A stretch of DNA of 52,709 nucleotides from a virus. The stretch lies in IMG/VR virus record IMGVR_UViG_3300047300_000727, positions 1 to 52,709 of that record. The stretch is one strand, 5' to 3'. This document shows positions 1 through 52,709 of this stretch, piece by piece. Below the pieces are notes generated by a model, which was given only the letters and a program-made list of their open reading frames with translations, did not search any database and was not told the origin of the DNA. Position 1 is the stretch's first letter; every line of letters starts with the position of its first letter. A program made the translations under genes and the position numbers.

Positions 1-127
1 TTCCAACCGAGCGCAACGCGTCTACCATCACAATCGCTCCCGGCTCAACATCACAATCCATCGAACTGTACCTTGGTGCTACAGGTCTCACAGCCTCAAC
101 ATCTGGTCTCTCAGCTCGCTACAACAG
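1..127. repeat. Direct repeat copy 1 (127 bp, identical to 32067-32193)
   Basis: I compared base by base: positions 1-127 match 32067-32193 without a mismatch, and base 128 (a) differs from 32194 (g). Downstream similarity continues with mostly third-position changes. Both copies lie in the same reading frame of homologous adhesin genes. The copy starts at the very first base of the window, so its true left limit is unknown. Confidence 0.97.
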
Positions 128-1091
128 AACACGCACAGCCTCTGTAAGCATCCCGCTGGTAGCCCGTACAATCGCTCAGGCGTGGACTAGCGGTGGCTTT
201 GCTGAGGTAGACGCTACCAATATGCCGGGAGTCTACAGACTCGACCTGCCTGATGCTGCACTGGCTGCAGGTGCTGACGACGTAACAGTCGTGGTGCGTG
301 GTGCATCTGGTACTAACGGTGCGGTAATGACGGTGAAGCTGAGCAGTGGTGGCTTGACATCTGCACAGACTGCCTCGGCTGTCTGGGGTGCTGACCCAAC
401 ATCGTATGTGGCAGAAACAGCATTCGGCGGCGTAGTCAACGCAACAAGGAGCGTTGCAGGAAATACAGAAATACTCGCTCAGAATACGCCATCTGCCGTA
501 TGGGATGAACTAACTACAAATCATACAACTCATGGCACATTCGGTTACAACTCACTTCGTGCAGATCAGGCAAGCAAACAAGGACTTGTGACATTAAGTT
601 CATCTGGAAATGTGAATAGAGTTGATGCAGATGTTCATGCTATTGCAAATGATATTGATGCTGCGACTGAGCTCAAAGGTGCTCTTTTACATAATGGCGT
701 CGACTACATCAGCGCAAATATGCTGAATGCATCAGCAGGTTCACCATCCATCGGTCCATACACAGTCCTACCTTCGGGAGCAGGTGCAGACAACATCGTT
801 GACCTCAACGTCGGCACAGCTTCACCGCTGGTGCTGAATCTGCTTGATGGTTCCGGCGCACCATTCAATGCATCTGGAGCGACAATCACTGCCACGGTAT
901 ACACCGCTGGAGGCTCCACAGTGACCACGTACACGGGTTCAATCATCGCAGGGTATATCGGTGCCATCAGCGTGCCATTGTCGACTGCAGTCACTGCAAC
1001 GTCTGCAACGTATACAATGCTAGTGAGTGTTGTCATCGGGACAACCACCACGGTATTCGGACCACTGAAACTGGTGGTCAGGGCTATCTGA
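1..1091 (+). CDS. Tail adhesin/fibre protein, C-terminal part (cut by window edge)
   Basis: The frame is open from base 3 with no start codon, so the gene begins outside the window; about 362 residues are visible. The first ~140 residues are nearly identical to residues ~376-515 of the complete 694-residue protein at 30944-33028, which starts with a beta-helix-like domain. A variable middle part follows, then a beta-sandwich-like C-terminal domain that ends in a T-T-V-F-G-P-L motif. This suggests a tail-tip or receptor-contact protein with BppU-like domains (inferred from fold-like pattern, not proven). The internal ATG at 222 is not the start, since homology runs through it. The stop overlaps the next ATG. 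The stretch 590-720 is more A/T-rich than its flanks, as in a mosaic gene. Confidence 0.7.
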   Translation, partial: PTERNASTITIAPGSTSQSIELYLGATGLTASTSGLSARYNRTRTASVSIPLVARTIAQAWTSGGFAEVDATNMPGVYRLDLPDAALAAGADDVTVVVRGASGTNGAVMTVKLSSGGLTSAQTASAVWGADPTSYVAETAFGGVVNATRSVAGNTEILAQNTPSAVWDELTTNHTTHGTFGYNSLRADQASKQGLVTLSSSGNVNRVDADVHAIANDIDAATELKGALLHNGVDYISANMLNASAGSPSIGPYTVLPSGAGADNIVDLNVGTASPLVLNLLDGSGAPFNASGATITATVYTAGGSTVTTYTGSIIAGYIGAISVPLSTAVTATSATYTMLVSVVIGTTTTVFGPLKLVVRAI

Positions 1092-1441
1092 TGAACATCA
1101 TTCCGACATACGAAGACCCGACACAAGTACAGGCATTCTCCGTGATACTCGGTGAAAACGTGCCGTACAACCTGCAGTTGATTGACACCAACGGGACAGC
1201 CGTTGATGTCACTACAGGCACGCTGTCGGTGAGCTTCACGAACAACGCGACAGGTGGAGCATACACATTTCCGTCAGGAACGACGGTGGTCACAAAGTCA
1301 TTCCCTGGACAAGGTGTCATCACGGTGAACCTGCCGACTGCATGGTCAACATCTGCAGTGGTTAGGATGACTGTGACATACACGAACGGCGCCATCGTTC
1401 GATTGTTCGGTCCTGTGCTGGTCACGGTGGTTGCACCATAA
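1091..1441 (+). CDS. Small Ig-like/BppU-like beta-domain protein
   Basis: A 116-residue protein whose ATG overlaps the previous stop by one base (TGATG), so the two are probably translationally coupled. It is rich in T, V, S and N, with no transmembrane segment and the alternating pattern of a beta-sandwich. Its end (L-F-G-P-V-L-V-T-V) matches the ends of the adhesins at 1-1091 (V-F-G-P-L-K-L-V-V) and 30944-33028 (T-F-G-P-F-L-V-Q-L), so it looks like a free-standing copy of their C-terminal domain. Block B has no such separate gene. A virion surface or baseplate accessory role is inferred from position only. Confidence 0.6.
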   Translation: MNIIPTYEDPTQVQAFSVILGENVPYNLQLIDTNGTAVDVTTGTLSVSFTNNATGGAYTFPSGTTVVTKSFPGQGVITVNLPTAWSTSAVVRMTVTYTNGAIVRLFGPVLVTVVAP

Positions 1442-1887
1442 TGGATGCCGTGACCCGTGTCGACCTATCTGGATTCAACAAAGCGAATGGTATCTTCCGT
1501 GGAATCGATCGCGAACTCCGCATCGCGTGTGAGTACACCATCAAGCTCGCGAAGTCCGAGATGATGATGCCGAAGCATGGCACAGAGATTCAGTACTATG
1601 TCGGCAAGCAGACGTTCAGTGTGAAGACACGCAAAGAGCGTAAGCGCCGGATAAAAACGCACATTCAGTCTGCACCAGGCGAAGCACCAGCCATCCGCAC
1701 TGGTCAACTCTACAACAGTTTCTTCAGGCATCCGGGAGTGCGCGAGCTCGAATACATTGTCGGTGTCAACTCGCCATACGGGCGATACTTGGAACTTGAG
1801 CTCGACAGACCATTCCTGATTTCCAGTGGCACCCGAATGGGGCGTATTCTAGTGGAAAGGGTGAAGGCACTGTTCGATGGCATTTGA
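1441..1887 (+). CDS. HK97 gp10-like head-tail/tail completion protein
   Basis: 148 residues, between the adhesin and the tail-terminator-like gene, the same place as the gp10-like gene of block B (33029-33409). It is basic (a K-T-R-K-E-R-K-R-R stretch near residue 60), has a T-G-Q-L-Y-N-S motif like the T-G-x-L-x-x-S of gp10 proteins, and a Y-G-R-Y-L-E-L-E motif like the usual Y-(A/G)-x-Y-x-E/L signature, followed by a P-F-L segment. Family knowledge places it at the head-tail interface. The ATG at 1441 overlaps the previous TAA (TAATG). The 3' end overlaps the next gene by 11 bases. Confidence 0.65.
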   Translation: MDAVTRVDLSGFNKANGIFRGIDRELRIACEYTIKLAKSEMMMPKHGTEIQYYVGKQTFSVKTRKERKRRIKTHIQSAPGEAPAIRTGQLYNSFFRHPGVRELEYIVGVNSPYGRYLELELDRPFLISSGTRMGRILVERVKALFDGI

Positions 1888-2356
1888 GGCGTTCGATGTT
1901 GATCAGTGGCTGTTCAACCGCCTGCTGTCCGATACTTCGCTGATGGACCTGCTGGCGGTCGACAACCGTGCTCCGAACTATCAGCAGTGCGTCTACATGC
2001 ACGTCGCGCCGGAGAAGGACCCTGTGACACTTCAGGCTGTCCAGTTTCCGTACATCGTCGTCAGACGAAGTGGAGACGGCACAGCCGATGAAACATCCAT
2101 CGGTGGCAACCGGGCTGTCGTCAAGCAGCTGTACACGGTGACAGTGTGGGACAGTCAGAGTGGTGCAGTTTCCTACGCCAGGACACGCGCCATTGCAGAT
2201 CGCGTGGACGTTTTACTGAACATGCAGTCGGTGACAGTGACTGCCGGTGCTGTGTGGCTGAATCGGAACGGTAGTGATATCGCGATGACTCCACAATCAG
2301 ACGGTCGGGTGGACTGTGGCATCCTCCAGACCTATGTCGCCACAATAACCCCATAG
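1877..2356 (+). CDS. Tail terminator / DUF3168-like tail completion protein
   Basis: 159 residues, located between the gp10-like gene and the tail-tube gene, the usual place of the tail terminator that caps the tube and joins it to the head. Central F-P-Y-I-V-V-R-R-S-G-D-G resembles the P-Y-I/V-V-x-x-x-x-G motif of DUF3168-type proteins, and a later R-x-x-A-x-R-V-D-V-L-L helix is also typical. The block B gene at 33406-33822 holds the same place with P-Y-V-I-I-E-E-I-G-G. The start lies inside the preceding gene. The function is inferred from order and a short motif. Confidence 0.55.
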   Translation: MAFEAFDVDQWLFNRLLSDTSLMDLLAVDNRAPNYQQCVYMHVAPEKDPVTLQAVQFPYIVVRRSGDGTADETSIGGNRAVVKQLYTVTVWDSQSGAVSYARTRAIADRVDVLLNMQSVTVTAGAVWLNRNGSDIAMTPQSDGRVDCGILQTYVATITP

Positions 2357-2366
2357 GAGTAGGATA

Positions 2367-2795
2367 ATGCCTAAGTTTCTCGCCAAAGACGCCACAGTGG
2401 TCATCGGCTTCGGACCATTTGTGGACGGTACTGTCATCGCAACATTTTCAGCTGCGACCAGTGTCACTGGAACCGCGAAGTCGCTCAGTATCGTTCGGTC
2501 TGCAAACACCGAAAACGTGTCTGCCATCGGAGATTCCTTTGAGCAGACAATGCCTGTGTCGTATCAGGGTTCAATTAATGCTGAGTTCTACGTGACCGGT
2601 GCGCCTATCTTCGAAGGCAAAGTCGGATATGCCGTGAAGCTCACAATCGACGTTGACGGTGCTGGTACCGCTGGAAGCATCAGTCTGGTTGGTGTCGTTA
2701 CAGATCAGACACTGAGTCTGAACCCCGAATCCACTCAAAGCGAATCAGTTACCATCAAGCTTGGTGTCGCTGGATTGGCAGGGTGGACCATCTAA
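2367..2795 (+). CDS. Major tail tube protein (block A)
   Basis: 142 residues, beta-rich, directly before the frameshifted chaperone pair and tape measure, which is where siphoviruses encode the tube protein. A strong AGGAG ribosome site precedes the ATG (ATAGGAGTA leader); the same leader precedes the block B tube gene at 33832, fitting a highly expressed structural gene. There is little direct sequence likeness to the 155-residue block B pair, so the call rests on order, size, start signal and the S-L-x-P-E-S-T-Q-S-E-S region near the end. The TAA stop overlaps the next ATG. Confidence 0.65.
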   Translation: MPKFLAKDATVVIGFGPFVDGTVIATFSAATSVTGTAKSLSIVRSANTENVSAIGDSFEQTMPVSYQGSINAEFYVTGAPIFEGKVGYAVKLTIDVDGAGTAGSISLVGVVTDQTLSLNPESTQSESVTIKLGVAGLAGWTI

Positions 2796-3169
2796 TGGGA
2801 CTGGCTGACCTCAAAAAAGCACCGAAGAAAGAACAGAAGGACCTGCTGGTCATTAACCTTCAGCCATACATCGGCGAGGAAGCATATCTGCGATTCCGTG
2901 AACCACGCGCTGCAGACTATTTTCCAAGCGCTGAGACAAACCAGAAACAGGCGCTTCTCTACCCTGAGTTTAGCGCCGGCATGTTGAAGGTTGTCCAGTT
3001 GATGGCAAAGTGCTACGAATCCGGACCCGAAGATGGCGACACTTTTGACGCGTTCAAGTCATTCGGCGATCTGGCACGCGAGCAAAAAGAACTGTTCATG
3101 GTGGTTGCTGGTGAGTTCAACACCTACTATCCACTCGACCTTGAGGGAACATCGGTCCCAAACGACTAG
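2795..3169 (+). CDS. Tail assembly chaperone, short form (gpG-like)
   Basis: 124 residues, starting with M-G-L-A-D-L-K-K at the TAATG overlap with the tube gene; an ATG four codons earlier lies inside that gene and is less likely. It sits between tube and tape-measure genes and carries a slippery heptamer just before its stop, as in lambda gpG/gpGT. In that family the short form is made most of the time and helps tape measure and tube assemble; neither form ends up in the virion. Confidence 0.75.
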   Translation: MGLADLKKAPKKEQKDLLVINLQPYIGEEAYLRFREPRAADYFPSAETNQKQALLYPEFSAGMLKVVQLMAKCYESGPEDGDTFDAFKSFGDLAREQKELFMVVAGEFNTYYPLDLEGTSVPND

Positions 3170-3351
3170 ACGGAGCCAGCCAGAACATACTCTATACGTG
3201 TGTGAGCTGGCTCCATCGACATCCATCTGAAGTCGACCTGACTGTTTCACAGGTTGCTGAGGTGCGATATATCGGCTCCATCTGGGAGCAGGCAATCAAG
3301 GATGGGCTGGAAGCAATCCTTGAAACTCTGGCAAAACGGAGCATGTTATGA
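2795..3351 (+). CDS. Tail assembly chaperone, long form by -1 frameshift (gpGT-like)
   Basis: Translation in frame 0 up to the heptamer at 3157-3163, then one base back, reads on as R-L-D-G-A-S-Q-N-I-L and stops at 3349-3351, overlapping the tape-measure ATG at 3348. The extension contains W-L-H-R-H-P-S-E-V-D-L, closely similar to W-R-R-H-P-L-E-V-D-L in the frameshift product of block B, so this otherwise start-less frame is real coding sequence. Known lambda-like biology: the T part binds the tube protein while the G part coats the tape measure. Confidence 0.8.
3157..3214 (+). promoter_or_regulatory. -1 ribosomal frameshift signal: CCCAAAC plus stem-loop
   Basis: CCCAAAC at 3157-3163 is read C-CCA-AAC in frame 0 (X-XXY-YYZ), two codons before the TAG at 3167. 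Eight bases downstream GGAGCCAGC (3172-3180) pairs perfectly with GCTGGCTCC (3206-3214), a 9-bp stem with a 25-base loop. Heptamer, spacing and stem match canonical stimulatory elements. Confidence 0.85.
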
Positions 3352-4883
3352 ATCTCGGCGTATTCGAAATCATCTTCAAAGCGACAGGGGCTGACGGTCT
3401 CAAAAAGTCCCTGTCTGATGTCAAAGGTGAAGCAACGAAAACCGGTGATTCACTCGAAGACAGCGCAAAGAAAATGAAGTCGTTCGGTGACACCATGGCG
3501 AAACTCGCCATTGGTGGCGCCTTGATGTCATTTGGAAAGGCGGCATTCGATGCAGCTGTCGAGATGGAAGAACTGAACGCTCGACTGGTTGCCATCACGC
3601 ACAGTGGTGACAAAGCATCCAAGATCATGAAGGTTGTTCGTGAAGTCGCGAAACCTTCGCCATTCACCACGAAGCAACTCGCGGAAGCAGCGACACAGCT
3701 CGAAGCGTTCGGTGTTAACGCACAGAAAGCACTACCGAAACTCGCGAAGCTCGGAGCTGCCTTCGGAGCAGATGAGGAACACCTCCGCTCACTTGTGAGC
3801 ATTTTCGGGAAACTGAACCAGGGAATCATGCCGGACACAGAGCAACTCTCGATGTTCGGCTTGAATAAGGCGATGCTACAGGCTGAAGGGCTGAAGTTCG
3901 ACAAGAACGGCGCACTGCTGTCATCGGCATCCGAAGCGCTTGACGCACTCCAGCGACTCATCGAAAAGAAGTACGGGAACATCTTCGACATGATGGGTGG
4001 CACGACGAAGGCTGGTCTGGCAACCGTTCAGGATGCGTACACTCAACTGCTTGAATCCTTCGGACAGTTGGAACTTGCCGCCTTCAAAACGCTTGCACCG
4101 CCAATCATCGAGATGATGACAAAGTTGACCGAGTTCATGAATGCACTGAAGACTGATGGTTCGGTCGCACAGGGTGTCATGAAGGCGCTCGCTGCTTCGC
4201 TTGCGTTCGCTGGTTCGATGCAGGTCATCAATGGATTGAAGGCGCTCATTCCTATCTTTCAGGGAATATCCAAAGCACTGAAGGCTGTCGCAGCTGGTGA
4301 AGCGCTTGTGAGTGCGCTCGGTGGATGGGCTGGAATCGCCAAAGTCGCAGCCGGTCTGGTTGTCGCTGGTGGTGCAATCTGGGCAATGGACCAGATGTTC
4401 AACAGTATGGAAAAGGGCAACGCCATGAAGGGCGATGCTGCTGACCTACAAAAAGCGATGAGTGGCGGTGGTATCCCCGGTGTGACGAATCCGATGGCAA
4501 CTGCCGGCACTGGGCGCAAAGATGGAAGCATGGCATGGATTGAAGGCATGGCACGGATATTCTCGACTGCTGCCATGGTTGCCATTGAAAGCTCGAAGTT
4601 CCGCACAGGCATGGATGACTATCTGGCGCAGATCGCGAAGAATACCGGAACGACTGCGGACCTGCTCGACCTACGAAAACAAACCTTCGGAGGCGGTGCT
4701 CTTGGTGCAATGGGTGTGACTGCAGCCGAACTCCGCGAAGGTGGTCACGGTCCGGTTGCAGCTGGTGTCGGCGTCATTTCGAATGAACTGGTTCCATATT
4801 CGACTGACCTTGAACGCTCCATCAAGCGCGTATTCGCGAACGAGTATCGGAAGCAGTTCGGCAACCTGATGAGGAGACTGTAG
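3348..4883 (+). CDS. Tape measure protein (block A)
   Basis: 511 residues, beginning at the ATG that overlaps the frameshift product's stop. The N-terminal part has a K-K-S-L-S-D-V-K-G-E coiled-coil-like stretch and T-x-x-L-E-E/D repeats, followed by a P-S-P-F-T-T-K-Q-L-A-E-A-A-T-Q-L-E motif; tape measures often show P-F-x-x-x-x-L-x-x-A-A there, and block B has T-P-F-G-V-E-D-F-A. Hydrophobic segments near residues 315-350 fit a membrane-active tape measure. At the usual ~1.5 angstroms per residue the tail would be short, well below 100 nm. The stop overlaps the next GTG. Confidence 0.85.
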   Translation: MNLGVFEIIFKATGADGLKKSLSDVKGEATKTGDSLEDSAKKMKSFGDTMAKLAIGGALMSFGKAAFDAAVEMEELNARLVAITHSGDKASKIMKVVREVAKPSPFTTKQLAEAATQLEAFGVNAQKALPKLAKLGAAFGADEEHLRSLVSIFGKLNQGIMPDTEQLSMFGLNKAMLQAEGLKFDKNGALLSSASEALDALQRLIEKKYGNIFDMMGGTTKAGLATVQDAYTQLLESFGQLELAAFKTLAPPIIEMMTKLTEFMNALKTDGSVAQGVMKALAASLAFAGSMQVINGLKALIPIFQGISKALKAVAAGEALVSALGGWAGIAKVAAGLVVAGGAIWAMDQMFNSMEKGNAMKGDAADLQKAMSGGGIPGVTNPMATAGTGRKDGSMAWIEGMARIFSTAAMVAIESSKFRTGMDDYLAQIAKNTGTTADLLDLRKQTFGGGALGAMGVTAAELREGGHGPVAAGVGVISNELVPYSTDLERSIKRVFANEYRKQFGNLMRRL

Positions 4884-7129
4884 TGGCTACAAAGTGGGGG
4901 CTGAAGGTTGAGGTCGACTGTCCGGAACCGCGTCTGAATAAGGGCAGGCTAGTGATGGGCGCCTATGGTCTGACCTGGGACAAAGCGTTCAGTGACTCAA
5001 CCTGTTTCTGGGACTCGCCTACGCAGTCGCTGATGCCGTTACCACTGCCATTGTCCGGAGCGTGGGAAACGAACTTCAGCGGACTCTATGCGCGTCTGTC
5101 GCTCACTGATCTGGTAGTGACAGGTGGTTCGTGGCGTCAATATCAGGTCAAGGGTGCCGGCGATTATTGGATAGGTCTTGACGACAATCTGACGTACGCG
5201 AGCAACATCTACACGGCTACGTCATACCCTGCGAACAGCGCGTGGTACTTCGGCGTGTGCAACTCTGACACGACATCGAACAGCAACCGTGTGATTATGA
5301 CCATCACATTCGGGTACGTCGCAGCGACTCCGGACACAGTCGGAATCAAGCTCAGATTCTTCGCGAATGGTGGATGTCAGATATTCAAGAATGGCATTCT
5401 CAAAGGGCAGTATGACCAGTCGGATTCGAACCAGACTGCAGGAAGGAATACGCCAGGAACACAGAAGATGACCGGGCAGTATCACGGCGTGTACGTGCTA
5501 CCGCACAAACGGCGTGAACTGCTGGTGATGACTTCGTGGGGGCTGAACTTCAGCCACACATTCGAAGACCTCGACCAGAACAGCACGACGAACACTATTC
5601 TTCCAGCCGGGTACATCCGGACTTTCATCGAGCAGAAACGACCATTCTTCCAAATGGCACCGATTCGCTTCAGCGCTTCGTGCTCGGCATACAGCAAGCC
5701 GATACAGCTGCGCTACGCTCCACCTACAGGCGCAACCTTCAACTGGACGGTGTGGTATGACCGCATCAGTCAAGCGACAGGCGGTGCTGGTGGCACCATC
5801 AGCATCGTGAAGCCAGACGGGACCGCATACACTCCGGATGGTGTCATCGATACCATTCGGGTGAAGGTGACGCTGACATCGAGCGACCAGATTGAAGCGT
5901 TCGGAGTGTCGCTCGCCGAAGCGTGGTATCAGCCAACACCGACAACCACGGCGAACGCTCCAGTGGACATCACGCCATATCTCCAGAATCTTTCCCTGGC
6001 TGTCGATGAGTCAGGGCGAACGACGCTCCACATGTCCGGACGTCGCAAGCGTCTGACGGATGCTGGCGTCCAGCAGGTGCAAATCACCGGAGACCGTCCA
6101 GTGCGTGTGGCGCTCTCTGATGGAGCCGTCACACCAACGTGGTCTGACATCTTCCGTGGCACGCTTCAGCCACCACAGATTCAATATGCGCGAGCTGACA
6201 ACACGACAGATGCGGATATGTCTGCGCTGGTCTTCACTGGGCAGGACAGGTCACACGACTTCACGCTTCAGATGTTCGACAGCGCGGTGATTTACGACGG
6301 CTTCACAATGGAGTCGGCAGTCAAAGACCTTGTGACGTGTTGTGGTTATGCCACAACCGACGTGACGTGGAATGACACATCAGGGTTTACACTGCCACGC
6401 TCATCGGATCTCGCGAAGGGACACGCGAATGTATGTCCACAACGCGGTGACAACGTCAACGGTATGCTGACGAAAATCAAAACCGACTATGCTGCGAACT
6501 GGTTCACTGCTTGGCAACCGACAGCGACCGGGTACAAATACGTCTGGTCGAATCCATCAAGCCTAAGCACGACACCGGTCATCACGCTATACCACAGCAC
6601 GGCTGATGCGAAGGCTCAGGGTGTGGTGGCAGGGCTGGTGTCGAAGCGTGTGATTCGGAAGTTCAGCGCACACTATGAATCACCCGAAGCGAATCAGATT
6701 GTCGTCGTCGGACAGGACCCGCGTGATGCGAGTCTTATATATGCCTTCGGCGCGGATTCAGCATCGATGGACCCGACGACTGCTCCGGCATCGAGACCGT
6801 ACAACTGGCGTGGTCGACCTGTGATGTACATCAACAGTGACCCTGCAATCACAACGCCTGCAGCAGCTGCGCAAGCGCAGACGGTACTTGCGAGTCGCTT
6901 GATGTCAGGGCGCATCCTGATCGAGTTCGAGTCGGATGTGCTGGTCGATGACGCCACGAACAGACCACTGTGGATTGGTGATGTCATCAAGCTCATGAAG
7001 CCGGGAGGAACTGTGGTGCGCGGTATATATCGCATTGTGTCGATTCCTTCGATGAACTTCGAGCGTGAGACATCGACCACCATTCTGCGTCGTGCGCAGT
7101 ATCGCTGTGTCTACATCGGGGCTGGTTAA
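4883..7129 (+). CDS. Distal tail / tail hub protein (block A)
   Basis: 748 residues with a GTG start overlapping the TAG of the tape-measure gene. It lies between tape measure and the giant tip protein, as does the 789-residue protein at 37250 in block B. Near residues 350-420 it has a D-I-T-P-Y-L-Q-N-L segment followed by a domain resembling a hub (R-V-A-L-S-D-G-A, R-G-T-L). The C-terminus has W-I-G-D-V-I-K-L-M-K-P-G-G and R-I-V-S-I-P, a small beta-barrel-like end common in hub proteins. A combined Dit/Tal-type role at the tail tip is inferred from order. The two proteins share little obvious identity, so this part of the tail has diverged. Confidence 0.55.
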   Translation: MATKWGLKVEVDCPEPRLNKGRLVMGAYGLTWDKAFSDSTCFWDSPTQSLMPLPLPLSGAWETNFSGLYARLSLTDLVVTGGSWRQYQVKGAGDYWIGLDDNLTYASNIYTATSYPANSAWYFGVCNSDTTSNSNRVIMTITFGYVAATPDTVGIKLRFFANGGCQIFKNGILKGQYDQSDSNQTAGRNTPGTQKMTGQYHGVYVLPHKRRELLVMTSWGLNFSHTFEDLDQNSTTNTILPAGYIRTFIEQKRPFFQMAPIRFSASCSAYSKPIQLRYAPPTGATFNWTVWYDRISQATGGAGGTISIVKPDGTAYTPDGVIDTIRVKVTLTSSDQIEAFGVSLAEAWYQPTPTTTANAPVDITPYLQNLSLAVDESGRTTLHMSGRRKRLTDAGVQQVQITGDRPVRVALSDGAVTPTWSDIFRGTLQPPQIQYARADNTTDADMSALVFTGQDRSHDFTLQMFDSAVIYDGFTMESAVKDLVTCCGYATTDVTWNDTSGFTLPRSSDLAKGHANVCPQRGDNVNGMLTKIKTDYAANWFTAWQPTATGYKYVWSNPSSLSTTPVITLYHSTADAKAQGVVAGLVSKRVIRKFSAHYESPEANQIVVVGQDPRDASLIYAFGADSASMDPTTAPASRPYNWRGRPVMYINSDPAITTPAAAAQAQTVLASRLMSGRILIEFESDVLVDDATNRPLWIGDVIKLMKPGGTVVRGIYRIVSIPSMNFERETSTTILRRAQYRCVYIGAG

Positions 7130-10056
7130 TGGCATACCTTGACAGCACGCGCACCAGCACCTTGACTGCCACGCACAGTCAAGGTGTAACCATTCGAATC
7201 TGGAATCCATGGACAGTCAAACCGACAATCGAGACATGGCAAGAAATGTGGACCGACTTCACAATCGCTGGTCACTGTGGATTCTCGGCATCGCTTGTGT
7301 GGAACACCACGAACACCGCGACGGGTGGTCCGGGCAGTTCTTGGAACTGGCAGCTCATTGCAACAGTGACCTGCAACAATGGCGCCGGAACTAGCAACAC
7401 TGGCAACATCATTGTGTCGTCCGGGACTGCTGCAGGAACGACGCAGTACATCGATGCGACAGCCAGTATCACCGGGAATCTCACCTGCAGTCAAGGCACC
7501 GATAAACTCTGGGACATCACGGAGACCGGCTACAGTTCAACGTCCGCACCGACGCAGTGTCCACCACCGACAGCCTATCGGCAGTATGAGCTCACGACGC
7601 TCGGAGCAACGTCCACATGTTCGCTCTCGGTCAATGGTTCGAGTGTGACGGCAACGGGTGCAGCCACTTCCAGGACAACGGCGAACTATACTGCGACGCT
7701 GTCGAGCAACAGCCACACAATCGGTCCAGCCACGCACAGCTTCAGCGTCGGGTCCGTGCAGGTGAACGGCATCAATGTTCACGACATTCCGCACACTCAC
7801 ACCTTCCACGCTCAGAGTGCATCCGAGTGGTCGATGAGTGTCACCGGAATCATTGACGCATTCGGCGTCTATAACGAAGCATCCGGAACTATATCAACAT
7901 CCAGCACTTTAGACCGTGTGGTGACGCTACAGGGGCGAATACGGGCATGGGAAAGTGCCTACCCTGATGCGCTCAACGTCGTCGTCACGGGGCTTGATGG
8001 TTCATCGCGAACTGTTGGTGCATCTGGTGGAAGTTGGTCTGCATCTGACACGTTCGTCAAGTACAGCACGACGACTGTACTCAATGATCCGGTGTATGGT
8101 TCCGATACGAAAAGCACCAGTGCGAACACGGTCCCGACAAGCATCAGTGCTGCAATCACAGCTGCGAGTCTGGCAACCAACGGCGACGGAAGCGGAGACA
8201 CTCGCGTCCTGTTCAGGGGGTGGCGCTTCAATGGGTGGACCATTTCTGGGGCATCGACCTACAGTATCGCCGGTACAGGGAACGACAGAGCATTCTCTCC
8301 GCGCCAGGGAATGAGTTCCTACCGCTGGCTGGACATTCAGGTCAAAGCACAGACTGCTGCACCAGCATCAGGCGTCATTGAAATCACCGATTACAAGGGC
8401 AACACGAAGCAGTACAACGTCACTGCCACGGCGACCACATTCACGATGGTGAGCATCGACCTGTGCTCCCCGGCGTCATGGTCTGTGAGTGCGCTCCCGG
8501 TGACAGACGGCAAGGATGACCCATATCCGCGCGTCAACACCTCCAGCACGTCCTACGCTGGCTCAGAAAGCACAGATTCCGCATATTGGGGTGTGACATC
8601 CACCAGCCGGATTCGCGTGCTGTCAGGGGCGATTGACATCGGAACCACAACGCTTCGCGCAGCTTCGCTGGATACCACGTACGTGCCATCGAGCATGACG
8701 TACGCTCCGCAGCGTGTGACTCCGGCGATTGTATCTGGTGATGGAACAACGACGTGGTATTACACGCGTCGGTTCTGGCATCTGGATGCCGACGGACGCA
8801 CCGAAGAAGAAGGTGATGTGTGGTGGCAGAAAACTGTCGGTGGCGTCACGGGAGTGACGACGTACACGACACAACTGCTCGCCATCACGGACCTTGCGAC
8901 ACAGATCGGAACCAGTGACGCGAGCGTCGTTCGACATCCGGGCTGGTCTGCGACACGCTCAATCCCGAAGCCGGGTGGTGCAACCTGCACGGTCAGTCAG
9001 CCACCACTGCGCGACTGTTACCTGAACGGCGATACAGGATACGCTGTCTGGCTTTATGGTGGCGGTGCGCTCGCAACACCGAACGCGACCAGCGGGACCG
9101 ATTGGACTTATCCGCATCAGGTGATGCCATCACTTGTGGTTGCACAGACGCAGTTCGACAGCATCAATGGTGATTTCGTCCCTGACTGGTTCGACCCGTT
9201 CGATGTCAATGGCGGGACAGACTCCGCACTCTACCTGTGTGGCGCTTCACTGCTTCGAGGTATCGCACACGGCTTTGTTTTGACCAACACGGGTGGTATT
9301 GGCACGACAGCGACCATCGACCTGAAGCTCGATTCAACCTCCGCAAATCGCGGAACTGACAGCACGCTTGATTCAGCTGGTCGATACTACACCGCGACTC
9401 CGTGGGGACTCGGCGAACAGGTGCACAGCATCGTTCTGGGTTCGAACAGTATCGGCGTGAATCCGCTTCGAACCAGCAAGCGATACAAGGGCGTGTTCAG
9501 GGCAGCGTCAATCGGTGGAGCATGTACCGCTGCAGATGTCGACCTCGATCTCACAGCGACATACGGCATCATCGACAGCAGTGGGAATGTGCAGCTGTAT
9601 TTCGCACTCGGTCCGAATGCGACGAACTGGTTCAACGTCACGCCAGGAATAAGCGGTGCGACGTGTCTGTCGATGGCATACCGGAAAACGAATGATGTGC
9701 TGGTCATCGATGTTGACCATTCCGACGGCACCTGCAAGCGTTATGAGACATCCAACAGGGGGAAAACGATATCAGTGGCAACAGTACTAGGAACTGGCGC
9801 ACACGCGGCAGTCTGCATCCATCCGAACGGAAATGAGTATCACTTCTGGCGAACAAGCGCCGGAGCGATTCAACGGCTGAAGCGAGACCCGCAGGGCAAC
9901 ACCATTGTGGCTGCGTCGAACGTGGTGTCAAGCGGAGTCGGCGATGACGAGCTGGCGTGCTTCGTGCGCCTCGATGTCGTGTATCTAATCTACACGAACA
10001 CATCCGGAAGCATCATCATGGTGAGCAGTCAGGACGATGGGAACACGTTCAGTTGA
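7129..10056 (+). CDS. Giant tail tip / receptor-binding protein with Asp-box end (block A)
   Basis: 975 residues with an ATG overlapping the previous TAA. It aligns along almost its entire length with the 982-residue protein at 39869-42817: shared landmarks are the M-x-Y-L-D-x-T-R-T start, S-S-T-S-A-P-T, P-A-T-H-x-F-x-V, W-E-x-A-Y-P-D-A-L-N-V, G-W-R-F, S-Y-A-G-S-E-S, P-P-L-R-D-C-Y-L-N-G-D-T-G and D-P-F-D-x-N-G-G-T-D-S-A-L-Y-L. The C-terminal ~170 residues differ and end in S-S-Q-D-D-G-N-T-F, an Asp-box (sialidase-type propeller) motif, suggesting a carbohydrate-contacting propeller. Rich in S, T and G. Last gene of the tail operon. Enzyme activity is not shown. Confidence 0.65.
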   Translation: MAYLDSTRTSTLTATHSQGVTIRIWNPWTVKPTIETWQEMWTDFTIAGHCGFSASLVWNTTNTATGGPGSSWNWQLIATVTCNNGAGTSNTGNIIVSSGTAAGTTQYIDATASITGNLTCSQGTDKLWDITETGYSSTSAPTQCPPPTAYRQYELTTLGATSTCSLSVNGSSVTATGAATSRTTANYTATLSSNSHTIGPATHSFSVGSVQVNGINVHDIPHTHTFHAQSASEWSMSVTGIIDAFGVYNEASGTISTSSTLDRVVTLQGRIRAWESAYPDALNVVVTGLDGSSRTVGASGGSWSASDTFVKYSTTTVLNDPVYGSDTKSTSANTVPTSISAAITAASLATNGDGSGDTRVLFRGWRFNGWTISGASTYSIAGTGNDRAFSPRQGMSSYRWLDIQVKAQTAAPASGVIEITDYKGNTKQYNVTATATTFTMVSIDLCSPASWSVSALPVTDGKDDPYPRVNTSSTSYAGSESTDSAYWGVTSTSRIRVLSGAIDIGTTTLRAASLDTTYVPSSMTYAPQRVTPAIVSGDGTTTWYYTRRFWHLDADGRTEEEGDVWWQKTVGGVTGVTTYTTQLLAITDLATQIGTSDASVVRHPGWSATRSIPKPGGATCTVSQPPLRDCYLNGDTGYAVWLYGGGALATPNATSGTDWTYPHQVMPSLVVAQTQFDSINGDFVPDWFDPFDVNGGTDSALYLCGASLLRGIAHGFVLTNTGGIGTTATIDLKLDSTSANRGTDSTLDSAGRYYTATPWGLGEQVHSIVLGSNSIGVNPLRTSKRYKGVFRAASIGGACTAADVDLDLTATYGIIDSSGNVQLYFALGPNATNWFNVTPGISGATCLSMAYRKTNDVLVIDVDHSDGTCKRYETSNRGKTISVATVLGTGAHAAVCIHPNGNEYHFWRTSAGAIQRLKRDPQGNTIVAASNVVSSGVGDDELACFVRLDVVYLIYTNTSGSIIMVSSQDDGNTFS

Positions 10057-10174
10057 TGGGTGGTTCCATTTTGGAACATACCACCAACCGTTTCCATTTT
10101 GGAAAAGGTTGAACTTGTAAGGAATCCTTACAGGTTCAAAAAGAAAACCTCCGGTGATGGACAGCACCGGAGGT
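10057..10174. other. Cluster of four inverted repeats between tail and lysis genes
   Basis: Four hairpins follow one another after the tail operon: GGTGG-TTCC pairing with GGAA-CCACC (10059-10085), TTTCC/GGAAA (10091-10105), a GAAC-TGTAAGG arm pairing with CCTTACA-GTTC (10111-10137), and a perfect 10-bp stem ACCTCCGGTG/CACCGGAGGT with an 8-base loop (10147-10174). None has a good U-tract, so they may slow or stop transcription by another route, protect the 3' end of the tail mRNA, or bind protein. Confidence 0.7.
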
Positions 10175-10201
10175 CTATCGGCTGGGAAGGAGTCAGCCTG
10201 T

Positions 10202-10777
10202 ATGCGTACACAGAAAGGATACAAGCACATGAGCACCACGCGCCAGATTGCACTGCTCCACGCAGATCTCGCGAACATGAATCTCGGTGTCCAGGAACAG
10301 GGCATCAACGACGGACCAGCCGTTCGTGCCTATCAACAGTCGTGCAAGCCACCAGTCGACGCACACGGACCGTGGTGCGCTGCACACGTCCGGTTCCGCA
10401 TGAAGCAAGCTGCGACACAGCTCGGCATCACGTACGACGAAACATTCCCACGCTCCGGATATTGTCCTGACTGGTCGCGCTGGTACCGCGAAAAGCAGTT
10501 GTGGCTTCCGGCTCATGCGCTGATACAAAAGACCACGGTTCGGATGCCACGCAAGGGCGACCATGCGCTCTTTTATTTTCGTGCGCTCGCACGTATCGCA
10601 CATATCGGTATTGTGTGGCGCGTGGAGCCGTGGGGCGTCTATACCATCGAGGGCAACACATCACCGGAGCCAAGCGATGAGACCTGTGTCGAGCGCGACG
10701 GTGATGGAATCTACATGAAGCGTCGCGATTGGGCTGAACTTGGACAGTATGGAGGATTCGGTCTGCTCGACTTTTAG
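10202..10777 (+). CDS. CHAP-domain endolysin (amidase/endopeptidase)
   Basis: 191 residues from the ATG at 10202, which follows a strong GGAAGGAG site; the ATG at 10229 (after AAAGGA) is an alternative. An ATG at 10154 lies in a hairpin and is unlikely. CHAP landmarks are in order: G-P-W-C-A-A-H-V near residue 58 (catalytic Cys), G-D-H-A-L-F-Y-F, H-I-G-I-V near 133 (catalytic His) and E-G-N-T-S near 149. CHAP enzymes cut peptidoglycan peptides or the amide bond. There is no signal peptide, so release would need a holin. It is the only lysin in the window and comes right after the tail genes. Confidence 0.7.
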   Translation: MRTQKGYKHMSTTRQIALLHADLANMNLGVQEQGINDGPAVRAYQQSCKPPVDAHGPWCAAHVRFRMKQAATQLGITYDETFPRSGYCPDWSRWYREKQLWLPAHALIQKTTVRMPRKGDHALFYFRALARIAHIGIVWRVEPWGVYTIEGNTSPEPSDETCVERDGDGIYMKRRDWAELGQYGGFGLLDF

Positions 10778-10824
10778 TGGCTGTCCCGGTGCGTGTATTT
10801 CCAAAATCAACTGGAGGCTAAATA

Positions 10825-11712
10825 ATGACAGTTATTGAGCAGAAGGTTGGCAAGGAAGTGAAGCTCATGATGATGAGCGACCTCCACATCGGGGCACTAC
10901 ATAATGACTACAAACGGATTGAACAGGACCTAAAGCGAGCAAAAGATGAAGGGGCATTCATCGCCATCAACGGCGATGTGTTTGACATGATTCTCCCCGG
11001 AGACCGGAAGCGATATCGGTCGAACAACCTCCACCCGCGAATGTTCAGCGCTGGTGATGACATGATCGGTGAATCCATCCGATGGGCTGTCGAGATCCTG
11101 GAGCCATACAAGGACCGCATCATCATGATTGGAGACGGGAACCACGACGATGCGGTCGCTCGATTTCATCATATCGAACCCGTCAAGCAGCTGGTCATCA
11201 TGCTCAACGGCAAGAATGGCAAAATCAAATACGGTGGATATCACGGCTGGATTCACTTCGTGATGCAGATCGGCGAAGACCGTGGACATTACGTCATCAA
11301 CTATCACCACGGAGCCGGAGGCGCTGCACCCGTCACGAAGGGCGCCATCACATTCTCCAGGGCGAACATGTGGATTGAAGGTGCGGATGCAGTGTGGCGT
11401 GGTCACACGCACACGCTACAGGCTGGACGTGATGCGAAGATTGGATTCAACGTCATGGCACGAAGTCCGGAGACCCGCATCAAACATCGCACGGTGCTGA
11501 CCATCCGCACCGGAAGTTACATGGACACGTACGCTGGCACAACCAGCGAAGAGCTGCTGAAGAATGGCAGGAAGGATTCCTACGGTGCGATTCAGGACTA
11601 CGGAGCACTCCCGAAGGGTGGCATGATGCTTCACTTAACGGCATCGATTGCACGGCATGGCGCACGAAACTCTGGAGCGCATCTGGACATTTCTGACCAT
11701 CTGACCATCTGA
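10825..11712 (+). CDS. Calcineurin-like metallophosphoesterase
   Basis: 295 residues with a clear GGAGG site before the ATG. All metal-ligand motifs of the family are visible: D19-x-H21, G50-D51, G-N-H-D at 105-108, Y-H-H-G near 160 and G-H-T-H near 195. The substrate cannot be told from the sequence; phage members include DNA-repair nucleases and polynucleotide or protein phosphatases. It is the last plus-strand gene before a strong bidirectional terminator and may share a transcript with the lysin. Confidence 0.85.
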   Translation: MTVIEQKVGKEVKLMMMSDLHIGALHNDYKRIEQDLKRAKDEGAFIAINGDVFDMILPGDRKRYRSNNLHPRMFSAGDDMIGESIRWAVEILEPYKDRIIMIGDGNHDDAVARFHHIEPVKQLVIMLNGKNGKIKYGGYHGWIHFVMQIGEDRGHYVINYHHGAGGAAPVTKGAITFSRANMWIEGADAVWRGHTHTLQAGRDAKIGFNVMARSPETRIKHRTVLTIRTGSYMDTYAGTTSEELLKNGRKDSYGAIQDYGALPKGGMMLHLTASIARHGARNSGAHLDISDHLTI

Positions 11713-11718
11713 CATGAA

Positions 11719-11748
11719 AAGACCCCACAGTTCACACTGTGGGGTCTT
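11719..11748. terminator. Bidirectional terminator between convergent operons
   Basis: A perfect 12-bp stem AAGACCCCACAG/CTGTGGGGTCTT with a 6-base loop, A-rich on the left and T-ended on the right, sits between the plus-strand phosphoesterase gene and the minus-strand operon ending at 11792. It can serve both directions. Confidence 0.85.
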
Positions 11749-11791
11749 CCGGTTTGAGGTTCCGAACAAGAGTACGCGGATATTGTACCCG

Positions 11792-12016
11792 CTATTTCCA
11801 AACTCGAATCACATTGTCATTCACGCGCTCGAAGCCGATGTTTCCATCGAGGCATGGATGGTAGACCACTTCGACATGTGACCCGAAAACTTCGCGCCAG
11901 TCATAGTCGGATGCGTTCAGAATCCATTCGGGTGTGATGTCTTTGACATTCGGAGAATCAGCAGCTCGCTGCTCCAGTTCTTCGTCTACCTGCTCATTTG
12001 GTTTGCGTGCCATCAT
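11792..12016 (-). CDS. Small acidic protein of the ERF operon, unknown function
   Basis: 74 residues, not recognised. Charged and acidic at the start (E-Q-V-D-E-E-L-E-Q-R-A), then I-T-P-E-W-I-L-N-A-S-D-Y-D-W and a short beta-rich end. Its start overlaps the stop of the ERF gene, after a GGAG site, so it is the last gene of a coupled four-gene operon; a second ATG one codon in (12013) is equally possible. The operon context suggests a helper in recombination or DNA handling, which is inference only. Confidence 0.65.
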   Translation of the reverse strand: MMARKPNEQVDEELEQRAADSPNVKDITPEWILNASDYDWREVFGSHVEVVYHPCLDGNIGFERVNDNVIRVWK

Positions 12017-12492
12017 AGTCTCCTCAACGGTTGTACGGTTTGCGTTGCTTGGGCAACTGGTTGACGCTTCGGAGCAGCTACGGCGGTCGCTGCATTCCCA
12101 TCATCGTCATCATCTGCCACGATGCCAAGCAATGCTGACAGAGTATAACGCCGACCGTACGTGCTTGCACTCCCGGCGCCTTGAGCGCTTGCCTGTGCGA
12201 GTGGCATCACGAGTTCGCTCTCAATCCACTCACCAGTCTGCACATGCCAGATACGACTGAAGATGGTGATGCAGATGCTACCATCGTCCATGATCTGCGA
12301 ATCACGGGAACCCTGCGACAGCACCAGACCATGCTTCGTGAGCAGTGGACGGAGACCCTGCATGAGTTCATGCAGGGTGAGGTACTTGTTCCGGTGGAAC
12401 GGGTTGGTCGCATCCTTGCTGAATGCTGGCATCTGACCTTGCACTTGAATCAGTGCCTTCATGATGCCGGTGATGTTGTCCGATGTCTTCAC
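12013..12492 (-). CDS. erf: ERF-family single-strand annealing recombinase (block A)
   Basis: 159 residues. ERF landmarks: N-P-F-H-R-N-K-Y-L-T-L-H-E-L, K-H-G-L-V-L-S-Q, T-G-E-W-I-E-S-E-L-V-M-P, then G-S-A-S-T-Y-G-R-R-Y-T-L-S-A-L-L-G-I followed by an acidic D-D-D-D-D-G-N end of the core. ERF proteins anneal complementary single strands and drive phage recombination. The start overlaps the upstream stop by four bases. A divergent second ERF lies at 43180 in block B. Confidence 0.85.
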   Translation of the reverse strand: MKTSDNITGIMKALIQVQGQMPAFSKDATNPFHRNKYLTLHELMQGLRPLLTKHGLVLSQGSRDSQIMDDGSICITIFSRIWHVQTGEWIESELVMPLAQASAQGAGSASTYGRRYTLSALLGIVADDDDDGNAATAVAAPKRQPVAQATQTVQPLRRL

Positions 12493-12986
12493 TTGTTGAT
12501 TCCTTCCACTTGGACGGACCAGCGGTCCAGATGTAAACCTGCCTGGATGATTGGGTCATACTCGCGTAGGTCGATGATTTCGCGTGCATTGATGCTAGTC
12601 AGCAGTGTGCCGAGCACCATGTAAACCGGACGCAGGAAGTGATATGCATCACCTGGTGAAATCACACCAGCGTCAACAGCTGCGCGAAGCTTCGCGAGCA
12701 TCACGGCGCCTTCGGTGCGAACGTGCTTACGAATGTCCTTCGCCCACTTCACCTGTTTCTCACTACCCTTGATGTACATCGGGTCATAGGTCAACCACTC
12801 CGGATTGTTCAACATCTTGTGGTGGAACTCTGCAGCGGAGCATGCTGTGCACAGATCATTGGCTGTCGGTTCCTTGTAGTTCAGGATGCCGAGCGGAATG
12901 TGATGTTCTGTGGTGTGACCACAGACGTGCGTGATTGTTCTGTTGTAGTAGCGGGGTCCACCGCTGATGCTTCGTCGTGATGTCAT
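12489..12986 (-). CDS. Zinc-binding-like protein of the ERF operon, unknown function
   Basis: 165 residues from the ATG at 12986, which overlaps the TGA of the ParB-like gene (ATGA) after a GAGAGG site; the frame stays open upstream but that part lies inside the ParB-like gene. C-G-H-T-T-E-H-H near residue 22 and C-T-A-C about 20 residues later could form a zinc site. A helical remainder includes K-W-A-K-D-I-R-K-H. I do not recognise a family. Placement between ParB-like and ERF genes suggests DNA or nucleic acid binding. Confidence 0.65.
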   Translation of the reverse strand: MTSRRSISGGPRYYNRTITHVCGHTTEHHIPLGILNYKEPTANDLCTACSAAEFHHKMLNNPEWLTYDPMYIKGSEKQVKWAKDIRKHVRTEGAVMLAKLRAAVDAGVISPGDAYHFLRPVYMVLGTLLTSINAREIIDLREYDPIIQAGLHLDRWSVQVEGINK

Positions 12987-13339
12987 TTCGTCATCCTCTC
13001 CATCGTGCTCTCGCAGAACATGATGTGGTACGCATCCACCTGTTCGTTGTCGTGGAACATGTCCATCACGTCGTCGGTGTCGGTGAGTGATTCCCACTCG
13101 TAGTCGAGCATGTCGGAATCCACAATGACAACCGGCACATCGATTTGTGCGAGCATCGCAGCTTCAATCCGGTGCGTGCCGTTGACTGCGAAGAGACCAT
13201 CCGCACGCTCGATGGCAACCAAGGGAAGACCCTGCCAGCCGATAGCACGCATGACGTTGGCGATGTTGTTGACTTTGTCCACGTCAACGATGGTGTTAAA
13301 GGGAACCAAGCGACTTGGTTCAATTGTTTGAATGTCCAT
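12983..13339 (-). CDS. ParB/sulfiredoxin-fold nuclease-like protein
   Basis: 118 residues. The N-terminus (I-x-P-S-x-L-V-P-F-N) and V-N-G-T-H-R-I-E-A-A near residue 54 match the ParBc fold, whose (N)G-x-H-R motif is the nucleotide-binding and catalytic element. Only the small ParBc domain is present; the HTH needed for plasmid-type partition is missing, so a nuclease or CTPase-like accessory role is more likely than segregation. It is the first gene of the minus-strand operon, divergent from the HTH gene at 13393. Confidence 0.7.
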   Translation of the reverse strand: MDIQTIEPSRLVPFNTIVDVDKVNNIANVMRAIGWQGLPLVAIERADGLFAVNGTHRIEAAMLAQIDVPVVIVDSDMLDYEWESLTDTDDVMDMFHDNEQVDAYHIMFCESTMERMTK

Positions 13340-13392
13340 AGAAATACATTACCACACAACATCAAACACGCAACCTATGGTATAAGTGCGAT
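13340..13392. promoter_or_regulatory. Divergent control region of the early operons
   Basis: Only 53 bases separate the divergent ParB-like and HTH genes, so promoters for both directions must lie here or just inside. On the plus strand GGTATAAG at about 13379-13386 resembles a -10 box; I see no convincing -35. The region is A/C-rich and probably bound by the adjacent HTH protein. Confidence 0.4.
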
Positions 13393-13641
13393 ATGGAAAT
13401 GTTTGGACTGCGGGGGAAAGACCTCGCCGAGAAAACGGGACTCACCCGTGGAACAATCAGTCGCCACATGTCGGGCGATTGCATGCCTCGTCGTCAAACC
13501 ATCGAGACCTTTGCCATTGCAACTGGCAGGACCTTCGATGATGTCAAGCAGTGGTTCGAAGCCAGACACGCTGAGCGTACACAGCAGATCGCTGAACGCA
13601 AAGCGAGATGGGAAGAGCATTGTCGGTTGGTTGGAAAGTAG
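13393..13641 (+). CDS. XRE/Cro-like HTH regulator (block A)
   Basis: 82 residues. The helix-turn-helix is plain: G-K-D-L-A-E-K-T-G-L-T-R-G-T-I-S-R-H near residues 8-25, followed by G-D-C-M-P-R-R-Q-T-I-E-T-F-A, the usual XRE pattern. A second in-frame ATG at 13399 is possible. It is divergent from the ParB/ERF operon and first in the plus-strand early region, the place for a Cro or CI-like switch, though no integrase is visible. Block B has a similar gene at 47354. Confidence 0.75.
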   Translation: MEMFGLRGKDLAEKTGLTRGTISRHMSGDCMPRRQTIETFAIATGRTFDDVKQWFEARHAERTQQIAERKARWEEHCRLVGK

Positions 13642-13647
13642 GAAGAA

Positions 13648-13902
13648 ATGAAATCGATGGGACCTATACTCTCATGTCGGAGCTGCGGAGTGACGCAGAA
13701 AACGTCGGGTAACAAATGGTGGTCGTGCTGTTCATGCGGGCTTCGCCAGACCGCACCAGTGAAGTCGAGTGGATGGAAGGATGTGCTGGTCTGGTGCATC
13801 CTCGCCATTCTCGCTGTCACACTGGCGCGTGAGACCAGAATCGCATATCAGAAAGACCAGCAGTTCCGCGAACGCTACATTCAGATGGAGCAGTCGCGAT
13901 GA
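13648..13902 (+). CDS. Zinc-ribbon membrane protein, unknown function
   Basis: 84 residues: two Cys pairs (C-R-S-C at 10-13 and C-C-S-C near 28-31) forming a likely zinc ribbon, then one transmembrane helix (V-L-V-W-C-I-L-A-I-L-A-V-T-L), then a charged C-terminal tail. The end overlaps the sigma gene start by four bases (ATGA), so the two are coupled. A membrane-anchored partner or control of the sigma factor is possible, by context only. Confidence 0.7.
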   Translation: MKSMGPILSCRSCGVTQKTSGNKWWSCCSCGLRQTAPVKSSGWKDVLVWCILAILAVTLARETRIAYQKDQQFRERYIQMEQSR

Positions 13903-14852
13903 TTGACAAAAACTTTGTACTCACCGGTCCACCTCGCGACAGCGAGCATCGGACCGGTGAACCGATTACACGATGGAGCCAGTATCGCCAGCGGATGCGC
14001 AAGTCTGGTCTGCTCACATTCGAGCACGAAGTGTTTCTGGCGAAGGTGTTAAAGACTGGTACCGAAGCAGAGCAAGACCGAGCGCGTGCCGAGCTGGTGA
14101 ATCACAATGTGCGACTGGTGTCATCGGTCGCACACAAGTATATGGGGCGTGGTTGTGACTACGAAGACCTATATGCTGCGGGGATGCATGGTCTGCTTCA
14201 CGCCATCACTCTGTTCGACTACCGTGCGAACTGTCGATTCTCAACGTATGCCACCACATGGGTTCGTCAATCCATTGGTCGACAGGTTGAGCTCAACTCG
14301 CGCGGTATCCGGTTACCGGGTTATCGGATCAGTGTGATTTCACACGTCAAAGATACCGTCCGTGACCTGACATCCGAGAATCACGGTGAGCGTCCAAGCG
14401 ATGCGGAGATTGTGAAGTACATCAACTCGCATCCGGACCGGTACCCGAAGACACTTCAGCACATCTTCAAGCGGATGACGGTGAAGTACTTCCAGGACGC
14501 GCTGGAGGATGCGACAGCGTACGTGTCCAGCATTCAGGCGACTATCCCCGGTACACAGACATCGCTGGAGGAAGTGCTCGGATTTGAAGTCGATTTCATG
14601 AGCGACATGATTGATGACCAGATTCTGGAAAACATCCGTGGCATGCTCACGAAACTCACCGAGAAGGAAGCAATGGCGGTCAGCCTTCGATTCGGTCTCG
14701 ATGGACAGGCAGAAGAACTCCGAACATACGAGCACATCGGAAGCATCATCGGCATCAGCCGTGAACGAGCGCGACAGCTCATCAATGCCGGTGTCAAGAA
14801 AATGCGCGACAGCCGAAGCGCCAGAGCACTCTACAGGGACATGACACGATGA
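13899..14852 (+). CDS. Full sigma-70-family RNA polymerase sigma factor
   Basis: 317 residues with the regions of a primary or group 2-like sigma in order. Region 2: N-H-N-V-R-L-V-S-S-V-A-H-K-Y near residue 68, Y-E-D-L-Y-A-A-G-M-H-G-L (core-binding 2.1-2.2), F-S-T-Y-A-T-T-W-V-R-Q-S-I-G-R (2.3-2.4, -10 recognition). Region 3: around 130-200, with an unusual K-R-M-T insert. Region 4: L-T-E-K-E-A-M-A-V-S-L-R-F-G-L-D near 245 and I-G-I-S-R-E-R-A-R-Q-L-I-N helix (4.2, -35 recognition). Region 1.1 is missing. It would redirect host RNA polymerase to phage promoters. Coupled to the genes on both sides by overlaps. Confidence 0.9.
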   Translation: MIDKNFVLTGPPRDSEHRTGEPITRWSQYRQRMRKSGLLTFEHEVFLAKVLKTGTEAEQDRARAELVNHNVRLVSSVAHKYMGRGCDYEDLYAAGMHGLLHAITLFDYRANCRFSTYATTWVRQSIGRQVELNSRGIRLPGYRISVISHVKDTVRDLTSENHGERPSDAEIVKYINSHPDRYPKTLQHIFKRMTVKYFQDALEDATAYVSSIQATIPGTQTSLEEVLGFEVDFMSDMIDDQILENIRGMLTKLTEKEAMAVSLRFGLDGQAEELRTYEHIGSIIGISRERARQLINAGVKKMRDSRSARALYRDMTR

Positions 14853-15208
14853 CCGAATCCGAACATCAGCAAGCATTGATTCAGTGGGTTCGATGTCATG
14901 AGCACAAGTTTCCACAGCTGCGTTGTCTTTTTAGTGTGCCGAATGGTGGACACAGATCAGCGCGGACAGCCGGCATCATGAAGTCAGAAGGTGTGCGTCG
15001 CGGAGTGTGGGACCTGTTCCTGGCTGTGCCGATGGGGCATCACTGCGGAATGTTCATCGAGATGAAGCAAGGCAAAGGGCGCCTGTCTCCGGAGCAGAAA
15101 CAGTTTCGGGAATCTGTGGGCGACGCCTACGCATGGGCTGTCTGCTACTCTTGGGACGAAGCCGTGCGTGATATCGTGGCATATCTCGGAATCAACATCG
15201 AGATGTAG
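14849..15208 (+). CDS. VRR-NUC domain nuclease
   Basis: 119 residues, a free-standing VRR-NUC domain (PD-(D/E)xK fold). Visible pattern: E-x-E-H-Q-Q-A-L-I-Q-W near the start, S-V-P-N-G-G-H-R-S near 28, G-V-R-R-G-V-W-D-L-F-L near 50 (catalytic Asp), F-I-E-M-K-Q-G-K-G-R-L-S-P-E-Q near 70 (E-x-K). Such proteins cut branched DNA such as Holliday junctions or nick DNA during replication. It overlaps the sigma gene by four bases and precedes the primase. Confidence 0.85.
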   Translation: MTESEHQQALIQWVRCHEHKFPQLRCLFSVPNGGHRSARTAGIMKSEGVRRGVWDLFLAVPMGHHCGMFIEMKQGKGRLSPEQKQFRESVGDAYAWAVCYSWDEAVRDIVAYLGINIEM

Positions 15209-15234
15209 GGTGGACAGACCCTACTGGAGGGAAC

Positions 15235-16077
15235 ATGAACTGCGAGTCGCAAGCAGCCACCTATCTTCGGTGGCTGACTTCACCATACGCGTCTGGTTAT
15301 CTCGAAATCAGGCGCATTGTCTTTGATGGTGGAAAATCTAAACAGGTCTTTCAGGATTACGTGGAACTACCGATGTCAGAATCTTCCATCGAATCCACAG
15401 CTCGAATGTGCGTTCATATGTCGGTCGAAGGAATGGACGTCTACGCCGGCGTGCTACCGCGCTCCGCACAAAGCGGACGCGCTGAATGCGTGAAGCAGTG
15501 CGCGACATTCTGGCTTGACATCGACCGTCTCGACAACATCGACATCGAGAAAATGCGCAAGCGATACGACATCATTGTGCGCAGCGGGAACGGATATCAC
15601 TGCTACCGTCGCGTGTCGCTTCACGACATTCCGGACCCGAAGCAAAGAACGCCACACAAGCAGTGGAAAGACCTGCTCAAGGCGTGGATGATGAGCGAAG
15701 ATTCCGGAGCGGATGTCGCGTGTGCGGAACCAGCTCGCGTTCTACGCGTGCCTGGGACTGTGAATCACAAGCGAGATCCGCTGGATGTCATCCTGTTGAA
15801 GTATCCGGAGCGAGCTTCGACACCAGCAACATCGAACGCCAGCCACCCGTTCGGTGAACGGTGGGTCACTTTGCTGAGCAAAGCAAGACTGAATCAACTG
15901 CCACTGCTCGACAGCAACGCATATCTGGGTCAGACCACAGCAGGTGGACAGCTGCTTGTGAATGACTTCAGCGGGGCTGTGTTAGACTGCGAAGACCACC
16001 GACGCATGGGTATGCGTAAACACAGCGCGGAGGTGGCAACACTCTTGATTGATTGGATTGGAAGGAATCATGGATGA
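15235..16077 (+). CDS. Archaeo-eukaryotic-type primase (Prim-Pol-like)
   Basis: 280 residues with a GGAGG site before the ATG. The three AEP motifs are in order: F-W-L-D-I-D near 92-97 (metal-binding D-x-D), S-G-N-G-Y-H near 117 (S/G-x-x-x-H) and R-V-L-R-V-P-G-T-V-N-H-K near 168 (basic motif III). Such enzymes make primers, and some also extend DNA. The gene overlaps the helicase start by eight bases; primase and helicase together would form the replisome core of block A. Confidence 0.8.
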   Translation: MNCESQAATYLRWLTSPYASGYLEIRRIVFDGGKSKQVFQDYVELPMSESSIESTARMCVHMSVEGMDVYAGVLPRSAQSGRAECVKQCATFWLDIDRLDNIDIEKMRKRYDIIVRSGNGYHCYRRVSLHDIPDPKQRTPHKQWKDLLKAWMMSEDSGADVACAEPARVLRVPGTVNHKRDPLDVILLKYPERASTPATSNASHPFGERWVTLLSKARLNQLPLLDSNAYLGQTTAGGQLLVNDFSGAVLDCEDHRRMGMRKHSAEVATLLIDWIGRNHG

Positions 16078-17401
16078 ACTTGAACCCCTTGACATAGGGG
16101 CACTATTTGAGGCGCTTAAAACAGGCGCTGCAGACAAAACGCAGTTATTCGATGCCATCGAAAAACTGGACAGCACATTCGGCGAGACGTTCCAGAAGGC
16201 GCCAGAAGGGCGAAGGAACGCCGAAATGGTGCGCGTGTGCGGATTACTCCGTCGGCACCGGATAAAGCTCGGAATGGCGCTATTCTTCGTTCACGCTTGG
16301 AACGACGGGTATTGTGTGCCACCACTTCCACGCCAGGAAGTGGATGACGCTGTGCGTCGATTCTGGGTGACATGGGCTGAAGGCGACATGCCACTCGACA
16401 CGCCGGGAAGAGACAGCGACCAGACCATCACCGAAGCGATGACATGGTCCGACATGGAGGAAGCAGCTGAGGCGCTCGGCTCCACGGACTGGCTGGTCGA
16501 GAACTTCATCCTGACGGGCGGTCTGCACTTCATCAGCGCACAACCGGGACACGGCAAGTCATGGATTTTGTATGACCTGATTCGTGCCACACTCACGGGC
16601 GAAAAGTGGCTGGGCGAGTTTCCGGTCGCACAGCAGAATGTCCTGCTGGTGGACGAAGAGATGGGCGTCGGCAACACGATCAAGCGCCTGAAGCGTCTCG
16701 CACTCACCGCAGGGAACACGGATGGATTCCGATATCTCGGACGAACGGACATGGACTTCGGGGACCCTGTACGCGTTCAGCAGCTGCTCGACCTGTGCAA
16801 GCGATACGAAACCAAACTGCTTTGCGTCGATTCCCTGGTGCGCGTTCACAAGTTCGATGAAAACTCGAACACCGACATGCGCCGGCTATACAAAGCGTTC
16901 AACCTGTTCATGGCTGAAGGCATCACGCTGGTGATTCTGCATCACGACAAAAAACCTTCGGGGCTGAATGGGCAGGCGCAGGACAGCATGCGTGGAGCGG
17001 GTGAGATTGGAGCAATGAACGATGCGAGCTTCAGTGTCACGAAGCAACCCGACGCCACATACAAAATGTTGCAGACAAAGACCAGACACATCGCGGATGA
17101 CGACAAGCTGGTCTGCTCCATCGAGATCGAGGACGATGGAGGCTTCACGACGGTCAAAACCATCGATGCGGCTCATCGGTCGGTCAAGCGTGAAAAAGCC
17201 CTAGAATCGGCGATTTTGGAGGCACTGGAGGCACAGCCGGATGGCTGGACGGTGAACGCTTTGGTAAAGCATCTGAAGCGCCGGAAGGATGATGTGTCGA
17301 ACACGCTCGAAGCGCTGAAGTCTGACGGTTTGGCGGACTATAAACACGGCAGCAGACAGTCACAGGTTTGGTACAAAGTCATTCCCGAAGGGCTGTTTTA
17401 A
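16070..17401 (+). CDS. RepA/AAA_25-type replicative helicase ATPase
   Basis: 443 residues from the ATG at 16070, which has a GGAAGGA site; an in-frame ATG at 16049 lacks one. An N-terminal helical part is followed by a RecA-like core: Walker A Q-P-G-H-G-K-S near residue 160, V-L-L-V-D-E-E-M near 195, Walker B L-L-C-V-D-S-L near 250, L-H-H-D-K-K and an M-R-G-A-G-E-I motif as in RepA/DnaB-like ATPases. The last ~60 residues look like a winged helix (W-T-V-N-A-L-V-K-H-L, D-G-L-A-D-Y). Probable role: ring helicase that also binds the origin. Confidence 0.85.
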   Translation: MDELEPLDIGALFEALKTGAADKTQLFDAIEKLDSTFGETFQKAPEGRRNAEMVRVCGLLRRHRIKLGMALFFVHAWNDGYCVPPLPRQEVDDAVRRFWVTWAEGDMPLDTPGRDSDQTITEAMTWSDMEEAAEALGSTDWLVENFILTGGLHFISAQPGHGKSWILYDLIRATLTGEKWLGEFPVAQQNVLLVDEEMGVGNTIKRLKRLALTAGNTDGFRYLGRTDMDFGDPVRVQQLLDLCKRYETKLLCVDSLVRVHKFDENSNTDMRRLYKAFNLFMAEGITLVILHHDKKPSGLNGQAQDSMRGAGEIGAMNDASFSVTKQPDATYKMLQTKTRHIADDDKLVCSIEIEDDGGFTTVKTIDAAHRSVKREKALESAILEALEAQPDGWTVNALVKHLKRRKDDVSNTLEALKSDGLADYKHGSRQSQVWYKVIPEGLF

Positions 17402-17626
17402 CTGGTTCCTGCGACTGGTTCCCGGACTGGTTCCCCTTAAGAATATAAATATTCGGAACCAGTCGAATATTCCCCCCTTTGGAAACCCCCCTGCACACTT
17501 GGAACCATTGTGAGCAGGGGGCAAGGTTAAGTACTTTTTATTGGCAAAACGGTTCCTTAGCCGTGACGGCGCTGGAGCGCCTACGGCTGGAACCGCATTG
17601 CCAATATCTCATGAAATATATTCACC
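17402..17626. other. Structured intergenic region, possible replication origin
   Basis: No gene. Three spaced direct repeats of (A/G)ACTGGTTCC (17400-17409, 17413-17422, 17425-17434) are followed by an A/T-rich stretch and an inverted copy GGAACCAGTC (17455-17464). Next is an 8-bp hairpin CCCCCTGC/GCAGGGGG (17487-17521). Last is a 66-base interrupted palindrome (17540-17605) with paired arms ATTGGCAA/TTGCCAAT, GGTTCC/GGAACC, AGCCGT/ACGGCT and GGCGC/GCGCC. Iteron-like repeats, an A/T-rich block and cruciforms right after primase and helicase fit an origin or a strong control region. Confidence 0.55.
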
Positions 17627-17653
17627 TTGACGGTTTGATGTTTCGTGTATAAT
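17627..17653 (+). promoter_or_regulatory. Sigma-70-type promoter before the SSB-like gene
   Basis: TTGACG (17627-17632), a 15-base spacer and a perfect TATAAT (17648-17653). The spacer is slightly short, which may mean regulated strength. It would start a transcript just before the SSB-like gene. Confidence 0.65.
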
Positions 17654-17657
17654 GGTG

Positions 17658-17683
17658 ATGGTGGTCACACATGGTGGTCACAC
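17658..17683 (+). promoter_or_regulatory. Tandem 13-bp operator candidate
   Basis: ATGGTGGTCACAC occurs twice in direct succession (17658-17670 and 17671-17683), directly after the -10 box, over the expected transcription start. This is the right place for a repressor or activator site, perhaps for one of the HTH proteins of this phage. The ATG inside the second copy also opens the SSB-like frame but has no ribosome site. Confidence 0.55.
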
Positions 17684-17703
17684 ATTCAAGTGAGGTTTTG
17701 TAT

Positions 17704-18279
17704 ATGAGTTTCTTCAAGAACACGACCACGTCCACTGGCAACGGTGGCGGGTCCGATGACTTCGTCGCACCTTCGGGTGTCTACAAGTGTAAGTTGATTG
17801 ATGTGCAGGTCACGCAGACAACGAAGTTCCAATCGACTGAAATGGTCGACCAATATCAGTGGGACTTCGAGACCGTTGAAGTCGGCAACAGCAAAGGACA
17901 GCCGTTCAAGTTTCGCAAGTGGACCGGAACTGTCTACGGTCCGGACAAAGCGAAGCTCACCATTCTGATGGATGGCATGCTCGGCAAGCGATACACCGCT
18001 GAAGAGTTCCAGGAACTGGACGATGCGATTCTGTTTGACGGCGAATACAACGTCGTCGTCAGCCAGTACACCAACAGTGCAGGGTATCCACGGAACACTG
18101 TCGATTCCGTCAAGCGCTTCGAAGCGGAGTCGCCTAAACTCCAGCCACTGCGCAAAGCACCAGCCGTCGTGAACAACGACGACATCGAAGATCCCTTCGG
18201 TGATGACATGCCAGCCGATGCAATCGCTGGCGTACCAGATGCACCAAAGCCGACACGGCGATTCGGTGCGAAGGCGTAG
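17704..18279 (+). CDS. Single-strand DNA-binding-like replication protein
   Basis: 191 residues from the ATG at 17704, which follows a GTGAGG site; the in-frame ATG at 17671 lies in the operator repeats. A glycine-rich start, a beta-rich core (G-V-Y-K-C-K-L-I-D-V-Q-V, F-K-F-R-K-W-T-G-T-V-Y) and an acidic, proline-containing tail (D-D-I-E-D-P-F-G-D-D) are typical of phage single-strand-binding or DUF669-type proteins. I see no decisive motif. It has its own strong promoter and terminator, fitting an abundant early protein. Confidence 0.55.
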   Translation: MSFFKNTTTSTGNGGGSDDFVAPSGVYKCKLIDVQVTQTTKFQSTEMVDQYQWDFETVEVGNSKGQPFKFRKWTGTVYGPDKAKLTILMDGMLGKRYTAEEFQELDDAILFDGEYNVVVSQYTNSAGYPRNTVDSVKRFEAESPKLQPLRKAPAVVNNDDIEDPFGDDMPADAIAGVPDAPKPTRRFGAKA

Positions 18280-18298
18280 CGTATAGGGCTACGATCAG

Positions 18299-18330
18299 GA
18301 CCCCGACAGGCGTACACTGTCGGGGTCTTT
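18299..18330 (+). terminator. Rho-independent terminator
   Basis: An 11-bp stem GACCCCGACAG/CTGTCGGGGTC with a 7-base loop followed by TTT, 20 bases after the SSB-like gene. It isolates that gene's transcript or lets part of it read on into the accessory genes. Confidence 0.8.
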
Positions 18331-18352
18331 GCACTACTGGAAGGAAAACAAT

Positions 18353-18601
18353 ATGGGACAAAGATTCAACGGTTTCACCGCGATGCAGCTGCTCAAAGAT
18401 GGACAGTACATCCGGCGTGTCATGTGGACAAAAGACTGCTATGTACACGCAGTGAACTTCGAAGGTGAGTACACCATTCATGCTGTCGGCACACCACGCT
18501 TTGAGATGGACATCGAGGTATTTTCGAACATGCTCATTGAACAGCTGCTCGAAGACGGCGATCAGTGGGAAACCTATGACGAACCGACGGAGACAGTCTG
18601 A
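18353..18601 (+). CDS. Tad2/DUF2829-like small protein 1
   Basis: 82 residues from the ATG at 18353 (GGAAGG site); a TTG further up inside the terminator is not the start. Pattern: F-T-A-M-Q-L-L-K-D-G-Q-Y-I-R-R-V-M-W near residues 7-24, then a beta-rich middle, then L-L-E-D-G-D-Q-W-E-T at the end. This follows the outline of DUF2829 (A-L-x-x-L-K-x-G-K-x-V-R-R-x-x-W ... D-L-x-A-x-D-W), a family that includes Thoeris anti-defence protein Tad2, which traps a cyclic ADP-ribose signal. Family assignment is by pattern, so anti-defence function is inference. Next gene overlaps (TGATG). Confidence 0.5.
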   Translation: MGQRFNGFTAMQLLKDGQYIRRVMWTKDCYVHAVNFEGEYTIHAVGTPRFEMDIEVFSNMLIEQLLEDGDQWETYDEPTETV

Positions 18602-19047
18602 TGCGCGAACGCCGGTGTTACAACGATGCGGAAAAGACCGACATCGTTATCAAGACGAAGGCGCTGATGGATGCTGGTGTGGCGAAGAGCTTCGCACCAC
18701 TTCGCGTCGCTGGAGTTTCATGGTCGCGCATTGAAAACTGGTGCTTGCAAACCGAAGAGCGCTGGTCTGTCATGTATCCCGACATTCAGTTTCCGCATCA
18801 CGTTCGTGGTGAATCCGGACGACACAAAGACCGCAGCGACCTGTTGTCCTGGGAACAGGCAGTGCGCTTGATGCGTGAAGGCTTCACCATCCGCCCGGAG
18901 GAATCGATGCTCTATCGATACACCATCGAGAATGGCGAGCTGGTGGAATGGCGTCGGCACTTAGGGACATTCAAGTGGCACAAAGCGGATGAAGTAACGC
19001 TGAACCGACGCACTTACAGAGATTGGAAATACGAGGTGGTGGAATGA
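18601..19047 (+). CDS. Two-part protein with Tad2/DUF2829-like C-terminal half
   Basis: 148 residues. The N-terminal ~75 residues are unrecognised (charged, with S-W-S-R-I-E-N-W). The C-terminal half starts with L-S-W-E-Q-A-V-R-L-M-R-E-G-F-T-I-R and ends D-W-K-Y-E-V-V-E, the same frame of conserved positions as its two neighbours, which end Q-W-E-T and D-W-E-I-V-E. It may be a fusion of a small binding domain to an unknown N-terminal module. Coupled by overlaps on both sides. Confidence 0.5.
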   Translation: MRERRCYNDAEKTDIVIKTKALMDAGVAKSFAPLRVAGVSWSRIENWCLQTEERWSVMYPDIQFPHHVRGESGRHKDRSDLLSWEQAVRLMREGFTIRPEESMLYRYTIENGELVEWRRHLGTFKWHKADEVTLNRRTYRDWKYEVVE

Positions 19048-19277
19048 GGGGCATTGAGGCATTCATCGCATTGCAACAACGAAAAAATGTACGACGTGCA
19101 AGTTGGCACAAAGATGAGATGGTGAAGTTCACACCATTGAATGATGATCAATGGGTGATGGAAGTTGTCGTGCAAAACGAAGACCGTGTGCGCAACCTTT
19201 ATCTACAACAGAATGCGTTTCGTGATTTGTTACGCGATTTGCTGGAAGAGCATCAGGATTGGGAGATAGTTGAATGA
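19044..19277 (+). CDS. Tad2/DUF2829-like small protein 3
   Basis: 77 residues from the ATG at 19044 (ATGA overlap with the upstream stop, GAGGTGG site). It shows I-E-A-F-I-A-L-Q-Q-R-K-N-V-R-R-A-S-W near the start, a beta-rich middle, and L-L-E-E-H-Q-D-W-E-I-V-E at the end, a good match to the DUF2829 outline. Third such gene in a row in one coupled transcript. Role as anti-defence sponge is possible but unproven. Confidence 0.5.
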   Translation: MRGIEAFIALQQRKNVRRASWHKDEMVKFTPLNDDQWVMEVVVQNEDRVRNLYLQQNAFRDLLRDLLEEHQDWEIVE

Positions 19278-19654
19278 CGACATTCCCTGGAATATTGGTA
19301 GGACACTGGATTGGTGATTTTCTACATCAGTCGCGTGAAGTCGCTGAGAATAAGAGCAAGTCGAATGTGGTGCTCGCAAGGCACGTTTTAGGCTACTCGT
19401 GGGTGTTCATCAGCTTCGCATTCTTGGATGTCTGTATATTCAACGACAGCAGCTTCACGGGCATTCAGTGGGTGCAGTTCATAACGACGAACGCACTGCT
19501 GCACTTCGTGACGGACTACTTCACCAGCCGGATGACAACGAAGGCATATCAAGCCGGAGACATGAAGCGATTCTGGAACATCATCGGTGCAGATCAGTGC
19601 ATTCACGCAGTGTGCTTGTATCTGACTTACCGCTCACTCGGAGGTATGGCATGA
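19274..19654 (+). CDS. DUF3307-like integral membrane protein
   Basis: 126 residues with three to four hydrophobic helices. DUF3307 landmarks: G-H-W-I-G-D-F-L-H-Q-S near residue 9, L-A-R-H-V-L-G-Y, L-L-H-F-V-T-D-Y near 80 and G-A-D-Q-C-I-H near 105. The conserved His/Asp residues in membrane helices suggest an enzyme or a metal site, but no function is established. Start overlaps the previous stop by four bases. Confidence 0.7.
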   Translation: MTTFPGILVGHWIGDFLHQSREVAENKSKSNVVLARHVLGYSWVFISFAFLDVCIFNDSSFTGIQWVQFITTNALLHFVTDYFTSRMTTKAYQAGDMKRFWNIIGADQCIHAVCLYLTYRSLGGMA

Positions 19655-20112
19655 CGAAGGAACAGTTTTGGTATGAGTTTCCACGCAACATGGACAGATG
19701 GAGAAACAACGAAGTGGCTGTCATCGATGGACGGTATGAAACTCACCTGTCGATGATTCCGTTTGAAGTGAATCCGGATGCAATGGGGATGGTGTTTAAT
19801 GTGAAGCTTCCTGGCTATGACATCATGCGATTGATTTCTCAATACTGCCTAAACAGGGAAAATCCAGACAACGTGATGATGCAGTTGTGGAATATGTCGA
19901 ATGACCTTTTCGACACAATCCGCCGATACAAGACTGAAGTCGATGAAGGTGTTACACAAAGTCAAAATCGATTCAAAACGCTTGATGAATATCTTCAATC
20001 TAACGAATACAAGACTGACATCGAGCAAAAAGCATCATGGATGAATTGCTTTTACGAGACATCGATGAATTCTGCATACAAAGCATTTGAAGCATTCGAG
20101 GCACAGCAATGA
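19651..20112 (+). CDS. Unknown phage protein, 153 residues
   Basis: Starts at the ATG at 19651 with a perfect GGAGGT site and an ATGA overlap. Not recognised. Soluble and mixed helical, with charged C-terminal helices (Y-K-A-F-E-A-F-E). Several aromatic residues near the start (F-W-Y-E-F-P-R-N). It belongs to the chain of overlapping accessory genes 18353-22105. More A/T-rich than the structural genes of this block. Confidence 0.65.
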   Translation: MTKEQFWYEFPRNMDRWRNNEVAVIDGRYETHLSMIPFEVNPDAMGMVFNVKLPGYDIMRLISQYCLNRENPDNVMMQLWNMSNDLFDTIRRYKTEVDEGVTQSQNRFKTLDEYLQSNEYKTDIEQKASWMNCFYETSMNSAYKAFEAFEAQQ

Positions 20113-20369
20113 AACCTGAAGACATGCTGGCGAAGACAGTCGACATCGCACCGAAGACTAATCAAGTCACACCAGTGACGTTGGCAGATTTCCGAAATCA
20201 CATCGCGAAGCTGCCGGTTTACAGTGAAGAGAAAATCACGATGCATGTTGACCGCGCACAGGCGCTGGTCGACCTGATCCGAGCAATGGAACCGCCATAC
20301 AACGAACCAGAGTGGTGTGACCGGGTTCAGGCGATTATCGACGAAAAGAAACGAGCATTTAATCAATGA
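20109..20369 (+). CDS. Unknown small phage protein, 86 residues
   Basis: ATGA overlap at both ends. Predominantly helical, soluble, with no cysteine pairs except one Cys. Residues M-H-V-D-R-A-Q-A-L-V-D-L-I-R-A form an amphipathic helix. No family recognised. Confidence 0.6.
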   Translation: MKPEDMLAKTVDIAPKTNQVTPVTLADFRNHIAKLPVYSEEKITMHVDRAQALVDLIRAMEPPYNEPEWCDRVQAIIDEKKRAFNQ

Positions 20370-20698
20370 AAATGATTATCTGTCCGGACATGTACGCTGG
20401 ACGATGGGACTGGGACAGCTTCGAATCGGTGATGATGCGGACACTCATGACATACGACGTCACAAATGTTCAAACGAACCATTCTGGTGTCATGGAAGTG
20501 TGCAATCGTTTAGGTATCCCTACGAAGCTTCAAAGTGGCATTGTGGACATGGCAGTCGTGACGTTCACGAAGCGTCAACGGTTTCCATTTTGGAAAGAGT
20601 TCTGGTTCATGATTGGAGTGACTTTCATTGCAACGTCGGTCCGCATTGATCCACGCTTCAAGCACTACACAGAATCACCAAAGGTGTCCAATGATTGA
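20366..20698 (+). CDS. Unknown phage protein, 110 residues
   Basis: Begins at an ATGA overlap. The start M-I-I-C-P-D-M-Y-A-G-R-W-D-W-D-S-F resembles a beta-strand plus loop of a small alpha/beta fold. One hydrophobic stretch (F-W-F-M-I-G-V-T-F-I-A-T) may be buried or a membrane segment. No family recognised. Overlaps the next gene by eight bases. Confidence 0.6.
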   Translation: MKMIICPDMYAGRWDWDSFESVMMRTLMTYDVTNVQTNHSGVMEVCNRLGIPTKLQSGIVDMAVVTFTKRQRFPFWKEFWFMIGVTFIATSVRIDPRFKHYTESPKVSND

Positions 20699-21047
20699 TG
20701 GTTCTAAAGCGCCTCAAAGTTACGTCGCGAAGGCTGAAGGAACTGGATGGGACCTGCTTCATGCGGTGCGTGAAATCATCTGGACAACGACGAATGGGTA
20801 TCAGTGCGCCGGCATGCACGCATCGCACAAAACGATGTATGACCTAACGATGGAAACCACACCGACGGCTGTTGACCACGTCAATCAACAGCTCGTGAAA
20901 GGTGAATGTCATCTGTATGGATTCAATGTGACACTCACGCACATTCTGCCCGACAACGTCATCGAGGTATTCATGGAACTGCCTAATCAGCGTACGGTGA
21001 TTGCAACAGATGAACCTTCGGTTCAGTGGGAGATTGAAGATGAATGA
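20691..21047 (+). CDS. Unknown phage protein, 118 residues
   Basis: Start chosen at the ATG at 20691, inside the end of the previous gene and after AAGGTG; the frame is open further up but only inside that gene. Soluble, with mixed helix and strand; contains W-D-L-L-H-A-V-R-E-I and an acidic end (W-E-I-E-D-E). No family recognised. Overlaps the next gene by eight bases. Confidence 0.6.
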   Translation: MIDGSKAPQSYVAKAEGTGWDLLHAVREIIWTTTNGYQCAGMHASHKTMYDLTMETTPTAVDHVNQQLVKGECHLYGFNVTLTHILPDNVIEVFMELPNQRTVIATDEPSVQWEIEDE

Positions 21048-21465
21048 CCTGCTGGTGCTTGAGATGGAACAGCTGTTCGCAAAGCACTTCCGGGACCCTG
21101 ACTGTTACGAGAGTACAACAGTGCAGCTGAAGTCTCAACCACTTCTATATGCAACCTTTGGCAACCTTTGGAGGCATTCAGCCGAAGCCAAAAACAAACC
21201 ACAGGGGCGATACTTCACTTTGTGGGGACATTGTATGGACAACACGGTGGCATCCAGCGATGCGTGGTACATCGACCATCGAATCGCTGACTATAAGGCG
21301 CACGCGACGCTTCATGTCCTGGAAGCAGAACGCATCCGGAACTTCGAGTCGGACGTGGTCACACGCGCAGTGAAGCGTGGTGGTTTGGTATTGAAGGCGC
21401 GAACGCTCACTCCGGTGAACGCTCCGACTGAGCTTTCACAGCTGTCACTGCTTGACGGGAGATAA
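21040..21465 (+). CDS. Unknown phage protein, 141 residues
   Basis: Starts at the ATG at 21040 (overlap with the previous stop). The start N-D-L-L-V-L-E-M-E-Q-L-F-A-K-H-F is helical; a G-R-Y-F-T-L-W-G-H motif and several H/D residues follow (Y-I-D-H-R). Helical C-terminal half with a basic region (V-T-R-A-V-K-R). No family recognised. Confidence 0.6.
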   Translation: MNDLLVLEMEQLFAKHFRDPDCYESTTVQLKSQPLLYATFGNLWRHSAEAKNKPQGRYFTLWGHCMDNTVASSDAWYIDHRIADYKAHATLHVLEAERIRNFESDVVTRAVKRGGLVLKARTLTPVNAPTELSQLSLLDGR

Positions 21466-21467
21466 TG

Positions 21468-21617
21468 ATGGACATTCGAAAATGGTGGACCAGCGTGCAG
21501 ATCAGTGCGCTTTGGTCTGCGATACTACTGCAGAGCAGACTCGCTGTCGGTTTGTATGCACGGTTGTTCCGGATTCAGCCGGAGCCAGTTCGATGGGAAG
21601 ATGGCTATGACATTTGA
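21468..21617 (+). CDS. Short amphipathic protein, 49 residues
   Basis: ATG at 21468 with GGGAG six bases upstream; an adjacent ATG at 21465 overlaps the previous stop. The N-terminal half (K-W-W-T-S-V-Q-I-S-A-L-W-S-A-I-L-L) is a strongly amphipathic or membrane-touching helix, the second half is basic then acidic. It fills the gap between coupled genes, which supports translation. Function unknown. Confidence 0.5.
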   Translation: MDIRKWWTSVQISALWSAILLQSRLAVGLYARLFRIQPEPVRWEDGYDI

Positions 21618-21777
21618 AGTGCTTCGGATGTTGATTCTGCTGCCGCTCTACTTGTCGGGTGTACTGCTCGCATGGGCGTTCCTGTGCGTCGTGTCGTTCC
21701 TGATTCTCGGCGGTGCCGGGTGGGTTCAGGAAGAATGGCGGGAATACCGGAATGAGCATAAACCAGAAAAACCTTAA
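21601..21777 (+). CDS. Small membrane protein, 58 residues
   Basis: Start placed at the ATG at 21601, just inside the previous small gene and after GGGAAG; upstream in-frame ATGs lie in that gene. A long hydrophobic stretch (residues ~7-38) makes one long or two short transmembrane helices, followed by a charged tail (E-E-W-R-E-Y-R-N-E-H-K). Could be a holin-like or accessory membrane protein; position before the HNH gene does not favour either. Confidence 0.55.
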   Translation: MAMTFEVLRMLILLPLYLSGVLLAWAFLCVVSFLILGGAGWVQEEWREYRNEHKPEKP

Positions 21778-22105
21778 GGGCTGGGAGCACTGCTCGCTGG
21801 CAGTTCCGTGGAATGAGTGCTGGGTTCGCTTGATGGAATCCAGTACCGCTCCGGATGACATCGCAAAGTGTCGTTTTTATTATCGGGTGCGATACATGCA
21901 GTCGAAGCGCTGGAAGCAACTTCGCCTGGAGAAACTGACCGAAGCGTGCAACCAGTGTGAGCTGTGCGGAACCACGCCGGACAAACACAAGCTCGATGTT
22001 CACCACCTGACATATCAACGGTTAGGTGGTGAACTGCTGACTGATCTGCAGGTGTTGTGCTACCAGTGCCACGGAAAAGCACACTACAGACCGAACAAGG
22101 CATAA
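21752..22105 (+). CDS. HNH endonuclease next to terminase
   Basis: 117 residues from the ATG at 21752. HNH core: C-E-L-C-G near residue 71, L-D-V-H-H-L-T-Y near 85, L-T-D-L-Q-V-L-C-Y-Q-C-H near 100; the two C-x-x-C pairs hold structural zinc and the His-His/Asn/His set is catalytic. HNH proteins placed directly before terminase genes (HK97, phi SLT) help genome cutting during packaging, so that role fits well here. Confidence 0.85.
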   Translation: MSINQKNLKGWEHCSLAVPWNECWVRLMESSTAPDDIAKCRFYYRVRYMQSKRWKQLRLEKLTEACNQCELCGTTPDKHKLDVHHLTYQRLGGELLTDLQVLCYQCHGKAHYRPNKA

Positions 22106-22114
22106 TGAACCACT

Positions 22115-22495
22115 ATGCCATTACGAGTCGCACCTGAAGTTGAAGCGCAGATTCAAGCTGCCATCATCGCCGGAGCCAAACAGGCTGACCTTGCACGGCA
22201 GTTCGGAATGCCACGCTCCACCATCACTCGCATCCGGATGAGGATGAATGAGGAGCAGGTTGTCAATGGTGCTGCGAAGCGCATCATCGAAGCCAGCACG
22301 AACCTTGACGAACGCATGGCGGAACTGCTTGCAGAGAATCTGTCGGCGCTCATCGGAATCGCAAAGACAACGCAAGATGAAGTTTACAGAAAGTCCCAAA
22401 ACGCTGCGGCTCTCGCCACTCTGTACCGGGAAATTGCAACTACAACGCTACAGATTCTCACCGCCGCTGCCGAAGCAAACGAACCAGCAGAGTGA
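22115..22495 (+). CDS. terS: Terminase small subunit
   Basis: 126 residues. An N-terminal helix-turn-helix (A-D-L-A-R-Q-F-G-M-P-R-S-T-I-T-R near residues 24-39) is followed by a long helical part for oligomerisation, the normal design of small terminase subunits, which recognise the phage DNA for packaging. The gene sits between HNH and large subunit. Its stop TGA is two bases before the GTG of the large subunit. Confidence 0.75.
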   Translation: MPLRVAPEVEAQIQAAIIAGAKQADLARQFGMPRSTITRIRMRMNEEQVVNGAAKRIIEASTNLDERMAELLAENLSALIGIAKTTQDEVYRKSQNAAALATLYREIATTTLQILTAAAEANEPAE

Positions 22496-22496
22496 T

Positions 22497-23810
22497 GTGT
22501 CGTTCGGGGCGTATCTTCGAGACACGCTCCCGAAGTCGTGGACGGCTGATGCTCCGCACATCAAAGCGATCTGTGACGTCATCGACCGTGTGCACAGCGG
22601 TGAGATAGACCGACTCGCCATCCACATGCCACCACGTCATGGCAAGACAGAGACCGTGACCGTGCGTGCGGGGGCATTCTTCAAAGAGATGTTCCCGGAT
22701 GCGAACGTGCTGGTCACAGCGTACAACCAGCGCATCGCGAATCGCTTCAGTCGCAAAGCGCGAACCATCTGCCGTGGACGCATTGACATGGCGTCAGACA
22801 ACCGGGCGCAGGATGAATGGTCAACGTCTGGCGGTGGCACGTACATGGCACGCGGTGTGGGTTCACCACCGACTGGTGTCGGTTTCAAGTACATCATCAT
22901 CGATGACCCGATTCGAAGTCGCGAGGATGCGGAATCACAGGTGTACCGGGACCGTGCAGCCGACTGGTATTCGGATGACCTGTACACGCGCCTGGAACCG
23001 GGCGGTGCAATCATCATCGTGTGCACCAGATGGCATCATGACGATGTGGCAGCACGGGCTGTCGCTTCGGAACCGGACAGATGGCACATCCTGAACCTGC
23101 CGGCAATCGCTGAAGACGATGACGCACTCGGACGTGCTCCGGGTGAAGCTTTGTGGGCTGACAGATACGGTGTCGAGGAACTGGAGCGCATCAAGGGCGT
23201 CATGATGATGAACGGCGGTGAGTATGGATGGAGCGCACTCTACCAGCAAAGACCGACACCACGCGAGGGCGCATTCTTCCGGAGCACTCGCATCATCATC
23301 GAGGATGCACAGCCGAACATCAAGCGCGTTGCACGGGGGTGGGACCTTGCAGCTTCAGCGGGAAAAGGTGACTACACTGTCGGAGTGAAGCTCGGCATCG
23401 ATGACCAGGAGCGCCTGTGGATTCTGGATGTTCAGCGCGGACAATACGACGCCGATGAACGCGACCGAGTGATACGACAGACAGCTGCACTCGATGGCAA
23501 GTCGTGCCGACAGCGACTGCCACAGGACCCCGGACAGGCTGGAAAAAGTCAGGTCATCCATATGGTGCGGAACTTACAAGGATTCCCTGTGAGTTGCAAA
23601 CCGGTGAGTGGTTCGAAGGAACTTCGGGCTGGACCGATATCATCGCAGATCGCTGGGGGAAACTGCTTCATGGTCAAAGCATCGTGGAACGTGTCACTAC
23701 TCGATGAACTGCGAACATTTCCACTCGGCAAGAATGACGACTGCGTGGACGCAATCGCTGATGCGTACGATGAGCTGATGCTCGGTGTCGTGCGTTTTGG
23801 TGCAGTATAA
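22497..23810 (+). CDS. terL: Terminase large subunit (ATPase and nuclease)
   Basis: 437 residues from GTG at 22497, the first start after the small subunit stop; the frame is open upstream within the small subunit gene, so a longer start cannot be excluded. Walker A-like P-P-R-H-G-K-T at residues 45-51, Walker B Y-I-I-I-D-D-P near 135, an E/coupling segment C-T-R-W-H-H-D-D, then the RNase H-like nuclease with R-G-W-D-L-A-A-S near 280, P-Q-D-P-G-Q-A-G-K near 342 and D-D-C-V-D-A near 415. Packages DNA into the procapsid and cuts it. Confidence 0.9.
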   Translation: MSFGAYLRDTLPKSWTADAPHIKAICDVIDRVHSGEIDRLAIHMPPRHGKTETVTVRAGAFFKEMFPDANVLVTAYNQRIANRFSRKARTICRGRIDMASDNRAQDEWSTSGGGTYMARGVGSPPTGVGFKYIIIDDPIRSREDAESQVYRDRAADWYSDDLYTRLEPGGAIIIVCTRWHHDDVAARAVASEPDRWHILNLPAIAEDDDALGRAPGEALWADRYGVEELERIKGVMMMNGGEYGWSALYQQRPTPREGAFFRSTRIIIEDAQPNIKRVARGWDLAASAGKGDYTVGVKLGIDDQERLWILDVQRGQYDADERDRVIRQTAALDGKSCRQRLPQDPGQAGKSQVIHMVRNLQGFPVSCKPVSGSKELRAGPISSQIAGGNCFMVKASWNVSLLDELRTFPLGKNDDCVDAIADAYDELMLGVVRFGAV

Positions 23811-23824
23811 GGACACAATAAGAT

Positions 23825-25801
23825 ATGGCACTATTTGACATCTTCCGTCGGCAGTCGAAAGCACAGGCACCTTCGATGCTACTGCCACCCGTCATTCAGC
23901 GACAGTCGTCATTCCTGACGGGATACGGCTCCGGACGGCTGATGAATCTGCTGTCGGTTGTGATGCCTTCAAGCAATCGCGACTGGAAGTACATCGCCGG
24001 AGACCTGATGCTGAACAGCATCGTGGCACTGTCCATCAGCTGGTACACGCGCAACTTCAGCCAGGCGAAACTTCGTGTGATGCGACCGATGCCAGACGGT
24101 AAAGCGGAGCCAGTCGAAGGACATCCGATTCTCGATCTGCTCGCGAATCCATGTCCTGAGCTCGGAGTGACAGCGACTGCATGGTGGGATTGGTTCATCA
24201 CCGATTCTCTGGTGCTCGCGAACGCCTACATCTACAAGCACAGAACGTCGCCGAATCAGCCACCTGTGGCACTTCAGTGGCTCGCTGCAGACATGGTGCG
24301 ACCTGCTGGCTCACTCACCGACTCACTCACCGGGTACATCTACACAGCTGATGGCTGGCGTCGTGAGATGACGCTCGAAGATGTCATTCACCTCCGCATC
24401 GGAAGAGACCCTTCAGACTGGCGATTCGGTCGAGGTCCACTCGCTTCGGTGCTTCGCGAAGTCTGCACCGATAATGTGGCATCGAGCACGGCATACGGGC
24501 TTGCAAAGTCGCCGGTGCCGTCGTTCGTCGTTGGACCGAAGGACCCGACACAAGCGTACACAACCACTGAAGACGACGCCATCACCACGAAGCAACGACT
24601 GCAGGAAAATTTCAGCGGGGACGACAGCGGTGGTGTGGCTGTCATGACGAACGCCTTCGAACTTCAACGCGTCGGATTCTCACCGAAAGACATGGCGCTC
24701 GATGATGTTCGGCGCAAGCCGGAGGAGCGCATTTGCGCAGCTCTCGGATTGAATCCTCTGGTGCTTCACCTTGGCTCCGGGCTGGAGCGTTCGACATACA
24801 GCAACCTCCAGCAAGCCACACGATCAGCGTGGACAGACGGCATGGTTCCGCTATACCGTCGCATCGCCGAAGTGCTGACACAGAATCTGCTGAGTGACTA
24901 CCCTGAGACACAACCGGGCGATTATCTTGAGTTCGACACATCCGACATTCCGGCACTCGCTGCGGACCTGACATCCGAAGCCGAACGCGCCGAACGTCTG
25001 TACAAAGCAGGAATCATCGACCGTGCAACAGCGAAGCGCATCAGCGGTGTCGTGACGGTTCCCGAAGATGAGGGACTGTACTTCGGTGATGTTCCGCTGA
25101 TGTCACAGGCACCACAGCCAGGGACTGCACCAGCACCAGCGAGCACGCTCTCCCCTTCGGACATCAACAAGTTGGTGGGCAGTGCGACGGCTCTCATCCG
25201 TGCCGGCTTCGCTCCAGAAGCTGCGCTGTCGTCCGTTGGGCTTGACCCGATTCAGCACCTCGGACTGCTCCCTGTGACCATCAAGGAAGCATCAAAGAGT
25301 GCAACCACATACATTCCGAATGCCGGCATGAAAGAAGCTGCACGCCGGGCGCTCGCGTGGAAAGACGAAGGGAAGTCCGGTGGGACACGCGTCGGTCTGG
25401 CACGGGCGAACCAGATCGCGAACGGAGACAACCTGAGCGAAGACACGGTACTCCGAATGTACTCATTCTTTGCACGTCACGAAGTCGACAAACAGGCTGA
25501 AGGATTCAATGCCGGTGAACCGGGATTCCCTTCGGCAGGTCGCGTCGCATGGGACCTCTGGGGCGGTGATGCTGGTTATGCATGGGCAACGGCGAAGCGC
25601 AAAACCATCAACGCTCCGACGAAGATGTACTTGTACGGCGATGAAGACTACACCGCCGAAGACGTGCTTCGGTTGCATCATCAGGTGCACGATGACCGCC
25701 AGTTCAGCGACTGGCTGGCATCGAAGCGCATCGAGATTCTCGGTGTGTATGTCAAAGACACCGGGAATGACGTACATCCGGCATACGGGTACCCTGTCTG
25801 A
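23825..25801 (+). CDS. Portal protein with unusual C-terminal extension
   Basis: 658 residues, well above the ~400-450 common for HK97-type portals. Residues 1-~430 carry the portal pattern: M-A-L-F-D-I-F-R-R start, S-I-S-W-Y-T-R-N, G-D-Y-L-E-F-D-T-S-D-I-P near 360. Residues ~470-600 hold a second module: A-G-M-K-E-A-A-R-R-A-L-A-W-K, G-L-A-R-A-N-Q-I-A-N-G-D-N-L-S, F-F-A-R-H-E-V-D-K and A-W-D-L-W-G-G-D-A-G-Y-A-W-A. That motif set recurs in various phage head or hypothetical proteins as a separate or fused domain. The portal dodecamer is the DNA gate of the head. Confidence 0.85.
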   Translation: MALFDIFRRQSKAQAPSMLLPPVIQRQSSFLTGYGSGRLMNLLSVVMPSSNRDWKYIAGDLMLNSIVALSISWYTRNFSQAKLRVMRPMPDGKAEPVEGHPILDLLANPCPELGVTATAWWDWFITDSLVLANAYIYKHRTSPNQPPVALQWLAADMVRPAGSLTDSLTGYIYTADGWRREMTLEDVIHLRIGRDPSDWRFGRGPLASVLREVCTDNVASSTAYGLAKSPVPSFVVGPKDPTQAYTTTEDDAITTKQRLQENFSGDDSGGVAVMTNAFELQRVGFSPKDMALDDVRRKPEERICAALGLNPLVLHLGSGLERSTYSNLQQATRSAWTDGMVPLYRRIAEVLTQNLLSDYPETQPGDYLEFDTSDIPALAADLTSEAERAERLYKAGIIDRATAKRISGVVTVPEDEGLYFGDVPLMSQAPQPGTAPAPASTLSPSDINKLVGSATALIRAGFAPEAALSSVGLDPIQHLGLLPVTIKEASKSATTYIPNAGMKEAARRALAWKDEGKSGGTRVGLARANQIANGDNLSEDTVLRMYSFFARHEVDKQAEGFNAGEPGFPSAGRVAWDLWGGDAGYAWATAKRKTINAPTKMYLYGDEDYTAEDVLRLHHQVHDDRQFSDWLASKRIEILGVYVKDTGNDVHPAYGYPV

Positions 25802-26805
25802 TGCCATCACTTTATGATGTGGCGCGTGAATACCGTTTGCGTCTGCTCGACCGTGAAGCGGCAGCAGTGGCGCAGATGGACACCACGTATCGCAAAGCGA
25901 CTGCCGACGGGCTGAAGCGCCTTCGTGTGCTGGCTGAAGCAATCGCCGATGCGGAGGATGCAGGTGAAGACACAGCTGCGCTTCGCGACATGATGCAACG
26001 GCTGATGGCGATTCAAGATCAGATTCAGACCGAAATCAAGGGGTGGTCGAGTGACGGCGCATCAATCGCCACACGGGCACAAAGCGAAGCCGTGGATGTC
26101 GCAGGGCAGATGCAGTTGCCACTCGCGACAGCTGCGAGTGGAGCACCATCCGAAGCCGTGATGGCGACAACGTGGAACCGATTCGACCCGATGAGCGTTG
26201 AGCAGTTCATCGGCTTCGCTTCGGATGGAACACCGCTTGACAACCTGTTCGCATCCATCGGACCAGACATGAAGCAGATGATCGCGAATGGAATCATTCA
26301 AGGCGACCACAACAGTGTTGTGGCGCGTCGCATGGTGATGGCGTATGACTCACTCGCACCAGCTCGCGCGAAGACAATCGCACGAACGGAGATGCTCCGA
26401 GCATCACGCGAAGCACAACGGCAATCATTCCTGGCGAACAGTGACATCGTGCACGGGTGGATGCGTGCCAGTGCCGGAGACCACAATGTCTGTCCAGCAT
26501 GCTGGGCGCTTCACGGTACGCATCAGGAACTTGCGACAATCGTCCCTACACATCCAAACTGTAGGTGTACCATCGTGCCGGTGATGGACCCGTGGGGTGG
26601 CGAAGCCACCAGCGACCTGATACCGAACGCTGAGACAACCTTTGCCAGACTCTCACCAGAACGGCAGATGGAGGCACTGGGACGCGGAAGATACATGCTG
26701 TACAAAACCGGGACACCACTGTCTGCCTTCGGGCGAGTGGTTGACGACGAACAGTGGGGACCTATAGCGCAAATCGTGCCACTGCGGGAGCTGATAAATG
26801 GATGA
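25801..26805 (+). CDS. Phage Mu gpF-like minor head protein
   Basis: 334 residues. N-terminal half is helical. The Mu-F domain follows: A-K-T-I-A-R-T-E-M-L-R-A-S-R-E near residue 195, then C-P-A-C-W-A-L-H-G near 228 and H-P-N-C-R-C-T-I-V-P near 250; the four Cys and His likely bind zinc. Family members are minor head proteins needed for head assembly. Start overlaps the portal stop by one base (TGATG); end overlaps the protease gene by eight. Confidence 0.85.
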   Translation: MPSLYDVAREYRLRLLDREAAAVAQMDTTYRKATADGLKRLRVLAEAIADAEDAGEDTAALRDMMQRLMAIQDQIQTEIKGWSSDGASIATRAQSEAVDVAGQMQLPLATAASGAPSEAVMATTWNRFDPMSVEQFIGFASDGTPLDNLFASIGPDMKQMIANGIIQGDHNSVVARRMVMAYDSLAPARAKTIARTEMLRASREAQRQSFLANSDIVHGWMRASAGDHNVCPACWALHGTHQELATIVPTHPNCRCTIVPVMDPWGGEATSDLIPNAETTFARLSPERQMEALGRGRYMLYKTGTPLSAFGRVVDDEQWGPIAQIVPLRELING

Positions 26806-27823
26806 GTTGATGTACTTTGGTGATGCAGTCAAAGCGGAACCAGACGGACGTGTCCGTGGTTACTTGGTACGCTTCGGTGGTGAAGACCTGGTCGGTGACT
26901 ACTTCACGCCACAGACAGACTTCGGGCGACCGATGGTGAAGGGTTCCAGCTTCGCGCTGAATCTGTACTATCACCACGGTGCGGACCCACTGATCGGGAA
27001 AACATGCATCGGGACCGGTGTCGTCAAAATGGACGACAAGGGACTGTGGATGGAGTCGCAGATTGACCTTGCAAACGAATACGGAAAGATGGTCGCGAAA
27101 CTTGGCAAGCGAGCACAGCTCGGATATTCTTCCGGAGCGGCTGGTCATCTTGTGGAGCGCAAGGCTGTTGGTGCACGTCAAGAAATTACGCGATGGTGCA
27201 TCGGTGAAGCATCAATCACACCGACACCATGTGAACCACTCAACACTGTCAAGTCAATGATGGATGCATCCTGCAAGCCTATCAAAGAGATGATGGATGG
27301 CGAAGAGGATGACGAAGAGATGGACACGATGGAAGAGGAAGCACCGGCAGTCGGTGACGAATCCTCCCCGGAATCCTTCGCATCCAGCATCTATGGCGCC
27401 ATGGCTGCGAACATGGTCCATGAAGGTATTGAGTTCCTTTATGCGAAGCTGTGCGATGGCGTTTTACAGGTATATGTCGACGGTTTACCGAAGGAATACC
27501 TGCTCGCGCTGTTCGATGGATTTGCGCAAAGGGGCAAAGACCTTGTATCAACTGTTGACGCAGTGGCATCAGCCGAAGTCAAAGCATTCGAAGCAAAGAC
27601 ACGGCAGCCACAAACAGTTCGGGAACTGGAGCATCGGCTGAGGGATTCGCTGATGTTGACTCGAAGCGAGTCGGTGAGACTCGCAAAGTCCGTGTGGGAA
27701 AGTCTGCGGGATGCAGCCACTGAACCCGACATGCAGAAACAGTCGAAGGCTGACGTCAGTGACCTCGACAAAGCGAGAATCCTCGCAGAAATCATGATGA
27801 TGGAGATCGAAAGTGAAGATTGA
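26798..27823 (+). CDS. HK97-type prohead maturation protease (S78)
   Basis: 341 residues. The protease domain spans ~1-160: R-G-Y-L-V-R-F-G near 20, Y-Y-H-H-G-A-D near 57 (catalytic His), L-G-Y-S-S-G-A-A near 112 (catalytic Ser) and I-G-E-A-S-I-T-P-T-P near 138. The remaining ~180 residues are acidic then helical (E-E-D-D-E-E-M-D-T-M-E-E-E), possibly a scaffold-like part fused to the protease. It would mature the shell proteins. The end overlaps the capsid GTG by eleven bases. Confidence 0.85.
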   Translation: MDELMYFGDAVKAEPDGRVRGYLVRFGGEDLVGDYFTPQTDFGRPMVKGSSFALNLYYHHGADPLIGKTCIGTGVVKMDDKGLWMESQIDLANEYGKMVAKLGKRAQLGYSSGAAGHLVERKAVGARQEITRWCIGEASITPTPCEPLNTVKSMMDASCKPIKEMMDGEEDDEEMDTMEEEAPAVGDESSPESFASSIYGAMAANMVHEGIEFLYAKLCDGVLQVYVDGLPKEYLLALFDGFAQRGKDLVSTVDAVASAEVKAFEAKTRQPQTVRELEHRLRDSLMLTRSESVRLAKSVWESLRDAATEPDMQKQSKADVSDLDKARILAEIMMMEIESED

Positions 27824-29174
27824 ATCCCTTAAGCAGCGTCAAGCCGACAGCATCGCTGCACTCAAAGAACTGCTGGCGCTCGACGCACCAGACATGACCG
27901 AAGTCAACCGCCTGAACGACGAAGTGAAGTCCATCACGGACCGCATCGCCATCGCTCGTTCCGTGGCACAGTTCCAGCCTGAACCATCCGAAGATGAGTT
28001 CCAGACCGAACCACAGGTCAAGGCATGGGAGCGACAGGCAATCGGTGCAGGTCCTGACCTCCGCGCATTCGCCGGACGTGACAACAACGAAAAAGCCTAC
28101 AACGCCTACGCTTTCGGACAGTGGATGCGTGCAACCGCACTGAAGTCTGCATCCGCTCGCAAGTGGTGTCAGGATCACGGTGTACTGAAGGCAGCTGATA
28201 TCAAGGCAATGAACGAAGGCACCGGCTCCGCTGGTGGATTCGCTGTCCCGACAATCATTAGCGACCAGTTCGTGTACCTTCGTGAGCAAGCATCCATCAT
28301 GCGTCAGGACGCTCGCAAGTACACGATGACCAGCAACGCGTTGAACGTTCCGGTCATCAGTGGTTCTGTCACAGCTGTGTGGGGCGCTGAAAACACCGCA
28401 ATCACCGCATCCGACTTGACGGTCGCTTCGGTTGCACTTTCTGCTAAGAAGCTCACCGCACTCAGCGTGATGTCGAGCGAGTTGAATGAGGATGCTGTCG
28501 TGAACTTCGCGAGCATTCTCGCGATGGACATGGCAAACAAACTCGGTCACGAAGAAGACCGCGTCTGTTTCAACGGAACCGGTGTCGCCGGTGACGGTGG
28601 AATCACAGGTCTTTGCCAGTACATCTTCGGTCTGTCCGGTACGAAGGCGAACATCGCATCGTTGGTCACTGCACCATCGTTCGTTGCTACCCCTGCGAAC
28701 TTGACGCTCGCGATCTGGCAGTCGCTCGTGGCGAAGCTCCCTGTTTACGCACAGCAGAACGCGAAGTTCTACATGCACAAACAGATTTTCTTCAACTACG
28801 TTGCAGACAAGCTCATCTCGCTTGGTGGTAACAACTACAACGCACTCGCGATGGGTGCTGGACTTCAGCCGACGCTGTTCGGATACCCTGTCCAGTTCGT
28901 TCAGGATATGCCGTCGTCACTCTTGACTACGTCCATCAACACGCCAATCGCTGTGCTTGCTGACCTTTCGAAGGCTGTCGCATTCGGTGACCGCCGTGAG
29001 ATCAGCATCGCCACATCGACCGAGCGCTACTTTGATCAGGACAGCATCGCTGTCCGTGCCATCGAGCGCGTCGGATTCTCTGGTGCAACGGACCCCGGCA
29101 ACGTCAACGCCACCGTCGCATCACAGGTTCCTGGTTCGGCAATCGTTCTGGTCACCAACGCCACCACAGCGTAG
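27813..29174 (+). CDS. Major capsid protein, HK97 fold
   Basis: 453 residues starting with GTG at 27813, after GGAG. Residues 1-~60 form a coiled coil (L-K-Q-R-Q-A-D-S-I-A-A-L-K-E-L-L, N-R-L-N-D-E-V-K-S-I-T-D-R), the delta domain that acts as internal scaffold and is usually cut off. The shell domain follows: S-A-G-G-F-A-V-P-T-I-I near 145, F-N-G-T-G near 252, F-Y-M-H-K near 320 and V-R-A-I-E-R-V-G-F near 425, typical of the HK97 capsid family. Followed by its own terminator, in keeping with high expression. Confidence 0.9.
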   Translation: MKIESLKQRQADSIAALKELLALDAPDMTEVNRLNDEVKSITDRIAIARSVAQFQPEPSEDEFQTEPQVKAWERQAIGAGPDLRAFAGRDNNEKAYNAYAFGQWMRATALKSASARKWCQDHGVLKAADIKAMNEGTGSAGGFAVPTIISDQFVYLREQASIMRQDARKYTMTSNALNVPVISGSVTAVWGAENTAITASDLTVASVALSAKKLTALSVMSSELNEDAVVNFASILAMDMANKLGHEEDRVCFNGTGVAGDGGITGLCQYIFGLSGTKANIASLVTAPSFVATPANLTLAIWQSLVAKLPVYAQQNAKFYMHKQIFFNYVADKLISLGGNNYNALAMGAGLQPTLFGYPVQFVQDMPSSLLTTSINTPIAVLADLSKAVAFGDRREISIATSTERYFDQDSIAVRAIERVGFSGATDPGNVNATVASQVPGSAIVLVTNATTA

Positions 29175-29196
29175 GTTTCCGGAACCGCTACAATGG

Positions 29197-29231
29197 GGGC
29201 AGGGGCTTATGCCCTTGCCCTTATTCTTTTT
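29197..29231 (+). terminator. Terminator after the capsid gene
   Basis: A 10-bp stem (one G-U pair) GGGCAGGGGC/GCCCTTGCCC with a TTAT loop and a T-rich run TTATTCTTTTT. It would lower transcription of the connector genes relative to capsid. The ribosome site of the next gene (TGGAGG) starts at its end. Confidence 0.85.
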
Positions 29232-29241
29232 GGAGGCTTCG

Positions 29242-29736
29242 ATGGCATTCACTCGCACTCAATGTCTGGAACGTCTGGCATGGATGACAGCATCTGACCA
29301 GTATCCGACACTCGACTCAACTGCACTCCAGCAGCTCATCGATGATGCCCTACGGTACACCACATGGACCGCCAGCACGGCATACAACGTCGGTGACATG
29401 ATTGTCCCACCAGTGCCAAACGGGCGCGTGTATCGGTGCGTCATCGCAGGGATATCCGGAACCGACAGCACGATATTCCCTATCTACGCCACGAAGCCGG
29501 GCTACACGCTCTATGACGGCTCCGGCAATCCCGGTCTGACATGGCAAGACTACGCCTTCGCGAATGCTGAACCATATGACCTGCATCTGGCTGTCCGGAA
29601 CGGATGGCTTCGCAAAGCAGCTGCATGTGCGACACAGATCGCAATCGAAGACGGCAACGTCAAAGCGGATATGGAAAAACTCCAGGCGCACTGTCTGAGC
29701 CAAGCACAACGGCATCAGCCGTTAGGTATCGTCTGA
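29242..29736 (+). CDS. Head-tail connector (gp6-like) with a beta-domain insert
   Basis: 164 residues with TGGAGG before the ATG. The first ~40 residues (R-L-A-W-M-T-A-S, L-Q-Q-L-I-D-D-A-L-R-Y) and the last ~60 (A-V-R-N-G-W-L-R-K-A-A-A-C-A, helical) form an adaptor-like helical fold. In between is a ~70-residue segment, T-A-S-T-A-Y-N-V-G-D ... V-Y-R-C-V-I-A-G-I-S-G ... G-L-T-W-Q-D-Y, that resembles small carbohydrate-binding domains (chitin-binding type 5/12-like pattern). Position after capsid supports the connector call; the insert is unusual. Confidence 0.65.
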   Translation: MAFTRTQCLERLAWMTASDQYPTLDSTALQQLIDDALRYTTWTASTAYNVGDMIVPPVPNGRVYRCVIAGISGTDSTIFPIYATKPGYTLYDGSGNPGLTWQDYAFANAEPYDLHLAVRNGWLRKAAACATQIAIEDGNVKADMEKLQAHCLSQAQRHQPLGIV

Positions 29737-30125
29737 TGGCAATCCCTGCGAAACTGCTTCAGGACATCCGGAAGGGACTGTCCGCATACACCTTCACGCA
29801 ACCGGTGACATTGTGGAGGAACATTCCTCAACGCGACGGCATCGGTGGCATTTCGATGACATGGACCAAAGTCGCTGAGTTCAAAGGCATTCTGAAGAAT
29901 GAGTCGAACAGTGAGCAGGTCATCAGCGAAGCCATTACGCAACACTGCTCGTGGTCAATCGTATGTCCGGTTGACATCGAAGTGCGTCAGGATGACAGAA
30001 TATACTTGGACTACACGACACCGTACATGCTCGGAATGTACTTCGAAGTCGCTGCGAGCGACTACGGTAAGACCGATGCAATCGTGCAGAATGTGGACCT
30101 GATACAACACCAAACGGGTGCGTAA
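29736..30125 (+). CDS. Head closure / head-tail joining protein
   Basis: 129 residues. The ATG overlaps the previous TGA. Beta-rich, with T-L-W-R-N-I-P near 27, W-T-K-V-A-E-F-K-G-I-L-K near 45 and an end Y-F-E-V-A-A-S-D-Y, resembling the stopper or head-tail joining family (SPP1 gp16-like). It closes the portal channel after packaging. Last clear head gene of block A; the composition starts to change after it. Confidence 0.65.
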   Translation: MAIPAKLLQDIRKGLSAYTFTQPVTLWRNIPQRDGIGGISMTWTKVAEFKGILKNESNSEQVISEAITQHCSWSIVCPVDIEVRQDDRIYLDYTTPYMLGMYFEVAASDYGKTDAIVQNVDLIQHQTGA

Positions 30126-30165
30126 AACATAACACAAGCGACACAATACATCAGGTGATGACGGA

Positions 30166-30366
30166 ATGAAGATATCTGCCGAATGGATTAGTGTTGTGAT
30201 GGTGATACTGGTGCCGATGATTAGTGGCATCGTGGCACAGCTCAGATTGTTGTGGAGCCTAGAAGGAAAAGTGGACTCCATAACGAGCAACTATCGAACA
30301 GTGATTCGAGAGATCGAGCAGATAAAGCGTCGTTTGGAAGAACTTGAACAGGAGCTGAGACAGTGA
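30166..30366 (+). CDS. Membrane protein with coiled coil, possible holin partner
   Basis: 66 residues: one N-terminal transmembrane helix (I-S-V-V-M-V-I-L-V-P-M-I-S-G-I-V), then a coiled coil (I-E-Q-I-K-R-R-L-E-E-L-E-Q-E-L). The combination recalls XhlA-type lysis accessory proteins but in the reverse order. It overlaps the next membrane gene by four bases, and the pair could be a lysis cassette. The only lysin is far away in the window (10202), but close if block A is circular and its tail genes follow here. Confidence 0.5.
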   Translation: MKISAEWISVVMVILVPMISGIVAQLRLLWSLEGKVDSITSNYRTVIREIEQIKRRLEELEQELRQ

Positions 30367-30572
30367 AGCGTGTACATCTTGGAAAACTCTCTGCAGTCTT
30401 TGCAGCGTCATTCGCTCCGGCATTCTGGGCTGTCGTTGCAGAATCCGTAAACGCCGGACACGTCCGGTCTGATGTCCTGGTCAAAGCGACTGTCGCCGGA
30501 ATCGGCTCAAGCATCGTCGCAGTGTCTGCACTCTTAATGAACGCATACAAGGAAGACAAATCAAATGAATAA
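30363..30572 (+). CDS. Two-helix membrane protein, holin candidate
   Basis: 69 residues: two hydrophobic helices (V-F-A-A-S-F-A-P-A-F-W-A-V-V and I-G-S-S-I-V-A-V-S-A-L-L-M), a short loop, basic start and charged end (Y-K-E-D-K-S-N-E). This fits class II holins. The call rests on topology and on the neighbouring coiled-coil membrane protein. Confidence 0.5.
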   Translation: MKRVHLGKLSAVFAASFAPAFWAVVAESVNAGHVRSDVLVKATVAGIGSSIVAVSALLMNAYKEDKSNE

Positions 30573-30720
30573 ATTCAAACGAGAGCTTGGAGCAGTGATG
30601 GCACTGTACGGGTCTAAGGCTGTAGCGGCTGGTGTCTCTGCTGCGATGAGTGCTGCACTGGGCTTCTTGACGATGCCGTTCAAGGGTGTGCAGGCGAACA
30701 GTTTGAAGGTGGGCAAATGA
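30565..30720 (+). CDS. Short protein, 51 residues, unknown
   Basis: ATG at 30565 overlaps the end of the holin-like gene by eight bases, and its stop overlaps the next ATG (ATGA), so it fits a coupled operon even though it is short. Sequence features: a basic start (N-K-F-K-R-E-L), a small-residue helix (A-V-A-A-G-V-S-A-A-M-S-A-A-L-G-F) that may enter a membrane, and a basic end. Not recognised. Confidence 0.5.
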   Translation: MNKFKRELGAVMALYGSKAVAAGVSAAMSAALGFLTMPFKGVQANSLKVGK

Positions 30721-30944
30721 ACCTGCAGAACTTTCGCATTGAGAAAGAACCTGCGCCTTCTACTGATTGGCGTGTCTTTGGAGACATTGAGGATGACAAC
30801 GGTAACATCTTGGGTACGTTTGGGCAGGATGGTACGAGCGTCAATGTGTGGTGGGTGATGCAGGACGAGCAGTTTCAGTATGGGATTGTTCAACAGTTTG
30901 CAATGATTATGGCGCAGCAGATTGTTCAAGGAACGGCTGAATAA
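30717..30944 (+). CDS. Small protein before the adhesin, 75 residues
   Basis: Coupled by ATGA to the previous gene and by TAATG to the adhesin gene. Beta-rich (W-R-V-F-G-D-I-E-D-D-N-G-N-I-L-G-T-F-G) with a helical end (I-V-Q-Q-F-A-M-I-M-A-Q-Q). Not recognised; position suggests a partner or chaperone of the adhesin. Codon use here is already of the block B type. Confidence 0.55.
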   Translation: MNLQNFRIEKEPAPSTDWRVFGDIEDDNGNILGTFGQDGTSVNVWWVMQDEQFQYGIVQQFAMIMAQQIVQGTAE

Positions 30945-33028
30945 TGGCTACTTATTACGTCAGGACTGACGGAAGTGATACTAATACGGGGACAGGCCCT
31001 GCAACAAATCAAGCGTGGCAGACTATAGGAAAAGCACTAGGTGCTTTTGGCATTGCTCCGGGTGATACGGTTTATATTGCACCTGGTGTGTACAGAGAAT
31101 CTGTGACGGCTGCTTTCACTGACCCAACATCAGAGGCGCAGAGGGTAACTATAGCTGGTAATCCTACAGCCTCGCAGTTCAGTGGTGTGTCTGCTGGGCC
31201 TGTAATACTTACTAACTTTACATCCTCAACCGCTACTACTGGGAATCCAACACTTTTGATTAGTAAATCCTTTGTGACAATAACAGGGTTGAACATCAAT
31301 GGATACGTTGCTGGTGGAGGTGGATTTACCGGGCAGTTTTTTAGATTAGGTGGGCAATCCGGAATTATCACAGATTGTGGTTTTTACACACCGACTAACA
31401 ATGCTGACATTAACTCTGCCATTGCATTAAGACCGTTACAAGGATTACCGGGATTTACAATAAGCCGGTGTATAACATTGGCTCCTATTGTATTGGGGCC
31501 AACATCAGGCACGACTACTGCTTGGAATAGCCAAACTACAATCACAGATTGCATCTTACAAAACTCAAGCGTATATACAAATAGTGCTTGTGTACTATTG
31601 TTCAATGGGGTTGGCGCACATTTTGGAGGGATAACAATACAGAATTGCCGATTTATAGGTAATGCCGGAGTACTTGTTTATGCAGGTCAAAATATGCCAA
31701 CGACATTCCCAACGGATATTAAAAATTGTATTTTTGACACAGTCACAGGGGTAACATCAAACACTAACAATGGACAACTTACAGAGTCCTACAACATTTT
31801 CAACTGCGGTACGGCTAGAACAAATGTAGGTACTGGTACAGGTTCATTAAGTCGTGCTTACATTACTCCAGATTTCAATCTAAGTAGAATTAATGGCTGG
31901 GGTAACTATCCATTTTGGAGTAACCATTCGAGCAGTGCTAGTCAGAATGCAGGTACATCAACAGGCGCACCAGCCGCTGACATCTATGGTGTAACGTGGC
32001 TTGCTCCGAGTACTCCGACGATGGGTGCGATTGAGTACTCTAATGGATCAAACACTGGCACTTATGTTCCAACCGAGCGCAACGCGTCTACCATCACAAT
32101 CGCTCCCGGCTCAACATCACAATCCATCGAACTGTACCTTGGTGCTACAGGTCTCACAGCCTCAACATCTGGTCTCTCAGCTCGCTACAACAGGACACGC
32201 ACAACCTCTGTCAGCATCCCTCTGGTAGCCCGTACAATCGCTCAAGCGTGGACTTCTGGTGGCTTTGCGGAGGTAGACGCTACCAATATGTCGGGGATCT
32301 ATCGCCTTGACTTACCCGACGCTGCACTGGCTGCTGGTGCTGACGATGTCACTGTTGTGGTGCGTGGTGCATCTGGTACTAACGGTGCGGTGATGACGGT
32401 CAAACTGTCCTCTGGTGGTTTGACGGAAGCACAGACTGCATCTGCTGTCTGGGGTGCAAGCCCTGGCCCTTACAATGATGCAACGACAATGGGTGGCATT
32501 GTTAATGAGATAGATACACTTGCTAATGGTATTGATATCAACGTCACGCAAACTCCTATCCTTGTATGGGATGAGTTAAAGTCTAATCATACAACGCCGG
32601 GTACTTTTGGAGATTATCTTGACGCAAAGGTGTCCGACGTTGCGGACACGGCTAGAATACAACTTCGACAAGGCCCGTTCCTTATTAAACAGAATGCTGT
32701 TGATAGCATTATCACCGAAGTAAATCAATTCCTGTCAACAACACCAAACATTGAGATGGTGCTGATTGATAGTAGTGGTGGCTCGGTATCTGTGGCTGGA
32801 TCAACGCTTGTTATGCGTGTGCGAAACCAAGCAGGTACGGCTGTCATAAATAATATTACGCCTACTGTCGCATACGCTGACGGTGGTGTTGTTCGATGGT
32901 CACCAAACCAGTCATGGAATGCGCTTGGTGTAACAACGGCAGGAACATATCGTATTGTTGTAGAGCGTACAATAGGTGGTGTTACAACTACCTTCGGCCC
33001 ATTCCTTGTGCAGTTAAGTAGCGGATAA
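30944..33028 (+). CDS. Tail adhesin with beta-helix N-terminal part (block B)
   Basis: 694 residues. The start, Y-Y-V-R-T-D-G-S-D-T-N-T-G-T-G followed by W-Q-T-I-G-K-A-L, G-D-T-V-Y-I-A-P-G-V-Y-R-E, is the DUF1565/pectate-lyase-like beginning of a right-handed beta-helix, which appears to run to about residue 300 (repeated I-T-D-C, I-Q-N-C-R-F steps). A linker follows, then the segment shared with the protein at 1-1091 (residues ~376-515), then a variable part and a beta-sandwich end. Right-handed beta-helices are common in fibres and tailspikes that bind or cut polysaccharide. No catalytic residues can be assigned. Confidence 0.7.
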   Translation: MATYYVRTDGSDTNTGTGPATNQAWQTIGKALGAFGIAPGDTVYIAPGVYRESVTAAFTDPTSEAQRVTIAGNPTASQFSGVSAGPVILTNFTSSTATTGNPTLLISKSFVTITGLNINGYVAGGGGFTGQFFRLGGQSGIITDCGFYTPTNNADINSAIALRPLQGLPGFTISRCITLAPIVLGPTSGTTTAWNSQTTITDCILQNSSVYTNSACVLLFNGVGAHFGGITIQNCRFIGNAGVLVYAGQNMPTTFPTDIKNCIFDTVTGVTSNTNNGQLTESYNIFNCGTARTNVGTGTGSLSRAYITPDFNLSRINGWGNYPFWSNHSSSASQNAGTSTGAPAADIYGVTWLAPSTPTMGAIEYSNGSNTGTYVPTERNASTITIAPGSTSQSIELYLGATGLTASTSGLSARYNRTRTTSVSIPLVARTIAQAWTSGGFAEVDATNMSGIYRLDLPDAALAAGADDVTVVVRGASGTNGAVMTVKLSSGGLTEAQTASAVWGASPGPYNDATTMGGIVNEIDTLANGIDINVTQTPILVWDELKSNHTTPGTFGDYLDAKVSDVADTARIQLRQGPFLIKQNAVDSIITEVNQFLSTTPNIEMVLIDSSGGSVSVAGSTLVMRVRNQAGTAVINNITPTVAYADGGVVRWSPNQSWNALGVTTAGTYRIVVERTIGGVTTTFGPFLVQLSSG
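32067..32193. repeat. Direct repeat copy 2 (127 bp, identical to 1-127)
   Basis: Exact copy of bases 1-127, inside the adhesin gene and in the same frame. Beyond it the two genes differ mainly at third positions for about 270 bases, then diverge. The distance between the copies is 32,066 bases. Exact 127-base identity ending in a mismatch is also what a branch in a word-length-127 assembly graph leaves. Confidence 0.97.
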
Positions 33029-33409
33029 ATGAAATACGTACAAGTCACTAGCAACGTCCGTTCTGTGTCACTTAGCATTAAGAGTGGCGTTGCTTCTGGC
33101 TTGCGTCCAGCTGCACAAACAGTGGCACAATCGGCAAAGCGACACGCCTCCGCAAACATTGAAACTGGCAAGCTCATGCAGTCTATCCGTGGACGCAAAG
33201 TAAGTAAGTTCCAGGCTGAAGTTATCGCTGACCCTGTAGGTGTGAACTGGGTAGGTAAAACTGTCCACTACGCCATATACCTGCATCAAGGACACAGGGC
33301 TCCTATCGTTGCATATCACGGCAACCCATTCCTGATTAAAGCAATGGTAGAGCAGAAAGATAACGTTGCTCGTATTGTGCGCGACACAATAGAACAGGTA
33401 CTGCCATGA
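33029..33409 (+). CDS. HK97 gp10-like protein (block B)
   Basis: 126 residues. Helical start (G-L-R-P-A-A-Q-T-V-A-Q-S-A-K-R-H-A), then E-T-G-K-L-M-Q-S-I-R-G near 46, V-H-Y-A-I-Y-L-H-Q-G near 80 and N-P-F-L-I-K-A-M near 100: the T-G-x-L-x-x-S-I, Y-A-x-Y-x-x-x-G and P-F-x-x-x-A signatures of gp10-like proteins, clearer here than in block A. Joins head and tail or completes the tail. End overlaps the next ATG. Confidence 0.8.
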   Translation: MKYVQVTSNVRSVSLSIKSGVASGLRPAAQTVAQSAKRHASANIETGKLMQSIRGRKVSKFQAEVIADPVGVNWVGKTVHYAIYLHQGHRAPIVAYHGNPFLIKAMVEQKDNVARIVRDTIEQVLP

Positions 33410-33822
33410 GCATTTATGAACCAAGGTTGGCTAGGCAGTGGATCAATAGCAAGCTAAATGCTACGACTGTTCTAAACTACGTTTCCGGAATCTATCAAGA
33501 CTTGGCTGTTCAAGATGCGAACAGTCCATACGTCATCATTGAAGAGATTGGCGGTTACGACCTTGAAGCTGGTCATCGGCAAGGTGCATTTATTGAATTT
33601 CACGTGCTAGTAGTGGGATTTGCAGGACGTGATGATGACAATATGTACAATGCTATGGATGTAATAGATACTGCATTGATAAATGCAAATGAGGTGTACG
33701 GTGGGTATCGCGTGATATGTCGCTCGTCTGCCATTGTTCCATCAACGATTGAACTAGGTGACGGTCAAGTATATTGGCGTACAGTTGGAAGAACCTGGCG
33801 GATATACGTCAGTAACTTATAG
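33406..33822 (+). CDS. Tail terminator-like protein (block B)
   Basis: 138 residues with an ATGA overlap. S-P-Y-V-I-I-E-E-I-G-G near residue 40 and a helix N-A-M-D-V-I-D-T-A-L near 83 mirror the block A gene at 1877-2356. Ends with W-R-T-V-G-R-T-W-R-I-Y-V, a likely edge strand. Tail terminator by order and motif; no direct test from sequence. Confidence 0.6.
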   Translation: MSIYEPRLARQWINSKLNATTVLNYVSGIYQDLAVQDANSPYVIIEEIGGYDLEAGHRQGAFIEFHVLVVGFAGRDDDNMYNAMDVIDTALINANEVYGGYRVICRSSAIVPSTIELGDGQVYWRTVGRTWRIYVSNL

Positions 33823-33831
33823 GAGTAAGAG

Positions 33832-34299
33832 ATGGCACTAATTCTTGAGGATATGTCTATCACCTTTTCGATTGGTGATGCATACACTCCCGGCACTGCA
33901 CCAAGTTGGACAGGCGCAGCAACATATTCATATCTTGGCGTAGCACGATCAATTGAGATTTCGGATGAATTTGATTCCGTCAACGCTGGAGGAGCGACGG
34001 GTATTAAACGTCGTTACTTCAACCGCAACCAGATGATTCGTGTTCGCGGAGTCGTTACATACAACGCTAACAACGTTCTAAACCTTCCACAGGCTAAATC
34101 ACTGACGACATACACACTGGGTCTTTACAACATCAAGATTACTGTAAAAAACAATTCGACCCTTACACCATCAAGAAGTTTTGAAGGTGTTATGCGTCGA
34201 ATGTCAATGAGTACAGACCAAGGTAACCCACAGATTGAGGAGATGGAAATCGACTTGATGGCTGACTGGGGTTCCTATAGCGCAAGTCAAGGAGCATAA
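33832..34299 (+). CDS. Tail tube protein paralogue 1 (block B)
   Basis: 155 residues with ATAGGAGTA before the ATG, the same leader as the block A tube gene. It shares with the next gene M-A-L-I-x-E-D-M, S-D-E-F-D-S-V-N-A-G-G-A, G-I-K-R-R-Y-F-N-R, T-Y-N-A-(N/D)-N-V and M-S-T-D-Q-G-N-P. Tail tube role is inferred from its place before the frameshifted chaperone genes. Confidence 0.65.
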   Translation: MALILEDMSITFSIGDAYTPGTAPSWTGAATYSYLGVARSIEISDEFDSVNAGGATGIKRRYFNRNQMIRVRGVVTYNANNVLNLPQAKSLTTYTLGLYNIKITVKNNSTLTPSRSFEGVMRRMSMSTDQGNPQIEEMEIDLMADWGSYSASQGA

Positions 34300-34301
34300 C
34301 G

Positions 34302-34769
34302 ATGGCATTAATTATGGAGGATATGGCTATCCAGTTATGGGTATCCGCACTTCCTTATTCCCCGACATCTACACCGACGTTTACAGCAAACTCTGCAATT
34401 ATTGGAGTATCACGATCTGTTGAATATTCGGATGAGTTTGACAGTGTAAACGCTGGTGGTGCAGCAGGTATTAAACGCCGTTACTTCAACCGCCAACAGA
34501 TGGTACGCCTGCGTCAGGTCACCACCTACAACGCAGATAACGTATCAAACTTGTCTGCCATTCGTGGTCTTACTGTGTACTCTCCAGTCGGTTACGTTGC
34601 TTATGTACGCATCAAGAACAACGGTGCTCTTACTACTTATCAGGACTTCGTGGGAGTTATTCGAAGTTTTCGAATGAGTACCGACCAAGGTAATCCACTG
34701 ATTGAAGACATTGAACTTGACGGCATGGCTGATACAACTGGATGGCCAGGTGCAATAACACCTCCGTAA
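34302..34769 (+). CDS. Tail tube protein paralogue 2 (block B)
   Basis: 155 residues, two bases after the stop of paralogue 1 and equal in length. About half of the positions are identical to paralogue 1 in the core motifs (S-D-E-F-D-S-V-N-A-G-G-A, G-I-K-R-R-Y-F-N-R, S-T-D-Q-G-N-P-L-I-E-D), while loops differ. It arose by tandem duplication. The two might form a mixed tube, or one might cap or decorate the tube. Confidence 0.65.
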   Translation: MALIMEDMAIQLWVSALPYSPTSTPTFTANSAIIGVSRSVEYSDEFDSVNAGGAAGIKRRYFNRQQMVRLRQVTTYNADNVSNLSAIRGLTVYSPVGYVAYVRIKNNGALTTYQDFVGVIRSFRMSTDQGNPLIEDIELDGMADTTGWPGAITPP

Positions 34770-34787
34770 GTATAGTAAGATGGCTAT

Positions 34788-35225
34788 ATGAAACTAGGTG
34801 ACATTGTACAAAACGCTCCTAAGTATGAGCGTCCAGCTGTTGAGGTAGATGTGACGGATTGGCTTGGCAAGGATGACGAAGAGAAAGTTATTCTTACTTG
34901 GCGAAGACCTGGTGTTCCACAAATCTACCAATCAAGTATGGACGCTCAAGAACTTATTAAGCGTTATCCAGACATTCCATTTCCTTTGGCTATGGATATC
35001 TGTGCGATGGCTACTGCCCATGAAAAGCCATTGCCTTCGGAAGAATGGCCAACCGCATTGTTCTATACGTGGATTGCACAAAACCACATGGACTGCTTTG
35101 ATTATCTTTTCCGTACATTTAATGAGGCATTTGCTGGTTTGAGTCAGGTACGTGGGTCGAAGCCTAACGACCTAAAAAACTCATCGTCCGAGTGTGCTCC
35201 AAGCACTGGCGAAGACACCCTTTAG
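34788..35225 (+). CDS. Tail assembly chaperone, short form (block B)
   Basis: 145 residues. Position between tube and tape measure and an in-frame slippery heptamer near the 3' end identify it as gpG-like. Contains V-D-V-T-D-W-L-G-K-D-D-E-E-K, W-R-R-P-G-V-P and a helical second half. Little identity to the block A protein beyond general features. Confidence 0.75.
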   Translation: MKLGDIVQNAPKYERPAVEVDVTDWLGKDDEEKVILTWRRPGVPQIYQSSMDAQELIKRYPDIPFPLAMDICAMATAHEKPLPSEEWPTALFYTWIAQNHMDCFDYLFRTFNEAFAGLSQVRGSKPNDLKNSSSECAPSTGEDTL

Positions 35226-35353
35226 AGGTTGACCTTCCATACTTTGCTTTGCTTGATCTGATTGAACTTGAACAGATAGAGCAAAAAGAGTACGCTCGGA
35301 TGAAAAAAGAACAAGAGGAAAAATTCAGTGGCAACAGAACTCGGCGACATTAA
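34788..35353 (+). CDS. Tail assembly chaperone, long form by -1 frameshift (block B)
   Basis: A -1 slip at AAAAAAC (35174-35180) leads into a frame reading L-I-V-R-V-C-S-K-H-W-R-R-H-P-L-E-V-D-L and on to a charged coil (E-Q-I-E-Q-K-E-Y-A-R-M-K-K-E-Q-E-E-K), with stop at 35351-35353, 26 bases inside the tape-measure gene. The R-H-P-x-E-V-D-L motif is shared with the block A frameshift extension, which supports the shift in both. Confidence 0.8.
35174..35180 (+). promoter_or_regulatory. -1 frameshift heptamer AAAAAAC
   Basis: Read A-AAA-AAC in frame 0, an efficient bacterial slippery sequence, 15 codons before the frame-0 stop at 35223. Downstream AGTG-T-GCT (35191-35198) could pair with AGCACT, a weaker structure than in block A. 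Confidence 0.75.
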
Positions 35354-37250
35354 AATCCTTATTGACGTAGATGTTACGAAGTTCGAAGCTTCTTTGAATA
35401 ACGCTATGTCCCGCGCTCAAAATGCGTTTAACCGCATGGGTGCGGGCATGACCTCTTCAATTAATCAGAATCTCTCAGCTGGATTTCGTCAACAAACAGA
35501 AGCATTTGCTAGTGGTTTGAGACTGGCTTTTAGAAATGCTTTCGCTGCGGCTGAACAAGAACAGTCGCAATCAATGGATCGCCTACAACAAAGAATGCGG
35601 TCTTCAATGGGTAACGCATCTTCTATGAACCAAACGGGTCAGAGGATGGGTAGTTCATTTGCTATTGGATTTAGCAGTCCTATATTAAATGCTGTAAGCG
35701 CTGTTCATAGCGCGATATATGGCATTAAGGACATAGCACAACTTGTTGGCACTGTATCTGGTTTTACAATGTCAGCAAACCTTGGTGGAATACAGTCAGG
35801 TATCAGCGCCATTTTGAGAGACACGAAGCAAGGTGCTCTAATCACTAGTCAACTACAACAGTTGGCGATGGAAACCCCGTTTGGGGTAGAGGACTTTGCT
35901 GGTGTTGGACGCAAGATGCTTGCAATGGGCACACCTGGCAATCAGTTAATACCTCAACTGACTACTTTGGCTGACGCAGTTTCTGCTACTGGTGGTGGTG
36001 CTGGAGAGTTACGAGACATAGCTGAGTTTATTGCTAAGGTACGAATGAATCCAAGAGCGATAGACTCAGACACTCTTCTCGGGCTTGTCCGCTCAGGTAT
36101 GCCATTGCGACAGACAGCAGAAGCAATGGCTAGAAGACCATTCCAAAACGAACAAGAAGCAACTATGTTCCTACAGTCGCGTTTAAGTGGACGAGGTGCA
36201 GCAGGTGTAAATGAGGTTTTGGATGCAATGAATCGTCAGTTTGGTGGTTCAGCCAAAGCCCTTGGTAGGACGAGCTTAGAATCGGTTACCCAAAGATTGC
36301 TTGAGGGTGGTCAAGCAATGATGATGGGCACAGGTGGTAAAGGCTTAAATGTTGCTCTTGGTGGCTTAAATATGCTCGCAGACTTTGCTGAAGTCTTAGG
36401 GAAAATCAATACGGCCTTACTTGGTGTGCCAGGATTGATCCTACTTGTTTCAGCTTTTAACTACCTGAGAAATGCTTTTACGACCGCTAAATCAAGTATT
36501 GATCAGTTCACAACAAGTATTACTACGCTTGCTACTACGGTACAAGGATTACATGTAGGGCCAGCTGGTAGATATACACCACCATTAAACGTGATGACTG
36601 GGCAAGTCCCAATGAGTCCAATGAGTCCAAGCTTCTTGGCAGGTCACACGTTTGACGCTGCTAGTAAAACATGGGTGCCGATACCTACTCCAACAATTCC
36701 TTTAACTCCTATGGAAAAAGTTAAAGCAGGTATACAGGGACGAATGACAGCTTTAAATGCTGGAGTTAATAACTTTTTATCTAACATGAATCCTGGTATG
36801 GCAGGACACCTTCTTACGGGAGGTTTGATGCTTGGCGGAATGATTGCTTCTCAAAGTCTTGCTAATCAACAGATGAACAACATCGGCAATCAAAAAGCAA
36901 TGGCAGAAAACACTCGGATGCAAAATGCGCTTGCTGGTGCATCAGGTGGTGCAATGCTAGGAAATATGATTGGAACATTATTCCCCGGCATAGGAAATGT
37001 GGTTGGAACGATTGCTGGTACGTTGATTGGTGGTGCAGCTGGGTACCTTACTTCAGAGAACCCGGATAATCTGCCAAACAAAGCGCTTGACGAAAACACC
37101 AAAGCTCTTAACAACGCTACAGTTGCAATGACAATGCTTGCATCAAGTATCATCGGTGCTGGCCCACGTGCCGCAGGTGCGGTGTCCGCAATTGAACTTG
37201 AGATGTACATGGCTACGCGAAACAACATGATGAATCAGGGGCTTGCATAA
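35328..37250 (+). CDS. Tape measure protein (block B)
   Basis: 640 residues from GTG at 35328 (after GAGGAAAAATTC), overlapping the frameshift extension. N-terminal coiled coil and Q-rich stretches (R-L-Q-Q-R-M-R-S-S), then M-E-T-P-F-G-V-E-D-F-A-G-V-G-R-K-M-L near 182 as in many tape measures, L-V-R-S-G-M-P-L-R-Q near 250, and glycine-rich hydrophobic segments near 335-385 and 500-585 (G-G-L-M-L-G-G-M-I-A, I-A-G-T-L-I-G-G-A-A-G). Longer than the 511-residue block A protein, so tail B would be about a quarter longer. Confidence 0.85.
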   Translation: MATELGDIKILIDVDVTKFEASLNNAMSRAQNAFNRMGAGMTSSINQNLSAGFRQQTEAFASGLRLAFRNAFAAAEQEQSQSMDRLQQRMRSSMGNASSMNQTGQRMGSSFAIGFSSPILNAVSAVHSAIYGIKDIAQLVGTVSGFTMSANLGGIQSGISAILRDTKQGALITSQLQQLAMETPFGVEDFAGVGRKMLAMGTPGNQLIPQLTTLADAVSATGGGAGELRDIAEFIAKVRMNPRAIDSDTLLGLVRSGMPLRQTAEAMARRPFQNEQEATMFLQSRLSGRGAAGVNEVLDAMNRQFGGSAKALGRTSLESVTQRLLEGGQAMMMGTGGKGLNVALGGLNMLADFAEVLGKINTALLGVPGLILLVSAFNYLRNAFTTAKSSIDQFTTSITTLATTVQGLHVGPAGRYTPPLNVMTGQVPMSPMSPSFLAGHTFDAASKTWVPIPTPTIPLTPMEKVKAGIQGRMTALNAGVNNFLSNMNPGMAGHLLTGGLMLGGMIASQSLANQQMNNIGNQKAMAENTRMQNALAGASGGAMLGNMIGTLFPGIGNVVGTIAGTLIGGAAGYLTSENPDNLPNKALDENTKALNNATVAMTMLASSIIGAGPRAAGAVSAIELEMYMATRNNMMNQGLA

Positions 37251-39619
37251 TGCCTATACCTCAGTGGCGCATCACATTTGACGTTGAAAACCGCATGACA
37301 CAACGTCCTGGATTTGCTCAATCGCCATTTGGTACAAATATAACCCAGTGGTTTAAGCTTCCTGCGGACGAGGAAACTTATCAGGAGCCATTGACTGGCA
37401 TCATTATGCTAAAGCCTTCGTACTTGCGAGCAGACTTTACATCGTCATCTTTCTGGTATGACGCTGCAACATGGACAAAAGATGCTTCATATTGGGAATC
37501 GATGTGGCATGGTGATTACAACGATGCCGCCTACAACGGTAAATTTGTAGCGAGTCAAACGGCAACTATTGGTAGTAAACAACTTCCTGGATTAAGTGGC
37601 GCAGTGCATACACCAATGTATGTAAGTACCTCTGGCTACCCATTGGATGTAATCCGCATTGGAGCACAAACTGCCGCTGGTGGCGATACATATAAAGACG
37701 AAGGGTTTGCCATCAACTGGAAAATTGCATCCAGAGAAGTGATGACAAATAAATATCGGAACTGCTTATACGTTGCTATAGAAAAACTTGGTGTGCACAT
37801 TGACTTCACCGGTAAGTGTTCAGTGTATTGGTATGACGATCCGGTGAGTGGTGTATATACAACAGCTACACTTGTTGACACGTTTGATATTGGCGCCATA
37901 ACTGAGATGACTGGTAAGTGGCAAACACTTACAATTCTTCCGATACCACAATTAGGCGTACTCATTACAAATCACACGACAAAATCAGTAAAGCAAACAA
38001 GTACAAAATCATCGGCTGATTCAAAGTCAATTGCTGGTAAATTGGTTTCCGTCCCGCTTCGCACAGCGTCTGGTGTTCCTTATGTAGTTGATGCTGGCAA
38101 GATGGAATTAGGTTTTAATCCGGATTTCTCGAACCTAACGTATCACTATGCAGTCCATCGCATTCGATACAAGACCACCGCTGAGGATGCAGGCGTAAAG
38201 CGTTTCGTGACACAGGTTTATGACCCAGGGTTTATTCCTGCAACAGCGCCAGCAAGTCACACCGTAGGGACATACTACACGCCCGCTAGCACCTCTTCGT
38301 CTGTTGCTTTAGTTGATAAAGATGGCGGAACTTATGATATTGGTACAGATAGATTTTTTCGACACAATATAACGCTTGCCACTACAAATGCGGTGTACAC
38401 ACCGATGGTGTATGGAGTTTACGTTCGCTGGGACGCATTAAGGGTAACGCGATCAACTACACCTGTACTTATTGACCGTTACAGCCATCTGGAATTCTTT
38501 GACGATGACCTCGCATATGGTGGTGGGCGATTAAAAGCAACACACGTGACGCAAGCTGAGATAACTATAGTTGAGCGTGGAGATACGACGTACAAGCTGG
38601 AAAGGTGCGATGACCCAACAGCTGGTACCCCAACTTGGGTGGTGCAACAAACCGGATGGGCACGTCTTAGTGGTTGTGATGTTTTTCTTGACAATGCTGG
38701 CACCAACTCATTTGCCTATAGGTATGAAGCTGACTGGGAGTTGACTAGTGAAATTGGCCGTTTTAACGAAATCAACCAATACCTGCACACTGCGTTTGAT
38801 GGAAACAACGTTGCTACTGCTATAAACAATGTACTAAACGCCGCTGGCTATGAAATTATTCCGACTATAGATCTTCCCGCAGATGCGATCAATACAACTG
38901 TGCCAGTTCCTCCTCGAGGGCAATCCTGGAGGCATGGCACAAAGACAGGTGATCGCGGAGACAAAATTATTCGCCAGTTACTGATGTTACTCCGTAAACA
39001 ATTTGTGGAATATCGATTACGTTGGGACACAATCAATTACAAATGGGTGCTTGAGCAAAAACCCGCTTACAACGCAGCAACAATCTGGAAGTTCGTGCCA
39101 AACCCAGCGGATCACAACGTAGCGTCTAACAAGATATGTGTTGGTGAATCTCCAAAGGTTTACTCGCTCAATGTGCAACCACCGGAAACAAACTACATTA
39201 ATGGTGTCGGTACGACGACTGCACAGAACGACGCAGCTCGCGTACCTGCTGCACATCCATTGATTAACCGAGCAAGTATATTTGATGCAAACTCCGTTGA
39301 CTACCTTGGGCGCATCGTCACTTCAATGCCAATCTTTGTTCCGTACGTAAATCCGGACGACATTCTAAAGATGACACGTCGCGTGTATGATGCAGCTGCA
39401 CAACGTCGGTTCCAACTTAAGGTATGTTCGTTCTACTATGTTGATGGCTTTCAGCCTGGCGCACGTTGTCGCATGATGATGGTCAACGGAACAGATACGG
39501 ACTACGATGACCTGTACATGAAGCGACGTACTGTTGTTATCAGTAGAGATAGCGGTGGTATCGTTGCACCAAAGGTAGAGTACTCTTGCGAATCAAACTA
39601 TATGAGCACGGTGTTTTAA
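37250..39619 (+). CDS. Distal tail / tail hub protein (block B)
   Basis: 789 residues, ATG overlapping the tape-measure stop. First part beta-rich (L-E-K/T motifs, A-D-F-T-S-S-S-F-W-Y-D), a hub-like part around 440-700 with G-D-R-G-D-K-I-I-R-Q-L-L-M-L-L-R-K near 575, and a C-terminal K-V-C-S-F-Y-Y-V-D-G-F-Q-P-G-A-R-C beta-barrel-like end. It holds the place of the 748-residue block A protein. A tail-tip hub that carries the giant tip protein is inferred. Confidence 0.55.
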   Translation: MPIPQWRITFDVENRMTQRPGFAQSPFGTNITQWFKLPADEETYQEPLTGIIMLKPSYLRADFTSSSFWYDAATWTKDASYWESMWHGDYNDAAYNGKFVASQTATIGSKQLPGLSGAVHTPMYVSTSGYPLDVIRIGAQTAAGGDTYKDEGFAINWKIASREVMTNKYRNCLYVAIEKLGVHIDFTGKCSVYWYDDPVSGVYTTATLVDTFDIGAITEMTGKWQTLTILPIPQLGVLITNHTTKSVKQTSTKSSADSKSIAGKLVSVPLRTASGVPYVVDAGKMELGFNPDFSNLTYHYAVHRIRYKTTAEDAGVKRFVTQVYDPGFIPATAPASHTVGTYYTPASTSSSVALVDKDGGTYDIGTDRFFRHNITLATTNAVYTPMVYGVYVRWDALRVTRSTTPVLIDRYSHLEFFDDDLAYGGGRLKATHVTQAEITIVERGDTTYKLERCDDPTAGTPTWVVQQTGWARLSGCDVFLDNAGTNSFAYRYEADWELTSEIGRFNEINQYLHTAFDGNNVATAINNVLNAAGYEIIPTIDLPADAINTTVPVPPRGQSWRHGTKTGDRGDKIIRQLLMLLRKQFVEYRLRWDTINYKWVLEQKPAYNAATIWKFVPNPADHNVASNKICVGESPKVYSLNVQPPETNYINGVGTTTAQNDAARVPAAHPLINRASIFDANSVDYLGRIVTSMPIFVPYVNPDDILKMTRRVYDAAAQRRFQLKVCSFYYVDGFQPGARCRMMMVNGTDTDYDDLYMKRRTVVISRDSGGIVAPKVEYSCESNYMSTVF

Positions 39620-39620
39620 G

Positions 39621-39869
39621 ATGAATATCAGAGCACAGATAGAGATGCAGCAAGCAGCTGCGATGCGTCAATCATTTCTGACTGGTCAAGTAAACGGAAC
39701 AATCGGATTTAATTCCGAGCGTGAGTTAAACGCCAACGTATCCACATTCCATGAGCTTCCTGTTTATGTGGATCCAACATGGAACTATGTACAGCAAGAC
39801 GCCAACGGTAACTTTTATATTTTGTCAGGTTATTCAATGACGGGTGGCCCGGACGTACCTAGACCATAA
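39621..39869 (+). CDS. Small tail-tip accessory protein, block B only
   Basis: 82 residues, between hub and tip genes; its TAA overlaps the next ATG. Helical start (I-E-M-Q-Q-A-A-A-M-R-Q-S-F) then beta-rich with D-A-N-G-N-F-Y-I-L-S-G-Y. Not recognised. Block A has no counterpart, so it may be an adaptor for this tail tip. Confidence 0.55.
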   Translation: MNIRAQIEMQQAAAMRQSFLTGQVNGTIGFNSERELNANVSTFHELPVYVDPTWNYVQQDANGNFYILSGYSMTGGPDVPRP

Positions 39870-42817
39870 TGCCTTACCTTGACGGCACACGAACTGCCAC
39901 GCTTACGATGGATCACACGCAAGGCGTGACCGTAAGGCTTTGGAACCCATACACTGTTGTACCGCCCGACGTTGATTGGCAGAGCATGGCAACCGACTTT
40001 ACATTCTCTGGTCATCTTGGCTTTTCGGCATCGCTTGCAATCCAAACGAGCGTCACTGGTACGGCTCCAGGTTCTCCGTGGTCTTGGCAGGTCAAGGCAC
40101 ACATCACCGTAAACAACGGACACGGTAGTACTAATACTGGTGATATCGTTCTTGCTTCAGGAACCGAGACAGGCACGACGCTTTACAAGGATGTCAGCAC
40201 CACCTGTGCTGGTAGTTTCTCGGCATCGGTTGGCGTGGATAAGCTTTGGGATATTGCAGAGGATTCGTTTTCGTCAACCAGCGCACCAACACGTTTCCCC
40301 AGCCTAACGGGCTACACATGGTACGAAAAGACGACATCGGGCAGCACAGCGGCTTGTAGCCTATCCGCTGGCGGTGGTTCGGTTAGCGTCTCAGCTGCGG
40401 CAACATCCAGAGTGACAGCCAACTACATCGCAACGCTTGGAGCATCAGGATATAGCGTTGGCCCTGCGACTCATGGGTTTGCTGTGTCAAATGTCAAGGT
40501 CAACGGCACGGCTGTACATGACATAACGCACAGCCATATATGGCACGGACAATCTGCTACTGAATGGTCGTACAGCCTTACAGGTGATGTTGATGCTTTT
40601 GGCATATACCAAGGAGCATCCGGAACAATCAGCACATCATCCTGTTTAGATCGTAACGTGGTTATTGCTGGCAGAATCCGAGCATGGGAGGGAGCGTATC
40701 CCGATGCTCTCAATGTCATCGTTACAGGCTACGATGGTGGAACACGCACGGTTGGTTCATCTGGAGGCAGTTATAGTGCTTCCGACACATTTGTCAACTA
40801 CTTGACAAGCACGGTACTTACCGACCCAACGTATGGAAGCGACACGCTCACGACATCAGCCAATGATGTACCTACATGGATATCTGCCGAACTGTCAGGA
40901 AGCGGACTAACAACCAACGGAGACTCAAGCACGGACAACCGTGTTATGTTTCGTGGATGGCGCTTTACAGGATGGTCGGTAGCAGAAACCAATAACCGTT
41001 CCATTTCTGGTACAGGTAACGACCGCACGTACTCACCGTTTGAAGGCATGTCCGGGTATCGCTACTTAGATGTACAAGTAAAAGCACAAAGCGGTACAAG
41101 CGTTGCTGGGACGATTGAATTAACCGATTATCACGGCAATACAAAGTCGTGGAACGTTACGGCAGCCACAACAAGTTATGCAACAATCACGCTAGACTTA
41201 TGCTCTCCTGATTCGCACTCACTAGCGTCAATGCCGGATAAAGATGCAAAGGATAATCCGTATCCACGAAAGAACACTTCTAGCAGTTCCTATGCTGGCT
41301 CAGAGAGCGTCGATAGTGCCTACTGGGGTGTTACTTCGTGCCAAAGATTACGGGTGTCTTCTGGCGCAATAGACATTGGCACAACTACGCTTAAGTATAC
41401 AAACACAGATAGCACTTATGTCCCAGATACGCCTACAGCGGCATTTGAACGCATTACACCTGCTATTGTTGCCGAAGCTGGAACGACTACTTATTACTAT
41501 GGACGTAGATTTTGGCAGCAGGATCGCGATGGCCGGAACGAGGAAGAAAGCGACGTACATTGGCAGATGACGGTAGGCGGCTCAACAGGCGTTACTACTT
41601 ATTCTGTTAGCATGCTTACCATTGCAGGACTCGCATCACAGGTCAATGCAAGTGATAACAGCATCGTACGGCATCCGGGATGGGTTATGACTCGGTCTGT
41701 TATTCAACCTGGCGGAGGTACATGTTCAGTGAGTCAGCCACCATTACGCGACTGTTATCTAAACGGCGATACAGGACTTGCTACATGGTTGTATGGTGGC
41801 GGGACGTTACTCACTCCAAATGCAACATCCGGCACTGACTTCGCATACGGCCATCAGATAACTTCCGGCACAATCACGGCACAGACAGTCTTTGACCGCA
41901 TTAATGGAAATTTCCCACCAGACTTGTACGACCCATTTGATATCAATGGAGGCACAGATAGTGCTTTGTATCTCGGTGGTGTCTCGTTGCTACGTGGTAT
42001 CGCTCACGGTGGGTTACTAGATACAGCAGGTGACATTGTCACGACAGGCACTGTTGACCTTATTCGTACGAGCGATAGCAGTAACCGTGGATCGGATTCC
42101 ACAATAGATGCGCAAGGCAGATACTACACGAGTACGCCTTGGGGACTTGGTGAAGTAAATCACCATGTTGACTACATAACAAAGAGTCAGAACATTAACC
42201 CTGTACACACTAGTCATAGACATCGCGTGTGGTTCCGAGATGTATTACAGGAAATCTATTCAGCTATCGAAGCATACAAGAATAAAGGATTCTTGATGCT
42301 CGGTAAAGCTACAAAGATAAACGTACGCTGGCAGGATAACCCATTGACTGACCGTATCCCCGGTACGGTGATAACTAGCGACAATATTGTAAAGCTCAGA
42401 GACTCTGAGAATGTCGGAGACTACATCTTTATCCTGATAAAGGGAAGTACAAGTTACACTTTAAGTTACACAACAGATAATGGCGCCACGAAGGGAGACT
42501 ACCTGACAGTGACAGCAGGAACAGCAGGATTTGAAGCAGACACAAATCGTGGATTGCTTATTATTATCTACGATGATGGTACTACGGCATCACCAGGAAA
42601 CATAAAGTACAGAGTAAGTAAAGATCAAGGCGTGACTTGGTCTACAGCAGCTAACTGCACAATAAACAGTGTTACGCCACAGGTAGGTAAGGTACTTGAT
42701 ACCAGCTACGACCCACACCTTGGAGGAATGCTTTACGCTATCTTTGACATTGGTGGAACAAAGAAGGTTTGTAGGTCTACTGACTTAGGAGCAACGTGGG
42801 AAGTTGTCCTAACATAA
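39869..42817 (+). CDS. Giant tail tip / receptor-binding protein with Asp-boxes (block B)
   Basis: 982 residues, homologous to the 975-residue protein at 7129 over about the first 800 residues (see the landmarks there). The last ~180 residues are different and contain S-K-D-Q-G-V-T-W and S-T-D-L-G-A-T-W, two good Asp-box motifs, plus T-T-D-N-G-A-T. Asp-boxes mark sialidase-like beta-propellers, so a glycan-binding head is plausible. The swap of C-terminal heads on a common body is typical of host-range proteins. Last gene of the tail operon, followed by a terminator. Confidence 0.65.
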   Translation: MPYLDGTRTATLTMDHTQGVTVRLWNPYTVVPPDVDWQSMATDFTFSGHLGFSASLAIQTSVTGTAPGSPWSWQVKAHITVNNGHGSTNTGDIVLASGTETGTTLYKDVSTTCAGSFSASVGVDKLWDIAEDSFSSTSAPTRFPSLTGYTWYEKTTSGSTAACSLSAGGGSVSVSAAATSRVTANYIATLGASGYSVGPATHGFAVSNVKVNGTAVHDITHSHIWHGQSATEWSYSLTGDVDAFGIYQGASGTISTSSCLDRNVVIAGRIRAWEGAYPDALNVIVTGYDGGTRTVGSSGGSYSASDTFVNYLTSTVLTDPTYGSDTLTTSANDVPTWISAELSGSGLTTNGDSSTDNRVMFRGWRFTGWSVAETNNRSISGTGNDRTYSPFEGMSGYRYLDVQVKAQSGTSVAGTIELTDYHGNTKSWNVTAATTSYATITLDLCSPDSHSLASMPDKDAKDNPYPRKNTSSSSYAGSESVDSAYWGVTSCQRLRVSSGAIDIGTTTLKYTNTDSTYVPDTPTAAFERITPAIVAEAGTTTYYYGRRFWQQDRDGRNEEESDVHWQMTVGGSTGVTTYSVSMLTIAGLASQVNASDNSIVRHPGWVMTRSVIQPGGGTCSVSQPPLRDCYLNGDTGLATWLYGGGTLLTPNATSGTDFAYGHQITSGTITAQTVFDRINGNFPPDLYDPFDINGGTDSALYLGGVSLLRGIAHGGLLDTAGDIVTTGTVDLIRTSDSSNRGSDSTIDAQGRYYTSTPWGLGEVNHHVDYITKSQNINPVHTSHRHRVWFRDVLQEIYSAIEAYKNKGFLMLGKATKINVRWQDNPLTDRIPGTVITSDNIVKLRDSENVGDYIFILIKGSTSYTLSYTTDNGATKGDYLTVTAGTAGFEADTNRGLLIIIYDDGTTASPGNIKYRVSKDQGVTWSTAANCTINSVTPQVGKVLDTSYDPHLGGMLYAIFDIGGTKKVCRSTDLGATWEVVLT

Positions 42818-42821
42818 AGAA

Positions 42822-42852
42822 GCCCGCCTGGGGGAACAAGCGGGCCTCGCTA
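42822..42852 (+). terminator. Hairpin after the block B tail operon
   Basis: GCCCGC (42822-42827) pairs with GCGGGC (42840-42845) over a 12-base loop, five bases after the last tail gene. The T-run is poor, so it may be a weak terminator or mRNA 3'-end hairpin. Confidence 0.55.
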
Positions 42853-42903
42853 CTTAATGGGGAAATTATGAAACGGTAGCAATCAGAGTATACACAGAAA
42901 GCC

Positions 42904-43143
42904 ATGAATACCCAAGAGACTGCAACCCAAAAAGTTTTAACCCGGCAACAAAAACGGGTATGGGCTGCCGTCACTCAGCTTGGTTTTGCTGGCGCCGCCA
43001 AAGTACTTCATAAGAGTGAGCGTACTCTTGAATGGCATATGTACCGAATATCCAAGGCATTGGGAACCAATAATAGGCACGAACAAGCCAAGATTTTGGG
43101 AATACGCATCAGAATAGAACGCATAAATGTTGACGGAGCGTGA
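42904..43143 (+). CDS. LuxR/GerE-type HTH regulator, single domain
   Basis: 79 residues, almost entirely a LuxR-type HTH: L-T-R-Q-Q-K-R-V-W near 13, G-F-A-G-A-A-K-V-L-H-K-S-E-R-T-L-E-W-H near 27-45 and I-S-K-A-L-G-T-N-N-R near 49. No signal-binding domain is present. It stands alone between the tail operon and the ERF operon; the promoter of the latter overlaps its 3' end, which makes it a candidate regulator of that switch. Confidence 0.7.
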   Translation: MNTQETATQKVLTRQQKRVWAAVTQLGFAGAAKVLHKSERTLEWHMYRISKALGTNNRHEQAKILGIRIRIERINVDGA

Positions 43144-43159
43144 ACTCGTGTGACATAAT
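43130..43159 (+). promoter_or_regulatory. Sigma-70-type promoter of the block B early operon
   Basis: TTGACG (43130-43135), 18-base spacer, CATAAT (43154-43159), with the ERF start about 20 bases on. Overlaps the end of the LuxR-type gene. Confidence 0.55.
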
Positions 43160-43179
43160 GCCTTCATATGGAGGTAGTT

Positions 43180-43839
43180 ATGACGCGAACAAGCGATCAG
43201 TTAGACCAAATCGCACCCGCTCTTGTCGGCATACACAATGAGTTACGGGCGATTGTAAAGGATTCAAAGAATCCTGCATTCAAATCGAAGTACGCATCCT
43301 TGGATGCAATCTTGGACACTGTACGTCCTATCCTTGTCAAGCACGGATGTTTCATCACGCAGACTGTTACTGAGGGTTCTACTCATAACGTCACAATGCG
43401 TCGCAAGTCAAACAATGAGCAGACAGACCAAACGGTAGAGACGTTTCAAGAGACTTCCGTATTTACAATTACAGCGTTGTCACGTTGTATACATTTATCC
43501 GGTCAGTGGATAGAATCCTACAGTATTGTGCCTGTCGCTAAGTTCGACGCACACGGTCTTGGAGCTGCACAAACATATGCACGGCGATTCTCGCTTGCAT
43601 CATTGCTCGCTCTCGCAACCGATGAAGATGACGACGGCAACGCAGCGACACATGCTGTTATCCCGGCACAAAAACAACTTGGCATTGGCGATCAGTTCTG
43701 GCTGGCAGTAAATCAACGCTATGGCACAGACTTAACGCCTGACCGTAAGAAGGAAATCTATATGGAATTTTCCGGTACGGATAAGCCATCACCGGAAGGC
43801 TATACGTTGGCACTAAGAAAGTTACAGGAAAAGAAATGA
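43180..43839 (+). CDS. erf: ERF-family single-strand annealing recombinase (block B)
   Basis: 219 residues from the ATG at 43180, five bases after a perfect GGAGG; the in-frame ATG at 43168 lies before it. N-P-A-F-K-S-K-Y-A-S-L-D-A-I-L near residue 33, K-H-G-C-F-I-T-Q-T, G-Q-W-I-E-S-Y, then A-H-G-L-G-A-A-Q-T-Y-A-R-R-F-S-L-A-S-L-L and D-E-D-D-D-G-N-A-A, the same pattern as the block A ERF but diverged. The C-terminal ~60 residues (D-R-K-K-E-I-Y-M-E-F) are extra. Recombination and repair of phage DNA. Confidence 0.85.
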   Translation: MTRTSDQLDQIAPALVGIHNELRAIVKDSKNPAFKSKYASLDAILDTVRPILVKHGCFITQTVTEGSTHNVTMRRKSNNEQTDQTVETFQETSVFTITALSRCIHLSGQWIESYSIVPVAKFDAHGLGAAQTYARRFSLASLLALATDEDDDGNAATHAVIPAQKQLGIGDQFWLAVNQRYGTDLTPDRKKEIYMEFSGTDKPSPEGYTLALRKLQEKK

Positions 43840-44132
43840 GTTACATACTCGTAAGCATCTTTTGTTCACTGCTTGGTTTTATTGTTGGTGGGTTTGCATT
43901 GCTTCCCAAGCGTGTACAGGACGACACCATTGTTCAGTACACCAATCAGCGTGGGGAGCGCGTGTTCGCAAAGACGGTTGGGCATCAGTACGAAGGCACA
44001 GATTATATTGTCGTGCAACGATGCGACTTGATGGGTGAGCCAGTGGGCATAGTGTTCGTGCTTGATGCAGACAGAGTTAGCTGGAAGGATGACAAGGGGG
44101 ATAAATGGACGAGCAAAGTCTTCAACAAGTAG
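43836..44132 (+). CDS. Small membrane-anchored protein, 98 residues
   Basis: ATGA overlap with ERF. One N-terminal transmembrane helix (I-L-V-S-I-F-C-S-L-L-G-F-I-V-G-G), then a soluble beta-rich part with R-G-E-R-V-F-A-K-T-V-G. Not recognised. Overlaps the next gene by 28 bases. Confidence 0.6.
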   Translation: MSYILVSIFCSLLGFIVGGFALLPKRVQDDTIVQYTNQRGERVFAKTVGHQYEGTDYIVVQRCDLMGEPVGIVFVLDADRVSWKDDKGDKWTSKVFNK

Positions 44133-44653
44133 AGCGAAGCGGGGATTGGCTTGTGGATGCAGAAACCGGAGAAATCATCGGCCTTGCTGAGGATAGTAAT
44201 AAGTACATCAAGCGTGTAGACACTATTCACGACCTTGAGGTGTATATGTCTAACCTTATGGAAATGGAATCTGATTTGGCTGCACGTAAATTGGCACTTG
44301 CTGCCATCGTTGAGAATGCCAACAAGATCATCAATAATTTGTCTGCGCGTGTTGAGTGGTACAAACTCAAACACAGCGACGAAGTACGCATGGTAGCGGA
44401 AGGGAATCTTCCACGTGGTAGTAAGACCTATCGTTGTGTTTACGGGACAGTCAGCTTCCGCAAGAAGAATCCGCGTATTGTAGTCAAGGACGATGAGAAA
44501 GCCATCGCCTGGGCAGAAGCCAATGCCCCTGAAGCAGTAGTGACGACAAAGAAGGTTCTTGTCTCTAAGGTAAGTATTGAAAACCTACCAGAAGACACAG
44601 ATGCGTTTGAAGTCATACCTGCGGAAGAAAGCATGTCAATCAAAACGCTATGA
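44105..44653 (+). CDS. Gam / Gp157-like protein (nuclease inhibitor family?)
   Basis: 182 residues with GGGGG before the ATG. W-L-V-D-A-E-T-G-E-I-I-G near 14, a long helical middle, then R-G-S-K-T-Y-R-C-V-Y-G-T-V-S-F-R-K-K near 104 and I-V-V-K-D-D-E-K-A-I-A-W-A near 124. K-T-Y-R-x-x-x-G-T-V-S-F-R-K and the D-E-x-x-A pattern recur in phage Gp157 and Gam-like proteins, of which Gam shields DNA ends from host nuclease. Placement next to ERF fits. Family level only. Confidence 0.55.
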   Translation: MDEQSLQQVERSGDWLVDAETGEIIGLAEDSNKYIKRVDTIHDLEVYMSNLMEMESDLAARKLALAAIVENANKIINNLSARVEWYKLKHSDEVRMVAEGNLPRGSKTYRCVYGTVSFRKKNPRIVVKDDEKAIAWAEANAPEAVVTTKKVLVSKVSIENLPEDTDAFEVIPAEESMSIKTL

Positions 44654-44922
44654 CATTACGGGATGTTGACGCGTGTATAGCGGAGGAGTTCCCAACGAGT
44701 GCCAAGTTTGCTCGTTGGGTTCGCCCGGTTTACTGTGACGGACTGACGCTGACAAACATCACGACAAAGAATGAGCCTGACTATATTCGTATCATTCAGA
44801 TTTCATGGAAGGGTGATGTAGTCGGCGCAATCAGCTTTGACTATGACCTACGGAAGTGGTCAGAGGGACGAAGGTTTATTGCCTTCAGGATTTGGAAGGA
44901 GATAGAAAAGTTTAATGCCTGA
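44650..44922 (+). CDS. Unknown small protein, 90 residues
   Basis: ATGA overlap with the previous gene, eight-base overlap with the next. Soluble, mixed fold: R-W-V-R-P-V-Y-C-D-G-L-T-L, then Y-I-R-I-I-Q-I-S-W-K-G. Not recognised. Part of the block B early operon. Confidence 0.6.
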   Translation: MTLRDVDACIAEEFPTSAKFARWVRPVYCDGLTLTNITTKNEPDYIRIIQISWKGDVVGAISFDYDLRKWSEGRRFIAFRIWKEIEKFNA

Positions 44923-45274
44923 ATACGCTTTTCATGCTCGCAAGGCCGTTAAGGTAGGAAGTCGCGTTACTGTCGGCTACCGTCCTTTCATGTTGCGCTT
45001 TGCGAAGGATGAGATGGACTTTATACAAGCCGCCGCAGAACGTCGAGGGTTGACGATATCTGCACTAGCACGGGAGGCAGCACAGCTTCTTATCAGCGGA
45101 GCATTGCAACCAGTGCTAAAGCGAGCGGTTTCACGTAGGGAAGAAAGACTACAGATCAATCTGGGGGAAACAGTACATAGTCATCTTCAACAGTTCTGTG
45201 ATAGCAAGAAACCAAGATGGTTACTAACAACGGTACTGCGATCAGCAATGCTCGACATTGCGAGAATGCGATAG
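44915..45274 (+). CDS. Probable DNA-binding protein (ribbon-helix-helix-like), 119 residues
   Basis: Basic protein. Y-R-P-F-M-L-R-F-A-K-D-E-M-D-F-I-Q-A-A-A-E-R-R-G-L-T-I-S-A-L-A resembles the strand-helix-helix of Arc/MetJ-type regulators; a second similar unit (L-Q-I-N-L-G-E-T-V-H-S-H-L-Q-Q-F) follows. So it may be a tandem two-unit binder. Last gene before a terminator, hence possibly an operon regulator. Assignment is by pattern. Confidence 0.5.
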   Translation: MPEYAFHARKAVKVGSRVTVGYRPFMLRFAKDEMDFIQAAAERRGLTISALAREAAQLLISGALQPVLKRAVSRREERLQINLGETVHSHLQQFCDSKKPRWLLTTVLRSAMLDIARMR

Positions 45275-45279
45275 AACAG

Positions 45280-45306
45280 GAACCCGGTTTTGTAGCCGGG
45301 TTCTTT
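45280..45306 (+). terminator. Rho-independent terminator
   Basis: GAACCCGG/CCGGGTTC 8-bp stem with an 8-base loop and TTT, five bases after the gene ending at 45274 and just before the GGGGAAATTATG leader of the next gene. Confidence 0.75.
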
Positions 45307-45324
45307 GCATCACAAGGGGAAATT

Positions 45325-46146
45325 ATGTGGGTCAAATTAGACTGTAAGTTACCGATGAACAAGACTGTTCGTCGTCTTTCCAGCGATGCGTTTCGCTGGT
45401 ACATCTATGCACTCTGCTACTGCGGTGAGCATCTAACAGACGGGCGCCTGGACTCTATGGACGTAGAGACAATCACGGCCTGTATGCGCGTCACGGAGGC
45501 TGCATTTACCGAATGTCTGCAAGCTGGACTCCTGCGCGAAACAGACGCTTGGCAGTATGAATTTGTAGGTTTTACGGACACGCAAACATCACGCGAATAC
45601 GTGGAAAAACGACGCGCTGATGATCGTGCCAGAAAGACCAGGGTAGTTGCTAAACGCAATCATTCCGCAGCGGAATCCACACCGGAATCCACACCGGAGT
45701 CCTCAGCAGATTCCACGCGTATAGAATTAAGAATTAAGAATAAAGAAATAGATAAAGATAAAGATATATGTATAAGAGAAGTAATTACTAATTCATCGCT
45801 TGCTGACGCAAACGAGCCATTGACTGCCAAAGCTTGCGTAGCTATGTACGTGGATGCATGGACACTAAAGTACGGGAATACGCCTACGGCTTCGCTAGCG
45901 CCGCTAGGAGCACACTTTAAGCGCGTTATTGGGAAAACACCCGACGAGACTATAAAGTCGTCTATTTCGGCGTTTTTTACGCTATCGGATACATGGGTTT
46001 TACAGAACGCTCATAAGCCAACGATCCTGATATCTCAATGGGATTCCCTGGTCACTGGTAGTGCACTAATCAAGACTGCAAAACGCACCGCCAGTGTTGA
46101 TGTTGCGGATAGATTTCGTGATTCGATTTTGGAGCAGATTCAATGA
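45325..46146 (+). CDS. Replisome organiser / DnaD-like replication initiation protein
   Basis: 273 residues from the ATG at 45325 with the GGGGAAATTATG leader; the frame is open upstream through the terminator but without a ribosome site. N-terminus W-V-K-L-D-C-K-L-P-M-N-K-T-V-R-R-L-S-S-D-A-F-R-W-Y is the typical winged-helix beginning of phage replisome organisers. A low-complexity, charged linker follows (E-S-T-P-E-S-T-P-E-S-S, K-N-K-E-I-D-K-D-K-D), then a helical C-terminal domain. Would bind the origin and load the host helicase, a different strategy from the primase-helicase pair of block A. Confidence 0.65.
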   Translation: MWVKLDCKLPMNKTVRRLSSDAFRWYIYALCYCGEHLTDGRLDSMDVETITACMRVTEAAFTECLQAGLLRETDAWQYEFVGFTDTQTSREYVEKRRADDRARKTRVVAKRNHSAAESTPESTPESSADSTRIELRIKNKEIDKDKDICIREVITNSSLADANEPLTAKACVAMYVDAWTLKYGNTPTASLAPLGAHFKRVIGKTPDETIKSSISAFFTLSDTWVLQNAHKPTILISQWDSLVTGSALIKTAKRTASVDVADRFRDSILEQIQ

Positions 46147-46550
46147 ACCAAGTAGCAACGCGGAGTGGTGTGGACGCCGAGGCAATAAGGCACGTTGTAG
46201 ACCGCATAGTGCCGATTCTGGCGCGTTATCAGGGCGTCACGATAGATGAGACGGACTGCAAGTTATACGCTCAGGCTTGCCGTTCTTTGGCACAGCCATA
46301 CAACCCTAAAGGCTTGAACGAGCTGGAGATGAAGATTCGCAGGGAGTGTAAGTTTCGACCTACACCAAAAGAAGTTGAAGATTGGGCAGACGAAATTGCG
46401 GGACGCCACATAGCTGCAAACGAAGCAGAGGCACGTCGTGTGTATCGTGCGCCTATTGCAATCGAAGCACATCCGGAAGAGACCGAAAGGGCACGTGAGC
46501 GATTCCGTCAGAAGTTCCGAGATTTGATTGAAGGGAAGAGGATGCCATGA
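46143..46550 (+). CDS. Unknown replication-module protein, 135 residues
   Basis: ATGA overlaps at both ends. Helical, charged; L-Y-A-Q-A-C-R-S-L near residue 42, R-P-T-P-K-E-V-E-D-W-A near 75, and a basic end. The F-x-P-x-x-x-E-(L/V) pattern occurs in small phage proteins that act with helicase loaders. No firm family. Helper of the replisome organiser by context. Confidence 0.55.
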   Translation: MNQVATRSGVDAEAIRHVVDRIVPILARYQGVTIDETDCKLYAQACRSLAQPYNPKGLNELEMKIRRECKFRPTPKEVEDWADEIAGRHIAANEAEARRVYRAPIAIEAHPEETERARERFRQKFRDLIEGKRMP

Positions 46551-46894
46551 AGTGGAGAGGGCGCAGGCTTAAGTACGATCCGATAGCTGAGCATAGCGGC
46601 TACAAGCATGCTCCGCGAAGGCGTGTAAAGCTTTGCATTGAGAATGACTTGATGACATACCGTGATGCCGCCATATTCCTGCGGATGAATCCTACAACGA
46701 TACGTGTGTACAAGCATCGAGGAATCTTTACAGGGGAGAAGATGGGACGGATATTTCTACTGCATGGTGCGAGCATCCGTGCTTACATGGAAGCCAACGA
46801 TCCAGAGAATCTTAGATGGTGGCTAACACAGAAGACAGACATTCTTACCGGGCCAATATTAGATGAGATGAGACAACATGACAGTAGCGTGTAA
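46547..46894 (+). CDS. MerR/excisionase-like HTH protein, 115 residues
   Basis: Basic N-terminus (K-W-R-G-R-R-L-K-Y), then M-T-Y-R-D-A-A-I-F-L-R-M-N-P-T-T-I-R-V-Y-K-H-R-G near residues 36-59 and G-R-I-F-L-L-H-G-A-S-I-R-A-Y, the winged-helix pattern of HTH_17/MerR-type excisionase or regulatory proteins. No integrase is seen, so a regulatory or terminase-like DNA-binding role is as likely. Overlaps the next gene by 17 bases. Confidence 0.6.
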   Translation: MKWRGRRLKYDPIAEHSGYKHAPRRRVKLCIENDLMTYRDAAIFLRMNPTTIRVYKHRGIFTGEKMGRIFLLHGASIRAYMEANDPENLRWWLTQKTDILTGPILDEMRQHDSSV

Positions 46895-47315
46895 GAAGTG
46901 TGGGACAGAAGGCGTAGCGACACAAGGCGCTCACGGGACAACCCTGGTGAACTGCACAAAGTGTGGGATGCTAGGATTCGCAACTGTCATACCAAAGAAG
47001 AAAAGCAAGTACGGGAACAGTCGCGTGTATTCTGTTGAGCACGGACACTTTGACTCAAAGATGGAGTTTAAGCGATTCAACACACTGATGATTCTGGAGA
47101 AAGCTGGAAAGATACAGGATCTCAAGCGCCAGGTACGTTACCGCCTTGAGCATGAGGGAGTGTTCTTTGGTGTGTACATAGCTGACTTTGTGTACCAGCA
47201 AGACGGGCAGACCATTGTGGAAGATGTCAAGGGGCATAAGACGCAAGCGTACAAGACTAAAAAGAGATTGATGAAATCAATACATGGTATTGACATATTA
47301 GAAACGTCGGGCTAA
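46878..47315 (+). CDS. DUF1064 nuclease-like protein with N-terminal zinc ribbon
   Basis: 145 residues. The first 32 hold two C-x-x-C pairs (C-K-K-C at 5-8 and C-T-K-C near 26-29). The DUF1064 core follows: K-Y-G-N-S-R-V near 44, H-F-D-S-K-M-E-F-K-R-F near 56, I-Q-D-L-K-R-Q-V-R-Y near 78, Y-I-A-D-F-V-Y near 99 and V-E-D-V-K-G near 112, a PD-(D/E)xK-like arrangement (D...E-x-K). Likely a DNA nuclease such as a junction resolvase. The added zinc ribbon may give DNA binding. Confidence 0.75.
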   Translation: MTVACKKCGTEGVATQGAHGTTLVNCTKCGMLGFATVIPKKKSKYGNSRVYSVEHGHFDSKMEFKRFNTLMILEKAGKIQDLKRQVRYRLEHEGVFFGVYIADFVYQQDGQTIVEDVKGHKTQAYKTKKRLMKSIHGIDILETSG

Positions 47316-47342
47316 TATCTGCGTGTTGTAATAACGCAGATA
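47316..47342. promoter_or_regulatory. Inverted repeat before the HTH gene
   Basis: TATCTGCG (47316-47323) and CGCAGATA (47335-47342) flank an 11-base A/T-rich spacer, immediately after the DUF1064 stop and before the GGGG leader of the HTH gene. Either a weak terminator or the operator of that HTH protein. Confidence 0.6.
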
Positions 47343-47353
47343 GGGGAAAGTTA

Positions 47354-47629
47354 ATGAGTGGTGCTGAACTGTCGAGAGCCCTTGGAATTACCGAAGGTGT
47401 AGTGTCAAGGTATGCGCGTGGTAAGAACATGCCATCACAAAAGCGCATCAAAGAAATTGCTAGTATCACGGGTGTCACATTTACCGAGTGTGCTGCGATG
47501 TACTTAGTGGCGAACATTCGTTATCACTACGGGGAAGATGTTCTGAAGGCCGTGCAAGCTTACGGTCTGGATAACAGCGACGTTGCAGCGGTCGCACAAA
47601 TCATTGCTGCACTGAAGGGGAATCAGTAG
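47354..47629 (+). CDS. XRE-like HTH regulator (block B)
   Basis: 91 residues. S-G-A-E-L-S-R-A-L-G-I-T-E-G-V-V-S-R-Y near residues 2-20, then A-R-G-K-N-M-P-S-Q-K-R-I-K-E-I-A, close in pattern to the block A HTH protein (S-R-H-M-S-G-D-C-M-P). C-terminal helices (A-V-Q-A-Y-G-L-D-N-S-D-V-A-A-V-A-Q-I-I) may dimerise. Own leader with inverted repeat suggests self-regulation. Confidence 0.7.
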   Translation: MSGAELSRALGITEGVVSRYARGKNMPSQKRIKEIASITGVTFTECAAMYLVANIRYHYGEDVLKAVQAYGLDNSDVAAVAQIIAALKGNQ

Positions 47630-47631
47630 TT

Positions 47632-48099
47632 ATGAACACGTATCAGGCAATCTGGACACAGACAGGTTCTGTGGCGCAAACAATTAGTGGAATCATCAAG
47701 CATCTTCGCGAGACGGAAGATGTACGCGTCGTCAATGCGGTCATAGGTATGGACACCAAAGGTGATCAACACGCTTGCAGTGCGAACGTAAAGTTTACGT
47801 TGGTCGGCAAGTATGAGCCAAAAGAGATTACGGTGGAAGTCAACACGCACTTTACACAAGTATCCATTGATCCGGAACTGAACTACGGAATCCGTGTAAT
47901 GGACACGGTCAGCTTTACCATTTCACGGATTACCGAAGATGACATCGAGCGCATCTGGATGTACACCGCAGATGAGTTTGATGACAACGCACACATGTGG
48001 AACCAGCATGTCAAGGAATCTGAGGTGATCAATGATTACTTTGATGAGTACAATCGTTGGCGTAAACACGATGCGATTTTCAACCCAAAGCATCCGTAA
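47632..48099 (+). CDS. Unknown phage protein, 155 residues
   Basis: Three bases after the HTH gene. Beta-rich first two-thirds (V-R-V-V-N-A-V-I-G-M-D, A-N-V-K-F-T-L-V-G-K-Y), acidic helical end (I-N-D-Y-F-D-E-Y-N-R-W). Not recognised. Codon use is of the block B type. Confidence 0.6.
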   Translation: MNTYQAIWTQTGSVAQTISGIIKHLRETEDVRVVNAVIGMDTKGDQHACSANVKFTLVGKYEPKEITVEVNTHFTQVSIDPELNYGIRVMDTVSFTISRITEDDIERIWMYTADEFDDNAHMWNQHVKESEVINDYFDEYNRWRKHDAIFNPKHP

Positions 48100-48136
48100 T
48101 AACTGACCAACATTTTATAGCCACAAGCTATGACGT

Positions 48137-48150
48137 CGGGACGGACGGAC
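48137..48150. repeat. CGGA-type repeat, upstream copy
   Basis: CGGGACGGACGGAC, repeated exactly at 48758-48771 on the other side of the zinc-ribbon gene. The gap 48100-48267 has no other clear gene; an ATG-initiated extension of the zinc-ribbon frame begins at 48130 but runs through this repeat and lacks a ribosome site. Confidence 0.8.
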
Positions 48151-48267
48151 ACGTGCTACATAAGGAACGCTCATATCCTAATATCGAGCAAATGTAGTGT
48201 GTGTCCAGCAAATTACAAAACACGCAAAGTCGTCACACACATTGACGCAAATGGGGATGTAGACAAA

Positions 48268-48756
48268 ATGGATAAATGTCCAAAGTGCGGAGTGCCCGCA
48301 ATGCAGGTAGTTGATGGTGAATGTATCGAGTGCCGATTGTTCCAAGTTCACCGCGATCCAGAACCTGTGACGTACGCAGACAAGCTCAAGGTGATGCTGT
48401 CTCAGGCAGGTACGGAATCGTTCTTTAGCCTGATGCCTCGTTTGTGGTCAGGAAGAATCGCATTTCGTGACTTGCCTGTGCCGACAGGTAAGGCAGTCAA
48501 GTATATGTTCTTTGATCGCGGTAACCTGGAGACGTTGTCAATGACTGTGCCAGACAACGCGATGATCAATACGAACATAAGCTTGCTTGACATGTCAGAC
48601 GACACATGGCATTTGCTACCGGAAGATATGGAGTTCAGCTGCCCGGTAGATGATCGCGAGATGCGGGCCATCAGGCTAATGAACAGACTGAAAAACCCAG
48701 AGTTTATGCGCTTCTTCGCGCACTGTGAACATGCCGAGACATGGATGCAGCAGTGA
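48268..48756 (+). CDS. Zinc-ribbon protein, 162 residues, unknown function
   Basis: Start set at the ATG at 48268, ten bases after GGGGA; the frame is open back to 48130. C-P-K-C-G near residue 4 and C-I-E-C near 22 form a zinc ribbon, followed by an unrecognised alpha/beta part (L-K-V-M-L-S-Q-A-G, V-K-Y-M-F-F-D-R-G-N-L-E-T-L) and a helical end with a Cys/His pair (A-H-C-E-H-A-E-T). The gene is flanked by the same 14-base CGGA-type repeat on both sides. Confidence 0.6.
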   Translation: MDKCPKCGVPAMQVVDGECIECRLFQVHRDPEPVTYADKLKVMLSQAGTESFFSLMPRLWSGRIAFRDLPVPTGKAVKYMFFDRGNLETLSMTVPDNAMINTNISLLDMSDDTWHLLPEDMEFSCPVDDREMRAIRLMNRLKNPEFMRFFAHCEHAETWMQQ

Positions 48757-48757
48757 C

Positions 48758-48780
48758 CGGGACGGACGGACGGACGGAGG
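48758..48780. repeat. CGGA-type repeat, downstream copy
   Basis: Four to five GACG units right after the zinc-ribbon gene stop. The first 14 bases equal 48137-48150. Confidence 0.85.
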
Positions 48781-48819
48781 CGCATACGCGTACATAGCGA
48801 GCGTACATAGCGCATAGTG

Positions 48820-48857
48820 AGCACGGTAGGTAAACAACCCGCCGTGCTTTTTCTTTG
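48820..48857 (+). terminator. Terminator closing block B
   Basis: AGCACGG (48820-48826) pairs with CCGTGCT (48842-48848), followed by a T-rich run (CTTTTTCTTTG). About 60 bases after the last block B gene. Confidence 0.7.
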
Positions 48858-49024
48858 TCTCGTTGTGGAGCCTAGAATCGATTTCAGACTCCACAAACTA
48901 CAGAAGCTCGAACCAGGCACAGTGACCGCACGTAAGGCGCCCGCATCGCATGTATTCCCGCACGATAACGCACGTAACGCGCGTATATACGCTAACCCGA
49001 GACGGGCTGCTAAAACGGACGCAA

Positions 49025-49050
49025 GACGGACGGACGGACGGACGGACGGG
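49025..49050. repeat. Tetranucleotide run (GACG) x6
   Basis: Six uninterrupted GACG units followed by GG, third and longest member of the CGGA-type repeats at 48137 and 48758. Such runs mutate fast by slippage. Confidence 0.9.
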
Positions 49051-49403
49051 CAGGTGCATGTGTGTGTCTGCGTCGCAAATGTGCTCAAATCCAAGCCTGG
49101 CAGATCCACAGATTGCTGCACCTGGCATTGGATTCTAAATCGAACGGACATAATGACATGATCGCCAGGGATCGGACGTAGCTGCAAACCGGACGCAAAC
49201 GAACGCAAATTAAGCGCGTCATAGGTCAAGCTTGCGGATTTACAGGTCAAGGTATGCATGCGTTTTAGGATGTGCATAGGCGCAAATGGGCGCCACGCTT
49301 GGGTAGTAAATCACGTATATGCACCCGCGCACATCCGCGACCGGAAATTATCTGGAATCTCTCGGGCGCGCGTTTCCTTCTATAGCAAACCGATAGGATC
49401 AAA

Positions 49404-49532
49404 CCCGGTATTGATCGCCCGCTATACCGTCAAGGTGAAAACCTGCCCGGTGTAGCTGCCCGGTAGCAGGTGCACCCGGTAGCAGGTGCACCTGGTAGCA
49501 TGTCAAGCGCCCGCCCGGTATTGATCGCCCGC
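49404..49532. repeat. 19-bp direct repeat pair and 16-bp tandem repeat
   Basis: CCCGGTATTGATCGCCCGC occurs at 49404-49422 and 49514-49532, 110 bases apart. Between them CCCGGTAGCAGGTGCA is repeated in tandem (49459-49474, 49475-49490) with a third partial copy to 49500. Upstream of the promoter at 49577. Confidence 0.85.
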
Positions 49533-49576
49533 GGCCTGGCATTTGTTACACGTCAAAAATAGCTGCCCGCGTACCC

Positions 49577-49606
49577 TTGACATAATCGCGCCCATAGGCG
49601 TATAAC
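49577..49606 (+). promoter_or_regulatory. Strong sigma-70-type promoter of block C
   Basis: TTGACA (49577-49582), 18-base spacer, TATAAC (49601-49606), about 30 bases before the ATG at 49636. Confidence 0.7.
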
Positions 49607-49635
49607 CAGACATCAATAAAGTTATGGGGGATTCT

Positions 49636-50193
49636 ATGGAACCAATTATTTTTAACCGGGCAGATATCCGCGAACTAGCGCGCGAAATGATCGCCCGCGG
49701 ATTTTGTACGGGCGTAAAACCTGTAGAATCGGATATTTCCGATTTTCGCGCCCGGTATGCTAGCGCGATCAAATACCTTCACCTGATCACGCTAGAATGT
49801 CCGCAAATGTCAAGCTTGACGTATACCGCGGGTGATTATGTACAAACTGGGCAGGGATACCAGAAAACGTTAATTCCGGGTGCAATGGTACAAAATGCCA
49901 TTGACGCGATCATGTATGAAATGTGCGAAAATTGCAGCGTTAAACCGGTTTTGTATTCTCAATATGACAATTTCGAATTGCGCGAAATTCAAGAGTGTCA
50001 TTATGCATTTGAACAAATCCAAAATGGGGATTTTGAATTTGTACGCGATCGCGCCTACGAATTAGGTATTGATGCATGCCATTTGGCATTTGATTCTGAA
50101 AATCAATTGATCATTACGATAAATGGTACGGATGTATACCGGGTTAAATTCCGGGTGTATTTTGGTGATCTCAGTATCGGGGAAATCGAATAA
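49636..50193 (+). CDS. Unknown protein, 185 residues (block C)
   Basis: Start at the ATG at 49636, five bases after GGGGGA, the same leader design as neighbouring genes; an in-frame ATG at 49624 lies before that site. Soluble, helical first part (F-N-R-A-D-I-R-E-L-A-R-E-M-I), then alpha/beta with acidic C-terminus. Not recognised. Coding sequence is A/T-rich but sprinkled with CCCGC and GCGATC words, and holds one GCGATCGC octamer at 50045. Confidence 0.65.
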   Translation: MEPIIFNRADIRELAREMIARGFCTGVKPVESDISDFRARYASAIKYLHLITLECPQMSSLTYTAGDYVQTGQGYQKTLIPGAMVQNAIDAIMYEMCENCSVKPVLYSQYDNFELREIQECHYAFEQIQNGDFEFVRDRAYELGIDACHLAFDSENQLIITINGTDVYRVKFRVYFGDLSIGEIE

Positions 50194-50210
50194 AGGTATC
50201 GGGGGAAATT

Positions 50211-50969
50211 ATGAAAACACTAGTAACAGTTAGCAATTCGGGCGCGCTTGAAATGCGCCCGCGATCAAACCGGGCGGATATCTGCACGGCCGTAGAAAAA
50301 TCAGATAATGATAAAACCGGGCCAGTATCGGCTACATGGGTTGCACAAAATAGCTGCCCGTCAAGCTGCCCGCATATGGGCGCAGGTTGTTATGCGGAAA
50401 CTGGTATGGCCGGGTTTACTACCGCGCGCCTAAATAAGGCGGCAGGTGATCACCCGGAATTAACGCCCGCGGAAATTGCACAAATTGAGGCTGCAGGTAT
50501 TGACACATTGACGGGTAAACGCGACCTGCGGCTGCATGTAGTGGGAGATGCCCGCACGGATAAAGCTGCGCAGATTCTAGCGGCTGCGGCAGATAGGTAT
50601 ATCGCGCGCGGAAATGCTAAAGGCAAAAATGTACGCGTCTGGACGTACACACACGCCCGCGATACAAAACGTGCATCATGGGGGAGAATATCGGTTTTAC
50701 GATCGTGTGAAACCCTGCAACATGTCAAGGCGGCACATGCTGCGGGTTATGCTGCCGCGATCGTGATCCCGGAACATGTACACGATACCGCGTATCCAAT
50801 GGGCGAATTTACCGCTATACCCTGTCCAGAGCAAACCGGGCGGGCGGCAAATTGCCAAGCTTGTGGACTATGCATGCGCGATCAAATGCTGCATGCAAAT
50901 AAGCGGGTGATCGTATTTGCGGCACATGGGCAGGGTAAACGGAAAATGGTGCACCTGAAAACAGTTTAG
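50211..50969 (+). CDS. Cys-rich phage protein (DUF7227/gp88-like)
   Basis: 252 residues with the GGGGAAATTATG leader. N-terminal part: W-V-A-Q-N-S-C-P-S-S-C-P-H-M-G-A-G-C-Y-A-E-T-G near 43-65. Middle: D-L-R-L-H-V-V-G-D-A-R-T near 102, V-W-T-Y-T-H-A near 143. End: C-P-E-Q-T-G near 207, C-Q-A-C-G-L-C near 218 and a V-I-V-F-A-A-H-G-Q-G-K segment. This Cys set and order recur in a widespread phage family of unknown function; the Cys clusters probably bind zinc or an iron-sulfur cluster. Family name is from memory of the pattern. Confidence 0.6.
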   Translation: MKTLVTVSNSGALEMRPRSNRADICTAVEKSDNDKTGPVSATWVAQNSCPSSCPHMGAGCYAETGMAGFTTARLNKAAGDHPELTPAEIAQIEAAGIDTLTGKRDLRLHVVGDARTDKAAQILAAAADRYIARGNAKGKNVRVWTYTHARDTKRASWGRISVLRSCETLQHVKAAHAAGYAAAIVIPEHVHDTAYPMGEFTAIPCPEQTGRAANCQACGLCMRDQMLHANKRVIVFAAHGQGKRKMVHLKTV

Positions 50970-50993
50970 CGTGCACCTGGTGCAACCTGGAAA

Positions 50994-51024
50994 AATACCC
51001 GCGTTATTTTTAGGCGCGGGTATT
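50994..51024. terminator. Inverted repeat after the Cys-rich gene
   Basis: AATACCCGCG (50994-51003) and CGCGGGTATT (51015-51024) form a 10-bp stem around a T-rich 11-base loop. It ends where the next promoter begins. Confidence 0.65.
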
Positions 51025-51052
51025 GACACATTAGAGTATATGCCCGTACCAT
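51023..51052 (+). promoter_or_regulatory. Promoter of the small membrane gene cluster
   Basis: Perfect TTGACA (51023-51028), 18-base spacer, TACCAT (51047-51052). Same spacer as the promoters at 43130 and 49577. Confidence 0.5.
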
Positions 51053-51083
51053 TATGCATCAAACCGACAGGGTGGTAAATCAA

Positions 51084-51170
51084 ATGTTAATCGTTGCAAT
51101 CGTGGTAGTAGTATTGATCGCATTTAGCGCGGTCTGTGGTTCAAATGCACCCGGGCCATGGTCGAAATAA
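51084..51170 (+). CDS. Micro-protein, 28 residues, one membrane helix
   Basis: ATG at 51084 after GGGTGG. Starts L-I-V-A-I-V-V-V-V-L-I-A-F-S-A-V-C-G, a clear membrane helix, then a short polar tail. The stop overlaps the next start (TAATG). Too short for family assignment; inferred real from coupling and design shared with its neighbours. Confidence 0.45.
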   Translation: MLIVAIVVVVLIAFSAVCGSNAPGPWSK

Positions 51171-51262
51171 TGTTAATTACACTATGGGCGCTAACTGCCG
51201 CAGGTATCGCGGTATTGATTTGGGGATTGTACGAAATCGTTATTAATGACGCGACAATTTAG
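51170..51262 (+). CDS. Micro-protein, 30 residues, one membrane helix
   Basis: ATG at 51170 in TAATG; an in-frame ATG at 51158 would add four residues. L-W-A-L-T-A-A-G-I-A-V-L-I-W-G-L forms a membrane helix with a short polar end (I-N-D-A-T-I). Followed by the leader of the next gene. Confidence 0.45.
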   Translation: MLITLWALTAAGIAVLIWGLYEIVINDATI

Positions 51263-51276
51263 GGAGGTATGGGGAA

Positions 51277-51471
51277 ATGTCAATTGTACAGTTTTACGCG
51301 CTATATTTTAGCGTAGCCTATGTATGCATATGGGCGATCATGTTTGTAATTTATGGCATGCGTGACACCGCCTTAATGGCATGTGGGCGGGCCATTATCA
51401 CAAGCGCAAAGCTTTGTATTTCGGCGATCGCATTTTTGGTATTCCGATACTTTATCGGTTTGATGTACTAG
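51277..51471 (+). CDS. Small two-helix membrane protein, 64 residues
   Basis: GGGGAAATG start at 51277. Two hydrophobic helices (A-Y-V-C-I-W-A-I-M-F-V-I-Y and L-C-I-S-A-I-A-F-L-V-F-R-Y-F-I-G) with a short loop. Topology fits a holin-like or membrane accessory protein; no family recognised. Contains a GCGATCGC octamer at 51424. Confidence 0.6.
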   Translation: MSIVQFYALYFSVAYVCIWAIMFVIYGMRDTALMACGRAIITSAKLCISAIAFLVFRYFIGLMY

Positions 51472-51489
51472 GAAATCATGGGGGAAATT

Positions 51490-51741
51490 ATGGATCAGTT
51501 AAACACTATACACGTTACGATACACCTTAAAGGTGATCGCCTTATGCAACCTTCAAAATGCGCGTACGTACCATCATGGGATGATATTGATCGCCTTAAA
51601 TCAGGTTTAATTGACGCGATCACAACCGGGCAGATAACGCAGGAATTTTTGACGGGCGCGATCATATCGGCATGCAAGCTTGCAGAATTTGACACCCGGA
51701 AATTCAAATTTGACGGATTAGAATGGGTTAAGGTGTATTGA
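51490..51741 (+). CDS. Small soluble protein, 83 residues (block C)
   Basis: Start at the ATG at 51490 with the exact GGGGAAATTATG leader; the ATG at 51478 lies before it. Beta-strand start (T-I-H-V-T-I-H-L-K-G-D), then a helical middle (D-I-D-R-L-K-S-G-L-I-D-A-I) and end. Not recognised. Confidence 0.6.
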   Translation: MDQLNTIHVTIHLKGDRLMQPSKCAYVPSWDDIDRLKSGLIDAITTGQITQEFLTGAIISACKLAEFDTRKFKFDGLEWVKVY

Positions 51742-51742
51742 C

Positions 51743-51856
51743 ATGATCGTATTAATCGCGCTTATTTTGTTATCTGCGGCCGTGCTAGCTGCCGCGATCG
51801 CGTGTAGTACTTTGTGGCATGCTGCCGATACTTTAGAGAAATATAACGCGGAATAA
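51743..51856 (+). CDS. Micro-protein, 37 residues, one membrane helix
   Basis: ATG at 51743, one base after the previous stop. I-V-L-I-A-L-I-L-L-S-A-A-V-L-A-A-A-I-A-C-S is a membrane helix, with a lipobox-like A-I-A-C; a short polar helix follows. Holds a GCGATCGC octamer at 51794. Last gene before a strong terminator. Confidence 0.45.
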   Translation: MIVLIALILLSAAVLAAAIACSTLWHAADTLEKYNAE

Positions 51857-51878
51857 TACGCGTAAAACGTCAAGCTTT

Positions 51879-51906
51879 AAACCGGGCATTATCGCCCGGT
51901 TTTTTC
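51879..51906 (+). terminator. Strong Rho-independent terminator
   Basis: AAACCGGGC/GCCCGGTTT 9-bp stem, ATTATC loop, T-run. Ends the block C operon. Confidence 0.85.
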
Positions 51907-52126
51907 TATTTACGGGCATATTCTCAACTGATCCTATAATGCCCGCGTACGGGCAAAATTCAGGCCCGTATGATGTCAAGCTACACCCGGTAGTATTCGG
52001 CCCGTGTAGCTGCAGATATGCGCCCGGTAGGATATCGCCCGGTATCGCTGCGGATACCTTGACGGGCAGATACACGCCCGGTTACATGCCCGCGATCACC
52101 TGCAACGATATACACGCTGCAACCCG

Positions 52127-52190
52127 CTACACGCCCGCTACACGCCCGCTACACGCCCGCTACACGCCCGGTTACACGCCCGGTTACACG
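52127..52190. repeat. Tandem repeat of CTACACGCCCG
   Basis: Four exact 11-base copies (52127-52170), then one 12-base variant GTTACACGCCCG (52171-52182) and a partial copy. No spacers, so not a CRISPR array. Confidence 0.95.
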
Positions 52191-52599
52191 TCAAGCGCCC
52201 GGAATACACCCGGTACGCGATCACCTGGATGCATGCACCCGGAATACCTGGATGCACCATACGCCCGGTTTACATCAAATCCAGGTGCACCATTTACCCG
52301 CGTCCAGGCGATCACCTGCTACCCTTAATTATTTACATTAGGCTACATCCCCGCATTTACTACACGCCCGTACATTATGTAATACGCCCGTGTATCTTGA
52401 CATTTACCCGGTACGGGTAAACATGCCCGCGATCATATAACGCCCGTATATGGCCAATATAGGCGCCCGTGTAGCTGCAGGTGTAGCCGTACGAAATACC
52501 GCCCGGGCGTAACATTTAGAAATTCTAAATTTAGGATCACCTTAAATATTTATCCTGCGGGCGCTATTACGTAAAACCGGGCAAATGTAAGAATTGCAG

Positions 52600-52617
52600 C
52601 GTGTCAAGCTTGACACG
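52600..52617. promoter_or_regulatory. 18-bp perfect palindrome
   Basis: CGTGTCAAGCTTGACACG reads the same on both strands, the form of a dimeric regulator's site. It contains TTGACA-like halves in both directions and the GTCAAGC word that is frequent in block C. Confidence 0.7.
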
Positions 52618-52709
52618 ATCAATAGACTTTGTGCAGCTTGAATATCGGGATATCTGGTAAATACCACCACCTGCTACCTGCGCATTCTATTCCCTGTGTC
52701 ACATTAGAG

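Follow-up and report, generated by a model that had tools for sequence, protein, structure and literature searches.

The locus raises the question of whether a viral record whose opening bases recur exactly in its interior describes one phage or more than one. The stretch analyzed here, hereafter the window, is the entire IMG/VR record of 52,709 bp. Judging from gene content and from its relatives, the record is almost certainly an assembly error joining a complete 32-kb phage (phage A) to half of a different 44-kb phage (phage B). The features considered are collected in Table 1.

Table 1. Coordinates of the features discussed (window positions).
Feature	Position	Strand	Comment
Repeat, copy 1	1..127	+	Putative fork word opening the contig; within the adhesin middle domain
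Phage A adhesin, C-terminal part	128..1091	+	Remainder of the middle domain, then A-type C-terminus
Block A, candidate for a complete, circular phage genome (32,066 bp)	128..32193	+	Gene order as in G015, G014, and G016–G019
Probable tape-measure protein, phage A	3348..4883	+	phrog_9959, phrog_28; 90% to G001; no match in B-type records
Terminase large subunit, phage A	22248..23810	+	phrog_38, E 4.9e-89; 82% to G001, 41–45% to B-type
Major head protein, phage A	27813..29174	+	phrog_10, E 2.3e-47; 95% to G001; no match in B-type records
51-aa cassette gene	30565..30720	+	Same position in six A-like genomes, 80–96%; also in B-type arrays
75-aa cassette gene	30717..30944	+	Relatives encoded in 135 IMG/VR stretches
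Phage A adhesin, N-terminal part	30944..32193	+	N-cap, variable part (predicted beta-helix), start of the middle domain; may be common to phage B as well
Deposited ORF, best read as chimeric	30944..33028	+	A N-terminal part fused to the C-terminus of B adhesin-2
Repeat, copy 2	32067..32193	+	Point where a walk round phage A would return and exit into phage B
Block B, about half of a different phage	32194..52709	+	Tail module, recombination and replication genes; without head or terminase genes
B-type adhesin-2 C-terminus	32458..33028	+	Best nucleotide matches are B-type loci, 75–83%
Probable tape-measure protein, phage B (second tail module)	35328..37250	+	Weak phrog_23574 match; 98% to G004; no match in G001

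The 127-bp repeat and the assembly graph

The two copies of the repeat agree base for base, and the match ends at exactly 127, with the first mismatch at base 128. Both copies translate as PTERNASTITIAPGSTSQSIELYLGATGLTASTSGLSARYNR in the same frame of homologous adhesin genes. These two points had been made in the preliminary description, and the repeat search and the common translation bore them out. The runner-up exact direct repeats in the window are one of 37 bp, formed by 11-bp tandem units at 52123, and one of 35 bp (291/32357), the latter situated within the same homologous adhesin domain as the 127-bp repeat. When the comparison is extended, 1–391 and 32067–32457 are 90% identical, and all 39 mismatches fall in 128–377. 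The equivalent of the 127 bases in the relatives is approximately 73–95% identical to that of the window; since the best related copies reach only about 95%, chance and conservation alone do not account for 127 identical bases. An exact scan of viral contigs with 124 bases of the repeat returned no match. The repeat does not correspond to natural direct terminal repeats, as the first and last 50–141 bases of the contig differ and the second copy is internal.

When an assembly graph is built from words of 127 letters, a contig whose path sets out from an outgoing fork has the word of that fork as its first bases, and the word recurs when the path passes through it again. The window displays this arrangement, namely an exact repeat as long as the word, one copy of which opens the contig (127 bp from base 1). 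The same length was found in the records of three relatives, i.e., the B-type G004 (44,166 bp) and G009 (44,035 bp) and the A-like G015, whose end repeats measure exactly 127 bp. Because these relatives are closed by exactly 127 bp, the number points to the word length of the assembler, in agreement with the earlier proposal that a repeat of this size marks a fork in an assembly graph. Very probably, the 52.7-kb record is a chimeric contig formed at such a fork: a de Bruijn assembler with a word length of 127 would have met a word present in two coexisting phages, walked once round the 32,066-bp circle of phage A, regained the word, and exited along the edge of phage B. The word sits in the middle domain of a cassette, composed of a 51-aa gene, a 75-aa gene, and the adhesin, that is common to several phage groups, and these groups seem to swap the N-terminal part and the middle domain of the adhesin onto their own C-terminal domain.

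A chimera formed before sequencing, through template switching during amplification or library preparation in the similar adhesin domain, would find a possible switch site here, as the adhesin genes are 85% similar just past the repeat. Nevertheless, template switching alone would not yield a repeat that starts at base 1 and has precisely the 127 bp by which other records are closed, and rare chimeric reads normally lose out to true junctions, so we regard this origin as extremely unlikely compared with a fork in the graph.

Among larger contigs bearing the cassette, the fork signature was also found outside the adhesin, since a terminal stretch recurs internally in G020 (127 bp) and G022 (121 bp). 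Another contig, G023 (66.6 kb), starts inside an adhesin; its bases 1–651 are 90% identical to 64943–65593, with the first 102 exact, and the similarity ends in the adhesin variable part, possibly representing another fork in the same cassette. Internal recurrence of a terminal stretch is a general signature, which by itself is no proof that G020, G022, or G023 are chimeras. As a cheap test, a search for internal recurrence of the first or last word of a contig could reveal further records of the kind described here.

Genes of two phage groups in one record

The genes found in the window include those encoding terminase, portal, head maturation, major capsid, head-tail adaptor, tape-measure, sigma-factor, and primase/helicase-like proteins. 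The sigma-factor-like protein of phage A (13899–14852; phrog_351, E 4.5e-44) has relatives of approximately 37% in G014–G016. The A-like comparison set consisted of six near-complete genomes (G014, G015, and G016–G019), which were read for gene order. A-like genomes measure 31–32 kb, and G015 is a circle of 31,480 bp. Its gene order is composed of the sigma factor, replication genes, terminase, portal, head genes, and adaptor, followed by the 51-aa gene, the 75-aa gene, one adhesin, an Ig-like gene, tail genes, and the distal tail protein. This is the order of the proposed block A circle, the place of the two half-genes of the window being taken by one adhesin gene. Regarding the closest relative of phage A, G001 (31,206 bp) matches window positions 741–12976, 15844–18325, and 21800–30523 at 75–79% nucleotide identity. 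It bears A-type head genes, then an adhesin region of its own, and then A-type tail genes, and thus spans the closing point of block A, across which the identity is about 78% at the nucleotide level outside that adhesin region. Since no module is lacking, the modules are arranged as in complete relatives, and the closing point is spanned by an intact gene, block A is, on the evidence of its gene order, a complete circular phage of 32,066 bp. The preliminary description had proposed a circle of this length, and the circular order and single adhesin of G015 uphold it.

Block B resembles a different set of relatives. The circular G004 matches it to the last base, at approximately 80–87% nucleotide identity outside a few gaps, and the block B genes are 80–99% identical to those of G004 at the amino acid level; of those compared with G001, all but two had no match. 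The matches of the B-type relatives start at the adhesin cassette and reach the last base of the window. The B-type genomes G003, G004, G009, and G010 (loci L009, L010, L017, and L016) bear two tandem adhesin genes, the first with a C-terminus distantly resembling the A-like one (about 37%) and the second with a B-specific C-terminus. Near the end of block B, a tandem array of about five copies of the 11-bp unit CCCGCTACACG is located at 52123–52190.

When the two blocks are compared gene by gene, those A genes for which a clear match exists have G001 as their nearest relative (47–95% at the amino acid level), and B genes are nearest to the B-type phages. Most A genes have no detectable match in the B-type records, and the remainder are 25–71% identical; besides the adhesin, the counterparts comprise a metallophosphoesterase-like protein (about 70%), the distal tail protein (50–58%), and some head proteins (25–52%). 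The GC content is 0.544 in the A core and 0.474 in B. Taken with the comparison of adhesin C-termini given below, the gene table places the opposite sides of the repeat in different genomes. The earlier claim that the fork separates two related phages thus stands as to the fork, which lies between two phage groups, and needs correcting as to relatedness, as the two are not close relatives overall and have the adhesin module in common. A single 52.7-kb phage fits poorly, since the two tail modules of the window have different relatives and the related genomes measure 31–32 kb (A-like) and 44 kb (B-type).

A real molecule, in which homologous recombination within the common adhesin segment had fused the circular genomes of two phages into a cointegrate, would yield the same word graph, and the cassette is indeed common to both phage groups. 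However, the complete relatives of A and of B are separate circles, none of the relatives fetched carries the A and B modules together (the scans covered records other than the neighbors of this one, among which the other half of phage B from the same sample would fall), and the repeat runs from base 1 over the exact word length of other records, as expected of an assembly product. We therefore give a cointegrate next to no credence beside the chimeric contig. Searches among isolate phages by megablast returned no match for either block; the B tail protein had no counterpart there, and the adhesin had only an 11% partial one. A host search among genome contigs, carried out with a capsid alignment, found no host. 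As the record would hold two phages, inferences on gene content, size, or host drawn from it as the single 52.7-kb linear virus it is counted as would be wrong.

The adhesin gene at the proposed join

The two half-genes offer a direct comparison between the circle and the deposited order. Joining 30944–32193 to 128–1091 gives a single intact ORF of 737 aa, which aligns end to end with the 736-aa adhesin of G015 (54%, 671 bits), whereas the deposited ORF matches the same protein more weakly (45%, 518 bits). The C-terminus encoded at 128–1091 matches A-like adhesins along its whole length (54% in G015), and its last 116 aa are 90% identical to G001. In contrast, the C-terminus of the deposited ORF is 75–82% identical to the second adhesin of the B-type phages and only 29–41% to A-like adhesins. 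Because the circle-joined adhesin fits G015 better and the deposited C-terminus is B-type, the ORF as deposited is best read as a chimeric gene. The small gene that follows the A adhesin (1091–1441) ends in a motif, LFGPVLVTVV, resembling the adhesin C-terminus VFGPLKLVVRAI, which suggests a stand-alone copy of the Ig-like domain of the adhesin.

The join is placed after base 32193. The stretch common to A and B ends there and may start farther upstream, with the 127 bp representing the graph vertex only. A different position has to be weighed. The adhesin region of G001, the nearest relative of phage A, is unlike that of the window, which counts against a chimera at the repeat. Were the change from A to B near 30.55 kb, 30565–32193 would belong to phage B alone, and the adhesin N-terminus of A would be absent from the record. 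Consistent with this, the G001 matches end at 30523, G001 lacks the genes at 30565 and 30717, which do occur in those B-type records that extend into this region, and the GC content of 30944–32066 (0.437) is like that of B-type adhesins, a value that is also usual for adhesin N-termini. On the other hand, both small genes precede a single adhesin in 6/6 near-complete A-like genomes, and they precede the adhesin throughout the A-like phages, with G001 being the exception; the nearest copies of the 51-aa and 75-aa genes of the window, taken together, are A-like (88.5%) rather than B-type (82.3%); and the continuous stretch 1–740 of phage A already has the middle domain of the cassette. A change at 30.52–30.58 kb, where similarity to G001 is lost, was consequently dropped, as six A-like genomes carry the cassette here, and we consider it very unlikely. 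With the join kept at the repeat, 30565–32193 may be a stretch common to both phages.

The structural model of the G015 adhesin (mean pLDDT 72.6) has a confident beta-helix-like strand pattern at residues 1–360 and an Ig-like domain at approximately 628–736, while the middle is predicted poorly. Weak matches to solved structures were obtained for the C-terminus (filamin and CopC-type folds) and for longer stretches (polysaccharide lyase and pectin methylesterase), and the searches of Pfam and PHROGs returned no family for either half of the adhesin. The term adhesin is therefore a putative label, derived from the predicted fold, the variability, and the position of the gene between head-completion and tail genes. 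Given this position, and given that the lineage-bound end is the C-terminus, the predicted protein would be attached to the virion through its C-terminus, with the N-terminal part facing the host.

Apparent exchange of adhesin parts and comparison with known systems

Relatives of the adhesin are encoded in 212 IMG/VR stretches. Classified by their other genes, the adhesin loci comprised 123 A-like, 17 B-type, and 17 of neither type, with overlapping loci of one contig counted separately. An alignment of 51 adhesins and the window ORF, covering at least three phage groups, indicated that the parts of the gene differ in their relation to lineage. Identity within and between groups was 59.1 and 58.1% for the N-cap, 27.6 and 27.7% for the variable part, and 85.9 and 84.6% for the middle domain, whose conservation may be inflated as the loci were picked by similarity to the window adhesin or the 75-aa gene. 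For the C-terminus, the corresponding values were 62.5 and 27.0%. Label shuffles reached the observed value in 0/300 cases for the C-terminus, and in 87/300, 149/300, and 89/300 for the N-cap, variable part, and middle domain, respectively. In the first three parts, which make up the N-terminal two thirds, no lineage signal was thus detected, and the C-terminus alone carries one. Additionally, long identical runs were found between otherwise diverged copies from different groups, i.e., 101 bp between an A-like copy and one of neither type, and 92 bp between A-like and B-type copies. The contig G021 (82.5 kb; L113, L127; A-like terminase, 58%) bears at least six adhesin-like copies in a row at 17685–31458.

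From these alignments, N-terminal parts appear to pass between phages and to be placed on C-termini that are specific to the lineage. Frequent exchange, in which the conserved middle domain provides the homology, would be the simplest account. Such swapping would explain why two unlike phages agree over at least 127 consecutive bases at this one place in the record, and the fork probably lies within one adhesin domain because the phage groups exchange adhesin parts; its cause is thus likely biological. The fuller proposition strikes us as evenly balanced, namely that the fork would reflect a recent exchange of the N-terminal part and middle domain between A and B in the sampled community, with identity extending over much more than 127 bp, and that at least three aquatic phage groups would draw on a common pool of N-termini joined through the conserved middle domain to lineage-specific C-termini. 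Among the contigs carrying the 75-aa gene, 10 contig ends fell in the 387 bp of the middle domain versus 5 in the approximately 800 bp of the variable part (p = 0.007); against a uniform spread, the p value was only 0.04, and the enrichment is suggestive only. With a common adhesin pool, the probable host-facing part would be able to pass between otherwise dissimilar phages, and in these groups host range would be poorly predicted by whole-genome relatedness.

Several elements of this case are known from other systems. In the CheckV study, end repeats cluster at odd lengths (55, 77, and 99), which were ascribed to assembler word sizes (PMC8116208). The end repeats of G004, G009, and G015 are likewise exact repeats of an odd word length derived from closing a circle. 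The window differs in that its second copy is internal (32067) and the contig runs on into another phage, so a test based on end repeats overlooks the complete genome. Sets of assembler words up to 127 are commonly used (PMC8172020), and conserved regions leave de Bruijn-type assemblers unable to pair upstream with downstream contigs (PMC11443906). As in the chimeric contigs described in these two studies, two genomes are joined here at an identical stretch of at least one word; those cases concern close strains or species, whereas the present genomes are unlike apart from a single adhesin module, and one of the two is closed. Regarding the exchange itself, the Alteromonas phages A5 and V22 are also unlike phages with a common host-recognition module, pointing to horizontal exchange (PMC10579305). 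In contrast to their module, the one described here is a putative adhesin whose gene is flanked by head genes and tail genes and whose N-terminus is predicted to form a beta-helix; it is the C-terminus that follows the lineage, and no gene for a chaperone was identified. The chimeric contig is therefore an artefact of a known kind, and the exchange of adhesin parts is a new case of a known modularity.
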